NCBI RefSeq assembly: GCF_018417635.1 | Contig: NZ_CP071007.1 | Location: forward strand, 2,604,501 to 2,668,500 | Length of the DNA stretch: 64,000 bases | Source of the DNA: Pseudomonas sp. SORT22 | Lineage (GTDB): Bacteria > Pseudomonadota > Gammaproteobacteria > Pseudomonadales > Pseudomonadaceae | Direction: 5' to 3' | Notes under the pieces: generated by a model | Database searches by the model: none | The model's input: the letters and a program-made list of their open reading frames with translations, nothing else | Told to the model about the DNA's origin: nothing | In this document: one piece after another, positions 1-64,000 of the stretch | How positions within the stretch are numbered: position 1 is the stretch's first letter | Layout: every line of letters begins with the position of its first letter | Program-made: the position numbers and the translations under genes

Positions 1-793
1 GGGTCAGCACCCGGTGCGACAAGGCCATCGAGCACATGTTGATGTGCCGCTGGACGAAGCGCATCGAGTGCCACTGGCGCATCAGGCTGCTGCCTTCGAC
101 TTCGCAGAACTCGTTGGTGGTCAGGCCGCCGACGTTGGGCAGGTAGGCAAACAGCTTGACCGCACGCTCGACGCAGCCGGGCAGCATCATGGTGTCGCCA
201 TCGACCACGCCGACCACCGAGTCTTCCAGTGGCATCTGCCGTGACAGGGCGCGAAAGGCATGGGCCAGGCCGTCACGCTTGCCGGTGCCACGGGCGCGGA
301 CGATGACCAGCTTGATGTCATCGCGGTCCTTGACCTCGTTGCGCATGATCTCTTTGATGAACTGCTCGTCGCCTTTCTCGACGATCGAGGCAATCACCGT
401 GCACGGCACCTTCAGCCGCTGCACCTCCTGGAACACCGACTGGTAAACCTTGAAGGTGGTGTGGGTGGGGATGCGAAAACTGGTCACTACCATGAACATG
501 TGCGCCGGCAGCGCCGCATCGCCCATGCGCTCGACCGCCTTGCGCATGCGCGGGAACTTCCAGTGCAGAAAGTACATGCCGCGCAGGTAATGGACGATGG
601 CGTTGCCATAGCGCCACATGCCCAGTGCACCGATGATGAAGATGAACTTATGGTGCGCAGGGTCGAGGTACTGCGGCGCGACCATCTCCGACGCCAGCGC
701 AATCAGGCCGAACAGGCAGGCCCAGGCGCAAAACCGCGCGCCTGCCTGCAGGTAGTCCGGCCGGCCCGAGGGCGGCTGTTGCTGTCGTTCCAT
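1..793 (-). CDS. alg8: Alg8-like glycosyltransferase, partial (C-terminus off window)
   Basis: This open frame runs off the left edge, so only the first 264 codons are seen. Alg8 is the inner-membrane processive glycosyltransferase that polymerises GDP-mannuronate in alginate synthesis. The visible part has a hydrophobic N-terminal segment, then the family-2 glycosyltransferase start (VVTSFRIPTHTT), a GTGKRDGLAHAF stretch, a VVDGDT nucleotide-sugar motif, and the NVGGLTTNEFCEV and QRHINMCSMALS blocks that I associate with Alg8. The ATG at 793 follows AGGAGC. It lies 192 bases downstream of algD in the same direction, the usual algD-alg8 order. The N-terminal third differs clearly from my memory of canonical Pseudomonas Alg8, so this may be a paralogue for an alginate-like polymer. 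Confidence 0.85.
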   Translation of the reverse strand, partial: MERQQQPPSGRPDYLQAGARFCAWACLFGLIALASEMVAPQYLDPAHHKFIFIIGALGMWRYGNAIVHYLRGMYFLHWKFPRMRKAVERMGDAALPAHMFMVVTSFRIPTHTTFKVYQSVFQEVQRLKVPCTVIASIVEKGDEQFIKEIMRNEVKDRDDIKLVIVRARGTGKRDGLAHAFRALSRQMPLEDSVVGVVDGDTMMLPGCVERAVKLFAYLPNVGGLTTNEFCEVEGSSLMRQWHSMRFVQRHINMCSMALSHRVLT

Positions 794-985
794 GTAGTCG
801 TTGCTCCTGTGTTCGGGCCGCACCCGGCTGAATGACATGCGCACTGTTCGCGCCTGGCCAGGACAAGGCCGGCCGGGCAGGAGGCAGGTGGGCAGTCAGT
901 CAGGCGGGGCGCCTGGGTCAATCGCCGGGTACTCTCTGGATGGAGTACTTTCTGGCTGGAGTGCTCTGTGCTGGAGTACGGGGCC

Positions 986-2293
986 TTACCAGCAGATACC
1001 TTCACGCCGGGCATCGCTGCCGTGGGCCATGAAGCCGACCAGGTCGATGATCTGCTTGCCATCGCTGGCATCCAGGGCTTGCGCAAAACGGTCATCGTTG
1101 TTGCCCAGCACCACCACCTCGGCGTCGCGGATCACCTGCTGCAGGTCGTTGCACAGCAGCGACGAAACGTGGGGGATCTTCGATTCGATGTATTCGCGGT
1201 TGGCACCGAACACCCGCGCGTACTCGACGTTGGCGTCGTAGATGGTGAGCTCGTAGCCTTTGCCGATGAGCATTTCCGCCAGCTCCACCAGCGGGCTTTC
1301 GCGCAGGTCGTCGCTGCCGGCCTTGAAACTCAGGCCCAGCAGGCCGATGCGGCGCTTGTCCTGGCGGGTGATCAGCTCGAAGGCGTTCTTCACCTGGTTG
1401 CGGTTGCTGGCCATGATCGAGGCCAGCAGCGGGTGCTCGACGTCCAGCTGGCCGGCGCGGTAGGTGAGGGCGCGCACGTCCTTGGGCAGGCACGAGCCAC
1501 CGAAGGCGAATCCGGGGCGCAGGTAGTAGCGCGACAGGTTGAGCTTGTAGTCCTGGCAGACCACATCCATCACCTCGCGGCCATCGACGCCGGAGGCCTT
1601 GGCGATGTTGCCGATCTCGTTGGCAAAACTGACCTTGGTCGCGTGCCAGACGTTGCAGGTGTACTTGATCATCTCGGCGACTTCGATCGACTTGCGAATC
1701 ACCGGGGCGTCCAGGCCCTGGTACAGCGACTGCAGCAGGTCGCCCGATTGCGCGTCCAGTTCGCCGATCACGGTCATGGCCGGAAAGTCGTAGTCCTGGA
1801 TCGCGGTGCTTTCGCGCAGGAACTCGGGGTTGACCGCCACGCCGAAGTCGATGCCGGCGCGCTTGCCGGAGTACTTCTCGAGGATCGGAATCACCACGTT
1901 CTTGGCCGTGCCGGGCAGCACGGTGCTGCGCACCACGACGGTATGACGGCTGGCCTTGTCGCGCATGGCGGTGCCGATTTCGCGGCACACCGCTTCCATG
2001 TAGACCAGGTCCAGGTCGCCGTTTTTCTTGCTTGGGGTACCCACGCACAACAGCGACATCTCTGTAGCCAGTACCGCAGCCTGGACATCCGTGGTACCGC
2101 GCAGGCGGCCATGGCGCACGCCATCGAGCAGCAGTTGCTCAAGGCCCGGCTCGACAATGGGCGACTTGCCCTGGTTGATCATGTCGATCTTGGCCGGCGA
2201 GATATCCACGCCCAGCACCTGATGGCCCCGTGCAGACAAACAACCGGCACAGACAGCGCCTACATAACCCAATCCAAAAATACTGATATTCAT
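986..2293 (-). CDS. algD: GDP-mannose 6-dehydrogenase AlgD
   Basis: AlgD oxidises GDP-mannose to GDP-mannuronate with NAD+, the committed step to alginate-type polymers in the cytoplasm. The 435-residue protein has the N-terminal Rossmann motif (GLGYVGAVCAG), the central CNVWHATKVSFANEIGN helix block, the catalytic cysteine in FAFGGSCLPKD near residue 270, a C-terminal LLGLSFKAGSDDLRESP block and a C-terminal EGICW. Length matches the family (about 436). An in-frame start five codons upstream exists, but the ATG at 2293 matches the family start MxISIFGLGYVG and sits behind GAGAGGGAAC. It is followed by the alg8-like gene. Several normally conserved positions differ from canonical AlgD, in line with a diverged locus. 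Confidence 0.95.
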   Translation of the reverse strand: MNISIFGLGYVGAVCAGCLSARGHQVLGVDISPAKIDMINQGKSPIVEPGLEQLLLDGVRHGRLRGTTDVQAAVLATEMSLLCVGTPSKKNGDLDLVYMEAVCREIGTAMRDKASRHTVVVRSTVLPGTAKNVVIPILEKYSGKRAGIDFGVAVNPEFLRESTAIQDYDFPAMTVIGELDAQSGDLLQSLYQGLDAPVIRKSIEVAEMIKYTCNVWHATKVSFANEIGNIAKASGVDGREVMDVVCQDYKLNLSRYYLRPGFAFGGSCLPKDVRALTYRAGQLDVEHPLLASIMASNRNQVKNAFELITRQDKRRIGLLGLSFKAGSDDLRESPLVELAEMLIGKGYELTIYDANVEYARVFGANREYIESKIPHVSSLLCNDLQQVIRDAEVVVLGNNDDRFAQALDASDGKQIIDLVGFMAHGSDARREGICW

Positions 2294-2942
2294 AGTTCCC
2301 TCTCCCAAGGTGCAGCGAAAGCTGACCGAGATACTCAGTTAAACGGCATGGTCGACGCGGCAGACGCGCAAGAAAAAGCAGCGCGCTAAAAGGAGGCGAT
2401 GCAAGCGTTTTTTCGTTGTCTTATTACATCCTAAGGGAGTTTTTTTAACTTCGGCAAGCAGTCTCTAACTCTTGCTTGGATAAAGTTTAAATCTGCTCTG
2501 TTAAAGTTTAAAAACCCTTATAAATCAATAAGATAAAGTTTGTTGTTAGTTCGACGTCAAAAATCCGATATCGGCATTTTGCCGAGAAAATGGCGCCAGA
2601 AAGCCGTTGCATCTGTGGCTTTTGACGATTTTCACGGTTTTTTTGACGGGGCTTTTGCATGCGCTATGGAACTTCTTTATTCTCCCCGCGCTGTTGTATT
2701 AGTGGCTGTTGATTTCGTCGGTGATGGCACTTTAGCTATTAAGCAAAGTTGTTGGCTTATTAGCGCCTTGAGTAACAAGTGTGGGGCAGAGTTGCAGGTT
2801 GTCCAGACAACCCCGGACAGGTAGGGCGGGCTTTGACTTGTGCCGCGCGGCTGATCGCGGCATAGTTCGGGCTTCGTTCGAGGCACGCCATTGACGGCTG
2901 TGTGCTCATCCATCCGGATGCTGGATAAAGGACGCCAAGCAA
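2294..2942. promoter_or_regulatory. Long AT-rich leader between algD and the XRE gene
   Basis: This 649-base divergent region holds no gene I can support. It is far more AT-rich than its surroundings, especially 2400-2560. It presumably carries the algD promoter on the minus strand and the promoter of the XRE gene on the plus strand. On the minus strand a TTGACG box (2556-2551) stands 17 bases before TTTATC, a weak sigma-70-like candidate. I did not find a convincing AlgU-type GAACTT/TCTGA pair facing algD; the only GGAACTT (2668-2674) faces the other way. Short open frames of 70-95 codons occur but have no ribosome site or recognisable product. Confidence 0.5.
2481..2541. repeat. Three phased TAAAGTTT direct repeats upstream of algD
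   Basis: TAAAGTTTAA occurs at 2481-2490 and exactly again at 2502-2511, and TAAAGTTT occurs at 2534-2541. The spacings are 21 and 32 bases, about two and three helical turns, so the copies face the same side of the DNA. They lie about 190-250 bases upstream of the algD start. This looks like a cooperative operator for an activator or a nucleoid protein. I do not recognise the factor. Confidence 0.45.
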
Positions 2943-3329
2943 ATGAACGGAATCGGTTCGCGTATCAGGGAAGAAAGAGAACGGCTGGGCCTGACCCAGC
3001 GCGCCTTTGGCGACATTGGCGGGGTAGAGCCCAACGCCCAGGGCAAGTATGAAAGCGGCGAGCGCACGCCCAAGGCCGACTACCTGGCGGCAGTGGCGGC
3101 GCGCGGGGTCGACGCGTTGTATGTATTGAGCGGAGTGCACACGCCGGTCGAACACAGCAGCCTGAACACCCAGGAAGAACAGTTGCTCAATAGTTTTCGC
3201 CTGCTGCAAGAGGCCGACCAGGCTGCCGTCCGGCAGTTGCTCGGCAGCCTTGCCGAGCGTGCCCAGATGCCGCCGGCGAGAGCGGGCGGCTATGAGCGCG
3301 GGATGTACGGGCGACTGTCGGGCAAATAA
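2943..3329 (+). CDS. XRE-family transcriptional regulator
   Basis: A 128-residue DNA-binding protein. Residues 4-60 form a Cro/CI-type helix-turn-helix (IGSRIREERERLGLTQRAFG, then GKYESGERTPKADYLAAVAARGVDALYVLSG). This layout, with the VDALYVLSG block, is common in short Pseudomonas regulators of phage or accessory origin. The C-terminal part (80-128) is a helical tail without recognised sensor motifs. It lies just upstream of gacA on the same strand, separated by a short gap with a TGACGTC repeat. Its target is unknown; the adjacent leaders of algD and of gacA are candidates by position only. Confidence 0.8.
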   Translation: MNGIGSRIREERERLGLTQRAFGDIGGVEPNAQGKYESGERTPKADYLAAVAARGVDALYVLSGVHTPVEHSSLNTQEEQLLNSFRLLQEADQAAVRQLLGSLAERAQMPPARAGGYERGMYGRLSGK

Positions 3330-3331
3330 AA

Positions 3332-3355
3332 AAATGACGTCAGGTAAATGACGTC
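3332..3355. repeat. AAATGACGTC direct repeat between XRE gene and gacA
   Basis: AAATGACGTC occurs at 3332-3341 and 3346-3355. The first copy contains the perfect palindrome TGACGTCA. The pair lies between the stop of the XRE gene and the gacA start and may be an operator or part of the gacA promoter region. A similar TTGACGTCAA palindrome occurs at 41383-41392 upstream of the autotransporter. Confidence 0.35.
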
Positions 3356-3429
3356 TTCCGTTAGGTCTACGGCTGTATTTTTTGCTAAGGTGGCGGGATC
3401 CAATTACCGCCGCAGTGCGAGGTGTCTGC

Positions 3430-4068
3430 TTGATTAGGGTGCTGGTGGTCGATGACCACGATCTGGTGCGTACGGGCATCACGCGCATGCTGGCCGATAT
3501 CGATGGCTTGCAGGTGGTGGGCGAGGCCGACTCTGGCGAGGCATCGCTGAAGGTTGCGCGCGAGCTCAAGCCCGACGTGGTCCTGATGGATGTGAAAATG
3601 CCCGGTATCGGCGGCCTGGAGGCGACGCGCAAACTGCTGCGCAGCCACCCGGACGTGAAAGTGGTGGCGGTGACCGTCTGCGAAGAAGACCCGTTCCCCA
3701 CCCGCCTGTTGCAGGCTGGCGCCGCCGGCTATCTGACCAAGGGCGCCGGGCTGGACGAAATGGTCCAGGCCATTCGCCTGGTGTTTGCCGGCCAGCGCTA
3801 CATCAGCCCGCAGATTGCCCAGCAACTGGCGCTCAAGTCGTTCCAGCCGCAAGGCTCGCCGTTCGATGCGTTGTCGGAGCGGGAAATCCAGATCGCACTG
3901 ATGATCGTCGGTTGCCAGAAGGTGCAGATCATCTCCGACAAGCTGTGCCTGTCACCGAAAACGGTCAATACTTACCGTTACCGGATCTTCGAAAAACTCT
4001 CGGTCACCAGCGACGTCGAGCTGACGCTGCTGGCGGTCCGCCACGGCATGGTTGACGCCAGTCTCTGA
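3430..4068 (+). CDS. gacA: Response regulator GacA (TTG start)
   Basis: GacA is the response regulator of the GacS/GacA system, which drives small RNAs that titrate RsmA/RsmE and so controls secondary metabolism, biofilm and often T6SS. The receiver domain (1-120) has acidic residues in VVDDHD, the phospho-acceptor aspartate in LMDVKMPG at residue 54 and the lysine in YLTKGAG. The LuxR-type HTH (about 145-205) contains [12 protein letters not shown] and [17 protein letters not shown]. The frame is open further upstream, but family members begin [13 protein letters not shown], so TTG at 3430 is the start; GAGG lies seven bases before it. Length is 212. The linker between domains ([10 protein letters not shown]) is slightly shorter than I recall. 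uvrC follows after 8 bases. Confidence 0.96.
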
Positions 4069-4076
4069 GCGCATTC

Positions 4077-5900
<1,824 letters not shown>

Positions 5901-5932
5901 AATGCCCGCTCACTTTGCAGCCAGTTGTGCCG

Positions 5933-6493
5933 ATGAATATTCCAAATCTGCTTACCGTTCTTCGCGTCCTGCTCATTCCGATCTTCATTTTGCTGTTCTA
6001 TGTTCCGTATCACTGGAGCTATATCGCAGCGAGCAGTGTCTTCGCCATCGCCGCGGCCACTGACTGGCTGGACGGTTACCTGGCCCGTCGCCTGCAGCAG
6101 AGCACGCCGTTCGGTGCCTTCCTGGACCCGGTGGCCGACAAGCTGATGGTGGCGGTGGCCCTGGTATTGCTGGTGCAAGTGCACGCCAACTTCTGGCTGA
6201 CCCTGCCGGCGGCGGTGATCATCGGCCGCGAGATCGTGGTCTCGGCGCTGCGCGAGTGGATGGCCGAGCTTGGGGCGAGGGCGCACGTGGCGGTGTCGAA
6301 CCTGGGCAAGTGGAAGACTGCAGCGCAAATGCTCGCCCTGGTGATCCTGCTGGCCAACCCGCCGGTGCTGACCTTCTGGGTGATTCTTGGCTACGCCTTG
6401 CTGATGATTTCTGCCGGCCTGACCCTGTGGTCGATGGTGCACTACCTGCGCGCCGCCTGGCCGCACCTGCGCGAAGGCTCGGAGCAGAAATAA
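5933..6493 (+). CDS. pgsA: CDP-diacylglycerol-glycerol-3-phosphate 3-phosphatidyltransferase
   Basis: PgsA makes phosphatidylglycerol phosphate from CDP-diacylglycerol and glycerol 3-phosphate in the inner membrane. The 186-residue protein contains the CDP-alcohol phosphatidyltransferase signature DG..AR...G...D...D in [13 protein letters not shown] followed by [11 protein letters not shown] (residues about 50-75), and four or five hydrophobic helices. The ATG at 5933 ([11 protein letters not shown]) is the family start; an in-frame TTG at 5915 is also open but has no support. It follows uvrC by 32 bases and precedes the tRNA-Gly gene. Confidence 0.96.
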
Positions 6494-6513
6494 AGCTTTT
6501 TTGAATCAAGGGC

Positions 6514-6541
6514 TTGACGAGATTTATTGAATCGTTACAAT
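6514..6541 (+). promoter_or_regulatory. Sigma-70 promoter of tRNA-Gly
   Basis: TTGACG at 6514-6519 and TACAAT at 6536-6541 are 16 bases apart, close to the sigma-70 consensus. Transcription would begin about 8 bases before the tRNA 5' end at 6557. Confidence 0.7.
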
Positions 6542-6556
6542 AGCCCCCATCACGAC

Positions 6557-6632
<76 letters not shown>

Positions 6633-6673
6633 AATATGGCGCTACAGCATTCAGCAGAGTGCTGTGGTGATAG

Positions 6674-6699
6674 AAAAAAGGCCCTTCGGGGCCTTTTTT
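6674..6699 (+). terminator. Rho-independent terminator after tRNA-Gly
   Basis: AAAAAAGGCCC, loop TTCG, GGGCCTTTTTT forms a strong stem with a UUCG tetraloop and a T-run. It ends the pgsA/tRNA transcript. Confidence 0.9.
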
Positions 6700-6761
6700 C
6701 GTTTCTGCTGTTCGGTGCTGGGCAGGTGTCTGGTCCAGGGCACTGACGCATCGTTGAACCA

Positions 6762-6962
6762 TCAGTGCCTTGAGATGAATTCACCATCCGTGTCTACGGC
6801 AATGCGGTCCATCGTCTTCTGCGTGTCTTTGACGATTTCGCCAATTCGGTGCGCTTCCTTGGCAAAGCCTTTGGCTGCCAAAAGTGGCAGGCTTTCTTGC
6901 AGGGCCTTCAGGGTTTGGCGGATATCGGCAGCGGCCTTGAGGTTTCGGTGCGGGTTGTCCAT
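6762..6962 (-). CDS. Small helical protein of unknown function
   Basis: A 66-residue protein with a good ribosome site (GGAG five bases before the ATG at 6962). It is predicted mostly helical and charged, with no signal peptide and no membrane segment. I do not recognise the family. It is the last gene of the leftward accessory block, 62 bases beyond the methyltransferase stop, and could be cotranscribed with it. Confidence 0.55.
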   Translation of the reverse strand: MDNPHRNLKAAADIRQTLKALQESLPLLAAKGFAKEAHRIGEIVKDTQKTMDRIAVDTDGEFISRH

Positions 6963-7024
6963 TGGCTCTCCATTGACGGTCTGTGAAGTGGCAGTGCCCG
7001 CCCACGCAGGGCGGGGCAGCCGCT

Positions 7025-7915
7025 TCAGGGTTTGCGCGAAGTAACCGCCGTCAGCGACAGCGTCACGGGACCGGTCGGTACGGCAGAGGTTACGGGGGCT
7101 GTCAGTTGCATCCCCATCGCACCTTCCTCGCGGGTGTGCATGTAGGGCGTGTGCTCCAGCTTCTCGACCTGCAATGAGGTGACACTGGCCTGATCACGGT
7201 GACCGCCAAGGATGGCGTGCTTGAGAACGTCCGTGTCGGGTGTTTGCCCACGGTCGATCACGCTCAACAATCCGCCGGGACGCAGCACTTCATCGGCCAG
7301 TTCATAGACGCTGTTCTGCACGAAAATTCGGTGCTCGAAGGCGGTTGGCATCAGGCGAGTGTCCACCGCGACGTTGTGGCCTCGGGCGTTGTGGGTGCCG
7401 AGCAGCCAGCAGGCCACTGCGTCGAATCGAGGTTGGGCCTTGAGCCACTGCTCAAGCTGCGGGTCACCCAGGGCATCGCCTTCGATCAGCAGGCAGTCGG
7501 CCTTGGGCGCATCACCCGGCGCGCAGTAGTCGAGTCGGTAGGCGTTGTCGTCCAGGCTTTGGGCAGATTCGCGTGCAATGACCGCGACCGAGTAGCCGTG
7601 TTCTGAGAGCAGGGCCTGAGTGGCTGCAATGCAGTGGGGGTTCTCTTCCACGCAGACCACGCTGTGACCATTTTTCAGCAGCGCCAGGGTGGAATGGCCG
7701 ACGCCGCAACCAATCTCCAGGAGGCGCAGGTAGCCCTCAACCTGAGCGGTCATCCAGGCATAGTGTCCCTGGTTGCGGTGGCTGTTGGCATTGACCCGCC
7801 AGTTGCGAGTGTACTCGCGGCGAAACTGCTCCAGCTGGTGCAGTGCGCGCGGCATATGGGTGGTCCAGGGCGGTGAGAGGCTGTCGCCTGAGTTTGGCGA
7901 TTTCTTGTTGTTCAC
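7025..7915 (-). CDS. Class I SAM-dependent methyltransferase
   Basis: A 296-residue protein with the Rossmann methyltransferase core. Motif I (LLEIGCGVG) is at residues 65-73 and the acidic end of strand 2 is in VVCVEEN. Later motifs are LLIEGDALGD and RPGGLLSVIDRG. The substrate cannot be read from the sequence. The frame is open for 51 codons further upstream, but the GTG at 7915 follows AAAGGA at good spacing and begins just before the conserved region, so I prefer it. It lies downstream of the rhs scraps and PAAR gene on the same strand. Nothing ties it to the T6SS except position. Confidence 0.75.
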   Translation of the reverse strand: MNNKKSPNSGDSLSPPWTTHMPRALHQLEQFRREYTRNWRVNANSHRNQGHYAWMTAQVEGYLRLLEIGCGVGHSTLALLKNGHSVVCVEENPHCIAATQALLSEHGYSVAVIARESAQSLDDNAYRLDYCAPGDAPKADCLLIEGDALGDPQLEQWLKAQPRFDAVACWLLGTHNARGHNVAVDTRLMPTAFEHRIFVQNSVYELADEVLRPGGLLSVIDRGQTPDTDVLKHAILGGHRDQASVTSLQVEKLEHTPYMHTREEGAMGMQLTAPVTSAVPTGPVTLSLTAVTSRKP

Positions 7916-8152
7916 GGTAAGTCCTTTGCCTGAGTTGTTTCGACGATCTGCTATCGCCAGGCTGGATCTTCGGGCAAGGAGCGTGCACAGGGCAAGCGGC
8001 GGGATGGGGAGAAATCGCAAGTGGTCAGGGCGCGAAGCATGGCGCTTTTGCTTAATGCTTTCAGCCAAGGCTCTGGTACGCGCCTCAACGACATTTCATA
8101 CACTCGACTGACCGGTCGCCTGGACACATTGTCTTGCAAATTGGTTGAGTGG

Positions 8153-8411
8153 TCACCCGAGGTTGCCGCGTTCGTCGTAGGCGTAGTGCTTGGCGCAATA
8201 GTCGCGCAAAAGGTTGTCGAGGATGTTCGAAGAACAGCTCGCTGGCGAGGATTTCAACCTGCTCGACCAGGGTACGGGTACGTTCGTCCGTGGCGCAGAA
8301 GAACAGCACGCCGCTCCAGTGGTCATCGTCGTCCGGGTTGTGGACGTTGTGCTCGACAAGCTGTTGCAGGGCTTGCTTCGGCTCGGCAATTCGGGTTTTC
8401 AGTTGGCCCAT
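8153..8411 (-). pseudogene. Truncated Rhs-linked small protein joined to rhs scrap
   Basis: From 8411 the frame begins MGQLKTRIAE and matches the intact 112-residue protein at 10614-10276 for about 60 residues. Similarity stops abruptly at 8227. Beyond that the DNA (about 8222-8157) matches the inside of the full rhs gene near 12600-12536, where one frame reads DNLLRDYCAKHYAYDERGNL, but it is joined in the wrong frame. The hybrid frame runs on to 8085 with no family resemblance. This is a recombination scar from loss of an rhs tip cassette. Confidence 0.75.
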
Positions 8412-8675
8412 GGCCTCATCCTCCGTTGACGCTGAGGTGTGGTCGCAATCCGTGCGAACAAAGTGCTCTTTGGTTTCGGGTTATCGATGCACGCTGCCGT
8501 GAGAGGCGCTGGCAATCAGGCTGGCGCCACAGGCGGTTTTCATGCCGTCGAGCGCGACCGGGATACCGTTGATGCTGTAGGTGCTACTGCCTTCGATGAT
8601 GGGGAAGATGCCTTTGCAGAGTGGGCAGGAGACTAGGTTGCCTTTGCCGGCTATTGGTTTGCCGTTGAGGTTGGT
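8227..8675. repeat. Cassette repeat copy 1 (PAAR plus small protein)
   Basis: This block is nearly identical to 10430-10877, at a constant offset near 2203 bases. It carries the C-terminal two-thirds of a PAAR gene and the start of the adjacent small gene. Identity falls off at the PAAR 5' end and stops sharply at 8227. Confidence 0.8.
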
Positions 8676-8744
8676 GGGAGATAAGGACTCAATGACTGAG
8701 CCTCCGTGATCTGTGGAATCTCCAAGGCGAACTATCTTTCTCAT
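8481..8744 (-). CDS. PAAR-domain spike protein (copy 1)
   Basis: An 87-residue PAAR protein that would cap a VgrG trimer and sharpen the T6SS spike. It contains STDHGG near the N-terminus, GKGNLVSCPLCKGIFPI with paired cysteines, INGIPVALDGMKTACGASLI and a final SHGSVHR; the histidines and cysteines fit the zinc site of the fold. It is a close paralogue of the PAAR protein at 10947-10684: the C-terminal 60 residues are almost identical, while the first 25 differ. It stands upstream of the truncated small gene and downstream of the orphan immunity gene. Confidence 0.85.
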   Translation of the reverse strand: MRKIVRLGDSTDHGGSVIESLSPTNLNGKPIAGKGNLVSCPLCKGIFPIIEGSSTYSINGIPVALDGMKTACGASLIASASHGSVHR

Positions 8745-8856
8745 TACGCGCTGCCCAACTGAGTGTTATTGTTCGGAGGAATTGCGTCGCGCAATTCATT
8801 TACTTATCAAATAAATGCAGGCAAATCGCTGCACTAATATGCACGACAAACGTGGG

Positions 8857-9168
8857 TCATGTGGTCATCTCTCGAGCAATGGAGGACAGGTTCGTCGCTA
8901 CACCGTAAATTTTTCTAGCTTGGTCCTTATTGTTTAGTTCGTTAAGGTGTCTATCCCCACAAGTAATTAGGCTGGACTGCATGTCAATTAATGTATTCAC
9001 AATTTTCATTGGGATGCCTCTCTTTCCTTTGTATTTGTGACAAAGCTCAATTGTGCATTGCAGTGCTTGGTCAATCCTGTCTTGGGATACACCCGCGTTG
9101 GTTCTTGCGGCTAAAGTTAAAGAAACTATGGCTTCTTCCCATTTTTCGTCAATGTCCATTGTGGTCAC
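8857..9168 (-). CDS. Probable immunity protein for the orphan Rhs tip toxin
   Basis: A 103-residue, AT-rich, mainly helical cytosolic protein with no recognised domain. Its GTG start (9168) overlaps the TGA that ends the toxin frame after correction of a frameshift (GTGA overlap), which is typical of toxin-immunity coupling; an ATG nine bases further in is the alternative start. Function is inferred from position only. The gene remains intact although its toxin is broken, consistent with an immunity gene kept for protection. Confidence 0.6.
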   Translation of the reverse strand: MTTMDIDEKWEEAIVSLTLAARTNAGVSQDRIDQALQCTIELCHKYKGKRGIPMKIVNTLIDMQSSLITCGDRHLNELNNKDQARKIYGVATNLSSIAREMTT

Positions 9169-10275
9169 CTTACTAACCGTATCGCTGATGGTGGGACGTT
9201 TCCAATAATCAAAATCTCTTGAGATGCGTTTGCGTATCTCTTTGCAGTGGTTCCCTTTAGGGGGGAGCAGTTATCCGGATAAATCGATGGACTTTCCTGG
9301 TATTTTTGACAAATCTATCCGGGCGATCCTTTGCGATGAGTTTCCATAGGTAGCCCTATTGGAAATTGCTGATTCCAGTGATCTCGAGGCGGAAATATAT
9401 TGTGTTTTAATTTTCGAACCATGTAAAACGTGGCCTTCCATTTCGTAGTTTGCATTTGGGTCCTTCGCGGAGAGTCCGCTTGCGATACTTTCGTCGTCGC
9501 GTAGAACTCGATATGCGAAGCCTTCATTGCACGAACAGCATGGTGAGTGATTGGCCGCTGAGGGTTTGGAATCCTTGCTTCTTCTCGCTAAGCCTAGTGC
9601 GTCAGTCCACTGAGTCGGATTCGGCGCATAAGCAAATACATTCAACCCACCCGCAAACCCGATCGGATCCTTCCCAACAAACCGCCCGACCCCCGGATCA
9701 TAGTACCGATACCGGTTGTAATGCAGCCCTGTCTCGACATCGAAGTACTGCCCCTGAAAGCGCAACGGATTGTGGATGCCCGCGCGTTTGGCGGTGTCGC
9801 TGCGTTTCTCCTGTGCCGCGCCCCAGGCCTTGTAGGTGCCGCTCCAGGCCACTTCGCCCTGTTCGTCGGTAAGCTCCATGGGCGTGCCCAGGTGGTCGCA
9901 CTGGTACCAGGCAAACGCATCGAAGGGCGCTGGCGCGGGGTTGTGCTGCCAGACGGGATCACGCTCGATGTCATAGGGGAAGTCGTAGACAGGCTCGAGC
10001 AGCAACTTGATGGAGCGGTGCTCCACCGCTTGAGCAACGGGCACGAAGGTGCCGGGCTCGTACACGTAGTGGGTCAGGCGGGCGCCAAGGTCATGGGTGC
10101 GGTTCTCGAAGGCCAGGGTGTCGCCATCCCAGCCGTAGAGGGTGTTGCCACAACCGTACTGCTGATCGAGCTTGCGCTGCTCGTTCTGGTTCCATGCGGG
10201 ACCGGCCTCGCGGCGGTGCTGGTACTTGGCGCGGTTGCTGGCCGGGTCGAAGGCCAAGTATTCAAGCGGTAGCCC
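9165..10275 (-). pseudogene. Orphan Rhs C-terminal tip with ART-like toxin, frameshifted
   Basis: This fragment lacks the Rhs N-terminus. It starts inside the repeat region (FDPASN joined to RAKYQ, about 250 bases deleted relative to the full rhs) and continues through the Rhs core (DPIGFAGGLNVFAYAPNP, then DALGLA where the intact gene has DPLGLA). The tip has YRVLRDDE, HVLHGSKIKTQYISAS and RIDLSKIPGKSID, resembling the R and S-x-S elements of ADP-ribosyltransferase-like toxins. The frame stops at 9271 (DLSG). In the +1 frame it continues with YPDNCSPLKG and ASQEILIIGNVPP and ends at 9165, overlapping the immunity start. Removing one A/T in the run at 9281-9283 joins them. No credible start codon exists, so it is an orphan tip. 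Confidence 0.8.
9616..10234. repeat. Rhs core repeat copy 1
   Basis: This 619-base block encodes the end of the Rhs core and is nearly identical to 11782-12400 at an offset of 2166 bases. Identity ends at the start of the variable toxin tip on one side and at the internal deletion joint on the other. Such blocks allow homologous swapping of toxin tips. Confidence 0.85.
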
Positions 10276-10614
10276 TTACTCCCTGGCTGCACTCACAGTG
10301 ATACGACCTGCTTGTAACACCTCGATGCGGATAACCGTTTCATCGCCGCGGGAGGGCATTGACTCCTGGATGATGACGCCGTCAATGCAGGCGGTGCGCA
10401 TGCGGTGGCGCAGGGCCCTGCCTTGAGGGTCGAAGAACAGCTCGCTGGCGAGGGTTTCAACCTGTTCAACCAGAGTGCGGGTGCGTTCGTCCGTGGCGCA
10501 GAAGAACAGCACGCCGCTCCAGTGGTCATCGTCGTCCGGGTTGTGGACGTTGTGCTCGACAAGCTGTTGCAGGGCTTGCTTCAGCTCGGCAATTCGGGTT
10601 TTCAGTTGGCCCAT
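10276..10614 (-). CDS. Small Rhs/PAAR-linked protein of unknown function
   Basis: A 112-residue protein. The N-terminal half is a charged helix (TRIAELKQALQQLVEHNVHN), followed by DDDDHWSGVLFFCATDERTRTLVEQVE and a C-terminal part with MRTACIDGVI and ETVIRIEVLQAG. The ATG at 10614 follows GGAGG; an in-frame GTG at 10671 exists only in this copy, so I reject it. It sits between PAAR and the rhs tip, where adaptor or chaperone proteins that help load Rhs toxins are often found, so a loading role is plausible but unproven. A truncated copy is at 8411. Confidence 0.65.
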   Translation of the reverse strand: MGQLKTRIAELKQALQQLVEHNVHNPDDDDHWSGVLFFCATDERTRTLVEQVETLASELFFDPQGRALRHRMRTACIDGVIIQESMPSRGDETVIRIEVLQAGRITVSAARE

Positions 10615-10877
10615 GGCCTCATCCTCCGTTGACGCTGAGGTGTGGTCGCAATCCGTGCGAACAAAGTGCACTTTAGTTTCGGGTTATCGATGCACGCTGC
10701 CGTGAGAGGCGCTGGCAATCAGGCTGGCGCCACAGGCGGTTTTCATGCCGTCGAGCGCGACCGGGATACCGTTGACGCTGTAGGTGCTGCTGCCTTCTAT
10801 GATGGGAAAGATGCCTTTGCAGAGCGGGCAGGAGACTAGGTTGCCTTTGCCGGCTATTGGTTTGCCGTTGAGGTCCG
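10430..10877. repeat. Cassette repeat copy 2 (PAAR plus small protein)
   Basis: Second copy of the block at 8227-8675. Here the small gene is intact beyond the repeat edge at 10430, so this copy looks ancestral and the other is the damaged one. Confidence 0.8.
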
Positions 10878-10947
10878 TACGAGGGATGGAATTACTCACA
10901 GTACCGCCGTGGTCTGTCGAGTCGTTGAGGCGAACAATTGCTCTCAT
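10684..10947 (-). CDS. PAAR-domain spike protein (copy 2)
   Basis: An 87-residue PAAR protein (start MRAIVRLNDSTDHGG; GGAG before the ATG at 10947). The body is almost identical to the PAAR protein at 8744-8481, with the same cysteine and histidine positions. The frame is open upstream to 11061, but that extension overlaps the immunity gene and lacks a ribosome site. It would provide the tip on which the downstream small protein and an Rhs tip are mounted. Confidence 0.85.
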   Translation of the reverse strand: MRAIVRLNDSTDHGGTVSNSIPRTDLNGKPIAGKGNLVSCPLCKGIFPIIEGSSTYSVNGIPVALDGMKTACGASLIASASHGSVHR

Positions 10948-11014
10948 GTTGTCTCCAGCATCGCGTGTAACTATGTCGCTATTTTTCGGGTGCCCTCTGT
11001 TGGGGGCATGAATA

Positions 11015-11368
11015 CTATAGGATGTGAATGTTTTCAATTTGTATTTGTATGCCATCCCCATTTCTTAATGTAACGGTGACCTCTAACGTGAGATCTGATT
11101 CTCCTTCTTCCTCAGTCCAGAGTGGTAGTTGAATTGACCAGGCTTCTTTGTTGCTGCAGTTAATTTTTATGGCGTCAATACTTGAGTTGAGCTCTTCGGA
11201 TGTTGGTGTGGTTAATTTTTGTCCATAATCATCTATCGCTCTGCGCATTTCGTCGGCAGTCAATCCGCCTTTTGATGTAAGACTCTCAATTTTCTGATAC
11301 TGGCCGTTTGTGAGCAAGGTAATGATGCTAAGCAATTCTTTGGACGCTTCGTGTGGGAGAACTCTCAT
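11015..11368 (-). CDS. Immunity protein of the full-length Rhs toxin (DUF7668-like)
   Basis: A 117-residue cytosolic protein whose ATG overlaps the rhs stop (ATGA, 11368-11365). It is AT-rich like the toxin tip. The sequence (VLPHEASKELLSIITLL near the N-terminus, later LPLWTEEEGESDLTLEV) resembles what I recall as DUF7668, a family seen next to polymorphic toxins; that family name is from memory. Location directly after the variable tip is the main evidence for immunity. Confidence 0.7.
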   Translation of the reverse strand: MRVLPHEASKELLSIITLLTNGQYQKIESLTSKGGLTADEMRRAIDDYGQKLTTPTSEELNSSIDAIKINCSNKEAWSIQLPLWTEEEGESDLTLEVTVTLRNGDGIQIQIENIHIL

Positions 11369-14300
11369 CGTTGTGATCCTCGTCTGTTTTTTACAGTGCG
11401 TGTTGGAGTTGATTTGTTAACTCCAATAGACTCGAAGTATTGATCAGCTCTGTGAATGTTGGCTCTAGCATCAACTTGCGATACTCCTGCTTGTCTCATG
11501 GCCTTGTAGCCGATTCTTCTTTCTGCGCCGTAAGTTCCTCCGCCTGCTTGTCGTTGGACTTGCGTGGCGGCGTAGTGAGGTGTACCAATTCTATTGGATG
11601 GGCCTTGCAATTGAAGGCCGGGGGCTTCGTTCGTGTTGTAATTTGGCAGCTCTCTTACGGCAGCATCTTGGATAATGTGATGCGCGTCCTTTTTCTCGGC
11701 CGCTCTCAAAGCACCTACTGAGCCTTCCGGGAACTCGCATGGGCACTTCTTCGCCAACCCCAGCGGGTCAACCCACTCAACCGGATTCGGCGCATAAGCA
11801 AATACATTCAACCCACCCGCAAACCCGATCGGATCCTTCCCAACAAACCGCCCGACCCCCGGATCATAGTACCGATACCGGTTGTAATGCAGCCCTGTCT
11901 CGACATCGAAGTACTGCCCCTGAAAGCGCAACGGATTGTGGATGCCCGCGCGCTTGGCGGTGTCGCTGCGTTTCTCCTGTGCCGCGCCCCAGGCCTTGTA
12001 GGTGCCGCTCCAGGCCACTTCGCCCTGTTCGTCGGTAAGCTCCATGGGCGTGCCCAGGTGGTCGCACTGGTACCAGGCAAACGCATCGAAGGGCGCTGGC
12101 GCGGGGTTGTGCTGCCAGACGGGATCCCGCTCGATGTCGTAGGGGAAGTCGTAGACAGGCTCGAGCAGCAACTTGATGGAGCGGTGTTCCACCGCTTGAG
12201 CAACGGGCACGAAGGTGCCGGGCTCGTACACGTAGTGGGTCAGGCGGGCGCCAAGGTCATGGGTGCGGTTTTCGAAGGCCAGGGTGTCGCCATCCCAGCC
12301 GTAGAGGGTGTTGCCGCAGCCGTACTGCTGATCGAGCTTGCGCTGTTCGTTCTGGTTCCATGCGGGACCGGCCTCGCGGCGGTTCTGGTACTTGGCGCGG
12401 GAGCGCTTGCACAGGCGCCGGCCGAGGGCGTCATAGGCATAGTAGACAGTCAGCCGATCATCCTCGTAGTGCGTCAAGCGGTCGTAGAGGTCCCAGCTGA
12501 AGGTGGCTTTCTTGCCGTTCTCGATGCGCTCCTTGAGGTTGCCGCGTTCGTCGTAGAGGTAGTGCTTGCCACAGTAGTCGCGCAGCAGGTTGTCGAGCAG
12601 TTTGCTGCGCGGGTAGCCGTTGTGCTCCTGGGGTGCCTGCGGGTCGAGGAGGTTGCTGGCCGGGTCGAAGGCGAAATGTTCGCTATTTGCCAAACTGCCT
12701 GCTTCGAGCAGGCGGCCAACAGGATCGTAGCGGTAGTTGATGGCGCCACGGCGCAGGTCCTGGATGTTGGTGAGCTGACCGGCAACGTCGTAACGGTAGT
12801 TGCGCACTGACAAGCGGCTTGACTCACCGCGTCGAGCGACGGTCTGTTCCTGCAAGTGACCGTTCGGTGTCCAGCTCTGGCGTTGTTGCAGGCCGTTGCC
12901 TTGCTCGCGGCCAATCTCTCGGTGCAGGTCGTCACGCTGATAATTCAGCAGTTCCCGATCGTCCAGCTTCAGCGCCAGCAGGTGGCCGCTGCCATAGGTC
13001 AACCAACTGACCCGATGGCCATCGGGACGGACCGTGGCAACCCGCTGGTTCAGCGCGTCATACTCGTGCCGCCAGATGGCAACATGGGGCTTTTTCAGGT
13101 AACGCAGGTACTGGTGTTCGCGCGTGTTGTTGCCAGCGCTATCGTAGAACCATTGCAGCTTGCAGGCGTCGTTCTCGGCGAGCAGCAGATTGCCGTTACC
13201 GTCGTAGGCGAACGTTTCGGTTTGCCATTGCTGCGCCGTCCTCTGGCCTGCCTGGCGCATTAGCAGTCGGCCCAGGGGGTCGTATTCGAAACAGGTGACG
13301 CGATCGCCATCAAGGCGGCGGGTAGGCTGGTTGCTGCCGTTGTCGTAGAGGTAGTGGGTGGTTTGCTGGTCGAAACCGGTTTCCTTCAGCAGGCGGCCAA
13401 CCGGGTCGTACTTGAAGGTAGCCGTGCTGTTGTTCTCGTTGCGCAGCTCGACAAGCTGGCCAAGCCGGTCCCAGCGGTAGTTGAGGATGCTGCCATCGGC
13501 GTTCCGGCGTTGCTGGATCAGCCCCGCTTCGTTGTATTGCCAGACGGTGCGGCGCTGCAGGGCGTCGATGTGGTCGAGAAGACGGCCTTCGGCATCGCGC
13601 TCGAAACGCTCCTCGGTCTTGTCCGGGTGAACAATACGGCTGAGCTGACCTGCCTGGTAATGGTAGCTGGTGACCATGCCCGCGGCGTCGGTGACTTGGG
13701 ACAGTTGCCCCAGCGCGTTGTATCGCCATTGGCTGGTTTTGCCGGAACAGTCGGTGTAGCGGATCAGCTGGCCGTCGGCGTTGTAGGCGAGTTTTTTCTC
13801 TGCGCCGTTGGCGTCGATGATGGCAACGGGCAGGTTGTCGCTGTTGTATCTGTACTGGGTCTTGTGCTCCAGCGGATCGAGGGTTTCGATGATGTTGCCA
13901 CGCGGGTCGTAGTCGTACTTCCACAGCCCGCCCTCGGCATCGCGGGTCTTGAAGCGCAGGTCCTGGTCGTCGTAGGCATGGTGGACGCTGGTGCCGTCGG
14001 GGCGGGTGTGCTGGACCAGGTTGCCGCGCTCATCGTAGGCGTAGCTGTCGACACTGCCGTCGGTGTGGATGTGCTGGGTGAGGTTCTTGGCGTCGTCGCG
14101 ATAGAACCACTCCTCGTTGCTATCGGGATGGATGATGCGGTAGGTGTAGCCGAGGACATCGTAGTAATACAGCGTCTCTTGACCGTTGGCGTCGAGCAGG
14201 CGTGTCAGGCGGATGTCCGGGTCCCAGCTCAGGCGGGTGTCCTGGCTGCCATCGTCGGCCCATTCTCGAACCGCTTTGGCATCCGGCCCGTTGCCTTGCC

Positions 14301-15969
14301 ATTGCAGGTTCATGCCGCGACCGGTGCGGTCGGTGTAGCGGGTTAGCAGATGGTGCTGGTAGTCATAGTTCCATTGAGCATCGTGCTCGTCGCGGGCGGC
14401 GCGCAGGTCACCCTGGTGGTCGAACTCATAACGTGCCAACTGTCGAAGCGCTTGGCCGTCATGCATGAGCCAAAGTGCCTTGATTCGGCCCTGGTCGTCG
14501 ATCTGGGTATGGATGTGCTGGTGCGGGGTGTCGTTCTGGTAGGTGAGCAAATCCGAGAGCACGCTGTGTTCAGCGTGTTGGTGCTCGTAGTGCAAGGCAA
14601 TGCGGGCACCGCCGCGCAGGCTGATGGCTGTCAGGCGGAACTGATTGCTTACCCGTTCGTAGTGCTCCTGGCTGTCATGCCCCCGCAGCAGTACCAATCT
14701 GTTTTTGCTGGTGCGCGCAATGACCAGGTTTTCAATCGGGTCGAGATGGTGATGGTGAACGTCGGGAAGCGGGTAGTGGTGGCTACGCCCATCGGTCGCA
14801 TGGTAGGTGAGTTGATCTTCGCTCAGATCCAAGCGGCTGGAGAACGGCGTGATCCAGCGGGCACCGAACGGGTTGTTGTCAAAGGCTGAGAGTGAGGAAC
14901 GGTAAGTCCTGTTCCACACCAGGGGGAAGGTGCCGGGAAGCTCGAAGTCGGTATGGACAATTGTTTCGCTGCCCATGGCGAAGCTGATGCTGCACTGGGT
15001 GCCAGCTTTGCTTCCCTGCTTTTGGCAGTTACCGTCAGCACGGGCAGAGCGCTGGGCCGGACTGGCTTGAGTGCCATTTTGCGGCTGTGGCCTTCTGGCT
15101 TCGTTGGTTCTGCCAGGCGCCATATTCGCCTGGCGTGGGGCATTCTTGCGTCGCTGCAAGGCACTGGAAAGCGCCCTGATGATGCTAAGAAGGCTGTCCG
15201 GATTGGTTTCACTGCCTGTCTGGATGATCTTGTCGCTGGCGATATTGCCAATCTGCTCGATGCTCGCCGCAACGGGCTCAAGGGTTTTCTGCAACTGTTG
15301 CTTTTGTCTGTCGCCTAAGCCGATATCGTCTTTTCCAAAGCCGAATCCGGTGCGTCTCTTGAAGGCATCGGCCGCTTCAACTACCAGGCTGATTCCGGGA
15401 AAGAGCACGGTCAGTGCCACGTCCTGTACAACGCCGCTTGCCACCGAGCGGATGAGGTCAGCAAGGAATTTACAAACCTCGATGACCTTTTGTGCAAAGG
15501 CCTTGAGGATGCTGTGCAGGGTGGCTTCAACCTCCTTGACGAATGCCTCGAGATCGCCGGGGCAGACATCGGCCAGCGCGCTTTCTATGGTAGTCAGCAG
15601 CGCCTGGCTGATGTCGCCTTTGGTGGTTGTGAGGGTCTTCAGTGAAGGGCGCATGACCGCTCGGGCTGCTCCGACTCCAGGAAGCGGAACCAGGCCGAAC
15701 AGGTTGATCCCCAGGCCGACCCAATTGTAGAGATCGGCCCTGTAGGTGGCGTCGCCCTGGGCCAGCTCAATGATGTCGCCGATCGCATCGGCCGCAGCGA
15801 AGATCGAGCCCGCGACGGGTAGCAGTTCACCGACAGTAATAACAGTGCGCCAGTTGACGGCATCACCGGTGAGCCCGGTCAGCCACTGCGCCAGTTTGTC
15901 GGTGCCAGCCCTTACATCCTCTTCGGTAAAAGTATTCTTGGGCGCGACCGCACCTTCACATCGAGCCAT
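11365..15969 (-). CDS. Rhs-repeat T6SS effector with AHH-like nuclease tip
   Basis: A 1534-residue polymorphic toxin. The N-terminal 100 residues contain hydrophobic helices (LLPVAGSIFAAADAIGD, GINLFGLVPLPGVG) typical of Pseudomonas T6SS Rhs proteins. A DUF6531-like domain lies near 330-400, followed by many YD/RHS repeats (about 450-1150) that form a shell around the toxin. The core ends with RYYDPGVGRFVGKDPIGFAG and DPLGLA near 1406, the autocleavage region. The remaining 128 residues are the toxin: DAHHIIQDAAVRELP and PHYAATQ suggest an HNH/Endo VII nuclease of the AHH type. It starts 14 bases inside the end of vgrG and is followed by an overlapping immunity gene. GC drops at the tip, a sign of cassette exchange. 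Confidence 0.92.
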   Translation of the reverse strand: MARCEGAVAPKNTFTEEDVRAGTDKLAQWLTGLTGDAVNWRTVITVGELLPVAGSIFAAADAIGDIIELAQGDATYRADLYNWVGLGINLFGLVPLPGVGAARAVMRPSLKTLTTTKGDISQALLTTIESALADVCPGDLEAFVKEVEATLHSILKAFAQKVIEVCKFLADLIRSVASGVVQDVALTVLFPGISLVVEAADAFKRRTGFGFGKDDIGLGDRQKQQLQKTLEPVAASIEQIGNIASDKIIQTGSETNPDSLLSIIRALSSALQRRKNAPRQANMAPGRTNEARRPQPQNGTQASPAQRSARADGNCQKQGSKAGTQCSISFAMGSETIVHTDFELPGTFPLVWNRTYRSSLSAFDNNPFGARWITPFSSRLDLSEDQLTYHATDGRSHHYPLPDVHHHHLDPIENLVIARTSKNRLVLLRGHDSQEHYERVSNQFRLTAISLRGGARIALHYEHQHAEHSVLSDLLTYQNDTPHQHIHTQIDDQGRIKALWLMHDGQALRQLARYEFDHQGDLRAARDEHDAQWNYDYQHHLLTRYTDRTGRGMNLQWQGNGPDAKAVREWADDGSQDTRLSWDPDIRLTRLLDANGQETLYYYDVLGYTYRIIHPDSNEEWFYRDDAKNLTQHIHTDGSVDSYAYDERGNLVQHTRPDGTSVHHAYDDQDLRFKTRDAEGGLWKYDYDPRGNIIETLDPLEHKTQYRYNSDNLPVAIIDANGAEKKLAYNADGQLIRYTDCSGKTSQWRYNALGQLSQVTDAAGMVTSYHYQAGQLSRIVHPDKTEERFERDAEGRLLDHIDALQRRTVWQYNEAGLIQQRRNADGSILNYRWDRLGQLVELRNENNSTATFKYDPVGRLLKETGFDQQTTHYLYDNGSNQPTRRLDGDRVTCFEYDPLGRLLMRQAGQRTAQQWQTETFAYDGNGNLLLAENDACKLQWFYDSAGNNTREHQYLRYLKKPHVAIWRHEYDALNQRVATVRPDGHRVSWLTYGSGHLLALKLDDRELLNYQRDDLHREIGREQGNGLQQRQSWTPNGHLQEQTVARRGESSRLSVRNYRYDVAGQLTNIQDLRRGAINYRYDPVGRLLEAGSLANSEHFAFDPASNLLDPQAPQEHNGYPRSKLLDNLLRDYCGKHYLYDERGNLKERIENGKKATFSWDLYDRLTHYEDDRLTVYYAYDALGRRLCKRSRAKYQNRREAGPAWNQNEQRKLDQQYGCGNTLYGWDGDTLAFENRTHDLGARLTHYVYEPGTFVPVAQAVEHRSIKLLLEPVYDFPYDIERDPVWQHNPAPAPFDAFAWYQCDHLGTPMELTDEQGEVAWSGTYKAWGAAQEKRSDTAKRAGIHNPLRFQGQYFDVETGLHYNRYRYYDPGVGRFVGKDPIGFAGGLNVFAYAPNPVEWVDPLGLAKKCPCEFPEGSVGALRAAEKKDAHHIIQDAAVRELPNYNTNEAPGLQLQGPSNRIGTPHYAATQVQRQAGGGTYGAERRIGYKAMRQAGVSQVDARANIHRADQYFESIGVNKSTPTRTVKNRRGSQR
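11782..12400. repeat. Rhs core repeat copy 2
   Basis: Part of the intact rhs gene that is nearly identical to 9616-10234. The two copies flank a 2.2-kb segment that holds toxin tip, immunity, PAAR and small-protein genes. Confidence 0.85.
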
Positions 15970-18673
15970 TCGGGCCGCCTCCGTTACTGGTTCGATTTGC
16001 GGGAATAGCGGGAAGGGAGAGGGGCAGTCCTTTATCAGCGGACTCCATTGCGAAGAGGCGGTCCAGCGTCTGCTGGATGACCTGCGACGGCCGCAAGGTA
16101 GTCATGGCGCCGGGTGTCGCTGCTGATCGTGCTGCTTGCTCTGCAAATGGCGCTGCCGAGGCGGCGCGAGTCTTGTCTGTGCCGAACAGCACCTTGACCG
16201 GTCCTGGCGCCAGGCCTGCCACCGCCGCAAAGCCGTTGTCATCCAGCGTGCCCTTGAAAACCTGCCCGAGTGCATCCTCGACCTGATACTCCGAGCCCTT
16301 GAACGCAAAACCATTGGCGTAGTGCTGGAACAGCTCAAGATTGCCTTTGCCGGCTTTTGGCCCTTCAGGAAAGGCCGCCGCCTGGCTCTTTGCGCCTTTG
16401 TAGAGAAAGTCTGTGGCGTGGGTTGTGTACACGCCGCTGGTGGCGTGGCTGATGCCGCCGGCGTTGTAGGTGGTGCTGCTGCCCGCCGCCTGGATCACCA
16501 GCTCCTCCTTGGCGCTGAGGATGATGCGTTCGGCGCTGACGGTGACCTTGAGTTTGGCCAGCAGGTTGATGCTGTCTTTCAAGGCGCGGATGTCGATATC
16601 GCCGGAGGCTGCGACCAGGCGCCAGCCGAGGCTTTGCACGAAGGTGCGCAGGCCTCGGCTGACACTGATCAGCAGGCGCTTGCCGACGGCCAGGCTGGTG
16701 TGCCCGCCACTGCTCAGGCCCAGGTGTTCGCCGCTGGCCAGGTGGGTGGATTGCGGCGTGCTGCTGGCGATCCCGGCCGGGCTGTCGAGGACCAGGAAGG
16801 GTTCACTGAACTCGGGGTATTGATTGGCATTGGGGTTGCCGGTACCGCGGCCGCGTATGCCGTCGTGCTGGGCCTGAAGCGCATCGGCGACTTCGTCCTG
16901 GTCGCCGCTTTCCTGGGCCAGGTGGTCGCGGGCTTCGCTGGCGAAAGTGGCGTGGTATTGCTGGGCGGTCTTCAGGCGTTCGGCGGTTTGCGGCAGGTCG
17001 GTGTGGTGGGAGGCGGCGCGGGCGCGCAGTTCGCTGGTCAGCAGCAGGCCGCCGCCGGCACGCACCACGCCGTGGGCGTCGGTGCGCAGTTCGAAGCCTT
17101 CACCCCGGGGCTGCCCGCCACCGGGCCGGGGATGGGTCAGGTAGCCCAGGTTCAAGGCACTGGCGGCGTGATCGCTCATCAAGGTGGCGCTGATCTGCCC
17201 GCTGGTGTCGTCCAGGCGCAGTTCGTTGTGGCGCTGGCCGTGGTGCTCTTTGCTGCGCAGCGGGCTCAGTGCCTTGAACTCGGGCAAGCGGTACGGTGGG
17301 CGGTTGATCGCGTGATAGCTGCGGCCCATGATCATTGGCTGGTCCGGATCGCCGTGGAGAAAGCCCACCACCACTTCCTGGCCGATCCGCGGCAGGGCCA
17401 CATGCCCCCAGCCCGCCCCGGCCCAGGTCTGGGCGACGCGCACCCAGCACGAGCTGCGATCGTCTTCGCAGCCTTCGCGGTCCCAGGGAAACTGCACGCG
17501 CACGCGGCCATGCTCGTCGCAGTAGATTTCCTCTTTGGCCGGGCCGACCACCATGGCGATCTGCGGCCCTTCGATGCATGGCTTGGGGCGCGCCGGGGCA
17601 TGCCATTCAACGGTATCGGGGATCAAGGTGGCGGTCAGGCTGTACCAGGTGCCGTGTTCGCTTTCGGCAGACTCTTCTTCCAGGGCGGTGTGCTGGCGGC
17701 CTTGGTGCTTGATCTGGATTGGTCGCCAGCCGCTGTTGAGGTCTTCGCGCGGATGGCCACTGAGGGTGAAGGCCTTGCCCGGCAGCAGACGCGCATCGTC
17801 GCCTTCGACCTCGGCGGTGCGCGCATCACCGCGCAGGGCCTTGAGGCGGGTCTGGGTGAAGGGTTTGCCGGCGTCGTCGTGCTTGTAGCGACCGGGGTAG
17901 TCGTAGCGCTCGTAGTCGACGGTCTGGCTGCCCATCTCGGCGGCCAGCACGTTTTGCTCCAGGTTGTAGCGCGGATGGCTGAAGGTGTAGTCACGCTGGG
18001 TCTGGCAGCTGGTCCGTACCTGTTCGCGGTAGGTGAACTGGCGCAGGGACGGTTGCCAGGCTTCGCCCCCCGGATTGGCCTCATACAGTACCGGCCCGCC
18101 CTCGATGGCGCCGAAGGTCGCGATATGGTCGGCCTGGATCAGCCGATGGCCGGCTTCGCTGTGCTCGAAGCTCGACAGCAAGCCTTCCTCGGCCGCCAGG
18201 CGCAGGTAGAAGTCCAGGTCCAGTTCGCCCGCCTGCACGCAGTACTCGCGGGGCAGGTGGGTTTCGCTCAGGTGCTGGCTGGCCTGGCCCCATTGACGCT
18301 CCTTGCACAGTTGCTCAAGGATCTGCGGCACGCTGCGTTTCTGGAAGATGCGCCAGTCGGAGCGCAGTTGCGCGCGCGCCAGCTGCGGTTCGATCTCGGC
18401 GCGGTAGCGGGTGCGGCGAAAGCCGGTCTGGCCCTGTTCGAAACGACTGATCAGGCCATGCACATGGCGAACGGCCTGGTTGCCCTGCCAGAGGGTCAGA
18501 GCCGCAGGCTGGTCGAGCAGGGTGGCAAAGTCGGCGTCGGCGGTTGCACTGACCAGCTCGATGGTCAAACGATAGAGTTGGGAAATACCCTCGTTCAGTT
18601 CAAAAGACACCACATCAAAGTCAATGTCAGCCGTCGAGCTGAAGGTAAAACGCACATCGCGCTGGCCGGGCAT
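15956..18673 (-). CDS. vgrG: VgrG spike protein (TssI) with DUF2345 domain
   Basis: A 905-residue T6SS spike. Residues 1-500 are the gp27/gp5-like body (FRRTRYRAEIEPQLARA, EYCVQAGELDLDFYLRLAAEEGL, HGRVRVQFPWDREG, CWVRVAQTWAGAGWG, IGQEVVVGFLHGDPDQP). A DUF2345 domain follows (FLVLDSPAGIASSTP, LKVTVSAERIILSAKEELVIQA). A C-terminal extension (LGQVFKGTLDDNGFAAVAGLAPG) looks like a transthyretin-type beta domain used for effector docking. It is directly upstream of, and overlaps, the rhs gene, so this VgrG probably carries that Rhs protein. It lies outside the main T6SS cluster, next to an orphan tssF. Confidence 0.95.
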   Translation of the reverse strand: MPGQRDVRFTFSSTADIDFDVVSFELNEGISQLYRLTIELVSATADADFATLLDQPAALTLWQGNQAVRHVHGLISRFEQGQTGFRRTRYRAEIEPQLARAQLRSDWRIFQKRSVPQILEQLCKERQWGQASQHLSETHLPREYCVQAGELDLDFYLRLAAEEGLLSSFEHSEAGHRLIQADHIATFGAIEGGPVLYEANPGGEAWQPSLRQFTYREQVRTSCQTQRDYTFSHPRYNLEQNVLAAEMGSQTVDYERYDYPGRYKHDDAGKPFTQTRLKALRGDARTAEVEGDDARLLPGKAFTLSGHPREDLNSGWRPIQIKHQGRQHTALEEESAESEHGTWYSLTATLIPDTVEWHAPARPKPCIEGPQIAMVVGPAKEEIYCDEHGRVRVQFPWDREGCEDDRSSCWVRVAQTWAGAGWGHVALPRIGQEVVVGFLHGDPDQPMIMGRSYHAINRPPYRLPEFKALSPLRSKEHHGQRHNELRLDDTSGQISATLMSDHAASALNLGYLTHPRPGGGQPRGEGFELRTDAHGVVRAGGGLLLTSELRARAASHHTDLPQTAERLKTAQQYHATFASEARDHLAQESGDQDEVADALQAQHDGIRGRGTGNPNANQYPEFSEPFLVLDSPAGIASSTPQSTHLASGEHLGLSSGGHTSLAVGKRLLISVSRGLRTFVQSLGWRLVAASGDIDIRALKDSINLLAKLKVTVSAERIILSAKEELVIQAAGSSTTYNAGGISHATSGVYTTHATDFLYKGAKSQAAAFPEGPKAGKGNLELFQHYANGFAFKGSEYQVEDALGQVFKGTLDDNGFAAVAGLAPGPVKVLFGTDKTRAASAAPFAEQAARSAATPGAMTTLRPSQVIQQTLDRLFAMESADKGLPLSLPAIPANRTSNGGGPNGSM

Positions 18674-18760
18674 GGCAACTCCTGCTGTTCATTGCGTCGG
18701 GCAGGTCGAATGGACGTGGATGGAACGTCCAACAAGATTTGTTCTTACAGAGGGGGGAGA

Positions 18761-18780
18761 CAGTAAGAGGTAACTTACTG
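18761..18780. promoter_or_regulatory. Inverted repeat upstream of vgrG
   Basis: CAGTAAG, loop AGGTAA, CTTACTG is a perfect 7-base dyad about 90 bases before the vgrG start, inside the 298-base gap after the orphan tssF. It could be an operator or a weak hairpin. There is no T-run. No other feature is evident in the gap. Confidence 0.3.
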
Positions 18781-18971
18781 CCTTGTCTTTGTTGGGCTTC
18801 CTAAATGCTTGTGGGAAAAGTCACTTGTTGTTTTTGGGGTGTTTTTTGCAGGCGTAGTAGTTTGCTCTGCTGATTACAGAGCGGTTTAAGTGCACGTTAT
18901 TGAACGCAACTCAGCGCATCGCACGCGTAGTTTTTCCCGGCTCATACTCAGGTAGTGGCGGCCTGCCGGGT

Positions 18972-20750
18972 TCACATCACCGGCTGCTGGCCGGTGCGTG
19001 CGGGCCAGACGAAGCTGGTGTTACGCACGCTGTTGATGATTTCCAGCTGGTGAAAGGAGTTGCTGCTGGCATACAGCGCCATGAAGTGCGAGAGCACGCT
19101 GCCAAACAGCTGCAGGTCGCCCTCATTGTCGAAGGCGTTGGGGTTGACCCTGAGCGTGGTGAGCATGCCGCGCACGGGCAGGCCCTTGATCAACCAGTCA
19201 GTCGGCGCCGTGCTGGCGTGTTCGATAGCGTTAAGGCGGCGCTGGGTGGCGCGCTTGTGCTGCAGGTCATAGGGCGCCACGAAGTCATAGACTTGCAGCA
19301 CCGCCTTGAGCGCGTCGGCGCAGGACAGCGACAGGTCATTCAGGGCCAGGTTGGAAAGCAGTACCCACTGCACATCCCCGTGCAGGTCGTCATCCAGCGC
19401 CGGTGGGTAACAGCGGGTCGGGCGGGTCAGGTTGCGGTAGGTGGCAAACGAGGGCGTGGCCTGGGTGGTGAGGTTGATATCGCCGATGTCCAGTTGCAGG
19501 GGCAGGTTGCCATTGCAGCAGGTGAGGTCGATGTTCAGGGTCTGCTGCTGGCCCCGGTAGGGGCGTTGATCACCGTGCAGCAGGCGGATGACATGGCGCG
19601 CCCGCTCTTTGATCAGGTCTTGTTCGAGCGTCACGCTGTAATAGTGTGCGCTACGCTCTTCGGCGCGTTCGACACGCCGGGGCAGTGCTTCGTAGGGCGC
19701 GAACTCCAGGCTTTGTTGATCCTGCGAGGTCTGTGTGTCCCGGCGTCGGGTAGCGACCTTGTCAACGCTGAAAATCTCATAGGCCTGCGCTCGCCGCCCG
19801 CTGGGTTGCACGGCTTCGCAGACGGCCTGCCCGTCAAGCGGGATGGGCCTGGCCGGGTGGTTGAAGAGGTTGATGGCCGGTGTGCAGTACAGTGAAAGGC
19901 TGTCGCGGTCGAGCTGGAAACCGTTGGGGAAGGGCGCGTCAAAACGCAGTTCCAGGCGGATATGCTCGGCTGCGGCGTCCGGCCAGTAGCGGCGCAGTTC
20001 GGTCAGGTTGAAGCCGTGAAAGCGCTGCGGGAAGTAAAAGTACTCCTGTATCAGGCGGTAGCCATCCAGGTGCTCGCCCGGGCTTGGCAGGAGTGCCTCG
20101 CCGGGTTCGAAACCGGCAAAGGTCAAGGTCGCGGGCGGGAGGGAATAGCGATGGTCGTTGATGTGCAAAACCACCTTGTGCAGGTGCTGTGACAGCCATT
20201 GGTAGAGCGTCAGGGCGTTGCTTGCAGCGCCTCCCAGATGAAAGCTCAACCGGTCGCAGTCGAGCTGGCGCAGCGGTTGCTCGGTCAGCGCGCCAAGGTC
20301 GATGTGGACGATGGATTTGTCGGCACTGTCGATGTGGCAGATCTCATCGATGACCAAGGGGTAGAGGGTCACGTCGGTACAGGTGCGAAAGGTACAGTTC
20401 ACGCCGTCGACCGGCCTGGAGAACAGCGCGGTACCCTTGGGGATCAGCTGGCTTTCGCTCAGCGCATGATCGATCGGGTCGAAGCGCACCAGGGTGACGC
20501 TGGGCAAGGGCCGAAGGAAATTGGGATAGACCAGTTGCAGCAGCGGCTGGGTGATTTCCGGCAGGTGGTCGTCGATCTTCATCGCAAGCTTTGCAGTCAG
20601 GAATGCAAAGCCTTCCATCAATCGCTCGACGTCGGGGTCAGAGGCTTCGCTGCCGAGAAAGTGCGCCAGGCGCGGATCGTCTTCGGCAAATTCGTCGGCC
20701 AGTTCGCGCAGGCGCCGGCGTTCTTCCATATAACGACTTTTTAATGACAT
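18972..20750 (-). CDS. tssF: Orphan second T6SS baseplate protein TssF
   Basis: A 592-residue TssF. The start MSLKSRYMEERRRLRELADEF and the block DPDVERLMEGFAFLTAKLAMKID match the TssF in the main cluster (58569-56803) along the whole length, including PKGT near 110, PVDGVNCTFRTCT, and the C-terminal ASSNSFHQLEIIN. The ATG at 20750 is the family start; an upstream in-frame start is not supported. No tssE or tssG accompanies it; the next gene is vgrG, after 298 bases. It appears intact, so it may replace the main TssF in some baseplates, or be the survivor of a lost T6SS cluster. Confidence 0.93.
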   Translation of the reverse strand: MSLKSRYMEERRRLRELADEFAEDDPRLAHFLGSEASDPDVERLMEGFAFLTAKLAMKIDDHLPEITQPLLQLVYPNFLRPLPSVTLVRFDPIDHALSESQLIPKGTALFSRPVDGVNCTFRTCTDVTLYPLVIDEICHIDSADKSIVHIDLGALTEQPLRQLDCDRLSFHLGGAASNALTLYQWLSQHLHKVVLHINDHRYSLPPATLTFAGFEPGEALLPSPGEHLDGYRLIQEYFYFPQRFHGFNLTELRRYWPDAAAEHIRLELRFDAPFPNGFQLDRDSLSLYCTPAINLFNHPARPIPLDGQAVCEAVQPSGRRAQAYEIFSVDKVATRRRDTQTSQDQQSLEFAPYEALPRRVERAEERSAHYYSVTLEQDLIKERARHVIRLLHGDQRPYRGQQQTLNIDLTCCNGNLPLQLDIGDINLTTQATPSFATYRNLTRPTRCYPPALDDDLHGDVQWVLLSNLALNDLSLSCADALKAVLQVYDFVAPYDLQHKRATQRRLNAIEHASTAPTDWLIKGLPVRGMLTTLRVNPNAFDNEGDLQLFGSVLSHFMALYASSNSFHQLEIINSVRNTSFVWPARTGQQPVM

Positions 20751-21304
20751 GTGCGGCCCTGCGTGAACGTTTGCTTTCAACGTATTGGGGGAAGTTGTTT
20801 AATGTTTTTTATTGTTTGTAGGAAGCATCTTTAATGTTTGCTTTTCAAACTTCTGTGTATCGCTCGGTCTGGGTTTATTGTTTTCGCCAGAGGGGCTGAA
20901 GCGTCAATGCAAATGTTTTGACAAGATGTAAGTTCGTATTTTATGGAGTCTGTATTCAGACGTGTTTGAGCGTGCTGCTGGTAGAGAACCGTGCGCAAAA
21001 GCAGCATCGTTCTCATCGCTGACGAAGGCCAGCTCGCCGGGCCAAAAAAAATATAGTGTTTACCCCCTCGCACCCGCTACCGCGCCTCGAAAAACACTGA
21101 TAGCATCCTGCCACTTACCTTGATTGCAGTTCGCGCATTTCATCGCGCATGTTCCCCGCTACTACACTTGCCATGCCACCTGTGCCTGGCACGTAGGGCG
21201 GTGCCTGGGTTGCCAGCCAGCGGCTGCTGACCAACGGTAATCAGGTTCGCGCCGCTGCAACCGATACACAACGCATACAACCAATAATGAAAGGATGCAG
21301 CGAG
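20751..21304. other. Divergent intergenic region, no gene seen
   Basis: This 554-base AT-rich region separates leftward tssF from the rightward adaptor operon, and must hold both promoters. Short open frames here have biased, coding-unlike sequence and no ribosome sites. I see no convincing promoter boxes, RNA or repeat. Confidence 0.5.
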
Positions 21305-22066
21305 ATGAAGCACGGAGCCTGGTGCCTGGCGTTGGTGATGGTCGCAAGCCTGGCGCAGGCGGCTGCCGACAGCGATCCGCTGCTCGAGGGCGCGACCTCG
21401 AGCGTCAGCGAAGTGCGCGGCGTGCTGCGCGCGCGCTCGCAGGCGGTGCTGGCCAGCGAGCTGGCCGGGCGGGTGGTGGACATGCCGTTCGCCGAAGGCC
21501 AGTCGTTCAGCAAGGGCGATGTGCTGGTGCGTTTTGATTGCAGCGCTTACCAGGCCCAGCAGAATGCCGCCGGCGCTGCCGTGCGTGCGGCCCGTGAAGA
21601 GCTGCGCAACAAGCAGCAACTGGCGGCGCTCAATTCGGTCGGGCGCTTCGAAGTGACCCTGGCCGAAGCGCGCCAGGCGCAGGCCCAGGCCGAGGCGCAG
21701 GTTTATCAGGTGCAGGTGCAGCGCTGCCAGGTCAAGGCCCCGTTCGACGGCCAGGTGGTTGCCCGTAAGGTCCAGGCCCACGAAAGCGTGGCCAGCGGCG
21801 CGCCGTTGCTGGAAATCGTCGACAACCGTTCGCTGGAGGTGCACCTGCTGGTGCCTTCGCGCTGGCTGGGCAAGCTCAAGCCGGAACAGACCTTCAGCTT
21901 CGTCCCCGATGAAACCGGCGCGCCGCTGCAGGCGGTGGTCAAGCGCCTGGGCGCGCGCATCGATGAAGGCAGCCAGACCCTGCTGCTGATCGGCACGCTG
22001 CCGGCCGACAGCCGCGGCCTGCTGGCCGGCATGAGCGGCACCGCGCACTTCGCCGGCCAGCCATGA
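21305..22066 (+). CDS. Periplasmic HlyD/RND-type adaptor protein
   Basis: A 253-residue membrane-fusion protein. A cleavable signal peptide (LALVMVASLAQAAA) is followed by a lipoyl-like half (LRARSQAVLASELAGRVVDMPF, GDVLVRFDCSAYQAQQ), a short alpha-hairpin (about 90-140), the second lipoyl half (KAPFDGQVVARKVQAHESV) and a beta-barrel. Such adaptors bridge an inner-membrane component and a TolC-type channel across the periplasm. The ATG at 21305 follows AAAGGA; an ATG six codons earlier is less likely. It overlaps the next gene by 4 bases and starts the cluster that ends in a TolC-like gene. Confidence 0.85.
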   Translation: MKHGAWCLALVMVASLAQAAADSDPLLEGATSSVSEVRGVLRARSQAVLASELAGRVVDMPFAEGQSFSKGDVLVRFDCSAYQAQQNAAGAAVRAAREELRNKQQLAALNSVGRFEVTLAEARQAQAQAEAQVYQVQVQRCQVKAPFDGQVVARKVQAHESVASGAPLLEIVDNRSLEVHLLVPSRWLGKLKPEQTFSFVPDETGAPLQAVVKRLGARIDEGSQTLLLIGTLPADSRGLLAGMSGTAHFAGQP

Positions 22067-23382
22067 ACGCGCCCGTAGCCAATGGCATGGAGCAGCTGCT
22101 GGCGCATTACCTGCGCCTGGAGCATCAGGCCCGCGCCGCGAGCACGGTCGAGGCGCTGGCCTTCAGCATGGTCAACGACCCCCAGCCGCTGTTCGCCTTT
22201 CGCCACGCGGCATTGCTGATTGCCGGCAAGGTGCGGGCGTTGACCGCGATCAGCATGGTCGAGGCGAACGCGCCGTTCGTGGCCTTCATCGAACATGCCG
22301 CCGCGCAACTGGGCAACAGTGCCCGCCTGGACACCAGCGGCCCGCTGAACCCGGACAGTTTCGATCAGGCCAGCCGCGATGACTGGCAGTCGTTGTCAGC
22401 TGCCCACGCCTTCTGGCTGCCGCTCAAGGACCGCCAGGGTGTGGTTTTTGGCGGTTTGTGGCTGGCCCGCGACAACCCTTGGGTCGAGGCCGAGCACAGC
22501 TTGCTCAACCACCTGGGCGAGTGTTACAGCCATGCCTGGCTGGCCTTGCAGCCGGGCAAACCATGGCGCCTGCGCTGGCCGGCACGCAGCCGCTGGGCGA
22601 TCGGCGCCGCAGCCCTGCTGGTGCTGCTGGTGCCGGTGCGCCAGTCGGTGTTGGCGCCGGCCGAAGTAGTGCCACGCAACGGCCAGGTGGTGGCCGCACC
22701 GCTGGATGGGGTGATCGCCGAGTTCCTGATCAAGCCCAACCAGGCGGTGCAGGCCGGGCAGGTGCTGGTGCGCTTCGACGCCACCAGCCTCAAGGCCCAG
22801 GCCGATGTTGCCGAGCGCACCCTCGGGGTCGCCGAGGCCGAGCTCAAGGCCAACACCCAGCGAGCCTTTTCCGATGCTGAATCCAGCGCCCGGCTTGACC
22901 TGCTGGCCGCCCGTGTCGAGCAGAAGCGCGCCGAGCGCGATTATACCCGCGAGCTGCTGGCGCGCGCCGATGTGCGTGCCGAGCGTGCCGGTATTGCCGT
23001 GTTCGCCGACGCCCAGCGCCTGACCGGTAAGCCATTGCAGACCGGCGAGCGTCTGCTGGAAATCGCCGACCCGGCCCAGGCCGAGCTGCGCATCGAGCTG
23101 CCGGTGGCCGATGCCTTGAGCCTTGAGCCTGGCGCCGAAGTGGCGCTGTTTCTCGACAGCGACCCGTTGCACCGTCATGGCGCCGAGCTCGAACGCGCCG
23201 CCTACGAAGCGCAGAACACTCCGGCCGGGCAACTGGCTTATCGCCTGGACGCACGCTTTACCGACGCGCCGCCGCGCATCGGCCTGCGTGGCACCGCCAA
23301 GCTGTTTGGCCAGCGTGCACCGCTGGCGCTGTACCTGCTGCGCCGGCCGTTGGCGGCCCTGCGCCAGACGGTGGGCCTTTGA
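22063..23382 (+). CDS. HlyD-type adaptor with N-terminal cytosolic sensor-like region
   Basis: A 439-residue protein. Residues 1-165 look like a cytosolic GAF-like domain (HAALLIAGKVRALTAISMV, FWLPLKDRQGVVFGGLWLA). A membrane helix follows (about 178-195, IGAAALLVLLVPV), then a HlyD-type adaptor (VPRNGQVVAAPLDGVIAEFL, QAGQVLVRFDATSLKAQAD, a helical hairpin, then a beta-barrel from about 310). The opening ATGA overlap and closing TGATG overlap show tight coupling with both neighbours. A sensor-like domain on a secretion adaptor is unusual and may gate transport; that role is inference. Confidence 0.8.
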   Translation: MNAPVANGMEQLLAHYLRLEHQARAASTVEALAFSMVNDPQPLFAFRHAALLIAGKVRALTAISMVEANAPFVAFIEHAAAQLGNSARLDTSGPLNPDSFDQASRDDWQSLSAAHAFWLPLKDRQGVVFGGLWLARDNPWVEAEHSLLNHLGECYSHAWLALQPGKPWRLRWPARSRWAIGAAALLVLLVPVRQSVLAPAEVVPRNGQVVAAPLDGVIAEFLIKPNQAVQAGQVLVRFDATSLKAQADVAERTLGVAEAELKANTQRAFSDAESSARLDLLAARVEQKRAERDYTRELLARADVRAERAGIAVFADAQRLTGKPLQTGERLLEIADPAQAELRIELPVADALSLEPGAEVALFLDSDPLHRHGAELERAAYEAQNTPAGQLAYRLDARFTDAPPRIGLRGTAKLFGQRAPLALYLLRRPLAALRQTVGL

Positions 23383-25478
23383 TGCTGCCGGCACTGCGCC
23401 CGGACCTGCAACTGTCGCCCGCCGCGCCAGGGCTGGACGGCGCTGCGCAATGGACCCTGGCCGACCCGCTGCGCGGGCGCTATTTCAAGCTCGGCGCGCC
23501 CGCCATGCGCCTGTTGCGGCACTGGGCGCTGGGCGATCCGGCGCGGGTGCTGGCCGCAGCCAATCGCGAACCGGGCATGCCGCTGCCGGGCACGGCCATT
23601 GAGGAGCTGTTGCGCTTTTTGCGTGGCCATGACCTGGTCACCGCCAGTGATGACGAGCAACGGGCCAGCTACGCCGACAAAGCCGCCCGCCAGCGACAGG
23701 GGCTGTGGACCCAGTTGCTGCACAAGTACCTGTTCTTTCGTATCCCGTTGTGGCGCCCGGATGCCTTTCTCAACCGTACCTGGCCGTGGCTGGCGCGGTT
23801 CGGCCCGAACCTGCTGCGCTACGGCCTGCCCACGGTACTGTGCCTGGGGCTGTTTCTGGTCATGCGCGACTGGCAGCGTTTTCTCGCAACCTTTCCCCAC
23901 CTGTTGAGCCTCGGCGGTGCTGCAGCCTTTGCCATCGCCCTGGGCTTTGCCAAGTTGTGCCACGAATTCGGCCACGCCTACATGGCCAAACGCGCCGGCT
24001 GCCGGGTGCCGAGCATGGGCCTGGCGTTCATGGTGCTGTTGCCGATGCTCTACACCGATGTCAGCGATGCCTGGCGCGTGCAGGACCGCCGCACCCGCCT
24101 GTTGATCGGCGCCGGCGGGGTGCTCGCCGAGTTGCTGCTGGCCTGCCTGGCCCTGCTGGCCTGGTCGCTGTTGCCGGACGGGGCAGGGCGCACGGCGGCG
24201 TTCATGCTGGCCAGCGCCACCTGGATCACCACCCTGGCGATCAACCTCAATCCGTTGATGCGCTTTGACGGCTACTTTCTGCTCAGCGACCTGTGGGCGG
24301 TTGACAACCTCCAGGGCCGGGCCTTCGCCCTGTGCCGCTGGCGCTTGCGCGAGGCGCTGTTCGGTTATGGCGAGGCGGCGCCCGAGCCGTGGTCGGCGGC
24401 CATGCGCCGGCGCTTGTTGAGCTGGGGTTACGCCGCCTGGCTGTGGCGCGCAGTGCTGTTTTTCGGCATCGCCCTGGCGGTGTATCACTTGTTTTTCAAG
24501 GCGCTGGGCATCTTTTTGATGCTGGTCGAGCTGACCTGGTTCATCGCCTTGCCGGTCTATAAGGAGGGCCAGCACTGGTGGCAGCAACGCCAGCGAGCGC
24601 AACCGCGCAAGGTGCTGGGCCTGGGCCTCGGCCTGCTGGCGGTGCTGCTGGTGCTGGTGTTGCCGTGGCGCAGCGATGTCGAGGTGCCGGCGCTGCTCGA
24701 AGCGTCGCGGGTCAGTGCCCTGCATGCACCGACCGCAGCGCGTATCCGCGAGGTGCATGTGCAGGACGGCCAGCGCGTGGCCCGCGATCAGTTGCTGGTG
24801 GTGCTGGAGTCACCGGACCTGGAATCGCGCCTGCAGATCGTACGGCGCGAAATCCAGATCCTGCAGCTGCAATTGCGTCGCCAGGCCGGGCGCAGTGAAA
24901 CCGCCGCCGACAGCGGCATCCTCGAGCAGCGCCTGGCCGAGGCGGTGGCCGAATACCGCGGCCTGGCCGCCCAGCGCGAGCGCCTGAACCTGCGCGCGCC
25001 GCACGCCGGGGTGATACGCGACCTGGCCGTGGGCCTGGCACCGGGCCGCTGGATTGCCGCGCAGTTGCCGCTGGCTGCAGTGGTCGAGGAGGGCCTGCGC
25101 CTGCGTGGTTACCTGGCCGAAGCGGACTTGTGGCGGGTCGAGGCCGGCGCGCCCGGGCATTTTGTTGCCGATGATCCGCTGCGCGATTCGCTGCGGGTCA
25201 GCCTCAGCGATATCGACACCACCGGGGTCAGCGCCATCGATCAGGAGGCGCTGGTTTCCGAGCACCAGGGCCCCATCGCCATCCGCCGCGACGAGAACCG
25301 CCGGGCGCAGCCGCTGCAGGGGCAATACGGCGTACGCTTTGCCCTCGAAAACAGCCCGCCTGGGGGCCTGCAACGCCCGGTTCGCGGGCTGGTGGTGCTC
25401 GAAGGCAAGGGCCAGTCGCTGCTGGCATCGGCATGGCGACGAATGGCCGCGCTGGGGGTAAGAGAAAGCGGATTTTGA
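23382..25478 (+). CDS. M50 zinc metalloprotease-like membrane protein fused to HlyD part
   Basis: A 698-residue multidomain membrane protein. Residues about 5-95 resemble a PqqD-like winged helix (LADPLRGRYFKLGAPAMRLL). A site-2-protease core follows, with zinc motif HEFGH at 194-198 in a membrane helix and the partner motif NLNPLMRFDGYF near 288-299. Several further membrane helices lead to a periplasmic HlyD-like tail (VSALHAPTAARIREVHVQDGQ, LRAPHAGVIRDLAVG) from about 440. Both zinc motifs look intact. In this cluster it takes the place where a type I system would have its ABC ATPase. It may process or translocate the giant adhesin; the mechanism is inferred. Confidence 0.85.
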   Translation: MLPALRPDLQLSPAAPGLDGAAQWTLADPLRGRYFKLGAPAMRLLRHWALGDPARVLAAANREPGMPLPGTAIEELLRFLRGHDLVTASDDEQRASYADKAARQRQGLWTQLLHKYLFFRIPLWRPDAFLNRTWPWLARFGPNLLRYGLPTVLCLGLFLVMRDWQRFLATFPHLLSLGGAAAFAIALGFAKLCHEFGHAYMAKRAGCRVPSMGLAFMVLLPMLYTDVSDAWRVQDRRTRLLIGAGGVLAELLLACLALLAWSLLPDGAGRTAAFMLASATWITTLAINLNPLMRFDGYFLLSDLWAVDNLQGRAFALCRWRLREALFGYGEAAPEPWSAAMRRRLLSWGYAAWLWRAVLFFGIALAVYHLFFKALGIFLMLVELTWFIALPVYKEGQHWWQQRQRAQPRKVLGLGLGLLAVLLVLVLPWRSDVEVPALLEASRVSALHAPTAARIREVHVQDGQRVARDQLLVVLESPDLESRLQIVRREIQILQLQLRRQAGRSETAADSGILEQRLAEAVAEYRGLAAQRERLNLRAPHAGVIRDLAVGLAPGRWIAAQLPLAAVVEEGLRLRGYLAEADLWRVEAGAPGHFVADDPLRDSLRVSLSDIDTTGVSAIDQEALVSEHQGPIAIRRDENRRAQPLQGQYGVRFALENSPPGGLQRPVRGLVVLEGKGQSLLASAWRRMAALGVRESGF

Positions 25479-25592
25479 TAGTGCGATTGTCAGACAATTA
25501 GAATAAAATGCCATCACAATGATCTCACGCCCGGCGTGGGGCATTGGGGCGGACGGATCAATGCTCAGCATCTCGCAGGGACGCTACACACG

Positions 25593-26096
25593 ATGAACCC
25601 ACTCGGTTTGAGTTTCCGCCCCATCGGCCAAGGCGACCTGCCTTTCCTTGAGCATTTGTACGCCACCACCCGCGCCGGCGAAATGCGCCACAGCGGCTGG
25701 TCGGCCGAGCAGATTGCGCAGTTTCTGCGCCAGCAATTCAATGCCCAGCACCAGTATTACCAGGCCCATTACCCGGACGGTGAGTTCCTCCTGGTCGAAC
25801 GCCAGGGCCAGGCCATCGGCCGCCTGTACCTGTTCTGGGGGCAGACTGCACTCAACCTCATCGATATCGCCTTGTTGCCCGCCTGCATTGGCCACGGCAC
25901 TGGCAGCGCCATTCTCGACGACTTACTGCGCCGCGCCGACCAGCGCGGGCTCGCCTGCGAGCTGTGTGTCGAGCACTACAATCCGGCGCAACGGCTGTAT
26001 GCAAGGCTTGGTTTTATCCCGGTCGGCGAGTCGGGGGTCTACCGCCGCCTGCGGCGTGAGCCGGTGCCTGGCTGCCTGATGGCGCAGGCCTCATGA
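25593..26096 (+). CDS. GNAT-family acetyltransferase
   Basis: A 167-residue N-acyltransferase. The fold is suggested by LSFRPIGQGDLPFLEHLYATT, the strand EFLLVERQGQAIGRLYLFW, the acetyl-CoA loop in IGHGTGSAILDDLLRRA and the C-terminal NPAQRLYARLGFIPVGESGVYRRL. The ATG at 25593 matches the family start; an open extension 19 codons upstream is not supported. It overlaps the DUF6916 gene by 4 bases. Its substrate is unknown; it may modify an operon partner. Confidence 0.85.
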   Translation: MNPLGLSFRPIGQGDLPFLEHLYATTRAGEMRHSGWSAEQIAQFLRQQFNAQHQYYQAHYPDGEFLLVERQGQAIGRLYLFWGQTALNLIDIALLPACIGHGTGSAILDDLLRRADQRGLACELCVEHYNPAQRLYARLGFIPVGESGVYRRLRREPVPGCLMAQAS

Positions 26097-26422
26097 GCGC
26101 CGCCGGCCAGTTCCCCATGCCCACCTTCGCCGAGCTGCAAGCGGCCGACCGCCATGCCTTTGCGCTCTGGCTGGGGCCGGAGCAGCGCGTAGCCGTCGAA
26201 CGCGTGCAACTGAGTGAGGGCGTGGCCATGAGCGCCCGCCACGAATGCTTCCTGGTGTTTTTCGCCTTGCCCGCCGGCCTGCTGCCGCAGCAGGGCGTGT
26301 ACCGCGTTATCGGTCCGCAGCAGCAGGAATGGTTGCTGCTGATGACCCCGGTGCAGCCCGAGCCCGATGGCCGCCATGTGCTGCAGGCGGTGCTGCACCG
26401 TGAGCGGGAGCCGCAGGCCTGA
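26093..26422 (+). CDS. DUF6916-like small protein
   Basis: A 109-residue protein with TFAELQAADRHAFALWLG, VQLSEGVAMSARHECFLVFF, GLLPQQGVYRVIG and LLLMTPVQPEPDGRHVLQAVLHR. The pattern resembles what I recall as DUF6916, a family often found beside phage-tail-collar (MdpB-like) proteins. It may be a small beta-sandwich carrier or chaperone. ATGA overlap with the GNAT gene indicates coupling. The function is unknown. Confidence 0.6.
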   Translation: MSAAGQFPMPTFAELQAADRHAFALWLGPEQRVAVERVQLSEGVAMSARHECFLVFFALPAGLLPQQGVYRVIGPQQQEWLLLMTPVQPEPDGRHVLQAVLHREREPQA

Positions 26423-26474
26423 GCGCCCTGAACTGATCTGTTCACACCCACAACCCAAAAACAGGTAATGCCAG

Positions 26475-27011
26475 ATGAGTGATCCCTTCCTCGGTGAGAT
26501 CAAGATGTTCGGTGGCAACTTTGCGCCCCGTGGTTATGCAATGTGCAGTGGGCAATTGATGGCGATATCGCAAAACGCCGCGCTGTTTTCGATCCTCGGC
26601 ACGATCTATGGCGGCGACGGCCGGGTCACCTTCGGCTTGCCCGACCTGCGCGGCCGCTCGCCCGTCGGTTGGGGCCAGGGCCCGGGCCTGGGTGAAGTCG
26701 ATCTCGGTGAAACGGGAGGTAGCCAGAACACTACGCTGACCGTGCAGCAAATGCCGATGCACAGCCATCCGCTAATGGTCTCGACGGAAGCTGCCGGCGC
26801 CGACAAGGGCACGGCAAGCCTGGTGCTGGCGCAGAGCGGCGATGCCAACCTGGGCACGGTCAACATCTATGGCAACCCCACGGCGCTGACCAACCTGGCA
26901 GCGCAAAGCTGTGGCGTTGCCGGTGGCAATCAGCCCTTCAACAACCTCAGCCCGTACCTGGGCCTGAGCATGATCATCGCCACCGAAGGCATCTTCCCTT
27001 CGCGCGGTTGA
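26475..27011 (+). CDS. Phage-tail-collar (MdpB-like) protein
   Basis: A 178-residue protein that begins DPFLGEIKMFGGNFAPRGYA and has FSILGTIYGGDGRVTFGLPD followed by LRGRSPVGWG, the hallmark of tail-collar domain proteins. The central region has QQMPMHSHPLM and the end NLSPYLGLSMIIA. Homologues occur in phage tail fibres and in chromosomal microcystin-dependent-protein families, where they often come in sets of three; only one is present here. Its place just before the giant adhesin suggests a surface or capping role, which is unproven. Confidence 0.88.
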   Translation: MSDPFLGEIKMFGGNFAPRGYAMCSGQLMAISQNAALFSILGTIYGGDGRVTFGLPDLRGRSPVGWGQGPGLGEVDLGETGGSQNTTLTVQQMPMHSHPLMVSTEAAGADKGTASLVLAQSGDANLGTVNIYGNPTALTNLAAQSCGVAGGNQPFNNLSPYLGLSMIIATEGIFPSRG

Positions 27012-27105
27012 TGAACCGGCGCGGTGGCGCGTGATGCGCGCCACCGCTGCCATAGCCGTTCCATAGCAGTTTTAGGGCAACAACCCGTACAGCCTGAGGT
27101 GCAAC

Positions 27106-30100
27106 ATGAAGTTCATCGACCGATTCAAACGCCAGGGCCGGCCAGTGCCCACCCCTGCCGTTCAGGCACCGCTGTTGTTTGCCCTGGAACCGCGGATCAT
27201 GTTCGACGCCTCGGTTGCGGTGGTTGCCCAGGAGGCAACTGCCGAGGCCGCCAAGGACACCGGCAAAGACAGCGCAAGCGATACCGCGCAGGCCGACAAG
27301 GCCGCGCTGGCCACGGCCGATACGCGTGGCGCCAGTGCCAGCGAACGCCATGAAGTGGTGTTTGTCGATGGCCAGATCAGCAACCCGCAGGAAGCCCTCA
27401 AGGGCCTGCCGGCGGGCAGTGAAGTGGTGGTGCTCGACCCGGGCAAGGACGGCCTGCAGCAAATGGCCGACTACCTCAAGGGCCGCAGCGACCTGGATGC
27501 CATCCATGTATTTTCCCACGGTGCGTCGGGTACCGTGCAGTTGGGCAATGTCTGGCTGAGCAGCAGCAACCTTGCCGATCACGGCGAGACGCTGCAGTCC
27601 ATCGGCCAGTCGCTCAAGGCCGACGGCGACCTGATGCTGTATGGCTGCCAGGTCGGCAAGGACGATGCTGGCCAGGCCTTTGTCAGCCAGCTGGCAAGCC
27701 TGACCGGTGCCGACATCGGCGCCTCCAGCGACGACACCGGTAGCGGTGCGCTGGGCGGCAACTGGACCCTGGAGCGCAGCAGCGGCCCGCTGGCAACCAC
27801 GGCCCTGGCGCTCAACGATTACCAGGAGCTGCTGGCCACCTCCTGGAGTACCGGCAGCGCGCCGCTGAGCGGCACCACCATCGCCGCCGGCAGCCGGGTG
27901 GTGGTGGGCGATTTCGACAACGACGGCGACGCCGACATCCTCTACCAGACCGGGGGCAATGGTACGCTCTGGGCATTTGCGCGCAGCAACGGCAACGGCA
28001 GCTTCACCCTGCAAAGCCTGGCGCAGTCGCCCTTTGCCGGGTTGTCGCTGCCGGACCATACCGGCTCCAACTACCACGTTGCCGACTTCGATGGCGACGG
28101 CGACCTCGATGTGCTGGCCGGGGTCAACGGCACTACCGGCACCTACCTGCGCAACGACGGCGGCAGTTTCAGCAGCCAGTCGACGGCAAGCTTCCCGGCG
28201 CCAGCGGCCGGCTCACGGATGCTCGCCGCTGACTTCGACAACGATGGCGACGCCGACCTGCTGTACCAGACCGGCGCCAACGGCACCGGCTTCGCCTATG
28301 CGCGCAGCAACGGCAACGGCACCTTTACCTTGTTGACCCTGGCGCAATCACCCTTTGCCGGGTTGACGCTGCCGGACCACAACGGCAGCAACTACTACGC
28401 CGCCGACATCGACGGCGACGGTGACATCGACGTACTGGCCGGCAGTAACGCCACCACCGGGGTCTACCTGCGCAATGACGGCGCCTCCTTCAGCAGCCAG
28501 TCAACCGCCTCGTTCCCGGCCCCGGCAGCGTTCGGCCGCATGGTGCTGGCCGACTTCGACAGCGATGGCGATGCCGACATCCTCTACCAGACTGGCGGCA
28601 ACGGCACAGCCTTCGCCTATGCGCGCAGCAACGGCGACGGCACCTTCACCCTGCAGACCCTGGCCCAGTCGCCGCTGGCCGGCCTGAGCCTGGTCGATCA
28701 TACCGGCACCACCTATCGCGCCGCCGACTTCGACGGCGACGGCGATATCGACCTGTATGGTGGGTTCAACGGCACCGCCGGCAACCTGTATGTACAGAAC
28801 GACCGCCCACCGATCGTGGTCAGCTCGACGCCCAGCGACAACGCCAGCAACGTCGACACCAACGCCAACATCGTGCTGACCTTCAACGAAGCGGTGAGCA
28901 AGGGTAGCAGCGGCAACATCTACATCGTGCGCACCTTCGACAATGTCGTGGTCCAGACCATCGCCATTGGCAGTGCGCAGATCAGCGGCTCCGGCACCAC
29001 CTGGACCATCGCCCTGCCGGTCCCCCTGGCACTGGGCACCGGCTATGCCATCCGCCTGGACGCCAAGACCTTCGTCGATGGCGATGGCGCGATCTTCAAG
29101 GGGGTGAAGAACAACACCACGCTGAACTTCACCACCAAGTCCAATGACCCGCCGGTGCTGAGCAACCTCAATGGCGACAGCAACACCTTTATCGAGGGTG
29201 GGGCGCCGGTGCTGCTCGATGCCGGCGGCAATGCGCTGCTCACCGACCTGGACTCGGCGGACTTCAACGGCGGCAACGTCACTGTGGCGATCACCGCCAA
29301 CCGGGTCAGCGGCGAAGACCTGCTGGGGATCTTCAACCAGGGCAGCGGGGCCGGGCAGATCGGTGTCTCGGGCAGCAACGTGACTTATGCCGGGGTGATC
29401 ATCGGCAGCTTTGCCGGCGGCAGCGCCAGCAGCAACCTGGTGATCTCGCTCAACAGCAACGCGACCGCCGCTGCGGTGCAGGCGCTGGTGCGCAACCTGA
29501 CCTACAGCAACAGCAACAATGGCGATATCTCAACCGCGGCGCGTACGGTGCAGGTCAGCATCAACGATGGCGACAGCGCCAGCGACGCCAGCGCCCTGGT
29601 CAGCGTCAATGTCAGCGCGGTCAACGATGCACCGACGGTAACCGCCAGCGGCGGCACCCCGACCTTCACCGAAGGTGGCGCGCCGGTCGACCTGTTCAGC
29701 GCGGTGGTGGTGTCTACCGTCGAGGCCGGGCAGGGCATCAAGCAGCTGACCTTCACCGTCAGCAATGTCAGTGATCCCGGCAACGAGCGCCTGACCCTCG
29801 ACGGCAGCAACATCGACCTGGTCAACGGCGCCTCGGGCACCACGGCCATCAACGGCTTCAGCTATTCGGTGACGCTCAGCGGCGCGACCGCGACGGTGAC
29901 CCTGACCAAGGCCGCCGGCATCAGCAGCGGCCTGACCCAGACGCTGATCGATGGCGTGCAATACAGCAACCTCAGCCATGCGCCGACAATCGGCACCCGG
30001 GTGATCACCTTGAGCGGCGTGGCGGACACCGGCGGCACCGGCAATGGCGGTGCCGACAGCACTTCGCTGGCCATCAGCGCAACGGTCACGGTGCAGGCCA

Positions 30101-33100
30101 GCAACGATGCGCCCAGCCTCTCGGGCGGGCCGTTCGTGCTGCCGGGCACCGATGAAGACAGCAGCTCCAGCGGCCAGCTGATTGCAAGCATTCTTGCCGG
30201 GCTGAGCCATGGCGATGTCGACGGCGCCGGTTCGCTGAGCGGCGTCGCCGTGATCGGCAGCAGCGGTAATGGCTTCTGGCAGTACTCCAGCGACGGATTC
30301 AGTTGGGCCGACATCGGCGCGGTCTCCAGCAGCGCCGGCCTGCTGCTGTCGAGCACCACGCAAGTGCGTTTCGTCCCCGATGGCGCCAATGCCGGTAGCG
30401 CCAGCCTGACCTTACGGGCCTGGGACCAGACCAGCGGCACGGCCTCCAGCAACTCAGTACGCCGCACTGGCGACACCACCATTAACGGCGGCAGCAGCAG
30501 CTTCTCGGTCGGCACCGCGCAGGCGCAGATCACAATCAGCGCGGTCAACGACGCGCCGCTGCTGACCCCGACTGCACCGGTGCTCATCGGCATCACTGAT
30601 GGCCAGCTGAACAACCCCGGGCAAACCGTTGCCAGCTTCCTCAGTGGCGTAACCGATGTCGACACCGGCGCCCTTGTCGGTATCGCCATCACCGGCCTGA
30701 ACAGCGGCACCGGCACCTGGCAGTACAGCACCGATGGCAGCACCTGGAGCGATATCGGCGCCGTGGCCGGCAACAGCGCCTTGCTGCTGCGCGGTAGCGA
30801 CAAGCTGCGCCTGGTGCCCGACGGCGCCCACGCCATGGTGGCAACCCTGACCTACAAGGCCTGGGACCAGACTGGCGCCTCGGCAGGGCAGCAGGGCAGC
30901 AAGGTCGACACCACGGCCAGCGGCGCCAGCACGGCGTTTTCCATCGCCAGCGACACTGCCAGCATCACCGTCACGGCGGTCAATGACGCGCCGAACCTGA
31001 GCACCAGCGCTGGCAGCGCGCACTTCGTCGAGGGCAACAACGGCCCCTCGACCCCGGTAGTCATCGACAGCGGCCTGACCCTGAGCGATTCCGACAACAG
31101 CACCCTGGCCAGCGCCAGGGTCAGCATTATCGGTAATTTCCAGGGCGGTTTCGACGTGCTGGCATTTACCAACAACCCGGCAACCATGGGCAACATCAGC
31201 GCCAGCTACGACGTTTCCACCGGCGTGCTGACCCTGACCTCCGCAGGCGCCGCTGCCACCCTTGCGCAGTGGCAGGCGGCATTGGCCTCGGTGACCTTCA
31301 GCAACCAGAGCGAATCGCCCAGCACGGCTACCCGGACCCTGAGTTTCGTGGTCAACGACGGCACCCTGGACAGCCCGGCCGCGACGCGCACCTTGACCGT
31401 GGCGACAGTAGACGACACGCCGGTGATCGCCACCAGCGGCGGCAGCGAAACCTACTTCGAGAACGCAGGGCCCGTGGCAATCGACAGCGGGCTGACGCTC
31501 AGCGACATCGACAGCAACACCCTGGCCAGCGCTACCATCAGCATCACCGGCAACTTCCGCGCCGGCCAGGATGTACTGGAGTTCAGCTCCGGTTCGCCGA
31601 TTACGGGCAACATCAACGCCAGTTACAACGCCGCGACCGGCGTCCTGACCCTGACGTCGGCGGGGGCCACCGCGACCCTTTGGCAGTGGCAGGTCGCCCT
31701 GCAATCGGTGGGCTATCGCAACGTTTCCGACAACCCCGACACCTCGACGCGCACCGTGTCGTTCTCGGTCAATGACGGCAACAGCGACAGCGCCGTCGCC
31801 AGCAAGGCCGTCAACATCCAGGCCGTCAACGACGCCGGGATCCTCAGCGTACCGAGCAGCCTGAACTTCAATGAAGATGCTTCTGGCACGGTGTCGGGCA
31901 TTTCCATCAGCGATGCCGATGCCGGCAGCGGGCAGGTCACCCTGACCCTGAGCGTGGCGCTGGGCCAACTGCACGCCAACAGTGGCGCCGGCGTCACGGT
32001 CAACACGCTGGGCAGCGGTCTGATACTGGTCGGCTCGGTATCGGACATCAACGCCTTTATCGCCGCCAACGGGGTCTCCTACATCGGCGCCGCCAACGGC
32101 AACGGCAACGTCAACCTGACGGTGACCTACAACGATGGCGGCAACACGGGCAGCGGCGGGGCGCAGCTCACTCAGCGGGTGGTGACACTGGCCATTGGTG
32201 CGGTCAACGATGCGCCGGTCAACCAGGTACCGAGTAGCCAGAACGTCCTTCAGGACGGCTCGCTGACCTTCAACAACGGCAACGGCAACCTGATCAGCAT
32301 CAGCGATGTTGACGCCGGCAGCGCCGCCTTGCAGGTGACCTTGACCGCCAGCAATGGCCTGCTGACGCTGTCGAGCCTCAGCGGCCTGGTGTTTACCGTC
32401 GGCAGCGGCACGGGCGATGCGAGCATGACCTTCACCGGCTCGCAAAGCGATATCAATGCCGCGCTCAACGGCCTGGTGTTCTCCCCGGTGGCCGGCTACC
32501 ACGGTTCGGCCAGCCTGCAGATCACCACCAGCGACCTGGGCGGCAGCGGCAGCGGCGGGGCGCAGACCGACACCGACACCGTTAGCATCAACGTCGCCTC
32601 GTTGAACCCGCGGGTTACCGATGTCTCGGCGCAGAGCGCCAATGGCAGCTACAAGACCGGCGACAGCATTACCCTGACCCTGACCTTCGACCAGATGGTC
32701 AGCGTCGACACCACTGGCGGCATCCCGGCCTTGCTGCTGGAAACCGGCCTTATCGATCGCTATGCCACCTATGTGGCCGGCTCGGGCACTAACACCCTGA
32801 CGTTCCAGTACACCGTGCAGGCCGGTGATACCAGCGCCGACCTCGACTACGCCGGCAGCGCCGCCCTGGCCCTCAATGGTGCAGTGATTCGCAACGCCAC
32901 CTTCGACAATGCCGTTTTGACATTGCCAACGCCGGGCTCCGCCCATTCGCTGGGGGCCAACCACAACCTGGTCATCGACGGCATCGCGCCGCAGGTTACC
33001 AGTGTCAGCGTGCCGGCCAATGGCACCTACGTCGCCGGCCAGCAGCTGGACTTCACCGTCAACCTCAGCGAGGCAGTGACGGTGACCGGTACACCGCGCC

Positions 33101-36100
33101 TGCAGATCACCCTGGACACTGGCGGCACCGTGTTCGCCGATTACCTTTCCGGCTCCGGGACCGGCGCGCTGGTATTCCGCCTGACGGTCAGCAGCGGTCA
33201 GCTCGATAGCAACGGCATCACCCTTGGCAGCAACCTGGTGCTCAACGGCGGATCGGTTCGCGACCAGGCCGGCAATCTGGCAGGCGCGACACTCAACAAC
33301 GTCGGCAGCACCACGGGCGTCAATGTCGATGCCGTGGCGCCGGTTATCGGCAGCGTCGCGGTACCGGCTGCGGGCAGCTACAAGGCCGGCGACGTGCTGA
33401 GCTTCACCGTCAACGCCAGCGAAGCGCTGATCGTCGATACCTCCACCGGTACGCCGCGCCTGCAACTGACCATTGGCGGGCTGAGCCGCTATGCCAGCTA
33501 TGTGTCCGGCTCCGGTAGCGGCCAGTTGCTGTTCCAGTACAGTGTCGATGCCGGCGTCAACGATGCCGACGGCATTCAGCTCGGCAGCACCCTGGACCTC
33601 AACGGTGGTACGCTGCGCGACGCCGCCGGCAACGGCCTGGTGCTGGCCCTCAATGGCCTGGGCAGTACCGCCGGCGTGCTGGTCGATACCCTGGCACCCA
33701 GCGCTGGAGCGCTGCTGGCCATCGATGCCAGCCCGAGCAATGCCGGCAGCGTGCGCTACAACTTGACCTTCAGCGAAGCGGTCAGCGGTGTCGATGCCAG
33801 CGACTTCAGCCTGGTGTTCAGTGGCACGGCCAACGGCAGCATCAGCAGCGTCACCTCGCTGGACGGGCGCACCTACAGCGTACTGGTGTCCGGCCTGAGC
33901 GGCGTTGGCAGCCTGCGCCTGGACCTCAACAGCAGCGCCACCGGCATCAGCGACGCGGCCGGCAACAGCCTGAGCAATGGGCAGAGCGGCGCCAGCTACC
34001 AGATCGACCGGGTGGCACCGACGGTCAACAGCGTTACGGTGCCGGCCAACGGCAACTATGTCGCTGGCCAGCACCTGGACTTTACCGTCAACCTCAGCGA
34101 GGCGGTGATGGTCACCGGTACACCGCGCCTGCAAATCACCCTCGACACTGGCGGCACAGTGTTTGCTGATTATCTGTCCGGCTCTGGCACTGGCGCGCTG
34201 GTGTTCCGCCTGACGGTCAGCAACGGCCAGCTCGACAGCACCGGCATCAGCCTGGGCAGCGGCCTGGTGCTCAATGGCGGTGCACTGCGCGACAGCGTTG
34301 GCAATGACGCGCTGATCAGCCTCAACAACGTCGCCAGCACCAGTGGCGTACTGGTCGACGCTGTGCTGCCGACGGTGGCCAGCGTGTCGGTACCGGCAGC
34401 AGGCAGCTACAACGCTGGCGACGTGCTGAGCTTCACGGTCAACGCCAGTGAAGCGCTGATCGTCGATACCTCTGCCGGCACGCCGCGCCTGCAGCTGACT
34501 ATTGGCGGGCTGACCCGCTATGCCAGCTATGTGTCCGGCTCTGGTAGCGGCCAGTTGGTGTTCCAGTACAGCGTGCAAGCCGGTAACAACGATGCCGATG
34601 GCATCCAGGTCGGCAGCACCCTGGATCTGAACGGTGGCACAGTGCGCGATGCGGCAGGCAACCCCCTTAACCTGGGCCTGAACGGTCTCGCCAGCACCAC
34701 AGGGGTGCGTATCGATACCGCAGCGCCACAAGTGGCGGATATCGTTCGCGTCGATGTCAGCCCGAGCAACAGCGGTTCGCTGCGCTACACCGTGAGCTTC
34801 GACGAGAGCGTCAGCGGCGTTGACCTGGCCGACTTCAGCCTGGCGTTCAGCGCCAGCGCCAGCGGGCGGATCAGCAGCGTGACGCAGCTTGACGGGCGCA
34901 CCTACAGCGTCCTGGTCGACAACCTCAGCGGTGTCGGCACCCTGCGCCTGGACCTGAATCCGACCGGCACCGGCATCACCGATGCGGCCGGCAACGCCCT
35001 TGCAGGGGGCCTGCAAGGCAGCAGCTACAGTATCGACCGCGTGGCGCCAAGCGTGACTGCGGTGGCGGTGCCGGCGGCGGGCAGTTATGTCGCCGGGCAG
35101 GGGCTGGAGTTCAGCGTGCAGCTGGACGAAGCGGTGCTGGTCGATACCGCCGCTGGCGCGCCGCGCCTGGCGGTCACCCTGGACAATGGCCGGGTGGTGT
35201 ATGCCGATTACGTTTCCGGCTCCGGCAGCAACACCCTGGTGTTCCGCCTGACCATCAGCCCGGGCCTGCAGGCCAGCAATGGCCTGAGCGTGGCGCCGAG
35301 CCTGGACCTTAATGGCAGCACCGTGCGTGATGCACGCGGCAACGATGCCGGCACCGGCCTGAGCAACGTCGCCAGCACCGCCGGCATCCTCGTCGATGCC
35401 CGGGCACCGCGGCCTGCCGAGATCGCCGTGCAAACTCCGGCAACGCCCGGCGAGCGGACGCTGAGCTACACCTTGAGCTTTGACGAGGCGGTCAGCGGCG
35501 TCGATGCCGCTGACTTCAGCGTGCTGTCCAGCGGCAGCGCCACGGGGGTGGTGCAGTCGGTGCAGCAACTGGATGCGCGTACCTACCGGGTAACCCTGGG
35601 CAGTATCAGCGGCCAGGGCGGCCTGGGGCTGAGCCTCAACGCGCTGAACAGCGGCATCCGCGACGGCGCCGGCAATGCCCTGGCGGTGTCGATGAGCAGC
35701 CCGCTGTATCAGTTGCCGAACCAGGATGTCGGCGATCTCGAATTCCGGGTCAATCCGCCCGTCAGCAACCCGGCGGTGAGCGTACCGCTGCTGCAGCCAC
35801 AAGTTCCGCAGTTGCCGTCGGTTGCCAGCACGTCGCCGATGCTGCCCGCGCCGCTGTTCGAGGAGCGCACGCTGGGCAGTGGCATCGACACCCTGGGCAG
35901 CATTTTCATTCACAACGGTCTCAGCGCGCCGAGCTTCATCGCCCAGGTATTTGCCAGCAGCGATGGCAGCGGCGACGGATCGGGGCAGGGCTTTCTCGGT
36001 TTTGGCGGCGGTGATGGGGGCGTGTTCGGCACCAGTACCTTTGCCGCCCTGTTTGCCCGCGAGGCGGCGCCGGAGGGCGAGTCGATGCGGGTTTTCGACG

Positions 36101-36264
36101 GCAAGCAGTGGCGCACCACCGACCCTGCCCAAGGCTTGCGCGCAGTGTTTGGCGCCGCCTCGCTGGAGCAGCAGTTGCAGGACATCAAGGACGCCGAACA
36201 GCGTCCCGTACGCGAATTGGCCATGGCTCTGGCACAGCCGACACAGATCGGCAACCGGACCTGA
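27106..36264 (+). CDS. Giant repeat adhesin with LEPR-type N-terminus and DUF4347 domain
   Basis: A 3052-residue predicted surface protein. Residues 27-35 (LEPRIMFDA) match the LEPR-XLL type N-terminal motif of very long repetitive proteins; there is no ordinary Sec signal. Residues about 81-243 are a DUF4347 domain with SHG (His138) and GC (Cys181), positions expected for a caspase-like dyad. FG-GAP-like calcium repeats follow (DFDNDGDADILYQTG and similar, about 250-560), then an Ig-like domain, then cadherin-like repeats each ending VNDAP or a variant (about 690-1830), then alternating Ig-like modules of about 115 residues (1835-2880) and a glycine-rich tail. No RTX nonapeptides are present. 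GAGGTG precedes the ATG. The TolC-like gene follows. Confidence 0.9.
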   Translation: MKFIDRFKRQGRPVPTPAVQAPLLFALEPRIMFDASVAVVAQEATAEAAKDTGKDSASDTAQADKAALATADTRGASASERHEVVFVDGQISNPQEALKGLPAGSEVVVLDPGKDGLQQMADYLKGRSDLDAIHVFSHGASGTVQLGNVWLSSSNLADHGETLQSIGQSLKADGDLMLYGCQVGKDDAGQAFVSQLASLTGADIGASSDDTGSGALGGNWTLERSSGPLATTALALNDYQELLATSWSTGSAPLSGTTIAAGSRVVVGDFDNDGDADILYQTGGNGTLWAFARSNGNGSFTLQSLAQSPFAGLSLPDHTGSNYHVADFDGDGDLDVLAGVNGTTGTYLRNDGGSFSSQSTASFPAPAAGSRMLAADFDNDGDADLLYQTGANGTGFAYARSNGNGTFTLLTLAQSPFAGLTLPDHNGSNYYAADIDGDGDIDVLAGSNATTGVYLRNDGASFSSQSTASFPAPAAFGRMVLADFDSDGDADILYQTGGNGTAFAYARSNGDGTFTLQTLAQSPLAGLSLVDHTGTTYRAADFDGDGDIDLYGGFNGTAGNLYVQNDRPPIVVSSTPSDNASNVDTNANIVLTFNEAVSKGSSGNIYIVRTFDNVVVQTIAIGSAQISGSGTTWTIALPVPLALGTGYAIRLDAKTFVDGDGAIFKGVKNNTTLNFTTKSNDPPVLSNLNGDSNTFIEGGAPVLLDAGGNALLTDLDSADFNGGNVTVAITANRVSGEDLLGIFNQGSGAGQIGVSGSNVTYAGVIIGSFAGGSASSNLVISLNSNATAAAVQALVRNLTYSNSNNGDISTAARTVQVSINDGDSASDASALVSVNVSAVNDAPTVTASGGTPTFTEGGAPVDLFSAVVVSTVEAGQGIKQLTFTVSNVSDPGNERLTLDGSNIDLVNGASGTTAINGFSYSVTLSGATATVTLTKAAGISSGLTQTLIDGVQYSNLSHAPTIGTRVITLSGVADTGGTGNGGADSTSLAISATVTVQASNDAPSLSGGPFVLPGTDEDSSSSGQLIASILAGLSHGDVDGAGSLSGVAVIGSSGNGFWQYSSDGFSWADIGAVSSSAGLLLSSTTQVRFVPDGANAGSASLTLRAWDQTSGTASSNSVRRTGDTTINGGSSSFSVGTAQAQITISAVNDAPLLTPTAPVLIGITDGQLNNPGQTVASFLSGVTDVDTGALVGIAITGLNSGTGTWQYSTDGSTWSDIGAVAGNSALLLRGSDKLRLVPDGAHAMVATLTYKAWDQTGASAGQQGSKVDTTASGASTAFSIASDTASITVTAVNDAPNLSTSAGSAHFVEGNNGPSTPVVIDSGLTLSDSDNSTLASARVSIIGNFQGGFDVLAFTNNPATMGNISASYDVSTGVLTLTSAGAAATLAQWQAALASVTFSNQSESPSTATRTLSFVVNDGTLDSPAATRTLTVATVDDTPVIATSGGSETYFENAGPVAIDSGLTLSDIDSNTLASATISITGNFRAGQDVLEFSSGSPITGNINASYNAATGVLTLTSAGATATLWQWQVALQSVGYRNVSDNPDTSTRTVSFSVNDGNSDSAVASKAVNIQAVNDAGILSVPSSLNFNEDASGTVSGISISDADAGSGQVTLTLSVALGQLHANSGAGVTVNTLGSGLILVGSVSDINAFIAANGVSYIGAANGNGNVNLTVTYNDGGNTGSGGAQLTQRVVTLAIGAVNDAPVNQVPSSQNVLQDGSLTFNNGNGNLISISDVDAGSAALQVTLTASNGLLTLSSLSGLVFTVGSGTGDASMTFTGSQSDINAALNGLVFSPVAGYHGSASLQITTSDLGGSGSGGAQTDTDTVSINVASLNPRVTDVSAQSANGSYKTGDSITLTLTFDQMVSVDTTGGIPALLLETGLIDRYATYVAGSGTNTLTFQYTVQAGDTSADLDYAGSAALALNGAVIRNATFDNAVLTLPTPGSAHSLGANHNLVIDGIAPQVTSVSVPANGTYVAGQQLDFTVNLSEAVTVTGTPRLQITLDTGGTVFADYLSGSGTGALVFRLTVSSGQLDSNGITLGSNLVLNGGSVRDQAGNLAGATLNNVGSTTGVNVDAVAPVIGSVAVPAAGSYKAGDVLSFTVNASEALIVDTSTGTPRLQLTIGGLSRYASYVSGSGSGQLLFQYSVDAGVNDADGIQLGSTLDLNGGTLRDAAGNGLVLALNGLGSTAGVLVDTLAPSAGALLAIDASPSNAGSVRYNLTFSEAVSGVDASDFSLVFSGTANGSISSVTSLDGRTYSVLVSGLSGVGSLRLDLNSSATGISDAAGNSLSNGQSGASYQIDRVAPTVNSVTVPANGNYVAGQHLDFTVNLSEAVMVTGTPRLQITLDTGGTVFADYLSGSGTGALVFRLTVSNGQLDSTGISLGSGLVLNGGALRDSVGNDALISLNNVASTSGVLVDAVLPTVASVSVPAAGSYNAGDVLSFTVNASEALIVDTSAGTPRLQLTIGGLTRYASYVSGSGSGQLVFQYSVQAGNNDADGIQVGSTLDLNGGTVRDAAGNPLNLGLNGLASTTGVRIDTAAPQVADIVRVDVSPSNSGSLRYTVSFDESVSGVDLADFSLAFSASASGRISSVTQLDGRTYSVLVDNLSGVGTLRLDLNPTGTGITDAAGNALAGGLQGSSYSIDRVAPSVTAVAVPAAGSYVAGQGLEFSVQLDEAVLVDTAAGAPRLAVTLDNGRVVYADYVSGSGSNTLVFRLTISPGLQASNGLSVAPSLDLNGSTVRDARGNDAGTGLSNVASTAGILVDARAPRPAEIAVQTPATPGERTLSYTLSFDEAVSGVDAADFSVLSSGSATGVVQSVQQLDARTYRVTLGSISGQGGLGLSLNALNSGIRDGAGNALAVSMSSPLYQLPNQDVGDLEFRVNPPVSNPAVSVPLLQPQVPQLPSVASTSPMLPAPLFEERTLGSGIDTLGSIFIHNGLSAPSFIAQVFASSDGSGDGSGQGFLGFGGGDGGVFGTSTFAALFAREAAPEGESMRVFDGKQWRTTDPAQGLRAVFGAASLEQQLQDIKDAEQRPVRELAMALAQPTQIGNRT
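33011..35068. repeat. Two 1029-base super-repeats inside the giant adhesin
   Basis: A unit of three Ig-like modules is repeated in register: the string TGCCGGCCAA starts at 33011 and again at 34040, and a related start is at 35069, so the period is exactly 1029 bases (343 codons). The modules can be called A (VAGQ-LDFTVNLSEAV), B (AGDVLSFTVNASEAL) and C (FSEAVSGVDASDFSL). The order over the region is B A B C A B C A C. High DNA identity makes unit gain and loss likely. Confidence 0.75.
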
Positions 36265-36317
36265 AACGCCAGCACTTATTCAGAGATGATCGAGCCGTAC
36301 CAGGGGGCGGCCCAAGG

Positions 36318-37793
36318 ATGAAAAAAAGTCAGAAACTGTTCAGCGCCAGCTTGCTGGCGCTGGCAATCAGCGGATGTGCGGTTACCAGCGAACCGATCGA
36401 GCGCAGCATCAGCGAGGAGCGCGCGCGCACCGACCTGGTCAGTATGTTCAAGGACCAGGAGCCGCTCAACGGCCCGCTGACCCTGCACCAGGCCATGGCC
36501 CGGGCGGTCAAGTACAACCTCGAATCACGCCTTAAGGTCATGGAAGAAGCCCTGGCCAAGCGCCAGGTCGACCTGGCGCGCTTCGACATGCTGCCACGCA
36601 TGGCCATGGAAGCCGGCTACGCCGGGCGCAACAATGTCAGCGCTTCGAGCAGCCAGAGCGTGCAGACCGGCACCCAGTCCCTGGAGCCGTCGACCTCCCA
36701 GGACCGCGACCGTGAAGTGGCGGACCTGACCATGGTCTGGAACGTCCTGGATTTCGGTGTCAGCTACGTCAGTGCCAAGCAGCAGGCCGACCAGCGCCTG
36801 ATCCTCCAGGAACGGCGCCGCAAGGTCATCCACACCATCACCCAGGACGTGCGCTCGGCCTATTGGCGGGCGGTCGCGGCGCAGCGCCTGCTGACCCAGA
36901 TCGACAGCCTGATGGGCCGCGTGGCCCAGGCCCGGGACAACAGCCAGCACATGAGCAGCCAGCGCATTGGCGACCCGGTGCAGTCGCTCAGCTACCAGCG
37001 TGCGTTGATCGAGGCGACCCGCCAGCTCGAAGAGCAGCGCCGCGCGCTGTCGCTGGCCAAGACTGAACTGGCGGCGCTGATCAACCTGCCGCTGAACACC
37101 GACTTCAGCCTGGCGCCGGAAGAGGGCTACACGGTGCCGCAGTTCAAGGGCGACTTCACGCGCCTGGAGCAACAGGCCCTGGCCAGCCGTCCGGAACTGC
37201 GCGAGCAGGACTACCAGGCGCGGATCAGTGCCGCCGAAACCCGCAAGGCCATGCTGCGCCTGCTGCCGGGGCTGGAGTTCTCGGCCGGCGGGCACTACGA
37301 CAGCAACTCCTTCCTGGTCAACCAGAGCTGGGCGGATTACGGCGTCAAGGTGACCTGGAACCTGTTCAACGTGCTTTCGGCCCCGGCGGCCATCAAGGTC
37401 GCCAAGGCCGGCGAAGACGTCGCGGCGGCGCGCCGCCAGGCGATGTCGATGGCGGTGCTGGCACAGTTGTACGTGGCCAACGCCAACTACAACGAGGCCG
37501 CGCGGCAGTTTCGCACCAGCGAAGAGCTGGCGGCACTGGACGGGCAGATCGCCGAGCAACTGCGCAACCGCTACCAGACCCAGAACATTGGTGAGCTGGA
37601 GCTGATCCAGGGCGAGCTGAACAACCTGCAGACACAGTTGAAGCGCGACCTGTCGTATGCCGAATTGCGTAATGCCTATGCGCAGTTGTACGTCAGCTCC
37701 GGTACCGACCTGTTGCCGGACACCCTGCCGGACGGCAAGTTGGCGACCATTGCCTCGGCGCTACAAAACAGCGAGGCGCGCTGGGCACAGTGA
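36318..37793 (+). CDS. TolC-family outer-membrane channel lipoprotein
   Basis: A 491-residue outer-membrane efflux protein. The N-terminus is a lipoprotein signal (LLALAISGC, modified Cys20). Two efflux-protein repeats follow, with long helices (LTLHQAMARAVKYNLESRLKV; LIEATRQLEEQRRALSLAKTELAALINLP; SRPELREQDYQARISAAETRKA). It should form the trimeric channel for the cluster's adaptors. The ATG at 36318 is chosen because it starts a proper signal peptide and follows AGGGGGCGG. It lies 53 bases after the adhesin. A convergent hydrolase gene ends 15 bases further on. Confidence 0.9.
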   Translation: MKKSQKLFSASLLALAISGCAVTSEPIERSISEERARTDLVSMFKDQEPLNGPLTLHQAMARAVKYNLESRLKVMEEALAKRQVDLARFDMLPRMAMEAGYAGRNNVSASSSQSVQTGTQSLEPSTSQDRDREVADLTMVWNVLDFGVSYVSAKQQADQRLILQERRRKVIHTITQDVRSAYWRAVAAQRLLTQIDSLMGRVAQARDNSQHMSSQRIGDPVQSLSYQRALIEATRQLEEQRRALSLAKTELAALINLPLNTDFSLAPEEGYTVPQFKGDFTRLEQQALASRPELREQDYQARISAAETRKAMLRLLPGLEFSAGGHYDSNSFLVNQSWADYGVKVTWNLFNVLSAPAAIKVAKAGEDVAAARRQAMSMAVLAQLYVANANYNEAARQFRTSEELAALDGQIAEQLRNRYQTQNIGELELIQGELNNLQTQLKRDLSYAELRNAYAQLYVSSGTDLLPDTLPDGKLATIASALQNSEARWAQ

Positions 37794-37807
37794 GGCGATG
37801 CCTGGGT

Positions 37808-38659
37808 TCAGGGGCAGGGTCCGATCGCCTGGCCTTGCCAAAGCGCCCAGGCTGTCTCCCAACCCTGCTCGTGGGTTGCAGCCGGGATGATCACCCGTTG
37901 ATTGCACCGGCTGGATGCCTGCGTGCCGCGAAAACTGGCGCTGATCTCGGCGCTGATCACCTGGTCGCGGCCGCCCAGCAGATGGCGCTGGGGTAATGCT
38001 ACAAGGCGTTGGCGATAGACCATCGGGTCGAGCGAACCGTTCAGGGGCGACAAGCCTTTGAGCTGTACCCATAAGCCTGGATCAAGATTGCCGGCAAGGG
38101 TCTGGATCTGCGCGACATCGTCCCGTTGCGCGGCCAGCAGCACGGCCAATGCCGCACCACCTGAATAGCCCACCAACTCGAACTGGCGATTGCCAACGCG
38201 CTGCTTGAGCCGGTCCAGGGCCTGGCTGAGGCTGGTCACCACCTCCTGGGAAAAACGCCGATCGGTCCACAGCGCCGCCGTGCAGCCTGCAGCCGAGACA
38301 AACTGGCAGGGCCGGGCAAGGTAGGCGTTGGGGGCTGGATCATTGATCGCCAGGCGCGCCACCAGCAGGTTGCGCGGGCTGGGGTCGAGGCTCGGCTGGC
38401 TAGCCGTGGCCCAGGCATGGCCGTCGCCCTCCAGGTACACCCGCAGGCGCTCGCTGGGGCGTTGCTCAGACGGCGGCAAGAGGACCAGCGGGAACGCCTG
38501 GCCCGGCACGATTTGTACGTGGCGACCGTGCTGTTCAGCCAGCTCCTGCAGCGCTTGAAAGGGGGATTGGCAGGCACCAAGAAGGGCGCTGACCAGCAGC
38601 GCCCCCAAGGTTCGACCGACGCCGGCCCACGGGTGTGGGCCGGCAAGGTGTTGACTCAT
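37808..38659 (-). CDS. Alpha/beta hydrolase lipoprotein
   Basis: A 283-residue lipoprotein (LLVSALLGAC, Cys30) with an alpha/beta-hydrolase fold. The nucleophile elbow is VGYSGGAALAV, the acid is probably in GGRDQVI, and the histidine in ATHEQGW near the C-terminus. Secreted esterase or lipase-like activity is likely; the substrate is unknown. Its ATG overlaps the stop of the autotransporter gene (TGATG), so the two are translated together. Confidence 0.8.
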   Translation of the reverse strand: MSQHLAGPHPWAGVGRTLGALLVSALLGACQSPFQALQELAEQHGRHVQIVPGQAFPLVLLPPSEQRPSERLRVYLEGDGHAWATASQPSLDPSPRNLLVARLAINDPAPNAYLARPCQFVSAAGCTAALWTDRRFSQEVVTSLSQALDRLKQRVGNRQFELVGYSGGAALAVLLAAQRDDVAQIQTLAGNLDPGLWVQLKGLSPLNGSLDPMVYRQRLVALPQRHLLGGRDQVISAEISASFRGTQASSRCNQRVIIPAATHEQGWETAWALWQGQAIGPCP

Positions 38660-41274
38660 CAGAAGTCGTAACGGACTTTCGCCGAGAACACGTCGGCATC
38701 GAAGCCCGACTTGCCGATGTAGTCGTAGTTGACGCCCAGGGTTACCGCGCCCAGCTTGTAGTCGGCGCCCACGCCGGCTTCATAGCTGTCACGCGCCGCC
38801 TTGGCACCGCTGGTCACGAACGGCGTGCTGCCGAGCAGGAAGGTCGAGGTGCTTTTTGCTTCGTCAGCGGCGAAGTCGTGATACGCCATCAGCTTGGCTT
38901 GCGGCTCCAGGGTCCCGGCGCCCAGGGCGACGCTGCCGGCCACGCGCAGGCCGGCACCGAGCTCGATGGCTTCATAGCGCTGGTCTTCGACTTTGAGCGC
39001 TGCCGAAGAGCCTTTTTCACGGTAGCCGTCGATGTTGACCAGGCTGTAGCGGGCCGCCAGGCGCGGTTCGACCAGCACTTGCGGGTTGATGTGATAGGTG
39101 TAGCCACCGACCAGGTTCAGGCCCAGCAGGTCGCTGTCATAGTCGGCCTTGGCTTGGGTGCCGGCAATGCTGCGCTTGCTCTGGTTGTCGTTGAAGCCGT
39201 AGGTCAGGCTGGCATCGACGAAGTAGTTGCCGTGCTCGAAACCGCCGTAGAGGGTGAAAGCATGGCTGTCGACTTCGGTCTGGTTGCCGCTTTTGCCGTT
39301 GACGTCGGTGTTGATGAAGCTGTACGCCAGGCCCAGGGTCAGGTTGTCGTTGAGCTTGCCATCGGCACCGACGGCGATACCGCGGCTGTAAGCGTTGTAG
39401 CCGGCCACGCCGTCACGCAGGTCCTGGCTGGCATCGCTGTACAGCGACTGCACCCAGACGCCAGCTTCCTTGAAGCCTTCACCCGAGGAGGCGCCGCGCA
39501 GCGAGCTGGTGCGGCTGCCAGTGACGTTGCTGACCAGGTTCTGGCTGGTGGTGGCCGCCTGGGTCGCGCCGCCGTTGGTTTCCGGGGTCAGCTCGGAGGC
39601 CAGCTTGGCGACCTGGGCTTCGTCGGCGTTGAGCAGCGCCTGCTTGAACGGATCGTTGTTGGCCAGCTTGGCGATCATGCCGTCGGCGGTCAGGCTGCCC
39701 AGGGCTTTCTGGCTGTTGGCCGAGCCCCCCTGGTTGGTGATGATCTGTTCGACTTCTTCCTTGCCCTTTCCGGTGACCACGGCCACCACCTGGTTGTTGT
39801 CGACGGTGAAGCTGTCGACCTTGAGCAGCGCCGAGCTGCTGACCAGGTTGAGTTTGCCATTCGGGTCGACTGTTTCGCCGTCGGCGCCCAGCAGTTCGAT
39901 CTGGCCGGCCTGGAGCAGGGTGTAGCGGCTGCCATTGGCGTTGAAGTCTTCGCCCTTGGCCGCCAGTTGCAACTGGGCGCCCTGGCCGAACTGAGTGGTG
40001 CCGCTGACCTTGAGCACGGCGCGGTTGGCGTCGGTGGCGCTGCTCAGGTTCAGGCCCAGGGCCGAGTTGCCGGCGACGTACAGGTTACCGTCGATGCTGG
40101 TGTGCGGGGCTTCGAAGGTCAGGGTGGTTTTCAGGTCGTCGCTGAGGCTGCCGACATCGATCCAGCCGCCGTCTTTCATGCGGATGTTGGCGCCGTCAGC
40201 GCGGCTGTCGGTACCGGTGAAGGAGGTGTCGCCTTCGATCTCGATGTTGCTCAGGTCGATCAGGTTGCCGACGATGACGCTGCCTTTGCGCAGGATCAGC
40301 TCGACCGGGCGGTTGCTTTGCGAGGCGTCGATGGCCTCGTCGGCAGAGATGATCGAACCGCTGTTGAAGATGTTGAAGTCGCCTTCGGCTTTGTACCAGG
40401 GCTGGGCACCCGGGCTGTCGAAGTCGCTGAAGCCGATGGCGATGGCGGCGTCTTCGGCGCGGATGGTGCCGGTGTTGACCAGGTGGTTGTTCATGCCGGT
40501 GAAGCTGGCGCCGTCGATGCGGATGCCCTCGGCGTCGTCGCCATTGGCAATGATGGTGCCGTGGTTCTCGATGCCGGCCAGGTCGACCATGTCGGTGTAC
40601 ATGCCCGAGCCGCTGGTGGTGGCGTCGATGCCGGTGGCGCCGGCGCCGGTGACTTCGATCAGGCCGCGGTTGATGACCTTGCCGACGATCTCGCCGCCTT
40701 CCAGGTTGATGCCTTTGGCATCTTCGCCCTTGGCGATGATCTTGCCGCTGGCGGCGTTGAGCAGGTCGCCCTTGATCACCGACGAGCCGGAGAAATCCAC
40801 GGCGCGGGCAACATCACGGCCGCCGTCGTCGCTCAACGGCGCACCTTCGGCGTACAGCAAACCTTCGTTGATGACGCTACCGCCGATCTTGGCCGGGTCG
40901 ATCATCAGCGCGTTGGCGCCACCGCCGATGGCAGAAATACTGCCCTTGTTGATCACGTCGCCACCAACGCTGTTGGCCACCCACGGCTGCGTACCTTCCC
41001 ACACGTCCATATCGACGCCGCCGGCGAAGTCGCCGGTGCTGTTGATGGTGGCGTTGAGAATCAGGTCTTTCTCGATGCTCGAGCCATTGAGCTCGATGGC
41101 ATCTTCGTCGCTGCCGCCGCTGTAGGCGCCGTTGATCTCGAGGTTGCCGCTGTAGCGCTGGTGCTCGCTTTTGAAGCCGGCGTTGGTCAGTTGCACGGTT
41201 TCAGCGAGGGCGGGCAGGGCGGTGGCGGTTACGGCCAGGGCGAGCAGGGTTTTGCGGAACATCACGGGGGTCAC
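38659..41274 (-). CDS. Autotransporter (type Va) with beta-helix passenger
   Basis: An 871-residue autotransporter. It has a signal peptide (TLLALAVTATALPALA), a passenger of repeated strands (VINKGSISAIGG, VINEGLLYAEG, VINRGLIEVTGAG, IENHGTIIANGDDAEGI) typical of a right-handed beta-helix (about 30-500), and a C-terminal 12-strand beta-barrel (about 600-871) ending in phenylalanine (KVRYDF). No protease or lipase catalytic motif is seen in the passenger, so an adhesin or surface structural role is likely. The GTG at 41274 has AAAGGA at good spacing; an ATG four codons in is the alternative. It forms an operon with the lipoprotein hydrolase. Confidence 0.9.
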   Translation of the reverse strand: MTPVMFRKTLLALAVTATALPALAETVQLTNAGFKSEHQRYSGNLEINGAYSGGSDEDAIELNGSSIEKDLILNATINSTGDFAGGVDMDVWEGTQPWVANSVGGDVINKGSISAIGGGANALMIDPAKIGGSVINEGLLYAEGAPLSDDGGRDVARAVDFSGSSVIKGDLLNAASGKIIAKGEDAKGINLEGGEIVGKVINRGLIEVTGAGATGIDATTSGSGMYTDMVDLAGIENHGTIIANGDDAEGIRIDGASFTGMNNHLVNTGTIRAEDAAIAIGFSDFDSPGAQPWYKAEGDFNIFNSGSIISADEAIDASQSNRPVELILRKGSVIVGNLIDLSNIEIEGDTSFTGTDSRADGANIRMKDGGWIDVGSLSDDLKTTLTFEAPHTSIDGNLYVAGNSALGLNLSSATDANRAVLKVSGTTQFGQGAQLQLAAKGEDFNANGSRYTLLQAGQIELLGADGETVDPNGKLNLVSSSALLKVDSFTVDNNQVVAVVTGKGKEEVEQIITNQGGSANSQKALGSLTADGMIAKLANNDPFKQALLNADEAQVAKLASELTPETNGGATQAATTSQNLVSNVTGSRTSSLRGASSGEGFKEAGVWVQSLYSDASQDLRDGVAGYNAYSRGIAVGADGKLNDNLTLGLAYSFINTDVNGKSGNQTEVDSHAFTLYGGFEHGNYFVDASLTYGFNDNQSKRSIAGTQAKADYDSDLLGLNLVGGYTYHINPQVLVEPRLAARYSLVNIDGYREKGSSAALKVEDQRYEAIELGAGLRVAGSVALGAGTLEPQAKLMAYHDFAADEAKSTSTFLLGSTPFVTSGAKAARDSYEAGVGADYKLGAVTLGVNYDYIGKSGFDADVFSAKVRYDF

Positions 41275-41382
41275 GGTTCATTCCTTTAGCGGCGTTTTAA
41301 GTGCTTCGCTTCCGTGCGGGGCTGGACCTTGCGCTGACAAAAAGACAGGGCCACGCAGAAGAGCGCGGCGATGGTAAATTAG

Positions 41383-41418
41383 TTGACGTCAAAATGATAT
41401 CACTTGGCTGTACAAGTG
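41383..41418. promoter_or_regulatory. Palindrome and inverted repeat upstream of autotransporter
   Basis: TTGACGTCAA (41383-41392) is a perfect palindrome, and CACTTG-GCTGTA-CAAGTG (41401-41418) an inverted repeat. Both lie 110-145 bases before the autotransporter start, and the second abuts the 3' end of the small lipoprotein gene. They look like regulator sites; the regulators are unknown. Confidence 0.35.
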
Positions 41419-42069
41419 CTATTTGACCCGGAACGGTTGCGCCGCCATGAACGCCACCGGCAGCAGCGGCACGGCGAGGATCATCAACACGCCATCCGCA
41501 GTGACAGTGACCGGTGTCAGCAGCACCTGGGTGACCTTGCTCTTTTCCCTGTAGGCCGAAACCTGAAGGGTGTAGGTGCTGTTCAGCGTGTTGCCCTCCA
41601 GGGCGCTGATGTCCTTTCTCGCCTCGAATCGGCTGCCTTGAATTTTGTAGCGACGCACCAGGGCGTCCTGTTGCGTTGAGACCACAAAGCCCAGCGCTTT
41701 TGCCTCGTTGATCTCATGTGCCTGGAGTTGCGCAAGCCCGGGAATCCTGAGCTCGAACTCGCCGTCCAGGGTTTCATACATGCTGACGTGAACCGGCAGA
41801 AACTCGGCCTGCATCCTGGCATGCAACCCTGAGCGAATCGCCTGCAACAGCGCGGGTTCGACGAGGATGAAGTAATGGTACTTTTTGCCCAGCACCACAA
41901 AGCTCTTCTGGTCTGCCGTCACATAGAGCTGGCCAACCTGCTCGGTATAGACTTCATCGCTGGCTCGCGGCTCGTACAACTTGCTGGTCAGGCAGCCACT
42001 GATGCTGGCGATGGCCAGTGCAGACACTGCGGCCCTGAGCAATCGTGACCTGGGTGGGGGCTTGTGCAT
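41419..42069 (-). CDS. Small lipoprotein of unknown function
   Basis: A 216-residue predicted lipoprotein (ALAIASISGC, Cys26). It contains DEVYTEQVGQLYVTADQKSFVVLGKKYHYFI and a C-terminal hydrophobic stretch (VLMILAVPLLPVAFMAA) that may be a membrane anchor. I do not recognise a functional domain. It is followed on the same strand by the autotransporter after about 145 bases. Confidence 0.75.
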   Translation of the reverse strand: MHKPPPRSRLLRAAVSALAIASISGCLTSKLYEPRASDEVYTEQVGQLYVTADQKSFVVLGKKYHYFILVEPALLQAIRSGLHARMQAEFLPVHVSMYETLDGEFELRIPGLAQLQAHEINEAKALGFVVSTQQDALVRRYKIQGSRFEARKDISALEGNTLNSTYTLQVSAYREKSKVTQVLLTPVTVTADGVLMILAVPLLPVAFMAAQPFRVK

Positions 42070-42147
42070 GTTTTATCCATTCCATGGAGGGACGTTGGTG
42101 GATCATAACCTGCAAGTTGTGCGATAGCGTCTAACAAACTGCGCAAG

Positions 42148-42174
42148 GCAGGCCCGCCACAACAGCGGGCCTGC
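42148..42174 (-). terminator. Likely terminator of the M20 peptidase gene
   Basis: A perfect 10-base stem (GCAGGCCCGC / GCGGGCCTGC, loop of 7) starts nine bases after the peptidase stop. The T-run after it is weak on the minus strand (CTTG), so termination may be partial. Confidence 0.6.
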
Positions 42175-42182
42175 TGCATGGG

Positions 42183-43922
42183 TCAGAGCTTGGGCAGTTG
42201 CCCGACACGCCCCATCATTTCCGTCACCACCTGCAGGTCCAGAAGGAACTGCTCCACCGTCTTGAATTCGTTGTCGTTATGCCCGGTGTACTTGACGTCG
42301 GGCATGGCCAGGCCGAACTGCACGCCGTTGGGCAGTTCATGCACCGAGGTGGCGCCTGCGGAGGTGCCGAATTCGTGCCTCATGCCCAGGTTCTCGCTGG
42401 CAACCGCCAGCAGCGCCTTGACCCACTCGCCCTCGGGGTTGCGGTACATCGGCTCGGCGATCGAGTAGTCGAAGGTCGGGCTGATGTGGCTCTGCTTGCT
42501 CCATGCATCCAGCTTGCCGGCGATTTCGCTCTTCAGGGTTTGCGGGCTTTTGCCCTTTGGCACCCGCAGGTTGACCGCCAGTTTCAAGGCTTTGTCATCG
42601 AGGCCAACGTAGGTCAGCGAGGTGGTCAGCGGGCCCATGAAACTGTCGGAGAAACCCACGCCCAGTTTGCCGCCCAGGTAGTCCAGGCCCCAGTTGTCGG
42701 CGGCGTAGCGAGCGGCGTCGGTGATGTGGTTGTGTTTGAGCGCAACCTTGCCATCAAGGCCGTTGATGAAGCCGAGCATCCGCGCCACCGGGTTGACCCC
42801 GGACTCAGGTTCAGAGGAGTGCGCCGAGACGCCAGTGACGGTCAGCTTTACATCCTTGCCGTCGACCTTGGCGCTGACCTCGAAATTGCCGCCATTGGCC
42901 TTGACGTACTCAGCGCCGGCTTTTTGCAGGCTGGCTGCCAGTTCGGCGGGCTTGTCGGTCACCAGGGTCGCCACCGAAGTCGAAGGGATCTGGTTGGTGG
43001 CCAGGCCACCGCTCAGGGTGGTGATTTCAGCGCCGTTGCCTTCGCCTGCGCGGCGGGCAAAGCTGGCCATGACCGTGCCGTAGCCTTTCTCGGCGATCAC
43101 CACCGGGTAGCCACCGTCCAGCGCCAGGTTGTAGTTGGGCGTGGGGTTGCGTTCGAAGTAGTAGGGGATGGCGTCGCCAGTGGTCTCTTCGGTGGTGTCG
43201 ACCAGCAGCTTGAAGTTGCGCGCCAGTGGCAGCTTTTCTTCCTTGATGATCTTCATCGCGTACATCGCCACGACGATGCCGTTTTTGTCGTCTTCGGTGC
43301 CGCGGCCGTACATGCGATCGCCAATCAGGGTGACCTTGAACGGGTCAAGGCGGGTGCCGTCCTTGAGTACCCAGTTCTCTGGCGTCACCGGTACTACGTC
43401 GGCGTGGGCGTGGATGCCGACCACTTCATCGCCTTTGCCTTCAAGGGAAATCTCATAGACACGGTTGTCGATGTTACGAAAGTTCAGGTTGAAAGCCTTG
43501 GCCAGACCTTTGATCTTCTCGGCGATCTTGATGAACTCGGGGTTGTCGTGCTGCTCGACGCCGTCGACCCGGAAGGTCGGGATGGCCACCAGCTCACGCA
43601 GGGTCTGGGTGGCCGCATCGCCGTACTTGACCCGCGCATAGATGCCCAGCAGGCGATGGATTTCGTTCTGTTGTTCAGCCGTCAGCTGCTGGTTGGCGAG
43701 GAAGGCGGCGATGCTCTGATCGAGTTTGTCGGCCTTGCCGAGTTCGCTTTTCGCCAGGCTGGCGAGGAACTGGCGGAAGTCCTTGACCGAAGTGTCGCTG
43801 AAGCTCTTGAGAATGGCCGCGCTTTGCTGTGGGGTGAGGTTGGCATAGGCAGGCGTGGTGATTGACGCCAGGCCAGCCAGCATCAAGGTGGCCGCAGCCA
43901 GTTTTTTCAGGGCGAAATTCAT
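42183..43922 (-). CDS. Exported M20 family dipeptidase/peptidase
   Basis: A 579-residue zinc peptidase with a signal peptide (ATLMLAGLASITTPAYA), so it acts in the periplasm or outside. Metal and catalytic motifs of M20 are present: GIHAHADVVPV, YGRGTEDDKNG, VDTTEETTGD and, near the C-terminus, LGMRHEFGTSAGATSVHEL. A 90-residue helical region precedes the catalytic domain. It resembles PepV-like dipeptidases and releases amino acids from short peptides, probably for scavenging. The ATG at 43922 opens the signal peptide; the open frame reaches 43985 but the extension has no support. Confidence 0.9.
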   Translation of the reverse strand: MNFALKKLAAATLMLAGLASITTPAYANLTPQQSAAILKSFSDTSVKDFRQFLASLAKSELGKADKLDQSIAAFLANQQLTAEQQNEIHRLLGIYARVKYGDAATQTLRELVAIPTFRVDGVEQHDNPEFIKIAEKIKGLAKAFNLNFRNIDNRVYEISLEGKGDEVVGIHAHADVVPVTPENWVLKDGTRLDPFKVTLIGDRMYGRGTEDDKNGIVVAMYAMKIIKEEKLPLARNFKLLVDTTEETTGDAIPYYFERNPTPNYNLALDGGYPVVIAEKGYGTVMASFARRAGEGNGAEITTLSGGLATNQIPSTSVATLVTDKPAELAASLQKAGAEYVKANGGNFEVSAKVDGKDVKLTVTGVSAHSSEPESGVNPVARMLGFINGLDGKVALKHNHITDAARYAADNWGLDYLGGKLGVGFSDSFMGPLTTSLTYVGLDDKALKLAVNLRVPKGKSPQTLKSEIAGKLDAWSKQSHISPTFDYSIAEPMYRNPEGEWVKALLAVASENLGMRHEFGTSAGATSVHELPNGVQFGLAMPDVKYTGHNDNEFKTVEQFLLDLQVVTEMMGRVGQLPKL

Positions 43923-44046
43923 TGCGGGGGGCATTCCTTTGCAGGCAAATAATGAGAAAGGATGGGTGCAACAAAACATTTCCAAGCTACCACCATGAGG
44001 GCCTGGTACGGGAGTGCCTGAAGTGGGATGTGTCGCACAGAAACGT

Positions 44047-44076
44047 AAAAGCGACGCAGAAACGAAAAAGCGTCGG
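44047..44076 (-). terminator. Possible terminator after the DUF2169 gene
   Basis: CGACGC (44052-44057) and GCGTCG (44070-44075) form a 6-base stem with a 12-base loop, followed on the minus strand by CTTTT. It lies 20-50 bases after the DUF2169 stop. Confidence 0.45.
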
Positions 44077-44096
44077 GAGGGAATGGCGTGGAGTTT

Positions 44097-45296
44097 TCAG
44101 TCAGCCGCGCACGGCTCGGCTTCGAAGCAGGCCTCCAGTGCCTTGATGTCATCCGGGCGGGGCAGGCTGATCCGGTGCGTCAACGACAGGGTCATGGCAT
44201 CGGTATCGATGTGCAGGGTGTCGGTGAACAGGGGCAGCGCCAGGACTTCGCCACTGCGCAGGTGCATCAGCACGAAGGGCCGGTGCGCGGGCAGTTCGAC
44301 GCAGAGTTGGCCGTTGTGGCCCAGGGCTGGAGCCGTGAGGTTGAACAGTTCGATGCGCAGCCTGGCGGGAAGAAAGTCAATTTGCTGGTCGATAGGGGCA
44401 GCGTTCCAGTAGGCAAAGTCGAAGTCGGCGGGTAGCCCGGGCCAGGGCTTTGCCTGCCAGGCTTTGTTATAGGTACCGGCCAGGGCCAGGCGTGGTGCCC
44501 AGTCCCGGCCCACCACCCCGAAGCCTGCCGGGCAGTAACCGTAGGTGGCCGACAGCTGGGCCATGTCGGCCGCACTGATGTCGCCGTCCGGGTGGTGAGT
44601 GATGTGCAGGTGGGTCACCGGCCGCTCGAGTGTTTCGATTTGCGGGGCTGCCAGGCGTTGCAGTGGCGTTTGCAGGGACCAGGCGTGTTTTTCGTGACGC
44701 TTTTCGATCCAGCCCCGGCCCAGGGGGTTGCTGTAGCAGACCTGATGGAGCAGGTAGGGCTCGGCGCTGGTGCCCGGGTAGCCGGGGTTGGCCAACACGC
44801 TGCTGCCGCCAAAGGCATACTCCCAACGCAGCGGCACACAGGTGGCCGGTTCCGCGGCAGACAGGCGCCAGCCGCTGAACAGACCGTGTTCAAAGTAGCG
44901 CGGGCCGCTGAAACGCAGCTGTTTGTCGAGCAGGATTTCGCCCGCGGTTTCGCCCTGGGGCGCACTCAAGCGGATGCCGGCGGTCCAGGACGTTGCCGGT
45001 TCGCCGCCGGGGGCGTGGGCATGGCCGTTGACGATCACATCGCAGCGCGGTTTGAACGGCGCCAGGTCGCTTTCTTCATAGACACTGCTGCGGCCTTGTT
45101 CACCGAAGTAGCGATCGGCGGCGCAGAGCAGGGCCGGTTCCTCAGCCATCACTTCGGCACTGCAGTGCCCCGGCTGGCCGGCAATCGGCAGCAGGCGATA
45201 ACCAACCTTGATGGCCACCACGGGATGTTCGTTGCCCCGCGGGTCGAGTGCGCTGAAACACAGCGCGGCAAAGGGCGTCTGGTTGTGAAATTCCAT
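44097..45296 (-). CDS. DUF2169 family T6SS accessory protein
   Basis: A 399-residue protein starting MEFHNQTPFAALCFSALD, the usual DUF2169 opening. Further family-like blocks are KPRCDVIVNGHAHAPGG, LRWEYAFGGS, NPLGRGW and a C-terminal LPRPDDIKALEA. DUF2169 proteins are encoded next to VgrG/PAAR genes and act as adaptors that help load effectors; that role is family knowledge, not shown here. The ATG at 45296 follows AAGGA. It is the last gene of the leftward T6SS block, separated by the broken DUF6708 gene from the effector pair. Confidence 0.85.
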   Translation of the reverse strand: MEFHNQTPFAALCFSALDPRGNEHPVVAIKVGYRLLPIAGQPGHCSAEVMAEEPALLCAADRYFGEQGRSSVYEESDLAPFKPRCDVIVNGHAHAPGGEPATSWTAGIRLSAPQGETAGEILLDKQLRFSGPRYFEHGLFSGWRLSAAEPATCVPLRWEYAFGGSSVLANPGYPGTSAEPYLLHQVCYSNPLGRGWIEKRHEKHAWSLQTPLQRLAAPQIETLERPVTHLHITHHPDGDISAADMAQLSATYGYCPAGFGVVGRDWAPRLALAGTYNKAWQAKPWPGLPADFDFAYWNAAPIDQQIDFLPARLRIELFNLTAPALGHNGQLCVELPAHRPFVLMHLRSGEVLALPLFTDTLHIDTDAMTLSLTHRISLPRPDDIKALEACFEAEPCAAD

Positions 45297-45527
45297 CGTG
45301 GGTCCTTGAATTGATGTCGACATCCTTGCCGTTGATTGGGGTAGCGCCCTGAGCCTGAGCCTGAGGCTGCAGGGGACGCGTCAGGGGAATCTAGGTGGGT
45401 GGGGCTTCGTGCCTCAAGAGACGAGATGGAAATCAGACACGTCCTATATAGCTCTTTGCCTTTGTCTGTCAGATATGTCGGATGAGATCTGGATTTTGTT
45501 GACTAGGGGCTGTTTCTTTTACGGGCA

Positions 45528-46425
45528 TCAAGGGGCCGTCCGTGATTCCAGGTCCAGATCTTCCGGCCATTTCACCTTGGGCGCGAGGCGCCGGGCGAGA
45601 TTGAAGGTGACCTTTTCGTTGTTCCAGTCCCGGGGCGGGCGAGGGAAGGCAGGGAGCGCCTGCGGTCCCTGCTGCATGAATAGTTGGGCCATGGCCCGGT
45701 ACATTTCGCCTTGTAGAATGTCACAGGAAAACGGGAAGCGATCTAATACCTCGTTTGTACCTGGCTTAAGAACACTAATTGTTATGTTCTCTACTCTGGC
45801 TGTTCCAGGAACATAGCCTCTACAGGCTTCTGCGTGGAGGTCATCCCAATCGTATGCTACCGGGAGTACCCCCCCCAGGCAACTCGGCTAAAAGGAAGAA
45901 GACCATTATGGAAAAAACGGTATACATAGACTTTGCGACGGAGGCGGTTGAACCGAATAGGTTCGTCTCGGGGGGCTTCGGTGTCCATTCTCCAGATATA
46001 AGCGACTAGCCACAATCCAATGAGCGTAATTCCTAGTTCTGATATATATAAAATTGGAGGTAGGGCGGTGGGGCACTAAAGCTGATAAGGACAAAAAAAT
46101 AAGCCTGTGCAATTGTTGTTGCAGCCATACACGCTGCACACCAAAGCCCGATTCCACGAATCCACGCCGTGGAGCTGGCAAGTTCCAGATATATGTCATT
46201 TACGTGATTTGGCGAATTCGCCAGCAATAGAGGGGAAGGCTCCATAGTTGGTGGCTGGTTCGGACGTGGCAGGTCGTACTTGCGCCCTGGAGCGGGGTTG
46301 TCGAGAAAGGGTGGACTATATTTCATAGCGTCGTCGAATATGTACATTGGAACGTGCTCTCTATGGCGTTTTGGTCGCGGCTTGTACGTTCTGCTTGGGC
46401 TGTAGCGAGTGGTTGTTGCAGTCAA
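45528..46425 (-). pseudogene. DUF6708-type membrane protein, broken at two simple repeats
   Basis: Three reading frames together make one protein. From 46425 (TTG; ATG at 46347) frame 1 includes NHVNDIYLELASSTAWIRG and a membrane helix, and stops near 46040 just after a TATATATAT tract. Frame 2 continues with SELGITLIGLWLVAYIW (second helix) and RFNRLRRKVYVYRFF up to a run of eight G (45876-45869). Frame 3 continues VAYDWDDLHAEACRGYV to LARRLAPKVKWPEDLDLE and stops at 45528. Removing one TA unit and adding one G (or removing two) restores a single frame. The N-terminal NDxYLEL and the DWDDLHAE block fit DUF6708 T6SS-linked proteins as I recall them. It follows the effector-immunity pair. It is either decayed or phase-variable. 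Confidence 0.75.
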
Positions 46426-46445
46426 TGATCACCAAGTAGCAAGTC

Positions 46446-48002
46446 TCACAGGGGCGATATGGTCAACCAAAACCAGACGACTTTTTCGCCGTCGATGGTC
46501 GGCATAGGGGCCTCGTATTCGAAAAAGCGCTTGCTGCCAGTTTTGTACTCACATACCCATGTTCCAGGATATGGACACAGTGACCCACTGAGTACACGAA
46601 GCCCGAAGCCAAGCCAGCGCCAGCGCACAATCTGATCTGCATGAAGCGGGAGCAGATCATTCACGCGCAGTTCGCATGACACGCACGGGTCGCTCTCAAG
46701 TTCCCAGCGCCCTGCGCGAGGAGCTGGCTCATGGCTGTTGGCGTAACGAGCCGGTTCCGGCGGGGTCTGGTCGGGGTCGCGCTGCCAGATAACAAAGCCG
46801 TCATCCGACTCATTGCTCAAGTGGGGCAGGATGTCCCCCTGTTCAAACACTCGGCGGCTGTCCGCCTGGCCGACCATGCGCCAAACCCCGGCTTGGAGGC
46901 ATGGCATACCGGCGACGGCGCATGCCGGTGCAGGGGGTAGAGTGCACGTCTTCGTCGGCAGCGCGCCAACGCGCATGAAGGGTGTAGGCCAGTCGCTGTC
47001 GGCATCAAAGCGGCCCATCCAGCGACGGCCGTCCGCGTCGGTGAAGCGCTCGTTGGGATCGCCGTCCCATTGACCAAATCCCAATAAGCCCAAGTCGTCG
47101 TAGCGAATGGGCTTTAACAATTTGTTCAACAGCATTGGCAACTCAGGCACGCCATACTCGGCGGGATAGAGCTCCGGTTGTTCGCCCAGTTCGATCCATA
47201 GGCCGCATTGCAATTCGGTGATACTGATGCGCGGATGCGCCAGGGCGTTGTGCACTTGCTCACGCGTCAGGTCAAGTTTTTCGCGCCAGGGGTCGGCGAG
47301 CAAAAAGGCCCACGTGGGTGGGCGAATGCCGTCGAGTAACTCGTTGTCCATCCCGTACGGGTAATCGATATCCAAGCCGTAGAACGCAGGTGTCAAGGCG
47401 CGCTCCCAGGTGGTGACGGCGGCACGTGTGCCGAACTCCAGCGGGTTGGCCATGGCAAAGCCGCTATAGACCTGGTCGGCTTTGAGCCGGTCGATGGTCT
47501 TGAGCACAAATGTGCGCCACGCCTCGCGGTTGTCCAGCCACCATTGCCAGCGGTAGTAAAAGACAATCGATGAATAGGCTGTTTTCCAGTCGGCCGCTTT
47601 GAACTTGCTGCGCCAAAAGTAGCCGGCCGTCGTCGGTGAAGAGGCATGGTTTTCTTCATCGGTGAACTCGAAGACAAAGTATTCGTACGGCTCAGTCTTG
47701 CTGGCCAGTTTTCTAAGGTCAGGGCGGTGCAATGCATCATAGCGACGAGGGCGTGCAGCGGCGCCGTGCATGAAGATGCTATAGGGGTACCCGGCCAGCT
47801 GTTCAAACTCCTCGTGAATATCAACTAACAGTGCTGAAATTTCTTTGTTTTCTTCTTCTTTTGGCAAGAAGTAAAAGGTGATAAATGGTGTAACGCTATA
47901 GGTGGCTTCTGTGTTGCCAGATTCCGAGTTTGGCCATTCTTTTAGTAGTTTGACAAACAGGTCCCGCTCTTCGGAGGTGAATAGTTGGTGAGTAGTGCTC
48001 AT
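46446..48002 (-). CDS. TsiV-type (DUF3396) immunity protein
   Basis: A 518-residue protein. The first 350 residues resemble the TsiV/DUF3396 family, described as immunity proteins to VRR-NUC nuclease effectors: ITFYFLPKEEENKEISALLVDI, YSSIVFYYRWQWWL, GLDIDYPYGMDNELLDG, RPPTWAFLLADPWREKL. The last 150 residues (from about GVWRMVGQADSRRVFEQGD) form an extra domain reading like an immunity/lipid-binding unit with SCELRVNDLLPLHADQIVRWR; I do not recognise it. The ATG at 48002 is two bases after the nuclease stop, in keeping with an effector-immunity pair. Confidence 0.82.
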   Translation of the reverse strand: MSTTHQLFTSEERDLFVKLLKEWPNSESGNTEATYSVTPFITFYFLPKEEENKEISALLVDIHEEFEQLAGYPYSIFMHGAAARPRRYDALHRPDLRKLASKTEPYEYFVFEFTDEENHASSPTTAGYFWRSKFKAADWKTAYSSIVFYYRWQWWLDNREAWRTFVLKTIDRLKADQVYSGFAMANPLEFGTRAAVTTWERALTPAFYGLDIDYPYGMDNELLDGIRPPTWAFLLADPWREKLDLTREQVHNALAHPRISITELQCGLWIELGEQPELYPAEYGVPELPMLLNKLLKPIRYDDLGLLGFGQWDGDPNERFTDADGRRWMGRFDADSDWPTPFMRVGALPTKTCTLPPAPACAVAGMPCLQAGVWRMVGQADSRRVFEQGDILPHLSNESDDGFVIWQRDPDQTPPEPARYANSHEPAPRAGRWELESDPCVSCELRVNDLLPLHADQIVRWRWLGFGLRVLSGSLCPYPGTWVCEYKTGSKRFFEYEAPMPTIDGEKVVWFWLTISPL

Positions 48003-48004
48003 GG

Positions 48005-48874
48005 CTATCTTTTCTTCCGTGTTTGTGCTGATGGGATTTTTTTCTTTTCTTCCGCTTCGAAGCCAGTGCAATCTTCCGGAACCCGCAGCAGTGCTACTTT
48101 TTCTTTGCCGATCTTCTCTCGATTCACCCCGGATTTTGGCGTCATGAGGTCGACGTATTCCTTTATCTGTATCGCCTTGGCCCAATCCCTGGGGAACTTG
48201 ATTTCGACTGCCGCAAAAACGTTTTCGATTTCAAAGGGTTCTTGTCGGTGCTCGACTACCACCAAGTCCGGTGCAAGGCTTCCCCGAGGTCGCGGCCAGA
48301 ATGACGTCACCTTGCCAAAGCGCTTGGGCCGTGTCGGTGGTTCACCTAGCAGAGCTTTGCTGCTAGCACGGTTGTAATTGGGTTCAGCCTTGAGTGGGCT
48401 GTGCCAGTCCAGCGCTTCGTCAATGGCTTCGAAAAACAATGAGGCAGTGAGTTGCTTGAGTGCGATCTCGATTGTGCTGTTGACCAATTCATCACCCATC
48501 TTCTTGCGAATCCGTCGAGGTGTTTTGATGGGGATTTGCAACGCAGTGGTACACACCTGGCTAATGGCAGGGCGAAAGGGAACCTTGCGCTCAATGAACT
48601 CCTTGAACGTTATATTTTCATTGCCTCTTCTGGAGACGGTGCTATTGCCACCGTGGTCGACTTGAGCAAAGGTTGAACTCTTAGTGTCAACTTCCTGCGC
48701 CATCTTCTCTATGGTGGTTTGAAGAACTTGCTTGATCTTGTTTCTGCGTTCAGTAATCTCGTGCGCGAATTCGGCCAGATCTGCTGCGCTCTTTACTGCC
48801 TCAGAAACCTGATGCGCCCTGTAGGCGCGATAGGCGGCCTCGATTACACGCGCAATAGCGGCGGGGGCTGGCAT
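48005..48874 (-). CDS. VRR-NUC nuclease T6SS effector (TseV-like)
   Basis: A 289-residue predicted DNase. The N-terminal half is helical and probably docks on the VgrG. The C-terminal part has the PD-(D/E)xK-type signature: APDLVVVEHRQEPFEIENVF followed by AAVEIKFPRDWA, with the aspartate, glutamate and lysine in the expected order, and a helix AIQIKEYVDL, as in VRR-NUC enzymes. The C-terminus is lysine/arginine-rich. Its start overlaps the vgrG stop (TGATG), so it is the cargo of that VgrG; the TsiV-type immunity gene follows. Confidence 0.82.
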   Translation of the reverse strand: MPAPAAIARVIEAAYRAYRAHQVSEAVKSAADLAEFAHEITERRNKIKQVLQTTIEKMAQEVDTKSSTFAQVDHGGNSTVSRRGNENITFKEFIERKVPFRPAISQVCTTALQIPIKTPRRIRKKMGDELVNSTIEIALKQLTASLFFEAIDEALDWHSPLKAEPNYNRASSKALLGEPPTRPKRFGKVTSFWPRPRGSLAPDLVVVEHRQEPFEIENVFAAVEIKFPRDWAKAIQIKEYVDLMTPKSGVNREKIGKEKVALLRVPEDCTGFEAEEKKKIPSAQTRKKR

Positions 48875-51240
48875 CAGTCATCTACTCCCATGTAATAGTC
48901 AATCAATGCGTCCGGAAACAATTCATCGGCACTGTACTCAGCAGCTTGCCAGTCGATCGCAGCCACTTTTGACTGCCAGTCCTCGGTGATCCGTTGGTCT
49001 TCACGCATGACGGCCTTATGGACCTGCACGGCTTGGACGTTCTCGGTTGTCACCCAATCGGTTTCGCCTGAAGTGCGGGTCAAGCCTTCGGCGAGTACGC
49101 TCGCGCCAGTGCTGATGCGGTACCGGTAACCTGAGAAGGCGCGTTGATCGTTCTTCACCAGCGTGTAGCGGCCCAAGAAATTGCCGAGTGGAGCGGGAGA
49201 GGGAGGTGCATGGGTAAACGAATTACCCGATCCGTTTGCATCGCTGGTCACCGTTCCCTTGAAATGGATGGTCAATCCGTCGAGGGTGATGCCCCTGGAA
49301 TCGATGGTGATACTCCCGCCAGCGGCCTTGAGCTCGATTCGCTCGCCTGCGGCAACTTCGAAGCGGGTAGTCTTTTGCTCGATACTGTGGCGGGCAGACA
49401 GCTGATAGGCGTTTCTCACCGAATGTTGGGCGTTGCCTCCAACTTCGGAGTGATAGTCAGCGGCAATCTTCTCTAATCGATTGTTGGCTATCTCCTCGAT
49501 ACGATCGCCACCGATGTTGAGCGAGTGGTTGCGGCCAATGGTCTGAAAGCGATCACGCCCCACCTGCAAATACTGATCCTGCCCAACCTCAACCCGCTCA
49601 TCGTTACCGACCCGTTCGCTGCGGTCGTGGCCGATCTCGATCTGCTCATCGCGCTCGACCTTCTCACTGCGATCATTGCCAACAAACACCCCATTGTTGT
49701 GTTTGATATGAACGTTCTTGTCCTTCTGGGCATGGATGAACACCTCTTCCTGCCCCAGCTCATCCTCAAAGCGCAGCTCGTTGAAGCCCTGGCCCTTGTG
49801 GCTGCGGCTTTTGATGGTCATGCGCGTTTTGTGCTTGGGCAGTTGATACGGCGGCAGGTTGGTTTCGCGGTAGGCGCGGCCGGTGGCGATGGGCTGGTCG
49901 GGGTCGCCGTCCAGGTAGCTGATGATCAGTTCCTGGCCGACCCGGGGGATGGCCATGGCGCCCCAGGTGGCGCCGGCCCAGCCCTGGGCGACGCGGATCC
50001 AGCAGGAGCTGTGGTCGTCCTGGTGGCTGTCGCGGTCCCAGGGGAAGCTGACTTTGACCCGGCCCCATTCGTCGCAGTAGATCTCTTCGCCCGGCGGGCC
50101 GACCACGCTGGCGATCTGCGGGCCGTCGATGCGCGGCTTGGGCCGTAGCGGCGCTTTCCAGTCGGCGTCCCAGCGGATGGCGCTGGCGCTGAGCCGGTAG
50201 GCGGTGCCGCTGTCGCTGCCGAAGGCCTCTTCGAGCAGGCTGCTGTGCTGCGTGCCGTGGTGCTCGATGGCGATGGTGCGCCAGCGGTCGTTGAAGTCTT
50301 CGCGCGGGTGGTCGTTGAGGTCGAAGGCCAGGCCCGGCTGCAGACGCGCGTCATCGCCTTCCATGTGGGCCAGGCGGGCGTCGCTGCGCAACGCGGTCAG
50401 GCGGGTTTTGGTGAAGGGCTTGCCGCTGGCGTCGCGCTTGTAGCGGCCGGGGTAGTCGTAGCGTTCGTAGTCGCTGTGCTGGTGGTCGAGGTCGCTGGCG
50501 CCGACGGCGTTGTGCTGCAGGTTGTAATAGGGGTGGGTGAAGGTGTAGTCGCGCTGCACCTGGCGCGCGCTGCGCACCTGTTCGGTGTAGTGAAAGCGCT
50601 GCAGGGCCGGCTCGGCGCTGTCGCCGCCGGCCAGCGGCTGGTAGAGCACCGGGCAGTGCTCGTGGGTGCCGATGGTGCCCAGGCCGCCGACGCGGTCGGT
50701 GAGCCACAGGGTATGGCCGTCGGCACGGTGCTCGAAGCTGTACAGCAGGCCCTCTTCGGCGGCCAGGCGGGCGATGAAGTCGAGGTCGCTTTCGCCGGCC
50801 TGGACGCAGTATTCGCGCGGCGGATGGTCGAAGCACAGGTAGGTTTTGACCTCGCTCAGGCGCTGGGCCTCGAGCACCGCGAGGATGATCTCGGGCACGC
50901 TCTGGCCCTGGAACATGCGCCAGTTCGAGCGCAGGCCGGCGCGTGCCAGGCTGGGTTCGAGCACGGCGCGGTAGCGGGTGCGGCGAAAGCCGGTGTCGCC
51001 CTGGCTGAACAGGCTGACCAGGCCGTGCACGTAGCGCACCGGGGTGTCGCCCCGCCACAGGGTGAACAGCGCGGCCAGGTCGAGCACGCGGTTGAAGTCG
51101 ACGGCCGGGTCGTGGCTGGCCAGCTCCAGGCTCAGGCGAAAGGGCTGGGACAGGCCTTCCTCGAGGTGGAACTCGACCACCTCGAAGGCGTCGCCCTGCA
51201 GGGGCTCGAAGGTGAAGCGCAGGTCGCTTTGGCGGGGCAT
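48874..51240 (-). CDS. vgrG: VgrG spike protein of the main T6SS cluster
   Basis: A 788-residue TssI. The gp27/gp5-like body (1-480) includes EYCVQAGESDLDFIARLAAEEGL, WGRVKVSFPWDRDSHQDDHS, CWIRVAQGWAGATWG and VGQELIISYLDGDPDQP. Instead of DUF2345 it has a run of octapeptide repeats (VGNDRSEK, IGHDRSER, VGNDERVE, VGQDQYLQ, VGRDRFQT, IGGDRIEE), the triple-stranded beta-helix needle of gp5. A roughly 110-residue extension (GRYTLVKNDQRAFSGYRYRI to the acidic end MGVDD) likely recruits the nuclease. PAAR precedes it by 18 bases and the effector gene overlaps its end. Confidence 0.95.
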   Translation of the reverse strand: MPRQSDLRFTFEPLQGDAFEVVEFHLEEGLSQPFRLSLELASHDPAVDFNRVLDLAALFTLWRGDTPVRYVHGLVSLFSQGDTGFRRTRYRAVLEPSLARAGLRSNWRMFQGQSVPEIILAVLEAQRLSEVKTYLCFDHPPREYCVQAGESDLDFIARLAAEEGLLYSFEHRADGHTLWLTDRVGGLGTIGTHEHCPVLYQPLAGGDSAEPALQRFHYTEQVRSARQVQRDYTFTHPYYNLQHNAVGASDLDHQHSDYERYDYPGRYKRDASGKPFTKTRLTALRSDARLAHMEGDDARLQPGLAFDLNDHPREDFNDRWRTIAIEHHGTQHSSLLEEAFGSDSGTAYRLSASAIRWDADWKAPLRPKPRIDGPQIASVVGPPGEEIYCDEWGRVKVSFPWDRDSHQDDHSSCWIRVAQGWAGATWGAMAIPRVGQELIISYLDGDPDQPIATGRAYRETNLPPYQLPKHKTRMTIKSRSHKGQGFNELRFEDELGQEEVFIHAQKDKNVHIKHNNGVFVGNDRSEKVERDEQIEIGHDRSERVGNDERVEVGQDQYLQVGRDRFQTIGRNHSLNIGGDRIEEIANNRLEKIAADYHSEVGGNAQHSVRNAYQLSARHSIEQKTTRFEVAAGERIELKAAGGSITIDSRGITLDGLTIHFKGTVTSDANGSGNSFTHAPPSPAPLGNFLGRYTLVKNDQRAFSGYRYRISTGASVLAEGLTRTSGETDWVTTENVQAVQVHKAVMREDQRITEDWQSKVAAIDWQAAEYSADELFPDALIDYYMGVDD

Positions 51241-51258
51241 GGGGGGCTCCTTGTAGGG

Positions 51259-51516
51259 TCAGTCGACCAGCCAGCTGGCGTCGCCGTTTTCCAGGGTGCC
51301 GCCGTGGTCGGTGGTATCGCCGACCCGGGCCACAGAATGGCCGCCAATGGTCATCGACGACGAGCCGCTGGTGATGCTGGCGCCGCAGCCGAGGGTGTCA
51401 CCAACCCGGGCAATGGCGCGGCCGTTGACGGTGAAACTGTCGGCGCCACTGTCGACCGTGGTCGGGCCGCAGGTGGGGCAGTGATGGTTGTGGCCAAGCA
51501 GTACGATGGCAGGCAT
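51259..51516 (-). CDS. PAAR-domain protein
   Basis: An 85-residue bare PAAR protein. VNGRAIARVGDTLGCGASITSGS and IGGHSVARVGDTTDHGGTL are the two related PAAR half-repeats, with the zinc-binding histidines and cysteine. It caps the VgrG encoded 18 bases downstream. No fused toxin is present. Confidence 0.93.
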   Translation of the reverse strand: MPAIVLLGHNHHCPTCGPTTVDSGADSFTVNGRAIARVGDTLGCGASITSGSSSMTIGGHSVARVGDTTDHGGTLENGDASWLVD

Positions 51517-51591
51517 ATCGCCTCCTGATCGGTGCAGCAGGAAAGGGGTGCGCCACAGGCGAGCCGTGGTGCAACGGTACGGGCGCAGCGG

Positions 51592-52104
51592 TTAGGCCGG
51601 TTTGCGCCAGTCGTCAGAGGCCTCGGTGCCGGCCACTTCATGGCTCCAGCTGACCTTGCGGTAGGCCAGGCTGGTCTTGATCAGCTGGGTGTAGTTGGCG
51701 TTGTCGCTGTCCTGGGCATGGGGCAGCACGGTGTGGATGTCGACCACGGTGGCGTCTTCCAGCTTGGTGGTGAAGAAGTGCTCCTGCTTGCCGTCTACCG
51801 AGGTCCGAAACCACTTCACCTCGACAGTCGGCAGCATTTCGCCGGTGGCCAGGGCCTGGTAGAGCATCGGCGAGGCCTTGCTCAGGGCGCTGGTGAAGAT
51901 CAGCGGCTTGTGCACCCGCTGGCCTGACGGCTGGCCGCTCTGCGGGTCGGTCGGGGTGGTGATCTGGTGATCGATTTCCTGGGCGAGGATCTCGTCCTCA
52001 TGGCCTTCGACATAGACGTTGCCGACCGAGTCGGCGGTGAAGGCGCCCTTGGTGATGTGGCCCTGGTTCTGGCCGTGGATGCTGATGTAGGCAGGTGTTG
52101 GCAT
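51592..52104 (-). CDS. hcp: Hcp tube protein (TssD)
   Basis: A 170-residue Hcp, the hexameric ring that stacks into the T6SS inner tube. The start TPAYISIHGQNQGHITKGAF and the blocks GHEDEILAQEIDHQI, HKPLIFTSALSKASPMLYQAL, VEVKWFRTSVDGKQEHFFTTKLEDA and ANYTQLIKTSLAYRKVSWSH match the family. It is separated from tssL by 120 bases, which may hold its own promoter, and from the PAAR gene by 75 bases. Confidence 0.96.
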   Translation of the reverse strand: MPTPAYISIHGQNQGHITKGAFTADSVGNVYVEGHEDEILAQEIDHQITTPTDPQSGQPSGQRVHKPLIFTSALSKASPMLYQALATGEMLPTVEVKWFRTSVDGKQEHFFTTKLEDATVVDIHTVLPHAQDSDNANYTQLIKTSLAYRKVSWSHEVAGTEASDDWRKPA

Positions 52105-52224
52105 GACATGCTCCGTGTCGCGTTCGATTGAACGACCCGCAGGTCGCCACCGTCGCCATGACGGTGAGTGTGTTGGCCCGATGGGCCAGGCTTTGCAGGC
52201 GCCCGGGGGCGCGCTGAAAATCGT

Positions 52225-53031
52225 TCAAAGGCTGAGAATCCGTTCCAGCGACACCAGCACCTGTTCGCTGATGCTGTTCAGGCGCAGGGCGTAGGCGCTG
52301 TAGGCGCCCACCAGGACCACGGCGGCCAGGGCCCAGGGTGTCCACAGCGGCAAGCTGCGCTTGAGCCGGTAATTGCGTGGGGCAATGTTGCGCAGCGGCT
52401 CGGTCAACTGCGTGGGCGTTTCGCCCCTGAGCGGGCGCAGCACGCCGTGCAACTGGGTGATGATCTTCTGCACCTCGACCTCACCGTTGGCCTGCTTGCC
52501 GTACTTGCCCTTGAGGCCCACGCACAGGCACAGGTACATGAACTCCAGGACGTGCTGGTACTTGGCCGCTTCGCTGGACATGCGCGCCAGCAGGGTGAAG
52601 AACTTTTCGCCGCCCCAGGATTCATGGTGCAAGGCACTGAGCAACGGCTGCTGTCGCCACTCGCCATGAAAGCCCCAGGCGCTGCTCATGACCACTTCAT
52701 CCACCAGCAGGCAGAGGCTGTAGGAGTAGGCCTTGAGAGTGCTGGGTTGGTAGTCGAGCTGGGCGACTTCTTCCATTACCGTGACGATCTGGTTGTGAAT
52801 GCTCTGGCGCAAGGCCAGCACCTCATCGTGCGCGTCCAGGCTATGCAGGCGCAGGACCAGCCCGATCAGCGGCATGGCGGCATCACAGAGGGGGTTCCAC
52901 GACAGCCCGCGCAAGTCGAACTGCGGGTCGCAGCGCAGCGGCCCGGGAGCGCCGGCGGGGTTGCCGGTTTTGTGCGGCACCGCGTCAAAGTGGAGCTCTT
53001 GATTGCTCGGCTCCTGGCTGGCATCACGCAT
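52225..53031 (-). CDS. tssL: T6SS membrane-complex protein TssL (DotU type)
   Basis: A 268-residue inner-membrane protein with a cytosolic DotU domain (NPLCDAAMPLIGLVLRLH, YSLCLLVDEVVMSSAWG, ESWGGEKFFTLLARM, LEFMYLCLCVGLKGKY) and one C-terminal membrane helix (WTPWALAAVVLVGAYSAYAL). It partners with TssM and TssJ. No peptidoglycan-binding extension is fused. The ATG at 53031 lies inside the end of tssK (8-base overlap) behind AGGAG. Confidence 0.95.
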   Translation of the reverse strand: MRDASQEPSNQELHFDAVPHKTGNPAGAPGPLRCDPQFDLRGLSWNPLCDAAMPLIGLVLRLHSLDAHDEVLALRQSIHNQIVTVMEEVAQLDYQPSTLKAYSYSLCLLVDEVVMSSAWGFHGEWRQQPLLSALHHESWGGEKFFTLLARMSSEAAKYQHVLEFMYLCLCVGLKGKYGKQANGEVEVQKIITQLHGVLRPLRGETPTQLTEPLRNIAPRNYRLKRSLPLWTPWALAAVVLVGAYSAYALRLNSISEQVLVSLERILSL

Positions 53032-54370
53032 CTTTTTCACTCCTGATGGCCCACAGCTGCAGCTCAAGCTCAGGGAAGTCACCGGCGATGTGTAAGCCAA
53101 AGCCGCTGGCGCTGTGCAGGCTTTGCCAGGCCGGGTCGTGGCGGTCGAGTTCGAAGTAGCTGAAGCCGGCGTGGAACGGCAGGTGGCGTGGCGCCACCGG
53201 CAGGGGGATCAAGGGGATGCCCGGCAGTTGCAGGCTGATCAGCCGGCCCAGGGTTTCGCTGGAACTGATCTTGATCTGCCGCGGCAACTGCTGGCGCAAG
53301 GTCTCCAGCGGCAGGCTGGCGCGTACCGCGAGAATGAACTCGGCGTTGTCCAGCAGTCGCTTGTCGCCCAGTGCGGCGCTCATGACGCCGTACTCCAGGG
53401 TTTCAATCGGCAGCGATACCGCCCGTGGTTGCAGCACCGTGCCCAGGGCCCGGCGCAGGGTAAGTTCCAGGGGCTTGAAGCACTGGTGCAGGCTGTCGTG
53501 CTGATAGGCCGGGCATTCCTCGGGCAGGTGGCTTTGCTCGGTGAAGGTCACCAGCTCGCCGCAGGCCTGGGCAAAGGTGATGTACAGGCGTTCGGGGTGG
53601 ATGTGGCGTTGCCGGTTCAGGTGCTGGAACAGCGGGTACCAGCGGTTGAGGGTTTGCAGCAGGTTGAAGTCGGTGACGTCGGCCACCCCGGACTGCCCGG
53701 GCGAGCCGATGCGTTCGGCCAGGTTGCGCGCCCGTTCACGCATCAGCCCGGTGATTTCGCCCAGGTAGCGCTGCAGCGCCGGCACCGCCTGCAATGACAG
53801 GCTGGTGGGATAGAACTGCTCGTCCATCACCAGGCTGCCGTCGGGGCGCTTGTCGTGGATCCTGCCTAGGGCAATGCTGGTGAAGGCGCTGCGGTCATCG
53901 CGTTCGAGCATCAGTTGCAGGTTGGGGACCGCCAGGTTCATTTCCACCTGGTCGCCGCTTTCGCTGTGGATGTCATGCACCGGCTTGCGCTGGGCGATGT
54001 AGCGGCTGTTGGCGTACTGCTCGGGCCAGCGCACCTCCAGGCCTGCGGCGGATTTGAGCGGGAGTGTCAGGTAGACCACCTGGTTGACCAGGCCGCTGTC
54101 GCTGATTTCCAGTGGCGCTGGCGGGGCCAGGTCGCCGGGGATGTCGAAGACGCTGCCGTCAGGCAGGATGCCCCGCGCACGATTGATCGCCACCTTGGCA
54201 AAATTGAGGAACTCGTTGTTCAGCTCCAGCTCGCTGAAGCCGTACGGCGCCGGGTTGAGGCTCTCGACCCGCTGTTGCGCGGCGGCCTCCATAGCGCGTG
54301 CCTGTTGCTGGAAGTGCTGGGGTTTGACGAACAAACCCTCGTGCCAAATGACCGGGTTGCGTGAACTCAT
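53024..54370 (-). CDS. tssK: T6SS baseplate protein TssK
   Basis: A 448-residue baseplate trimer subunit linking TssF/G/E wedges to the membrane complex. Family blocks are VIWHEGLFVKPQHFQQQAR, YGFSELELN, NLQLMLERDDRSAFTSIALGRI and a C-terminal RHLPFHAGFSYFELDRHDPAWQ. The ATG at 54370 begins the conserved part; the open frame extends 26 codons upstream without support. Confidence 0.95.
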   Translation of the reverse strand: MSSRNPVIWHEGLFVKPQHFQQQARAMEAAAQQRVESLNPAPYGFSELELNNEFLNFAKVAINRARGILPDGSVFDIPGDLAPPAPLEISDSGLVNQVVYLTLPLKSAAGLEVRWPEQYANSRYIAQRKPVHDIHSESGDQVEMNLAVPNLQLMLERDDRSAFTSIALGRIHDKRPDGSLVMDEQFYPTSLSLQAVPALQRYLGEITGLMRERARNLAERIGSPGQSGVADVTDFNLLQTLNRWYPLFQHLNRQRHIHPERLYITFAQACGELVTFTEQSHLPEECPAYQHDSLHQCFKPLELTLRRALGTVLQPRAVSLPIETLEYGVMSAALGDKRLLDNAEFILAVRASLPLETLRQQLPRQIKISSSETLGRLISLQLPGIPLIPLPVAPRHLPFHAGFSYFELDRHDPAWQSLHSASGFGLHIAGDFPELELQLWAIRSEKDA

Positions 54371-54407
54371 TGTCGGGCTCTCTGAAGGTAAGGGGCGCAA
54401 GCTGGCG

Positions 54408-55817
54408 TCATCGGGTTTCACCCTTGAGCTCGACTTGCGCCTGGCCAAGCTCGACCAGCAACGCGTAGCGCCGGCCCTTGGGTTCGACGCGCAGCAGCTG
54501 CTTCCACTGGCTGACCTCCTCGTTGTGGTAGTCGGCGATCACCGCGACGAAGCGCGTCTGCTCATCAAGGGGCTGTGGGTCGATGAACTTGAACTGGCCG
54601 GGCCGCAACAGGTAGTCGTCGACGCGGATATAGGTGCTGCCCAGGGCGTGTTTCAGGTCGAGCGCCAGGGCTTGGGCACTGGCGCTGATCAGCAACGAGT
54701 CGTCGCTCAGTTGCAGGACCCTGAACGCCACCGGCGTGGCAATCAGTTGCGGGGCAAGGTGCTGTGCCGAGGTAGCCAGGTGGACGCCGGCAGCCTGGTA
54801 ATCGCCCAGGGGCGACTCCTCGACCCAGGACGCCTGGGGTTCAGGCGCAGGTTCTTCACGCACGGGTGATTGCGCCGGGGCGTTTTCGTACAGATGCTCG
54901 AGCACCGCTTGCAGCTTGTCTGCCAGGGCCTGGGGGCTGCTGGCCTTGATGTCCAGGCGGTAGGGCGCCTCGGCGGGGTGTTCGGCGGCCATTGGCGCGT
55001 TGCCGGGGGTGACCAGGCGGCGGTTGACGTCATCGCTGGCGTGCAGGCTCAGCGAGTAGTAGCTGGGTTGATCATCGGGGCCGCCCACCGGCGTCGAAGG
55101 GTCGACGATCACCTGGCCGAGCTTGCCCAGCAGTGTGCAGCCTCCGAGGGTCAGGGCTGCCAGCAGCAACAGGCCCAGGCGCAGTGAGCTGGCCGCTGCC
55201 GGGTGTTTCCTGCCACGCGCAACAGGCGGGTGGCGGTGGTTGGGTGCGGGCTGGCGATGGGCTGTTGCCAGCGGCATCGACGGCGGCGCGCCCAGGCCCA
55301 GCAACGGGTCGTGCTGTTCGCGCGGATCCAGTGGCCGGCACAGGCGATCGAAATCCGCGCACAAGGCCGGGGCAGGCACAGGCGCTGGCTGCAGCGGGCG
55401 GGTATTGGCGTGCCAGTCCTCCAGGCCGTCCTCGTGCCCGCTGAACAGCTCGGCCAGCGAACGCTGGCTCAGGTGGCGTGGGTCATCGTCGGTACAGGCA
55501 GCGCTGTGCAGGTGCACGACGATCCGGTAGACACCGACCTTAAGCCAGTCGCCTTCGTTCAGGCGAACGGTGGCGCCGCGGCCCAGGGGCAGGTCATGGC
55601 CATTGAGGTAAGTGCCGTCGCACAGGTCGGTGACACAGAAGCGGCCTTCATGCCAGTGGATCCGGCAGTGCTGCGGGCGCACGCGGCCAGAGCGGTCACG
55701 CAGCAGCCAGTCGCAGCCGTGGCTGCCGATCAGGCCGCCGCGGTAATCCATGCCCCGGCTGGGCAGGCAGCCATGCAGCAGCTGCGCCGGATTGCCGATC
55801 ACCAGGGTCAGTTTCAT
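54408..55817 (-). CDS. tssJ: FHA-TssJ fusion protein of T6SS
   Basis: A 469-residue fusion of two T6SS parts usually encoded separately. Residues 5-103 are an FHA domain (GGLIGSHGCDWLLRD, PQHCRIHWHEGRF, LCDGTYLNG), which binds phosphothreonine in Fha/TagH regulation. A proline-rich linker (105-208) leads to a hydrophobic segment with a lipobox (LGLLLLAALTLGGC, Cys227), followed by the TssJ domain (YYSLSLHASDDVNRR near 245, then helices, and VAFRVLQLSDDSLLIS, FVAVIADYHNEEVSQWKQL). The helix would place FHA in the cytosol and TssJ in the periplasm. Start ATG 55817 overlaps the tssG stop (ATGA). Confidence 0.85.
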   Translation of the reverse strand: MKLTLVIGNPAQLLHGCLPSRGMDYRGGLIGSHGCDWLLRDRSGRVRPQHCRIHWHEGRFCVTDLCDGTYLNGHDLPLGRGATVRLNEGDWLKVGVYRIVVHLHSAACTDDDPRHLSQRSLAELFSGHEDGLEDWHANTRPLQPAPVPAPALCADFDRLCRPLDPREQHDPLLGLGAPPSMPLATAHRQPAPNHRHPPVARGRKHPAAASSLRLGLLLLAALTLGGCTLLGKLGQVIVDPSTPVGGPDDQPSYYSLSLHASDDVNRRLVTPGNAPMAAEHPAEAPYRLDIKASSPQALADKLQAVLEHLYENAPAQSPVREEPAPEPQASWVEESPLGDYQAAGVHLATSAQHLAPQLIATPVAFRVLQLSDDSLLISASAQALALDLKHALGSTYIRVDDYLLRPGQFKFIDPQPLDEQTRFVAVIADYHNEEVSQWKQLLRVEPKGRRYALLVELGQAQVELKGETR

Positions 55818-56839
55818 GCGCGCCCCCTGATCCGTACCACGGCAGGGTGGCGCTGTTGCTGGTTCTCGATGAAGCTGGTCCAGCCCAGGTGGGTACCGCC
55901 CTGGCGCTGCAGGTTGAACGGCGGTACGTCCTCTGCGCACAGGCGCAGCTCCAGATCGTAGGCGGTCACGTCGCGCAGCAGAAACTCCAGCAACTGGCGC
56001 AGGCGGGCGAACTGCGTACCACTGGGCAGAAACTGGCGAAAGCGCGCCTGGGACAGGTTGGGGATCACCAGGGTGAACTTGCTGGCGCGGGTCCGGGTGC
56101 GCTCGCCGAGCACGAAGCTGTTGCCCAGCTGGCCGTTGCGCTCGCCCAGCACCAGGCGCTGGCGCGAGGGCACGGGCACGGTGCGCCGTTCGAACTCACG
56201 TAGGTAGACGCCCTGTACATCGAAGCAATGCTCGACGATGCCGGACACCATCGACGGCGGCCGGCTGCGGCTGGCGATCAGCCCGGCAAAGCTCAGCAGG
56301 CGGCCCCAGGGCAAGGGCGTAGCACCCCGCAGGTCGTTGTCGTTCAGGCCGATCAGAGAAAACACATAACGCGAAAAACGGTCGCGGGCCCCGGGCTGGA
56401 AGCGGATGTAGTAGCGGTACTTGCGCCAGCTCTGGTGCAGCAGGGTCAGCAGGCGATGATTGAAAAAGTCCAGGAATGCCGGGCGAATCCCGCGCTCCTG
56501 GGCCTGCTCGTAAGCCAGGCGGTCGAGGTAGTAGGCGGGCAGGGGCGAGTCGCTGCCCTGCAGGCCGAAGAAGCTGGTCTGTACCCGATAACGCTGGTTG
56601 CCGCTGCCGTCGTCGGCCAGCACGCCCGCCTGGGTTACGTCGGACGCCGGAAAGCCGAGGCTGGCCTGGCTCTGCAGGCGAACCCGGCGGCGCGTGGCCA
56701 GGGCCGCGGGCAGCGCTTCGAGGTCGTCGCCGTGCAGGGCGTGCAGGTGCTCGAGCAGGCGATGGAACGAATAGTTGCGGGCGTCGGCCAGCAGCGCTTG
56801 GGCTAGATCAGGGGTTGCCTGCCGGTCAACAGTGGCCAT
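55814..56839 (-). CDS. tssG: T6SS baseplate protein TssG
   Basis: A 341-residue wedge protein. Blocks are YSFHRLLEHLHAL, RYRVQTSFFGLQGSDSPLPAYYLD, FLDFFNHRLLTLLHQSWRKYRYY, GLIASRSRPPSMV and LGWTSFI near the end. It forms the TssE-F2-G wedge. Its start lies 37 bases inside the 3' end of tssF, the common tssF-tssG overlap. Confidence 0.95.
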   Translation of the reverse strand: MATVDRQATPDLAQALLADARNYSFHRLLEHLHALHGDDLEALPAALATRRRVRLQSQASLGFPASDVTQAGVLADDGSGNQRYRVQTSFFGLQGSDSPLPAYYLDRLAYEQAQERGIRPAFLDFFNHRLLTLLHQSWRKYRYYIRFQPGARDRFSRYVFSLIGLNDNDLRGATPLPWGRLLSFAGLIASRSRPPSMVSGIVEHCFDVQGVYLREFERRTVPVPSRQRLVLGERNGQLGNSFVLGERTRTRASKFTLVIPNLSQARFRQFLPSGTQFARLRQLLEFLLRDVTAYDLELRLCAEDVPPFNLQRQGGTHLGWTSFIENQQQRHPAVVRIRGRA

Positions 56840-58569
56840 TCATAGTGCTCGTTGTTGGTGGTGTTGATCACTTCCAGGCGATGGAAGGAATTGATGCTGG
56901 CGTAGAGGGCAAAGAAGCGTGACAACACGCTGGCGAACAGGTACAGGTCGCCCTCGCAGAGAAAGGCCTGCTGGTCCAGGTGCAGGCAGGTCTGCAGGCC
57001 GCGCACCGGCAGGCCCTTCATCAGCCAGTCGACCGCGCAGGTCTGGGCCTTTCCAATGCCATTGAGGCGCTTGCGTGTGGCCCGGGCCTGCTGCAGGTCA
57101 TGCAGGGCGGCAAAGTCGTAGGCGCGAATCACCGCCTTGAGCGGCTCGGCCGACAGCAGCGACAGGTAGTTGAGCGACAGGTTGGAAATCAGCGTCCAGT
57201 GCAGGCTGCTGTCGAGTACCGGCCGGTAGGCGCGGGTCGGCGCGATCAGGTTGGTATAGGTGGCGAACGAAGGCGTCGCCTCGGTCGACAACGACAGATC
57301 GCCGACACCCAGGGCCTGGGGCAGGTCGCGGTTGCTGCAGGTCAGCTCGATCGAGGCGGTTTCGCGCTCGCCGATGTACAGGCTCTCGTCGCCGCGGACA
57401 AAGGCGATGCGATGGATCAGGCCATCACGGCCATGGGATTCTTCGATGTGGGTGCGAAAGTACAGGGCGGTGCGCCCGCGGGCGAGTTCGATCTCGTGCT
57501 GGAACGACTCGAAAGGGGTGAAGGTGCGCAGCGGCTCGCCCTGGCGTTCCTTGTCGCTGGCATCCCAGCCGGCCACCCGGTCGACACTGAACACCTCATA
57601 CGCTTCAGGGTGCTTGCCCGCAGGCCGGATGCGCCGCTCCAGCTGGCGTCCGTCGAGGGCAATGGGCTCGGCATCGTGGCTGAACAGGTTGACCGCCGGT
57701 GCGCAGTACAGCTGCAGGTCGCGGGTGCACAGGCGCATGTTGGCCGGCATGGGTCGGGAGAATTCGAACTCGAAGCGAATCTGCCCGCAGCTCAGCGCCG
57801 GCCATACCCGGGCAAGGCCAGTGAGGCTGAAGAAGTGAAAGCGCTGGGGGAAGACGAAGTACTCCTGCAATATCCGGTAGCCGTCGAAGACATTGCGCGG
57901 GTAGGGCAGCAGCGCCTCTTCGGCGCTGAACCCGGGAAAGCCGATGTTCTCGGCCGACAGCCCGTAGGTGTTGCCATCGATATGCAGGGTCAGGCGTTTC
58001 AGGTAGTGGGCAATCCACAGGTACAGGGTCTGGGCCGTAGCGTCGTCACCGCTGAGGTGAAAATCCAGTTGCTCGCACTCCAGGCTGTTGAGCGGTTGCG
58101 GGGTCAGCACCTTGAGATCGATGCGCAGCATTGAGGTCTCGCGGCTGTGCGCATCACTGACCTCTTGCATGGCCAGGGGGAACAGGCTGACTTCGGTACA
58201 GGTGCGAAACTCGCACGACACACCATCCACGGGCTTGGCGAACAACCGCGTGCCCTTGGGCAGCACTTTGCGCCGGGTGATCGCGTCAGGCCGCGGCTCG
58301 AAGCACACGATGGTGGCGCTGGGCAGTGGGCGCAGGTAGTTGGGCCAGAGCATCTGCAGCAACGGATGGGTCAGCTCGGGCAGGTCGTCGTCGATCTTCA
58401 TGCCCAGCTTGGCGGTGAGAAAGGCGAAGCCTTCCAGCAGGCGCTCGACGTCCGGGTCGCCGGCCTGATCGCCGAGAAACTGCGCCAGCTGCGGGTTGTC
58501 TTCGGCAAACTCGCGGCCCAGCTCGCGCAGGTAACGCAGTTCATCGGCAAAGCGTTGTTTCAAGCTCAT
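56803..58569 (-). CDS. tssF: T6SS baseplate protein TssF (main cluster)
   Basis: A 588-residue TssF. MSLKQRFADELRYLRELGREF, DPDVERLLEGFAFLTAKLG, LPKGTRLFAKPVDGVSCEF and C-terminal LYASINSFHRLEVINT are family hallmarks. It is in the usual place between tssE (7-base gap) and tssG. The paralogue at 20750-18972 is of the same subtype. Confidence 0.97.
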   Translation of the reverse strand: MSLKQRFADELRYLRELGREFAEDNPQLAQFLGDQAGDPDVERLLEGFAFLTAKLGMKIDDDLPELTHPLLQMLWPNYLRPLPSATIVCFEPRPDAITRRKVLPKGTRLFAKPVDGVSCEFRTCTEVSLFPLAMQEVSDAHSRETSMLRIDLKVLTPQPLNSLECEQLDFHLSGDDATAQTLYLWIAHYLKRLTLHIDGNTYGLSAENIGFPGFSAEEALLPYPRNVFDGYRILQEYFVFPQRFHFFSLTGLARVWPALSCGQIRFEFEFSRPMPANMRLCTRDLQLYCAPAVNLFSHDAEPIALDGRQLERRIRPAGKHPEAYEVFSVDRVAGWDASDKERQGEPLRTFTPFESFQHEIELARGRTALYFRTHIEESHGRDGLIHRIAFVRGDESLYIGERETASIELTCSNRDLPQALGVGDLSLSTEATPSFATYTNLIAPTRAYRPVLDSSLHWTLISNLSLNYLSLLSAEPLKAVIRAYDFAALHDLQQARATRKRLNGIGKAQTCAVDWLMKGLPVRGLQTCLHLDQQAFLCEGDLYLFASVLSRFFALYASINSFHRLEVINTTNNEHYEWPLLTGRQPLI

Positions 58570-58576
58570 GGTCTTC

Positions 58577-58993
58577 TCACTTCACCCGGGTGTAGCCGTC
58601 GTGGCCATGGATGGCCACTTCCAGTTGCACCTGTTCTTCCCTGTGCTCGAGCCGTACCTGGCAGTCGAGGCGAAAGTTGAGCTCCAGCGGCAGGTCCGGG
58701 TCAGGCTGATAACGCACACCGGTGACCTTGATCCGCGGCTCGAATGCCTCGACCGAGCGGCGAATGTCGGCGCTGATGGCGATCAGCAGGTCGTTGCTGC
58801 CCTGGGCGGCACCGTTGAAATCGCGCAGGCCCAGTTCAGGGCTGCTTTGCGAGCAGCCCTGGCGGGCGTTGAGCACCTGTTCAAGGTGCCGCTTGATCGC
58901 TTCGATCGCCTGCCGGGCCTGGCTCTGCGCCGTGCCCGGGCGGTAGTGCGGGGCGTCGGGCTCGAGGCGTTCGAACAGGCTGTTGACGCTCAT
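58577..58993 (-). CDS. tssE: T6SS baseplate protein TssE (gp25-like)
   Basis: A 138-residue gp25-like protein that starts sheath assembly at the baseplate. It has SLFERLEPD at the start, LNARQGCSQSSPELGLRDFN, the sheath-initiating part, and ADIRRSVEAFEPRIKVTGVRY. The ATG directly follows the tssC stop (TAGATG). Confidence 0.95.
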   Translation of the reverse strand: MSVNSLFERLEPDAPHYRPGTAQSQARQAIEAIKRHLEQVLNARQGCSQSSPELGLRDFNGAAQGSNDLLIAISADIRRSVEAFEPRIKVTGVRYQPDPDLPLELNFRLDCQVRLEHREEQVQLEVAIHGHDGYTRVK

Positions 58994-60472
58994 CTACTGG
59001 GTGTCCAGGCGGCCAACCAGCGAGATCTCGAAGTTGGCGCCCATGTACTTGAAGTGCGGGCGCACCGCCAGCGAGACCTGGTACCAGCCCGGGTTGCCGG
59101 CCACCTCCTGGACTTCGATCTGCGCGGCGCGCAAGGGCCGGCGGCTGCGTACGTCGGCGGACGGGTTGTCCTGGTCGGCAACGTATTGCTTGAGCCAGGT
59201 AGTCAGTTCGCGCTCGACGTCCTGGCGCTCCTTCCAGCTGCCGATCTGCTCGCGTTGCAGCACCTTGATGTAATGGGCCAGGCGATTGACGATGAACAGG
59301 TAGGGCAGCTGGGTGCCCAGCTTGTAATTGGTCTGCGCTTGCTGGCCTTCGCGGGTCTTGGGGAAGGTCTTGGGTTTTTGCACCGAGTTGGCCGAAAAGA
59401 ACGCCGCGTTGTCGCTGTCCTTGCGCATGGTCAGGGGGATGAAGCCGGCTTCGGACAGCTCGAATTCCTTGCGATCGGAAATCAGCACTTCGGTGGGGAT
59501 CTTGGCCTGCAACTGGCCCATGGCTTCGAACAGGTGCACCGGCAGGTCATCGACCGCACCGCCTGATTGTGGGCCGATGATGTTCGGGCACCAGCGGTAG
59601 CGGGCAAAGCTTTCGGTGATGCGCGAAGCCATTAAAAACGCCGTGTTGCCCCACAGGTAGTGATCGTGATTGGCGTCGATGCCCTCGTCGTAGCAGAAGC
59701 TGCGAATCGGGTTCTCGGTGCTGTGCCAGGGCGAGCGCAACAAAAAGCGCGGCAGGGTCGCGGCCAGGTACTTGGCGTCTTCCATGTCCCGCAGACCGCG
59801 CCATTTGGCATGCGCCGGGCCTTCGAAGATGTCGTTGACTTCCTTGACCGCGGCCAGCTCCTGGAAACTCTTGAGGTTGAAAAACTCAGGCCCTGCGGCC
59901 ATCACGAACGGCGCATGGGCCATGGCGCCAACCGCTGCCACGTAGCCGAGCAACTTGATATCCGGCGACGACGGGCCGAAGGTGTAGTTGCCGATCATCG
60001 CTGCCACCGGCTCGCCACCGAACTGGCCGAAGCCTGCGCTGTAGACGTGCTTGTACAGGCCGCTGCGGGTGATGTCGCCGGCATTGTCGAAGTCGTCGAG
60101 CAACTCCTCCTTGGTGACATGCAACACCTCGAGCTTGATGTTCTCGCGAAAATCCGTGCGATCGACCAGCAGCTTCAAACCGCGCCAGGCCGATTCCAGT
60201 TGCTGGAACTGCGGCTGGTGGAGGATCTGGTCGATTTGCCGGCTCAAGGCCTGGTCGATTTCGCTGATCATCTGGTCGACCCGGTGTTTGTTCACCGGTT
60301 GCTGGTGATCACCGCTTTGCAGGATCTCGCTGATGTAGGCGGCCACCCCCTGGCGGGCGATGGCGTAGCCTTCCTGGGCAGGGCGGATCGTGGTGTTGGC
60401 CAGTAGTTGATCGAGCAGCGAGGCGTGTTCATCGGTCGTCAGGACCTGGGCTGCAGCGCTTTCCTTGGGCAT
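58994..60472 (-). CDS. tssC: T6SS sheath large subunit TssC
   Basis: A 492-residue contractile-sheath subunit (VipB/EvpB family). Blocks are VDQMISEIDQALSRQIDQIL, LESAWRGLKLLVDRTDF, EPVAAMIGNYTFGPSSPD, WRGLRDMEDAKYLAATLPRF and LVDxx-like C-terminal part KYMGANFEISLVGRLD. The ATG at 60472 follows GGAGAACCCACC; an ATG six codons upstream is less likely. It pairs with TssB, encoded 63 bases upstream. Confidence 0.97.
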   Translation of the reverse strand: MPKESAAAQVLTTDEHASLLDQLLANTTIRPAQEGYAIARQGVAAYISEILQSGDHQQPVNKHRVDQMISEIDQALSRQIDQILHQPQFQQLESAWRGLKLLVDRTDFRENIKLEVLHVTKEELLDDFDNAGDITRSGLYKHVYSAGFGQFGGEPVAAMIGNYTFGPSSPDIKLLGYVAAVGAMAHAPFVMAAGPEFFNLKSFQELAAVKEVNDIFEGPAHAKWRGLRDMEDAKYLAATLPRFLLRSPWHSTENPIRSFCYDEGIDANHDHYLWGNTAFLMASRITESFARYRWCPNIIGPQSGGAVDDLPVHLFEAMGQLQAKIPTEVLISDRKEFELSEAGFIPLTMRKDSDNAAFFSANSVQKPKTFPKTREGQQAQTNYKLGTQLPYLFIVNRLAHYIKVLQREQIGSWKERQDVERELTTWLKQYVADQDNPSADVRSRRPLRAAQIEVQEVAGNPGWYQVSLAVRPHFKYMGANFEISLVGRLDTQ

Positions 60473-60535
60473 GGTGGGTTCTCCGTTCATAACTGGGATG
60501 CAGGGCAGGGGGAGTCAGTGTTAGTTGCGCGGTTG

Positions 60536-61051
60536 TTATGCGTCGGTAACCGTATTTGTTGCATCCAGTACCAGGTCGAGTTCCTGGGCCAGGCGCTGGC
60601 GAGTGGCTTCGTCACTGAGCAGGCTTTGCAAGTGCTTGCGAAAGGCCGGTACATTACCCATCGGCCCTTTAAGGGCGACCAGTGCTTCGCGAAGTTGCAG
60701 CAATTTGTTCAACTCCGGTACTTGCCGGGCGATGGCATCCGGGCCGAAGTCATTGATCGAGCGAAAGTGCAGGTGCACGTTCAAGTCATTGTCGCGGTCG
60801 GCGCACAGTGTTGACGGTACTGCCATCTGTAAACCCACCTCAGCCTCGGCCAGCACGGCGTTGAAGCTGTCCTTGTCAATGCGCACCGGGCGGCGCTCCT
60901 CGAGGCTCGAGGTATCGCCGCGGCCCAGGAAATTCCCGGTGACCAGCAATTTCAGCGGCAGTTCGACTTCTGCCTGCTGATCACCGGTAGCGGGCACATA
61001 TTTGATATTGATGCGCTCTTTGGGGGCGACGGAACCGTGCATTTTAGACAT
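60536..61051 (-). CDS. tssB: T6SS sheath small subunit TssB
   Basis: A 171-residue VipA-type sheath subunit. It starts MSKMHGSVAPKERINIKY and contains LPLKLLVTGNFLGRGD, LEERRPVRIDKDSFNAVL and FRSINDFGPDAIARQVPEL. Upstream in-frame starts at 61060 and 61114 are possible, but the chosen one matches family length. It is the first gene of the leftward T6SS operon. Confidence 0.95.
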   Translation of the reverse strand: MSKMHGSVAPKERINIKYVPATGDQQAEVELPLKLLVTGNFLGRGDTSSLEERRPVRIDKDSFNAVLAEAEVGLQMAVPSTLCADRDNDLNVHLHFRSINDFGPDAIARQVPELNKLLQLREALVALKGPMGNVPAFRKHLQSLLSDEATRQRLAQELDLVLDATNTVTDA

Positions 61052-61130
61052 GGGAATATCCATTTCAGGCTGTAGGTCATTTATATTAGGAGTGGATCCA
61101 ATACCCTTTGTCATGTCGGATGTTTCCTAA

Positions 61131-61174
61131 AATGTTCTGATTAATGCGTAGGACAATTCGCCAATGTTCTGATT
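61131..61174. repeat. AATGTTCTGATT direct repeat upstream of tssB
   Basis: The 12-base string occurs at 61131-61142 and 61163-61174, 32 bases apart (three helical turns), in the 298-base divergent region between tssB and tagO. It is a candidate operator for the T6SS promoters. The rest of this region is AT-rich with no gene. Confidence 0.5.
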
Positions 61175-61349
61175 TGCGTTTAAGACGGTGTTTATATTTC
61201 TTACTTGCTCTTCCTGTATTTGGCGATTTGCTGATTTTTTACCTGTTGCAGCTTGCATTTCATTTTTTAATTGAGTGATGCTTTAAATGCGTTTTATTCG
61301 ATTGAACAACTATCGGCAAACTTGCATGAGTTGCAGCTGAGGAGTGGCG

Positions 61350-62024
61350 ATGGGCGCTATGGGCAAGGAGTGGCAATACAGGTGGCTGGGCCTGTGCGTA
61401 GCGGTATTGCTGCCAGCCAGTGCGCTGGCGGCGCCGGACTGCACCTCGATCGTTTCGCCGCTCAAGCGCCTGGCCTGTTTCGACGAAGCCGCCGGTACGC
61501 CACCGGGCCCGGCGCCGGTGGCGAGCCCGGCTTCGCGGGTAGGCCTGGTACCGGCTGTCGTCGACCTGGTGCAGCGCAATGAGCAGCGCCGCGCCGCGGA
61601 CGACTTTCGCTTCCTCGCATCGCTCTGGCCCGAAGCCGATGATGACAGCCGCCAGCGGATGATCATTTCCGCGCCGGCGCTGGGCGTCGCGCCGCCGCGG
61701 CCTTACCTTGCGATCAGCTGCGAGGCGAATATTTCCCGGGTGCAACTGGTGCTGGATGAGCCGCCCGGGCCCAACCGTATCCGCCTGCAACTGCTCAAGG
61801 ACGGCCAGCCGGTGGCCGATGCCTACCCGTGGCAAGTACTCGACGATGCCGGTTTGGTGGTTGACGCCGGGCGCGGGCTGCAAGCCATTGCCCTGCTGCG
61901 GCGCATGGGCGGCGGCCAGCGCCTGAGGGTGAAAAGCGATTACCCGGCACTGGACGGGCTGGTTTTCGATGCGCAAGGTTTGGGTGAGCTGATCGAGCAG
62001 GAGCGCCAGCTATGTCGCTGGTGA
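61350..62024 (+). CDS. tagO: T6SS-associated protein TagO/VasI
   Basis: A 224-residue periplasmic protein with a signal peptide (LGLCVAVLLPASALAA), then CTSIVSPLKRLACFDEAAG, the usual RLACFD/RLACYD motif of the VasI (VCA0118-like) family. The middle has PYLAISCEANISRVQLVLD. Its exact role is not settled; it is a common accessory of T6SS clusters. GAGGAG precedes the ATG at 61350. The end overlaps tssA by 13 bases. Confidence 0.85.
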   Translation: MGAMGKEWQYRWLGLCVAVLLPASALAAPDCTSIVSPLKRLACFDEAAGTPPGPAPVASPASRVGLVPAVVDLVQRNEQRRAADDFRFLASLWPEADDDSRQRMIISAPALGVAPPRPYLAISCEANISRVQLVLDEPPGPNRIRLQLLKDGQPVADAYPWQVLDDAGLVVDAGRGLQAIALLRRMGGGQRLRVKSDYPALDGLVFDAQGLGELIEQERQLCRW

Positions 62025-63442
62025 TCGACCTCCCGGCCGGCGCTCTCACGCAGTTGTTGGCGCCCATCGAGGCCGACCGGCCCGCCGGTTATTTTGATGT
62101 GGAAGATGAAACCTTCCAGGCCATCGACCAGGAAATGGTCAAGCTGGGCGGCCTGCGCGAGAACACTATCGACTGGCCATACATCGATGAAGCCTCGCGT
62201 CAGTACCTTGCCACTCAGTGCAAGCACCTGCGCATTCTCGGCCATCTGCAGGTGGTGTGGCTGCGCACCGCAGAGTGGGGGCACTGGAGCGCTGCCCTGA
62301 CGCTGCTGGCGGGCATGGTCGAGCATTACTGGGACAGTGCTCACCCGGTGCCAGGGCCGACCGGCTACCTGAACAAGCGCAAGCAGGTGCTGCGCCTGCT
62401 CGAGGGGCTCGGCCAGGCCCTGCCGAGCCTGCAGCGTAGCAGCTTTGCCGAGGTTCACCAGACCGACGCCGAACAGGCCCTGGCCAGCTTGCTGGACGGC
62501 ATCGAAACCACGCGGCTCGAGCCCGCAGCGATCGAAGCGCTGCAATTGCAACTGGGCAAGTACCGCGAACGCTGCCTGCCGGCCCCGGCAGGTCGCGCGG
62601 TAGCTGCCGATGCCGGCCTGAGCCCGGCGTTCTTCGCAAGCACGGCGCCGGTGGGCAATGAGCGTGAACAGCGCCGGGCCTTGCTGAACATGGCTGAACA
62701 GATCAACCAGCAGGACCCCTACGACCCGGTGGGCTATCAGTTGCGGCGCTTCGCCTTGTGGACCCCTGTGCGCACCGCGCCGTCGGTCACCCGCGAGCGG
62801 CGCAGCGAACTCAGCGCGGTGCCCCGGGATATCGTCGACAGCTACCACGACGCCCTGGCCGCCAACAACGTCGAGCCCGCGTTGCTGATGCGCATCGAGC
62901 GCAGTGTTGGCGCCTCACCCTACTGGTTGCGCGGCAGCTTTTTGGCGGCCAGCGTGGCTTCGCGCCTGGCCATGGACGAAGTGGCGGGTGCCATTCGCCA
63001 GGCCTGCGAACGCTTCGCCTGCCGTTTACCGGGTTTGACCAGCTTGTGCTTCAGCGACGGCACGCCGTTCGCCGATGCCCAGACCCTGGCCTGGATCAGC
63101 GGCGCCGATCAGCCCGAGGCGGCGCACAGCCCGGTGCAGGAGTTCGCCGGGCTGCGCGACGAACTGATTGCCCAGCTTGATCGCGAAGGCGTCGAGGTCG
63201 TGCTGTTGCGCTTGCAGGAACTGCAAGCCGAGCAGCAGGCCCCACGCCAGCGCTGCTATGCCACGGTGATTGCCGCCGACCTGTTGGCCGCCCGCGGTCT
63301 GGCGTGGCTGGCGGACGATCTGTATGCCGGCGTTGCCCGGATGATGCGCGAGACCAGCGCACAGGGCTGGGAGCCACAGTTGTACCTGAAGGTGGCACAG
63401 CGCTCTGGCGCCGACCCGCTGATCACTGCAGTCAAGGAGTAG
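62012..63442 (+). CDS. tssA: T6SS protein TssA
   Basis: A 476-residue TssA, which coordinates sheath polymerisation at the baseplate or distal end. The ImpA N-terminal domain is seen in FDVEDETFQAIDQEMVKLG, IDWPYIDEASRQYLATQCKHL and VEHYWDSAHPVPG. The C-terminal region (from about 215, LLNMAEQINQQDPYDPVGYQLRR onward) is the VasJ-like helical domain. It lies between tagO and tssM. Confidence 0.92.
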   Translation: MSLVIDLPAGALTQLLAPIEADRPAGYFDVEDETFQAIDQEMVKLGGLRENTIDWPYIDEASRQYLATQCKHLRILGHLQVVWLRTAEWGHWSAALTLLAGMVEHYWDSAHPVPGPTGYLNKRKQVLRLLEGLGQALPSLQRSSFAEVHQTDAEQALASLLDGIETTRLEPAAIEALQLQLGKYRERCLPAPAGRAVAADAGLSPAFFASTAPVGNEREQRRALLNMAEQINQQDPYDPVGYQLRRFALWTPVRTAPSVTRERRSELSAVPRDIVDSYHDALAANNVEPALLMRIERSVGASPYWLRGSFLAASVASRLAMDEVAGAIRQACERFACRLPGLTSLCFSDGTPFADAQTLAWISGADQPEAAHSPVQEFAGLRDELIAQLDREGVEVVLLRLQELQAEQQAPRQRCYATVIAADLLAARGLAWLADDLYAGVARMMRETSAQGWEPQLYLKVAQRSGADPLITAVKE

Positions 63443-63449
63443 CGAAAAT

Positions 63450-64000
63450 ATGGATAGGGTCTGGAGTCACCTCAAGCGTTGGCGGCTGCCGATGCTGCGC
63501 CAGTTCAACCGGTCACTGACGTTGCTGGTGCTGCTGGGCGTGCTGCTGGTGCTGGGCGCAATCTGGTGGCTGGGCCCGCAACTGGTCTGGAATGACCATC
63601 GACCGCTGGCGCCACTGCCCATGCGCGTGGCGGCCAGTGTCGTGGTGCTGGTAGCGCCGCTGCTGGCCTGGGCCTGGCGGGTACGCCGGCGATACCAGGC
63701 GTTTCAGGCCGAGCGCCAACAGCAGGCGGCGCGCCAGGCCGACCCCTGCCTGCCCCATGTACAGGCCCAGGAGCGGGCGTTGGCGCGCAGCCTTGATCAC
63801 CTGCTCAACAACATGGAGCGCCGCCGCTCGCTGTACCAACTGCCCTGGTACCTGGTGCTCGGGGCGCAGAATGCCGGCAAGACCAGCCTGATTACCCGCT
63901 CCAACCAGAGCTTCGCCCTGTCCCAGGTCACCCGCGCGGGCGCCAGCGCCCAGCAGGATCCCGATCTGGCGTACCCGATCGACTGGTGGATAGGGGACGA
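63450..64000 (+). CDS. tssM: T6SS membrane-complex protein TssM (IcmF), partial
   Basis: Only the first 183 codons are in the window. Two N-terminal membrane helices (SLTLLVLLGVLLVLGAIWWL and AASVVVLVAPLLAWAW) are followed by a cytosolic part with a Walker A motif (VLGAQNAGKTSLI, near residue 140). Full TssM is over 1000 residues and spans the envelope with TssL and TssJ. AAGGAG stands 11 bases before the ATG. Confidence 0.95.
   Translation, partial: MDRVWSHLKRWRLPMLRQFNRSLTLLVLLGVLLVLGAIWWLGPQLVWNDHRPLAPLPMRVAASVVVLVAPLLAWAWRVRRRYQAFQAERQQQAARQADPCLPHVQAQERALARSLDHLLNNMERRRSLYQLPWYLVLGAQNAGKTSLITRSNQSFALSQVTRAGASAQQDPDLAYPIDWWIGD

Follow-up and report, generated by a model that had tools for sequence, protein, structure and literature searches.

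How does a repeat adhesin of 3052 residues leave the cell when the genes around it encode two periplasmic adaptors, a TolC-type channel and an M50 protease but no ABC transporter? The question is raised by a cluster at positions 21305 to 37793 of the window, which is the whole stretch of 64,000 nucleotides analyzed here (C1:2604501-2668500). The whole is best explained, with a probability of roughly 0.6, if this cluster serves specifically to export the giant adhesin without an ABC transporter and if the adhesin is recognized by the “LEPR” motif close to its N terminus.

The preliminary description had listed two HlyD-type adaptors, an M50/HlyD fusion, a TolC-type lipoprotein and the adhesin, encoded in one direction with stop/start overlaps, and this inventory was confirmed by the open reading frames and by profile matches (Table 1). 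All reading frames of the cluster are located on the plus strand at the positions reported before, with overlaps at 22063/22066, 23379/23382, and 26093/26096. Adaptor 1 matched RND_mfp with 126.8 bits (cut-off, 94.9), and the M50 protein matched Peptidase_M50 with 31.9 bits (cut-off, 27.2) and HlyD_3 also above the cut-off. The alignment A6 of adaptor 2 agreed with the GAF-HlyD adaptors of a sister class within the M50-HlyD family at a probability of 99.8 (hhalign), and a GAF match was found in the sister-class adaptor protein L147. For the TolC gene, a frame of 561 amino acids was set aside, the ATG with the lipobox being the likelier start. Two hallmarks of type I secretion, an HlyD-type adaptor and a TolC-type channel, are present in the cluster. 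The GNAT, DUF6916, and tail-collar genes had been said to travel with it, and they do so in 46, 32, and 64 of the 80 close loci, respectively, but a core role was not supported; they are regarded as accessory because none of them is annotated in the Azospirillum, E. coli, Variovorax, and Eleftheria plasmid clusters.

Table 1. Features of the cluster, with positions in the window
Feature	Position	Strand	Evidence and remarks
Adaptor 1, RND-type periplasmic membrane-fusion protein	21305..22066	+	ORF open from ATG 21287; TIGR01730, HlyD_3, HlyD_D23
Adaptor 2: GAF-like N-terminal region, one likely TM, HlyD arm	22063..23382	+	HlyD_3 above cut-off; hhalign
PqqD-like/M50 site-2 protease/HlyD fusion, 699 aa	23379..25478	+	Start TTG 23379 or ATG 23382; Pfam, alignment A1, AF2 model, fold comparison
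Probable PqqD-like region, M50 protein residues about 23-86	23445..23636	+	hhalign A1 vs A4, prob 100
HEFGH zinc motif, M50 protein residues 195-199	23961..23975	+	H195, E196, G198, H199 invariant, 38/38
NLNPLMRFDG, second catalytic motif, M50 protein residues 289-298	24243..24272	+	N289, P292, D297, G298 invariant, 38/38
GNAT acetyltransferase, accessory	25536..26096	+	Acetyltransf_1
DUF6916 protein, accessory	26093..26422	+	PF21880
Phage tail-collar (Collar) domain protein, accessory	26475..27011	+	PF07484
Giant repeat adhesin with LEPR motif and DUF4347, 3052 aa; likely substrate	27106..36264	+	
LEPRIMFD motif, adhesin residues 27-34, likely export address	27184..27207	+	NCBIfam LEPR-XLL
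DUF4347 domain, adhesin residues 84-242, predicted caspase-like fold; H138, C181	27355..27831	+	
TolC-type outer-membrane lipoprotein, 491 aa	36318..37793	+	OEP 138.6 bits; lipobox LAISGC

The M50 protein carries both motifs of a site-2 protease, HExxH and NxxP...DG, in its membrane core. Its N-terminal region is probably PqqD-like, an assignment made through the sister class only: PqqD scored above the cut-off in both sister-class M50 proteins that were scanned, and a direct Pfam match was absent from the window's M50 protein and from 38 members of its class.

The adhesin matched DUF4347, six stretches of FG-GAP_3 and Big_5 in Pfam, and the statement that the substrate lacks RTX repeats, which type I substrates often but not always have, was borne out, with no Pfam match to RTX or hemolysin-type repeats at an E value of 0.01 or below. 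LEPR-XLL (NF012209) matched at residues 23 to 44 with 18.8 bits (cut-off, 17). An N-terminal LExRxxFD motif of this kind is carried by 88 of the 92 giants that are rich in repeats and lie near M50 genes, by 2 of 1627 other ORF segments, both of them truncated adhesins, and by none of 11 giants located beside LssB-type type I ABC exporters in genomes that also hold the gene set. Before case-by-case reading, 6 of the 92 giants showed no motif up to residue 160; L032 and L035 are LEPR proteins whose frame extends upstream, and L013, L128, L133, and L139 are other proteins, judged by reading their starts. In the adhesin alignment A2, the invariant LE.R..FD is partly there by construction because the starts were selected by a match to the motif pattern (76 of 77 matched; the N terminus of L077 was out of view), and the control counts on the 92 giants, the 1627 segments, and the 11 ABC-linked giants are free of this selection. 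The DUF4347 domain is predicted to have the fold of a caspase-like (clan CD) cysteine peptidase with a His-Cys dyad. The adhesins also carry a conserved C-terminal segment.

The gene set is no chance neighbourhood. A search for co-occurrence of the M50-HlyD protein and the adhesin across genomes had been suggested as a check, and it was positive: both adaptors share the locus with the M50 gene in all 80 close relatives, and the adhesin N terminus is present at the M50 locus in 77 of the 80. Phylum-wide, both adaptors are beside M50 in 26 of 30 neighbourhood windows of the window's class, with no adaptors in view at L127 and L128 and no adaptor 2 at L112. A giant gene is linked to M50, upstream or downstream, across classes; none was found for L141/L191, and the neighbourhood windows often end inside the giant gene. 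Forty neighbourhoods were hand-picked for long contigs and variety. Of the 299 Pseudomonadota genomes sampled, 86 contain the M50-HlyD family (E≤1e-20), and co-occurrence of M50 and DUF4347 was counted as 71 genomes versus 15, 13, and 200, these being raw counts that ignore relatedness. Among the 5426 complete genomes of E. coli, 24 match one member of the family from this species. The set is found on plasmids of alpha-, beta-, and gammaproteobacteria, and the window's genome carries a second copy. Because three M50 and four SecA candidates per genome at most were scored in the phylum searches, copy numbers of both are lower bounds. Adaptor 2 and M50 also occur together in a Phyllobacterium relative, 3 to 5 kb from a type I ABC/HlyD pair; no annotated TolC or adaptor 1 and no LEPR motif were found there.

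A candidate for the motor comes from the sister class. A truncated SecA paralogue, labeled a helicase in one public record, sits directly downstream of M50 in 38 of 47 cases; conversely, 38 of the 41 SecA paralogues are directly downstream of sister-class M50 genes, and LEPR giants are nearby. This paralogue ends before the C-terminal part of SecA is reached. Accessory Sec systems of the SecA2 type possess a second SecA, as does the sister class; the window's genome yielded one SecA match, which is the housekeeping SecA.

The co-occurrence is observed and strongly supports the M50 protein, the adaptors, TolC, and the adhesin as one dedicated pathway, so that this part of the preliminary description stands. 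That the M50 protein recognizes, cleaves, and passes on the adhesin we still infer, as we do each of the steps (binding, threading, cleavage, energy use), but the idea has become concrete because there is a PqqD-like domain on the M50 protein and a near-constant motif at the N terminus of the substrate. The M50 protein would span the cytosol with the PqqD-like “reader,” the membrane with the site-2 protease core, and the periplasm with the HlyD arm, and would form a single path with the two adaptors and TolC. The LExRxxFD segment may be bound by the PqqD-like domain, the adhesin chain threaded outward with the N terminus first, and the N-terminal segment trimmed or released by the M50 site, and the caspase-like DUF4347 domain may later process, anchor, or free the adhesin. 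The driving force would be supplied in the sister class by the SecA paralogue encoded beside M50, and in the window's class, with no encoded motor, by a borrowed housekeeping SecA. Dedicated ABC-free export of the adhesin, taken by itself, is quite probable, and SecA-driven export in the sister class is somewhat favored; use of the housekeeping SecA by the window's class, its own motor not being encoded, is a tentative suggestion. It is similarly conjectural that this is an undescribed secretion system of Pseudomonadota that reads the LEPR motif and needs no ABC transporter, its parts being a motor of the SecA type, a PqqD/M50/HlyD membrane receptor, a pair of adaptors, and a TolC-type channel. 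Its cargo would be between about 1,460 and about 16,200 residues long, and the truncated SecA may drive it through the M50-HlyD assembly instead of SecYEG.

Alternatively, the adhesin may cross the inner membrane by SecYEG, and the M50 protein, the adaptors, and TolC may only process it and take it from the periplasm across the outer membrane. The sister-class SecA paralogue points to Sec-type transport across the inner membrane, and adaptor 1 is periplasmic and of the RND type, but the paralogue is without the C-terminal part of SecA and a cytosolic PqqD-like domain on M50 would be superfluous for a purely periplasmic step. None of 76 adhesin starts reached a hydrophobicity of 2.0, a weak test because just 9 of 29 adaptor-1 starts did so. 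Such a two-step export is rather unlikely.

An ordinary type I system, with the ABC transporter encoded elsewhere and M50 as an added processing protease, is improbable as well. ABC genes were absent from the window, as had been stated: with 150 of 176 candidates scored, ABC_tran matched at least 102 times in the genome and nowhere in the window, so that the locus contains no ABC transporter as part of the system. Good matches come no closer than 2453238 (about 151 kb away) and 2780717 (about 112 kb), and a partial match of 26.8 bits is at 2508703. A consistently linked ABC exporter, which would have spoken against the initial proposal, was looked for, and ABC genes were found in 7 of the 80 close loci (queries: eight ABC proteins from the window's genome) and in 7 of the 30 phylum-wide windows of its class, about as frequently as expected by chance if a genome of 5.8 Mb has roughly 100 ABC matches. 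An unlinked exporter would often be available: among 55 genomes hand-picked for strong hits and at least 90% completeness, an LssB-type exporter was above the cut-off in 32 and a PrtD- or HlyB-type in 11 of the other 23, 43 in total; the adaptors and TolC are of the type I or efflux kind, and the conserved C-terminal segment of the adhesin could be a type I signal. Nevertheless, 12 of the 55 genomes had no type I ABC above the three model cut-offs, and five had none above or close to them, four of which hold the gene set. Moreover, LssB-linked giants start differently, and the set moves on plasmids as an operon without ABC, the Kosakonia and Burkholderia plasmids carrying it having no full ABC domain. 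Maturation of peptides of the RiPP kind, or efflux, with the giant gene as a mere neighbour, is highly improbable because the giant gene is linked across classes and has one common motif. In its favor, peptide leaders are the usual ligands of PqqD-like domains, and there are matches of the M50 protein, below the cut-offs, to the daptide model NF041824 (137.5 bits; cut-off, 300) and the LiaK model (21.6 bits; cut-off, 225).

If dedicated ABC-free export is true, it would be a further Gram-negative route for giant adhesins to the cell surface, with a site-2 protease acting as part of an export machine and with a role for the LEPR-XLL motif, DUF4347, and the SecA paralogue, and clusters annotated as “efflux” or “HlyD family” would need new names. 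Searches of an open-access library turned up no description of the gene set; papers elsewhere are possible. New compared to the preliminary description are the LEPR motif, the predicted caspase-like fold of DUF4347, and the SecA-linked sister class.

Among known systems, LapA-type type I secretion (ABC transporter LapB, an adaptor, and TolC-like LapE; Pectobacterium MRP) likewise combines an HlyD-type adaptor, a TolC-type channel, and a giant repeat adhesin per locus, but the window's cluster has the M50 fusion and a second adaptor and no ABC transporter, and its adhesin begins with the LEPR motif in contrast to the LapA-type start beside LssB exporters. The PqqD/M50 proteases of RiPP maturation (daptide NF041824, YydH/LiaK) share the M50 core, but the protein here is fused to an HlyD arm, is linked to a giant adhesin, and stays below the NF041824 cut-off. 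Tce1 (PA0256), a putative cysteine protease effector, would be cargo of a T6SS, whereas the DUF4347 domain is an N-terminal part of the adhesin. Accessory Sec systems resemble the sister class, whose SecA paralogue, judged by linkage, is devoted to giant proteins of the surface type; the sister-class paralogue, however, is shorter than SecA and has M50-HlyD and the adaptors as partners, and the window's class has no such paralogue. The LEPR-XLL proteins of NF012209 include the window's adhesin by its score; this model describes the motif, and the link to M50-HlyD and to the SecA paralogue is added here.

All genes of the cluster are encoded in one direction, as the preliminary description had it, and lie on the forward strand: an RND-type adaptor (adaptor 1), a second, GAF-like/HlyD adaptor, the PqqD-like/M50/HlyD fusion protein (M50), an adhesin of 3,052 residues and a TolC-type lipoprotein, plus three small accessory genes. 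The cluster is a clean unit, and about 500 bases separate it from its oppositely oriented left flank; its right neighbor, an FSH1-type hydrolase gene, is also oppositely oriented. Because of the RHS, VgrG and TssF genes on the left and the DUF2169 gene on the right, it is located between T6SS-like genes. The closest named relatives are Pseudomonas, with P. rubra at 93%. A second, diverged copy in the same genome has an M50 with 36% identity and its own LEPR adhesin (a frame of 3,768 codons). Many of the adhesin genes have between one and three phage tail-collar genes nearby, as in 64 of 80 close loci, in the window and in L096 and L099.

Positions of the genes and stretches discussed
Feature	Sequence	Positions	Strand	Remark
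RHS gene (T6SS-type)	window	11365-15969	-	left flank
VgrG gene (T6SS-type)	window	15956-18673	-	left flank
TssF gene (T6SS-type)	window	18972-20780	-	left flank
Cluster	window	21305-37793	+	
Tail-collar gene	window	26475-27011		
DUF2169 gene	window	44097-45323	-	right of cluster
Second copy of the set	G000:C1 (L093, L095)	2095505-2112508		genome of the window
Stretch between M50 and TolC	L013 (P. rubra contig)	11301-12543		adhesin and GNAT/Collar genes seem to be missing, through deletion or an assembly effect
Small DUF3467 protein	L147	6617-6898		between LEPR giant and GAF-HlyD adaptor
Truncated SecA paralogue	L147	10893-12878		annotated DEAD/DEAH box helicase; linked to sister-class M50
Adhesin gene, 48.7 kb	CP063167.1 (L102, L105), Variovorax	19413-68132		about 16,200 aa; start carries LEARYMFD; adjoins same five-gene set

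The expected co-occurrence was found: both adaptors and the M50 shared a locus in all 80 close loci (L013 to L092, the best 80 of 282 relatives in named genomes). An adhesin N terminus was present in 77 of them (73 downstream, 4 upstream) and TolC was in view in 33; in 46 of the remaining 47, L023 being the exception, the adhesin frame reached the end of the fetched DNA, leaving TolC out of view. Plasmids of Kosakonia, Azospirillum, Escherichia coli, Burkholderia and Variovorax share the order adhesin-TolC-adaptor 1-adaptor 2-M50, and an Eleftheria plasmid has the same genes in a different order. A Phyllobacterium plasmid deviates: adaptor 2 and M50 are there, but neither TolC nor adaptor 1 is annotated, the other strand encodes a type I ABC/HlyD pair 3 to 5 kb off, and the large neighboring protein lacks the LEPR motif. 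The E. coli plasmid NZ_CP104683.1 (IncF type; L098, L104) encodes the set with a 4,457-aa adhesin, and its M50 gene was matched in 24 of 5,426 E. coli genomes (21 places on plasmids, 4 chromosomal). Across Pseudomonadota, the M50-HlyD profile A1 matched 86 of 299 genomes (E≤1e-20). Thirty of 40 fetched neighborhoods (up to 20 kb) were of the window's, TolC-linked class; each of the two adaptors was present in 27 of these, the pair together in 26, and TolC in 23; L127 and L128 showed the M50 without adaptors.

The pattern L[ES][PAS]R[MIV][MLI]FD fits 76 of 77 adhesin starts, the remaining start being cut off. The window adhesin scored above the cut-off of the NCBIfam LEPR-XLL model, which also matched 42 of 49 aligned starts at E≤5. 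When giants were chosen independently, by composition alone, 86 of 92 repeat-rich giants of M50 loci carried a looser motif in their first 160 residues, and two of the other six carry it further in; by chance, a start of this composition would have it at a rate of 0.00055. Among 1,627 other ORF segments of at least 300 aa it occurred in two, both truncated adhesins, and it was found in none of 11 giants from 20 stretches around LssB-type ABC exporters, giants that came from six genomes also having M50 matches. Some substrates carry the motif without a detected DUF4347 domain (L101, L116, L118), which makes the motif the more constant of the two. A C-terminal segment is conserved in Pseudomonas-type and enterobacterial adhesins.

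The ABC_tran profile gave at least 102 matches in the genome (150 of 176 candidates scored) and none inside the 64-kb window. An ABC gene was present in 7 of the 80 close loci, never closer than 4.5 kb to the M50 start, and in 7 of the 30 window-class neighborhoods; because about 100 ABC matches per 5.8-Mb genome would yield an estimated 3 per 10 windows by chance, ABC genes were not enriched. Of five plasmid records searched, Kosakonia had only a partial 25-bit match, Burkholderia only one match, below the cut-off, and the other three full ABC domains elsewhere on the record. Alternatively, an ABC exporter encoded away from the set may serve it. Among 55 genomes that matched the M50 strongly and were at least 90% complete, LssB was above the cut-off in 32; of the other 23, six had PrtD and six HlyB, together 11. 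The remaining 12 had none of the three above the cut-off, some being near (G045, 667.8 versus 725.55 bits). Five genomes (G023, G298, G213, G064, G088) lacked any PrtD match at 1e-80 and scored no higher than 373 bits with the HlyB model; they do give sub-cut-off LssB matches, as do 14 of 14 control genomes. Loci were read in four of the five, all but G088, and showed M50 with the adaptors, TolC and a giant carrying the LEPR motif (L143; L116; L110 with L181; L111 with L182). These five genomes weaken the alternative of an exporter in trans without closing the question, because genes can be absent from draft genomes.

A sister class of M50-HlyD proteins is linked to a SecA paralogue. Ten sister-class proteins were separated from 38 window-class proteins with a branch support of 100/100. 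A Pontibrevibacter plasmid has the order LEPR-XLL giant (31.8-kb gene), DUF3467, GAF-HlyD adaptor, PqqD-M50-HlyD, "DEAD/DEAH box helicase," RND adaptor. Judged from its profile scores (SecA_DEAD, 323.7 bits; P-loop_SecA, 175.4 bits), this annotated helicase is a SecA paralogue, and its TGEGKT and DEAD residues were the same in all 8 sequences compared. The paralogue profile (669 positions) matched solved SecA chains over residues 15 to 605 (656 bits); most of these chains extend by about 170 residues or more, a stretch that includes the helical wing and the two-helix finger of SecA. Across the 299 genomes, the paralogue was directly downstream of 38 of 47 sister-class M50 matches listed (≥450 bits), and 38 of 41 paralogue matches listed (≥600 bits) had this position; one of the other three (G014:C25) adjoins a further M50 match. 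Other SecA matches listed reached at most 565 bits with longer frames, like housekeeping SecA, as did the single one listed for the window's genome; no paralogue was found in L010 to L092. Several sister-class giants were cut in the fetched DNA, and recognized giants with a visible start read LEDRILLS (L114), LEPRLLFS (L135), LEPRVLLN (L192) and MEPRVLLS (L178); a large protein in L133 starts differently.

Together, the parts would line up from the cytosol to the outside: the reader in the cytosol, the protease within the membrane, its arm in the periplasm, the two adaptors and the channel of the outer membrane. The N-terminal LEPR motif would be a natural export address. The SecA-type motor of the sister class suggests N-first threading. 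The motor gene is absent from the set in the window's class, and the likeliest lender would be housekeeping SecA, although the adhesin starts have no strong hydrophobic core: their best 12-residue hydrophobicity averaged 1.47, below adaptor 1 starts (1.88) and above GNAT starts (0.88), and 2.0 was reached by 0 of 76 adhesin, 9 of 29 adaptor 1 and 0 of 37 GNAT starts.

Type I secretion requires an ABC transporter, whereas the set as encoded has none, and the giants beside LssB exporters differ from the adhesins of the set in their N-terminal start. The M50 scored below the cut-off of the daptide protease model. PMC6963963, PMC12310338 and PMC12153261 deal with the MRP adhesin or an ABC-type system, and no description of the assembly, or of its links to the motif and to SecA, was found in the open-access literature searched. 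The individual parts are already known; combined in this way, they make up a proposed export system that would be new.
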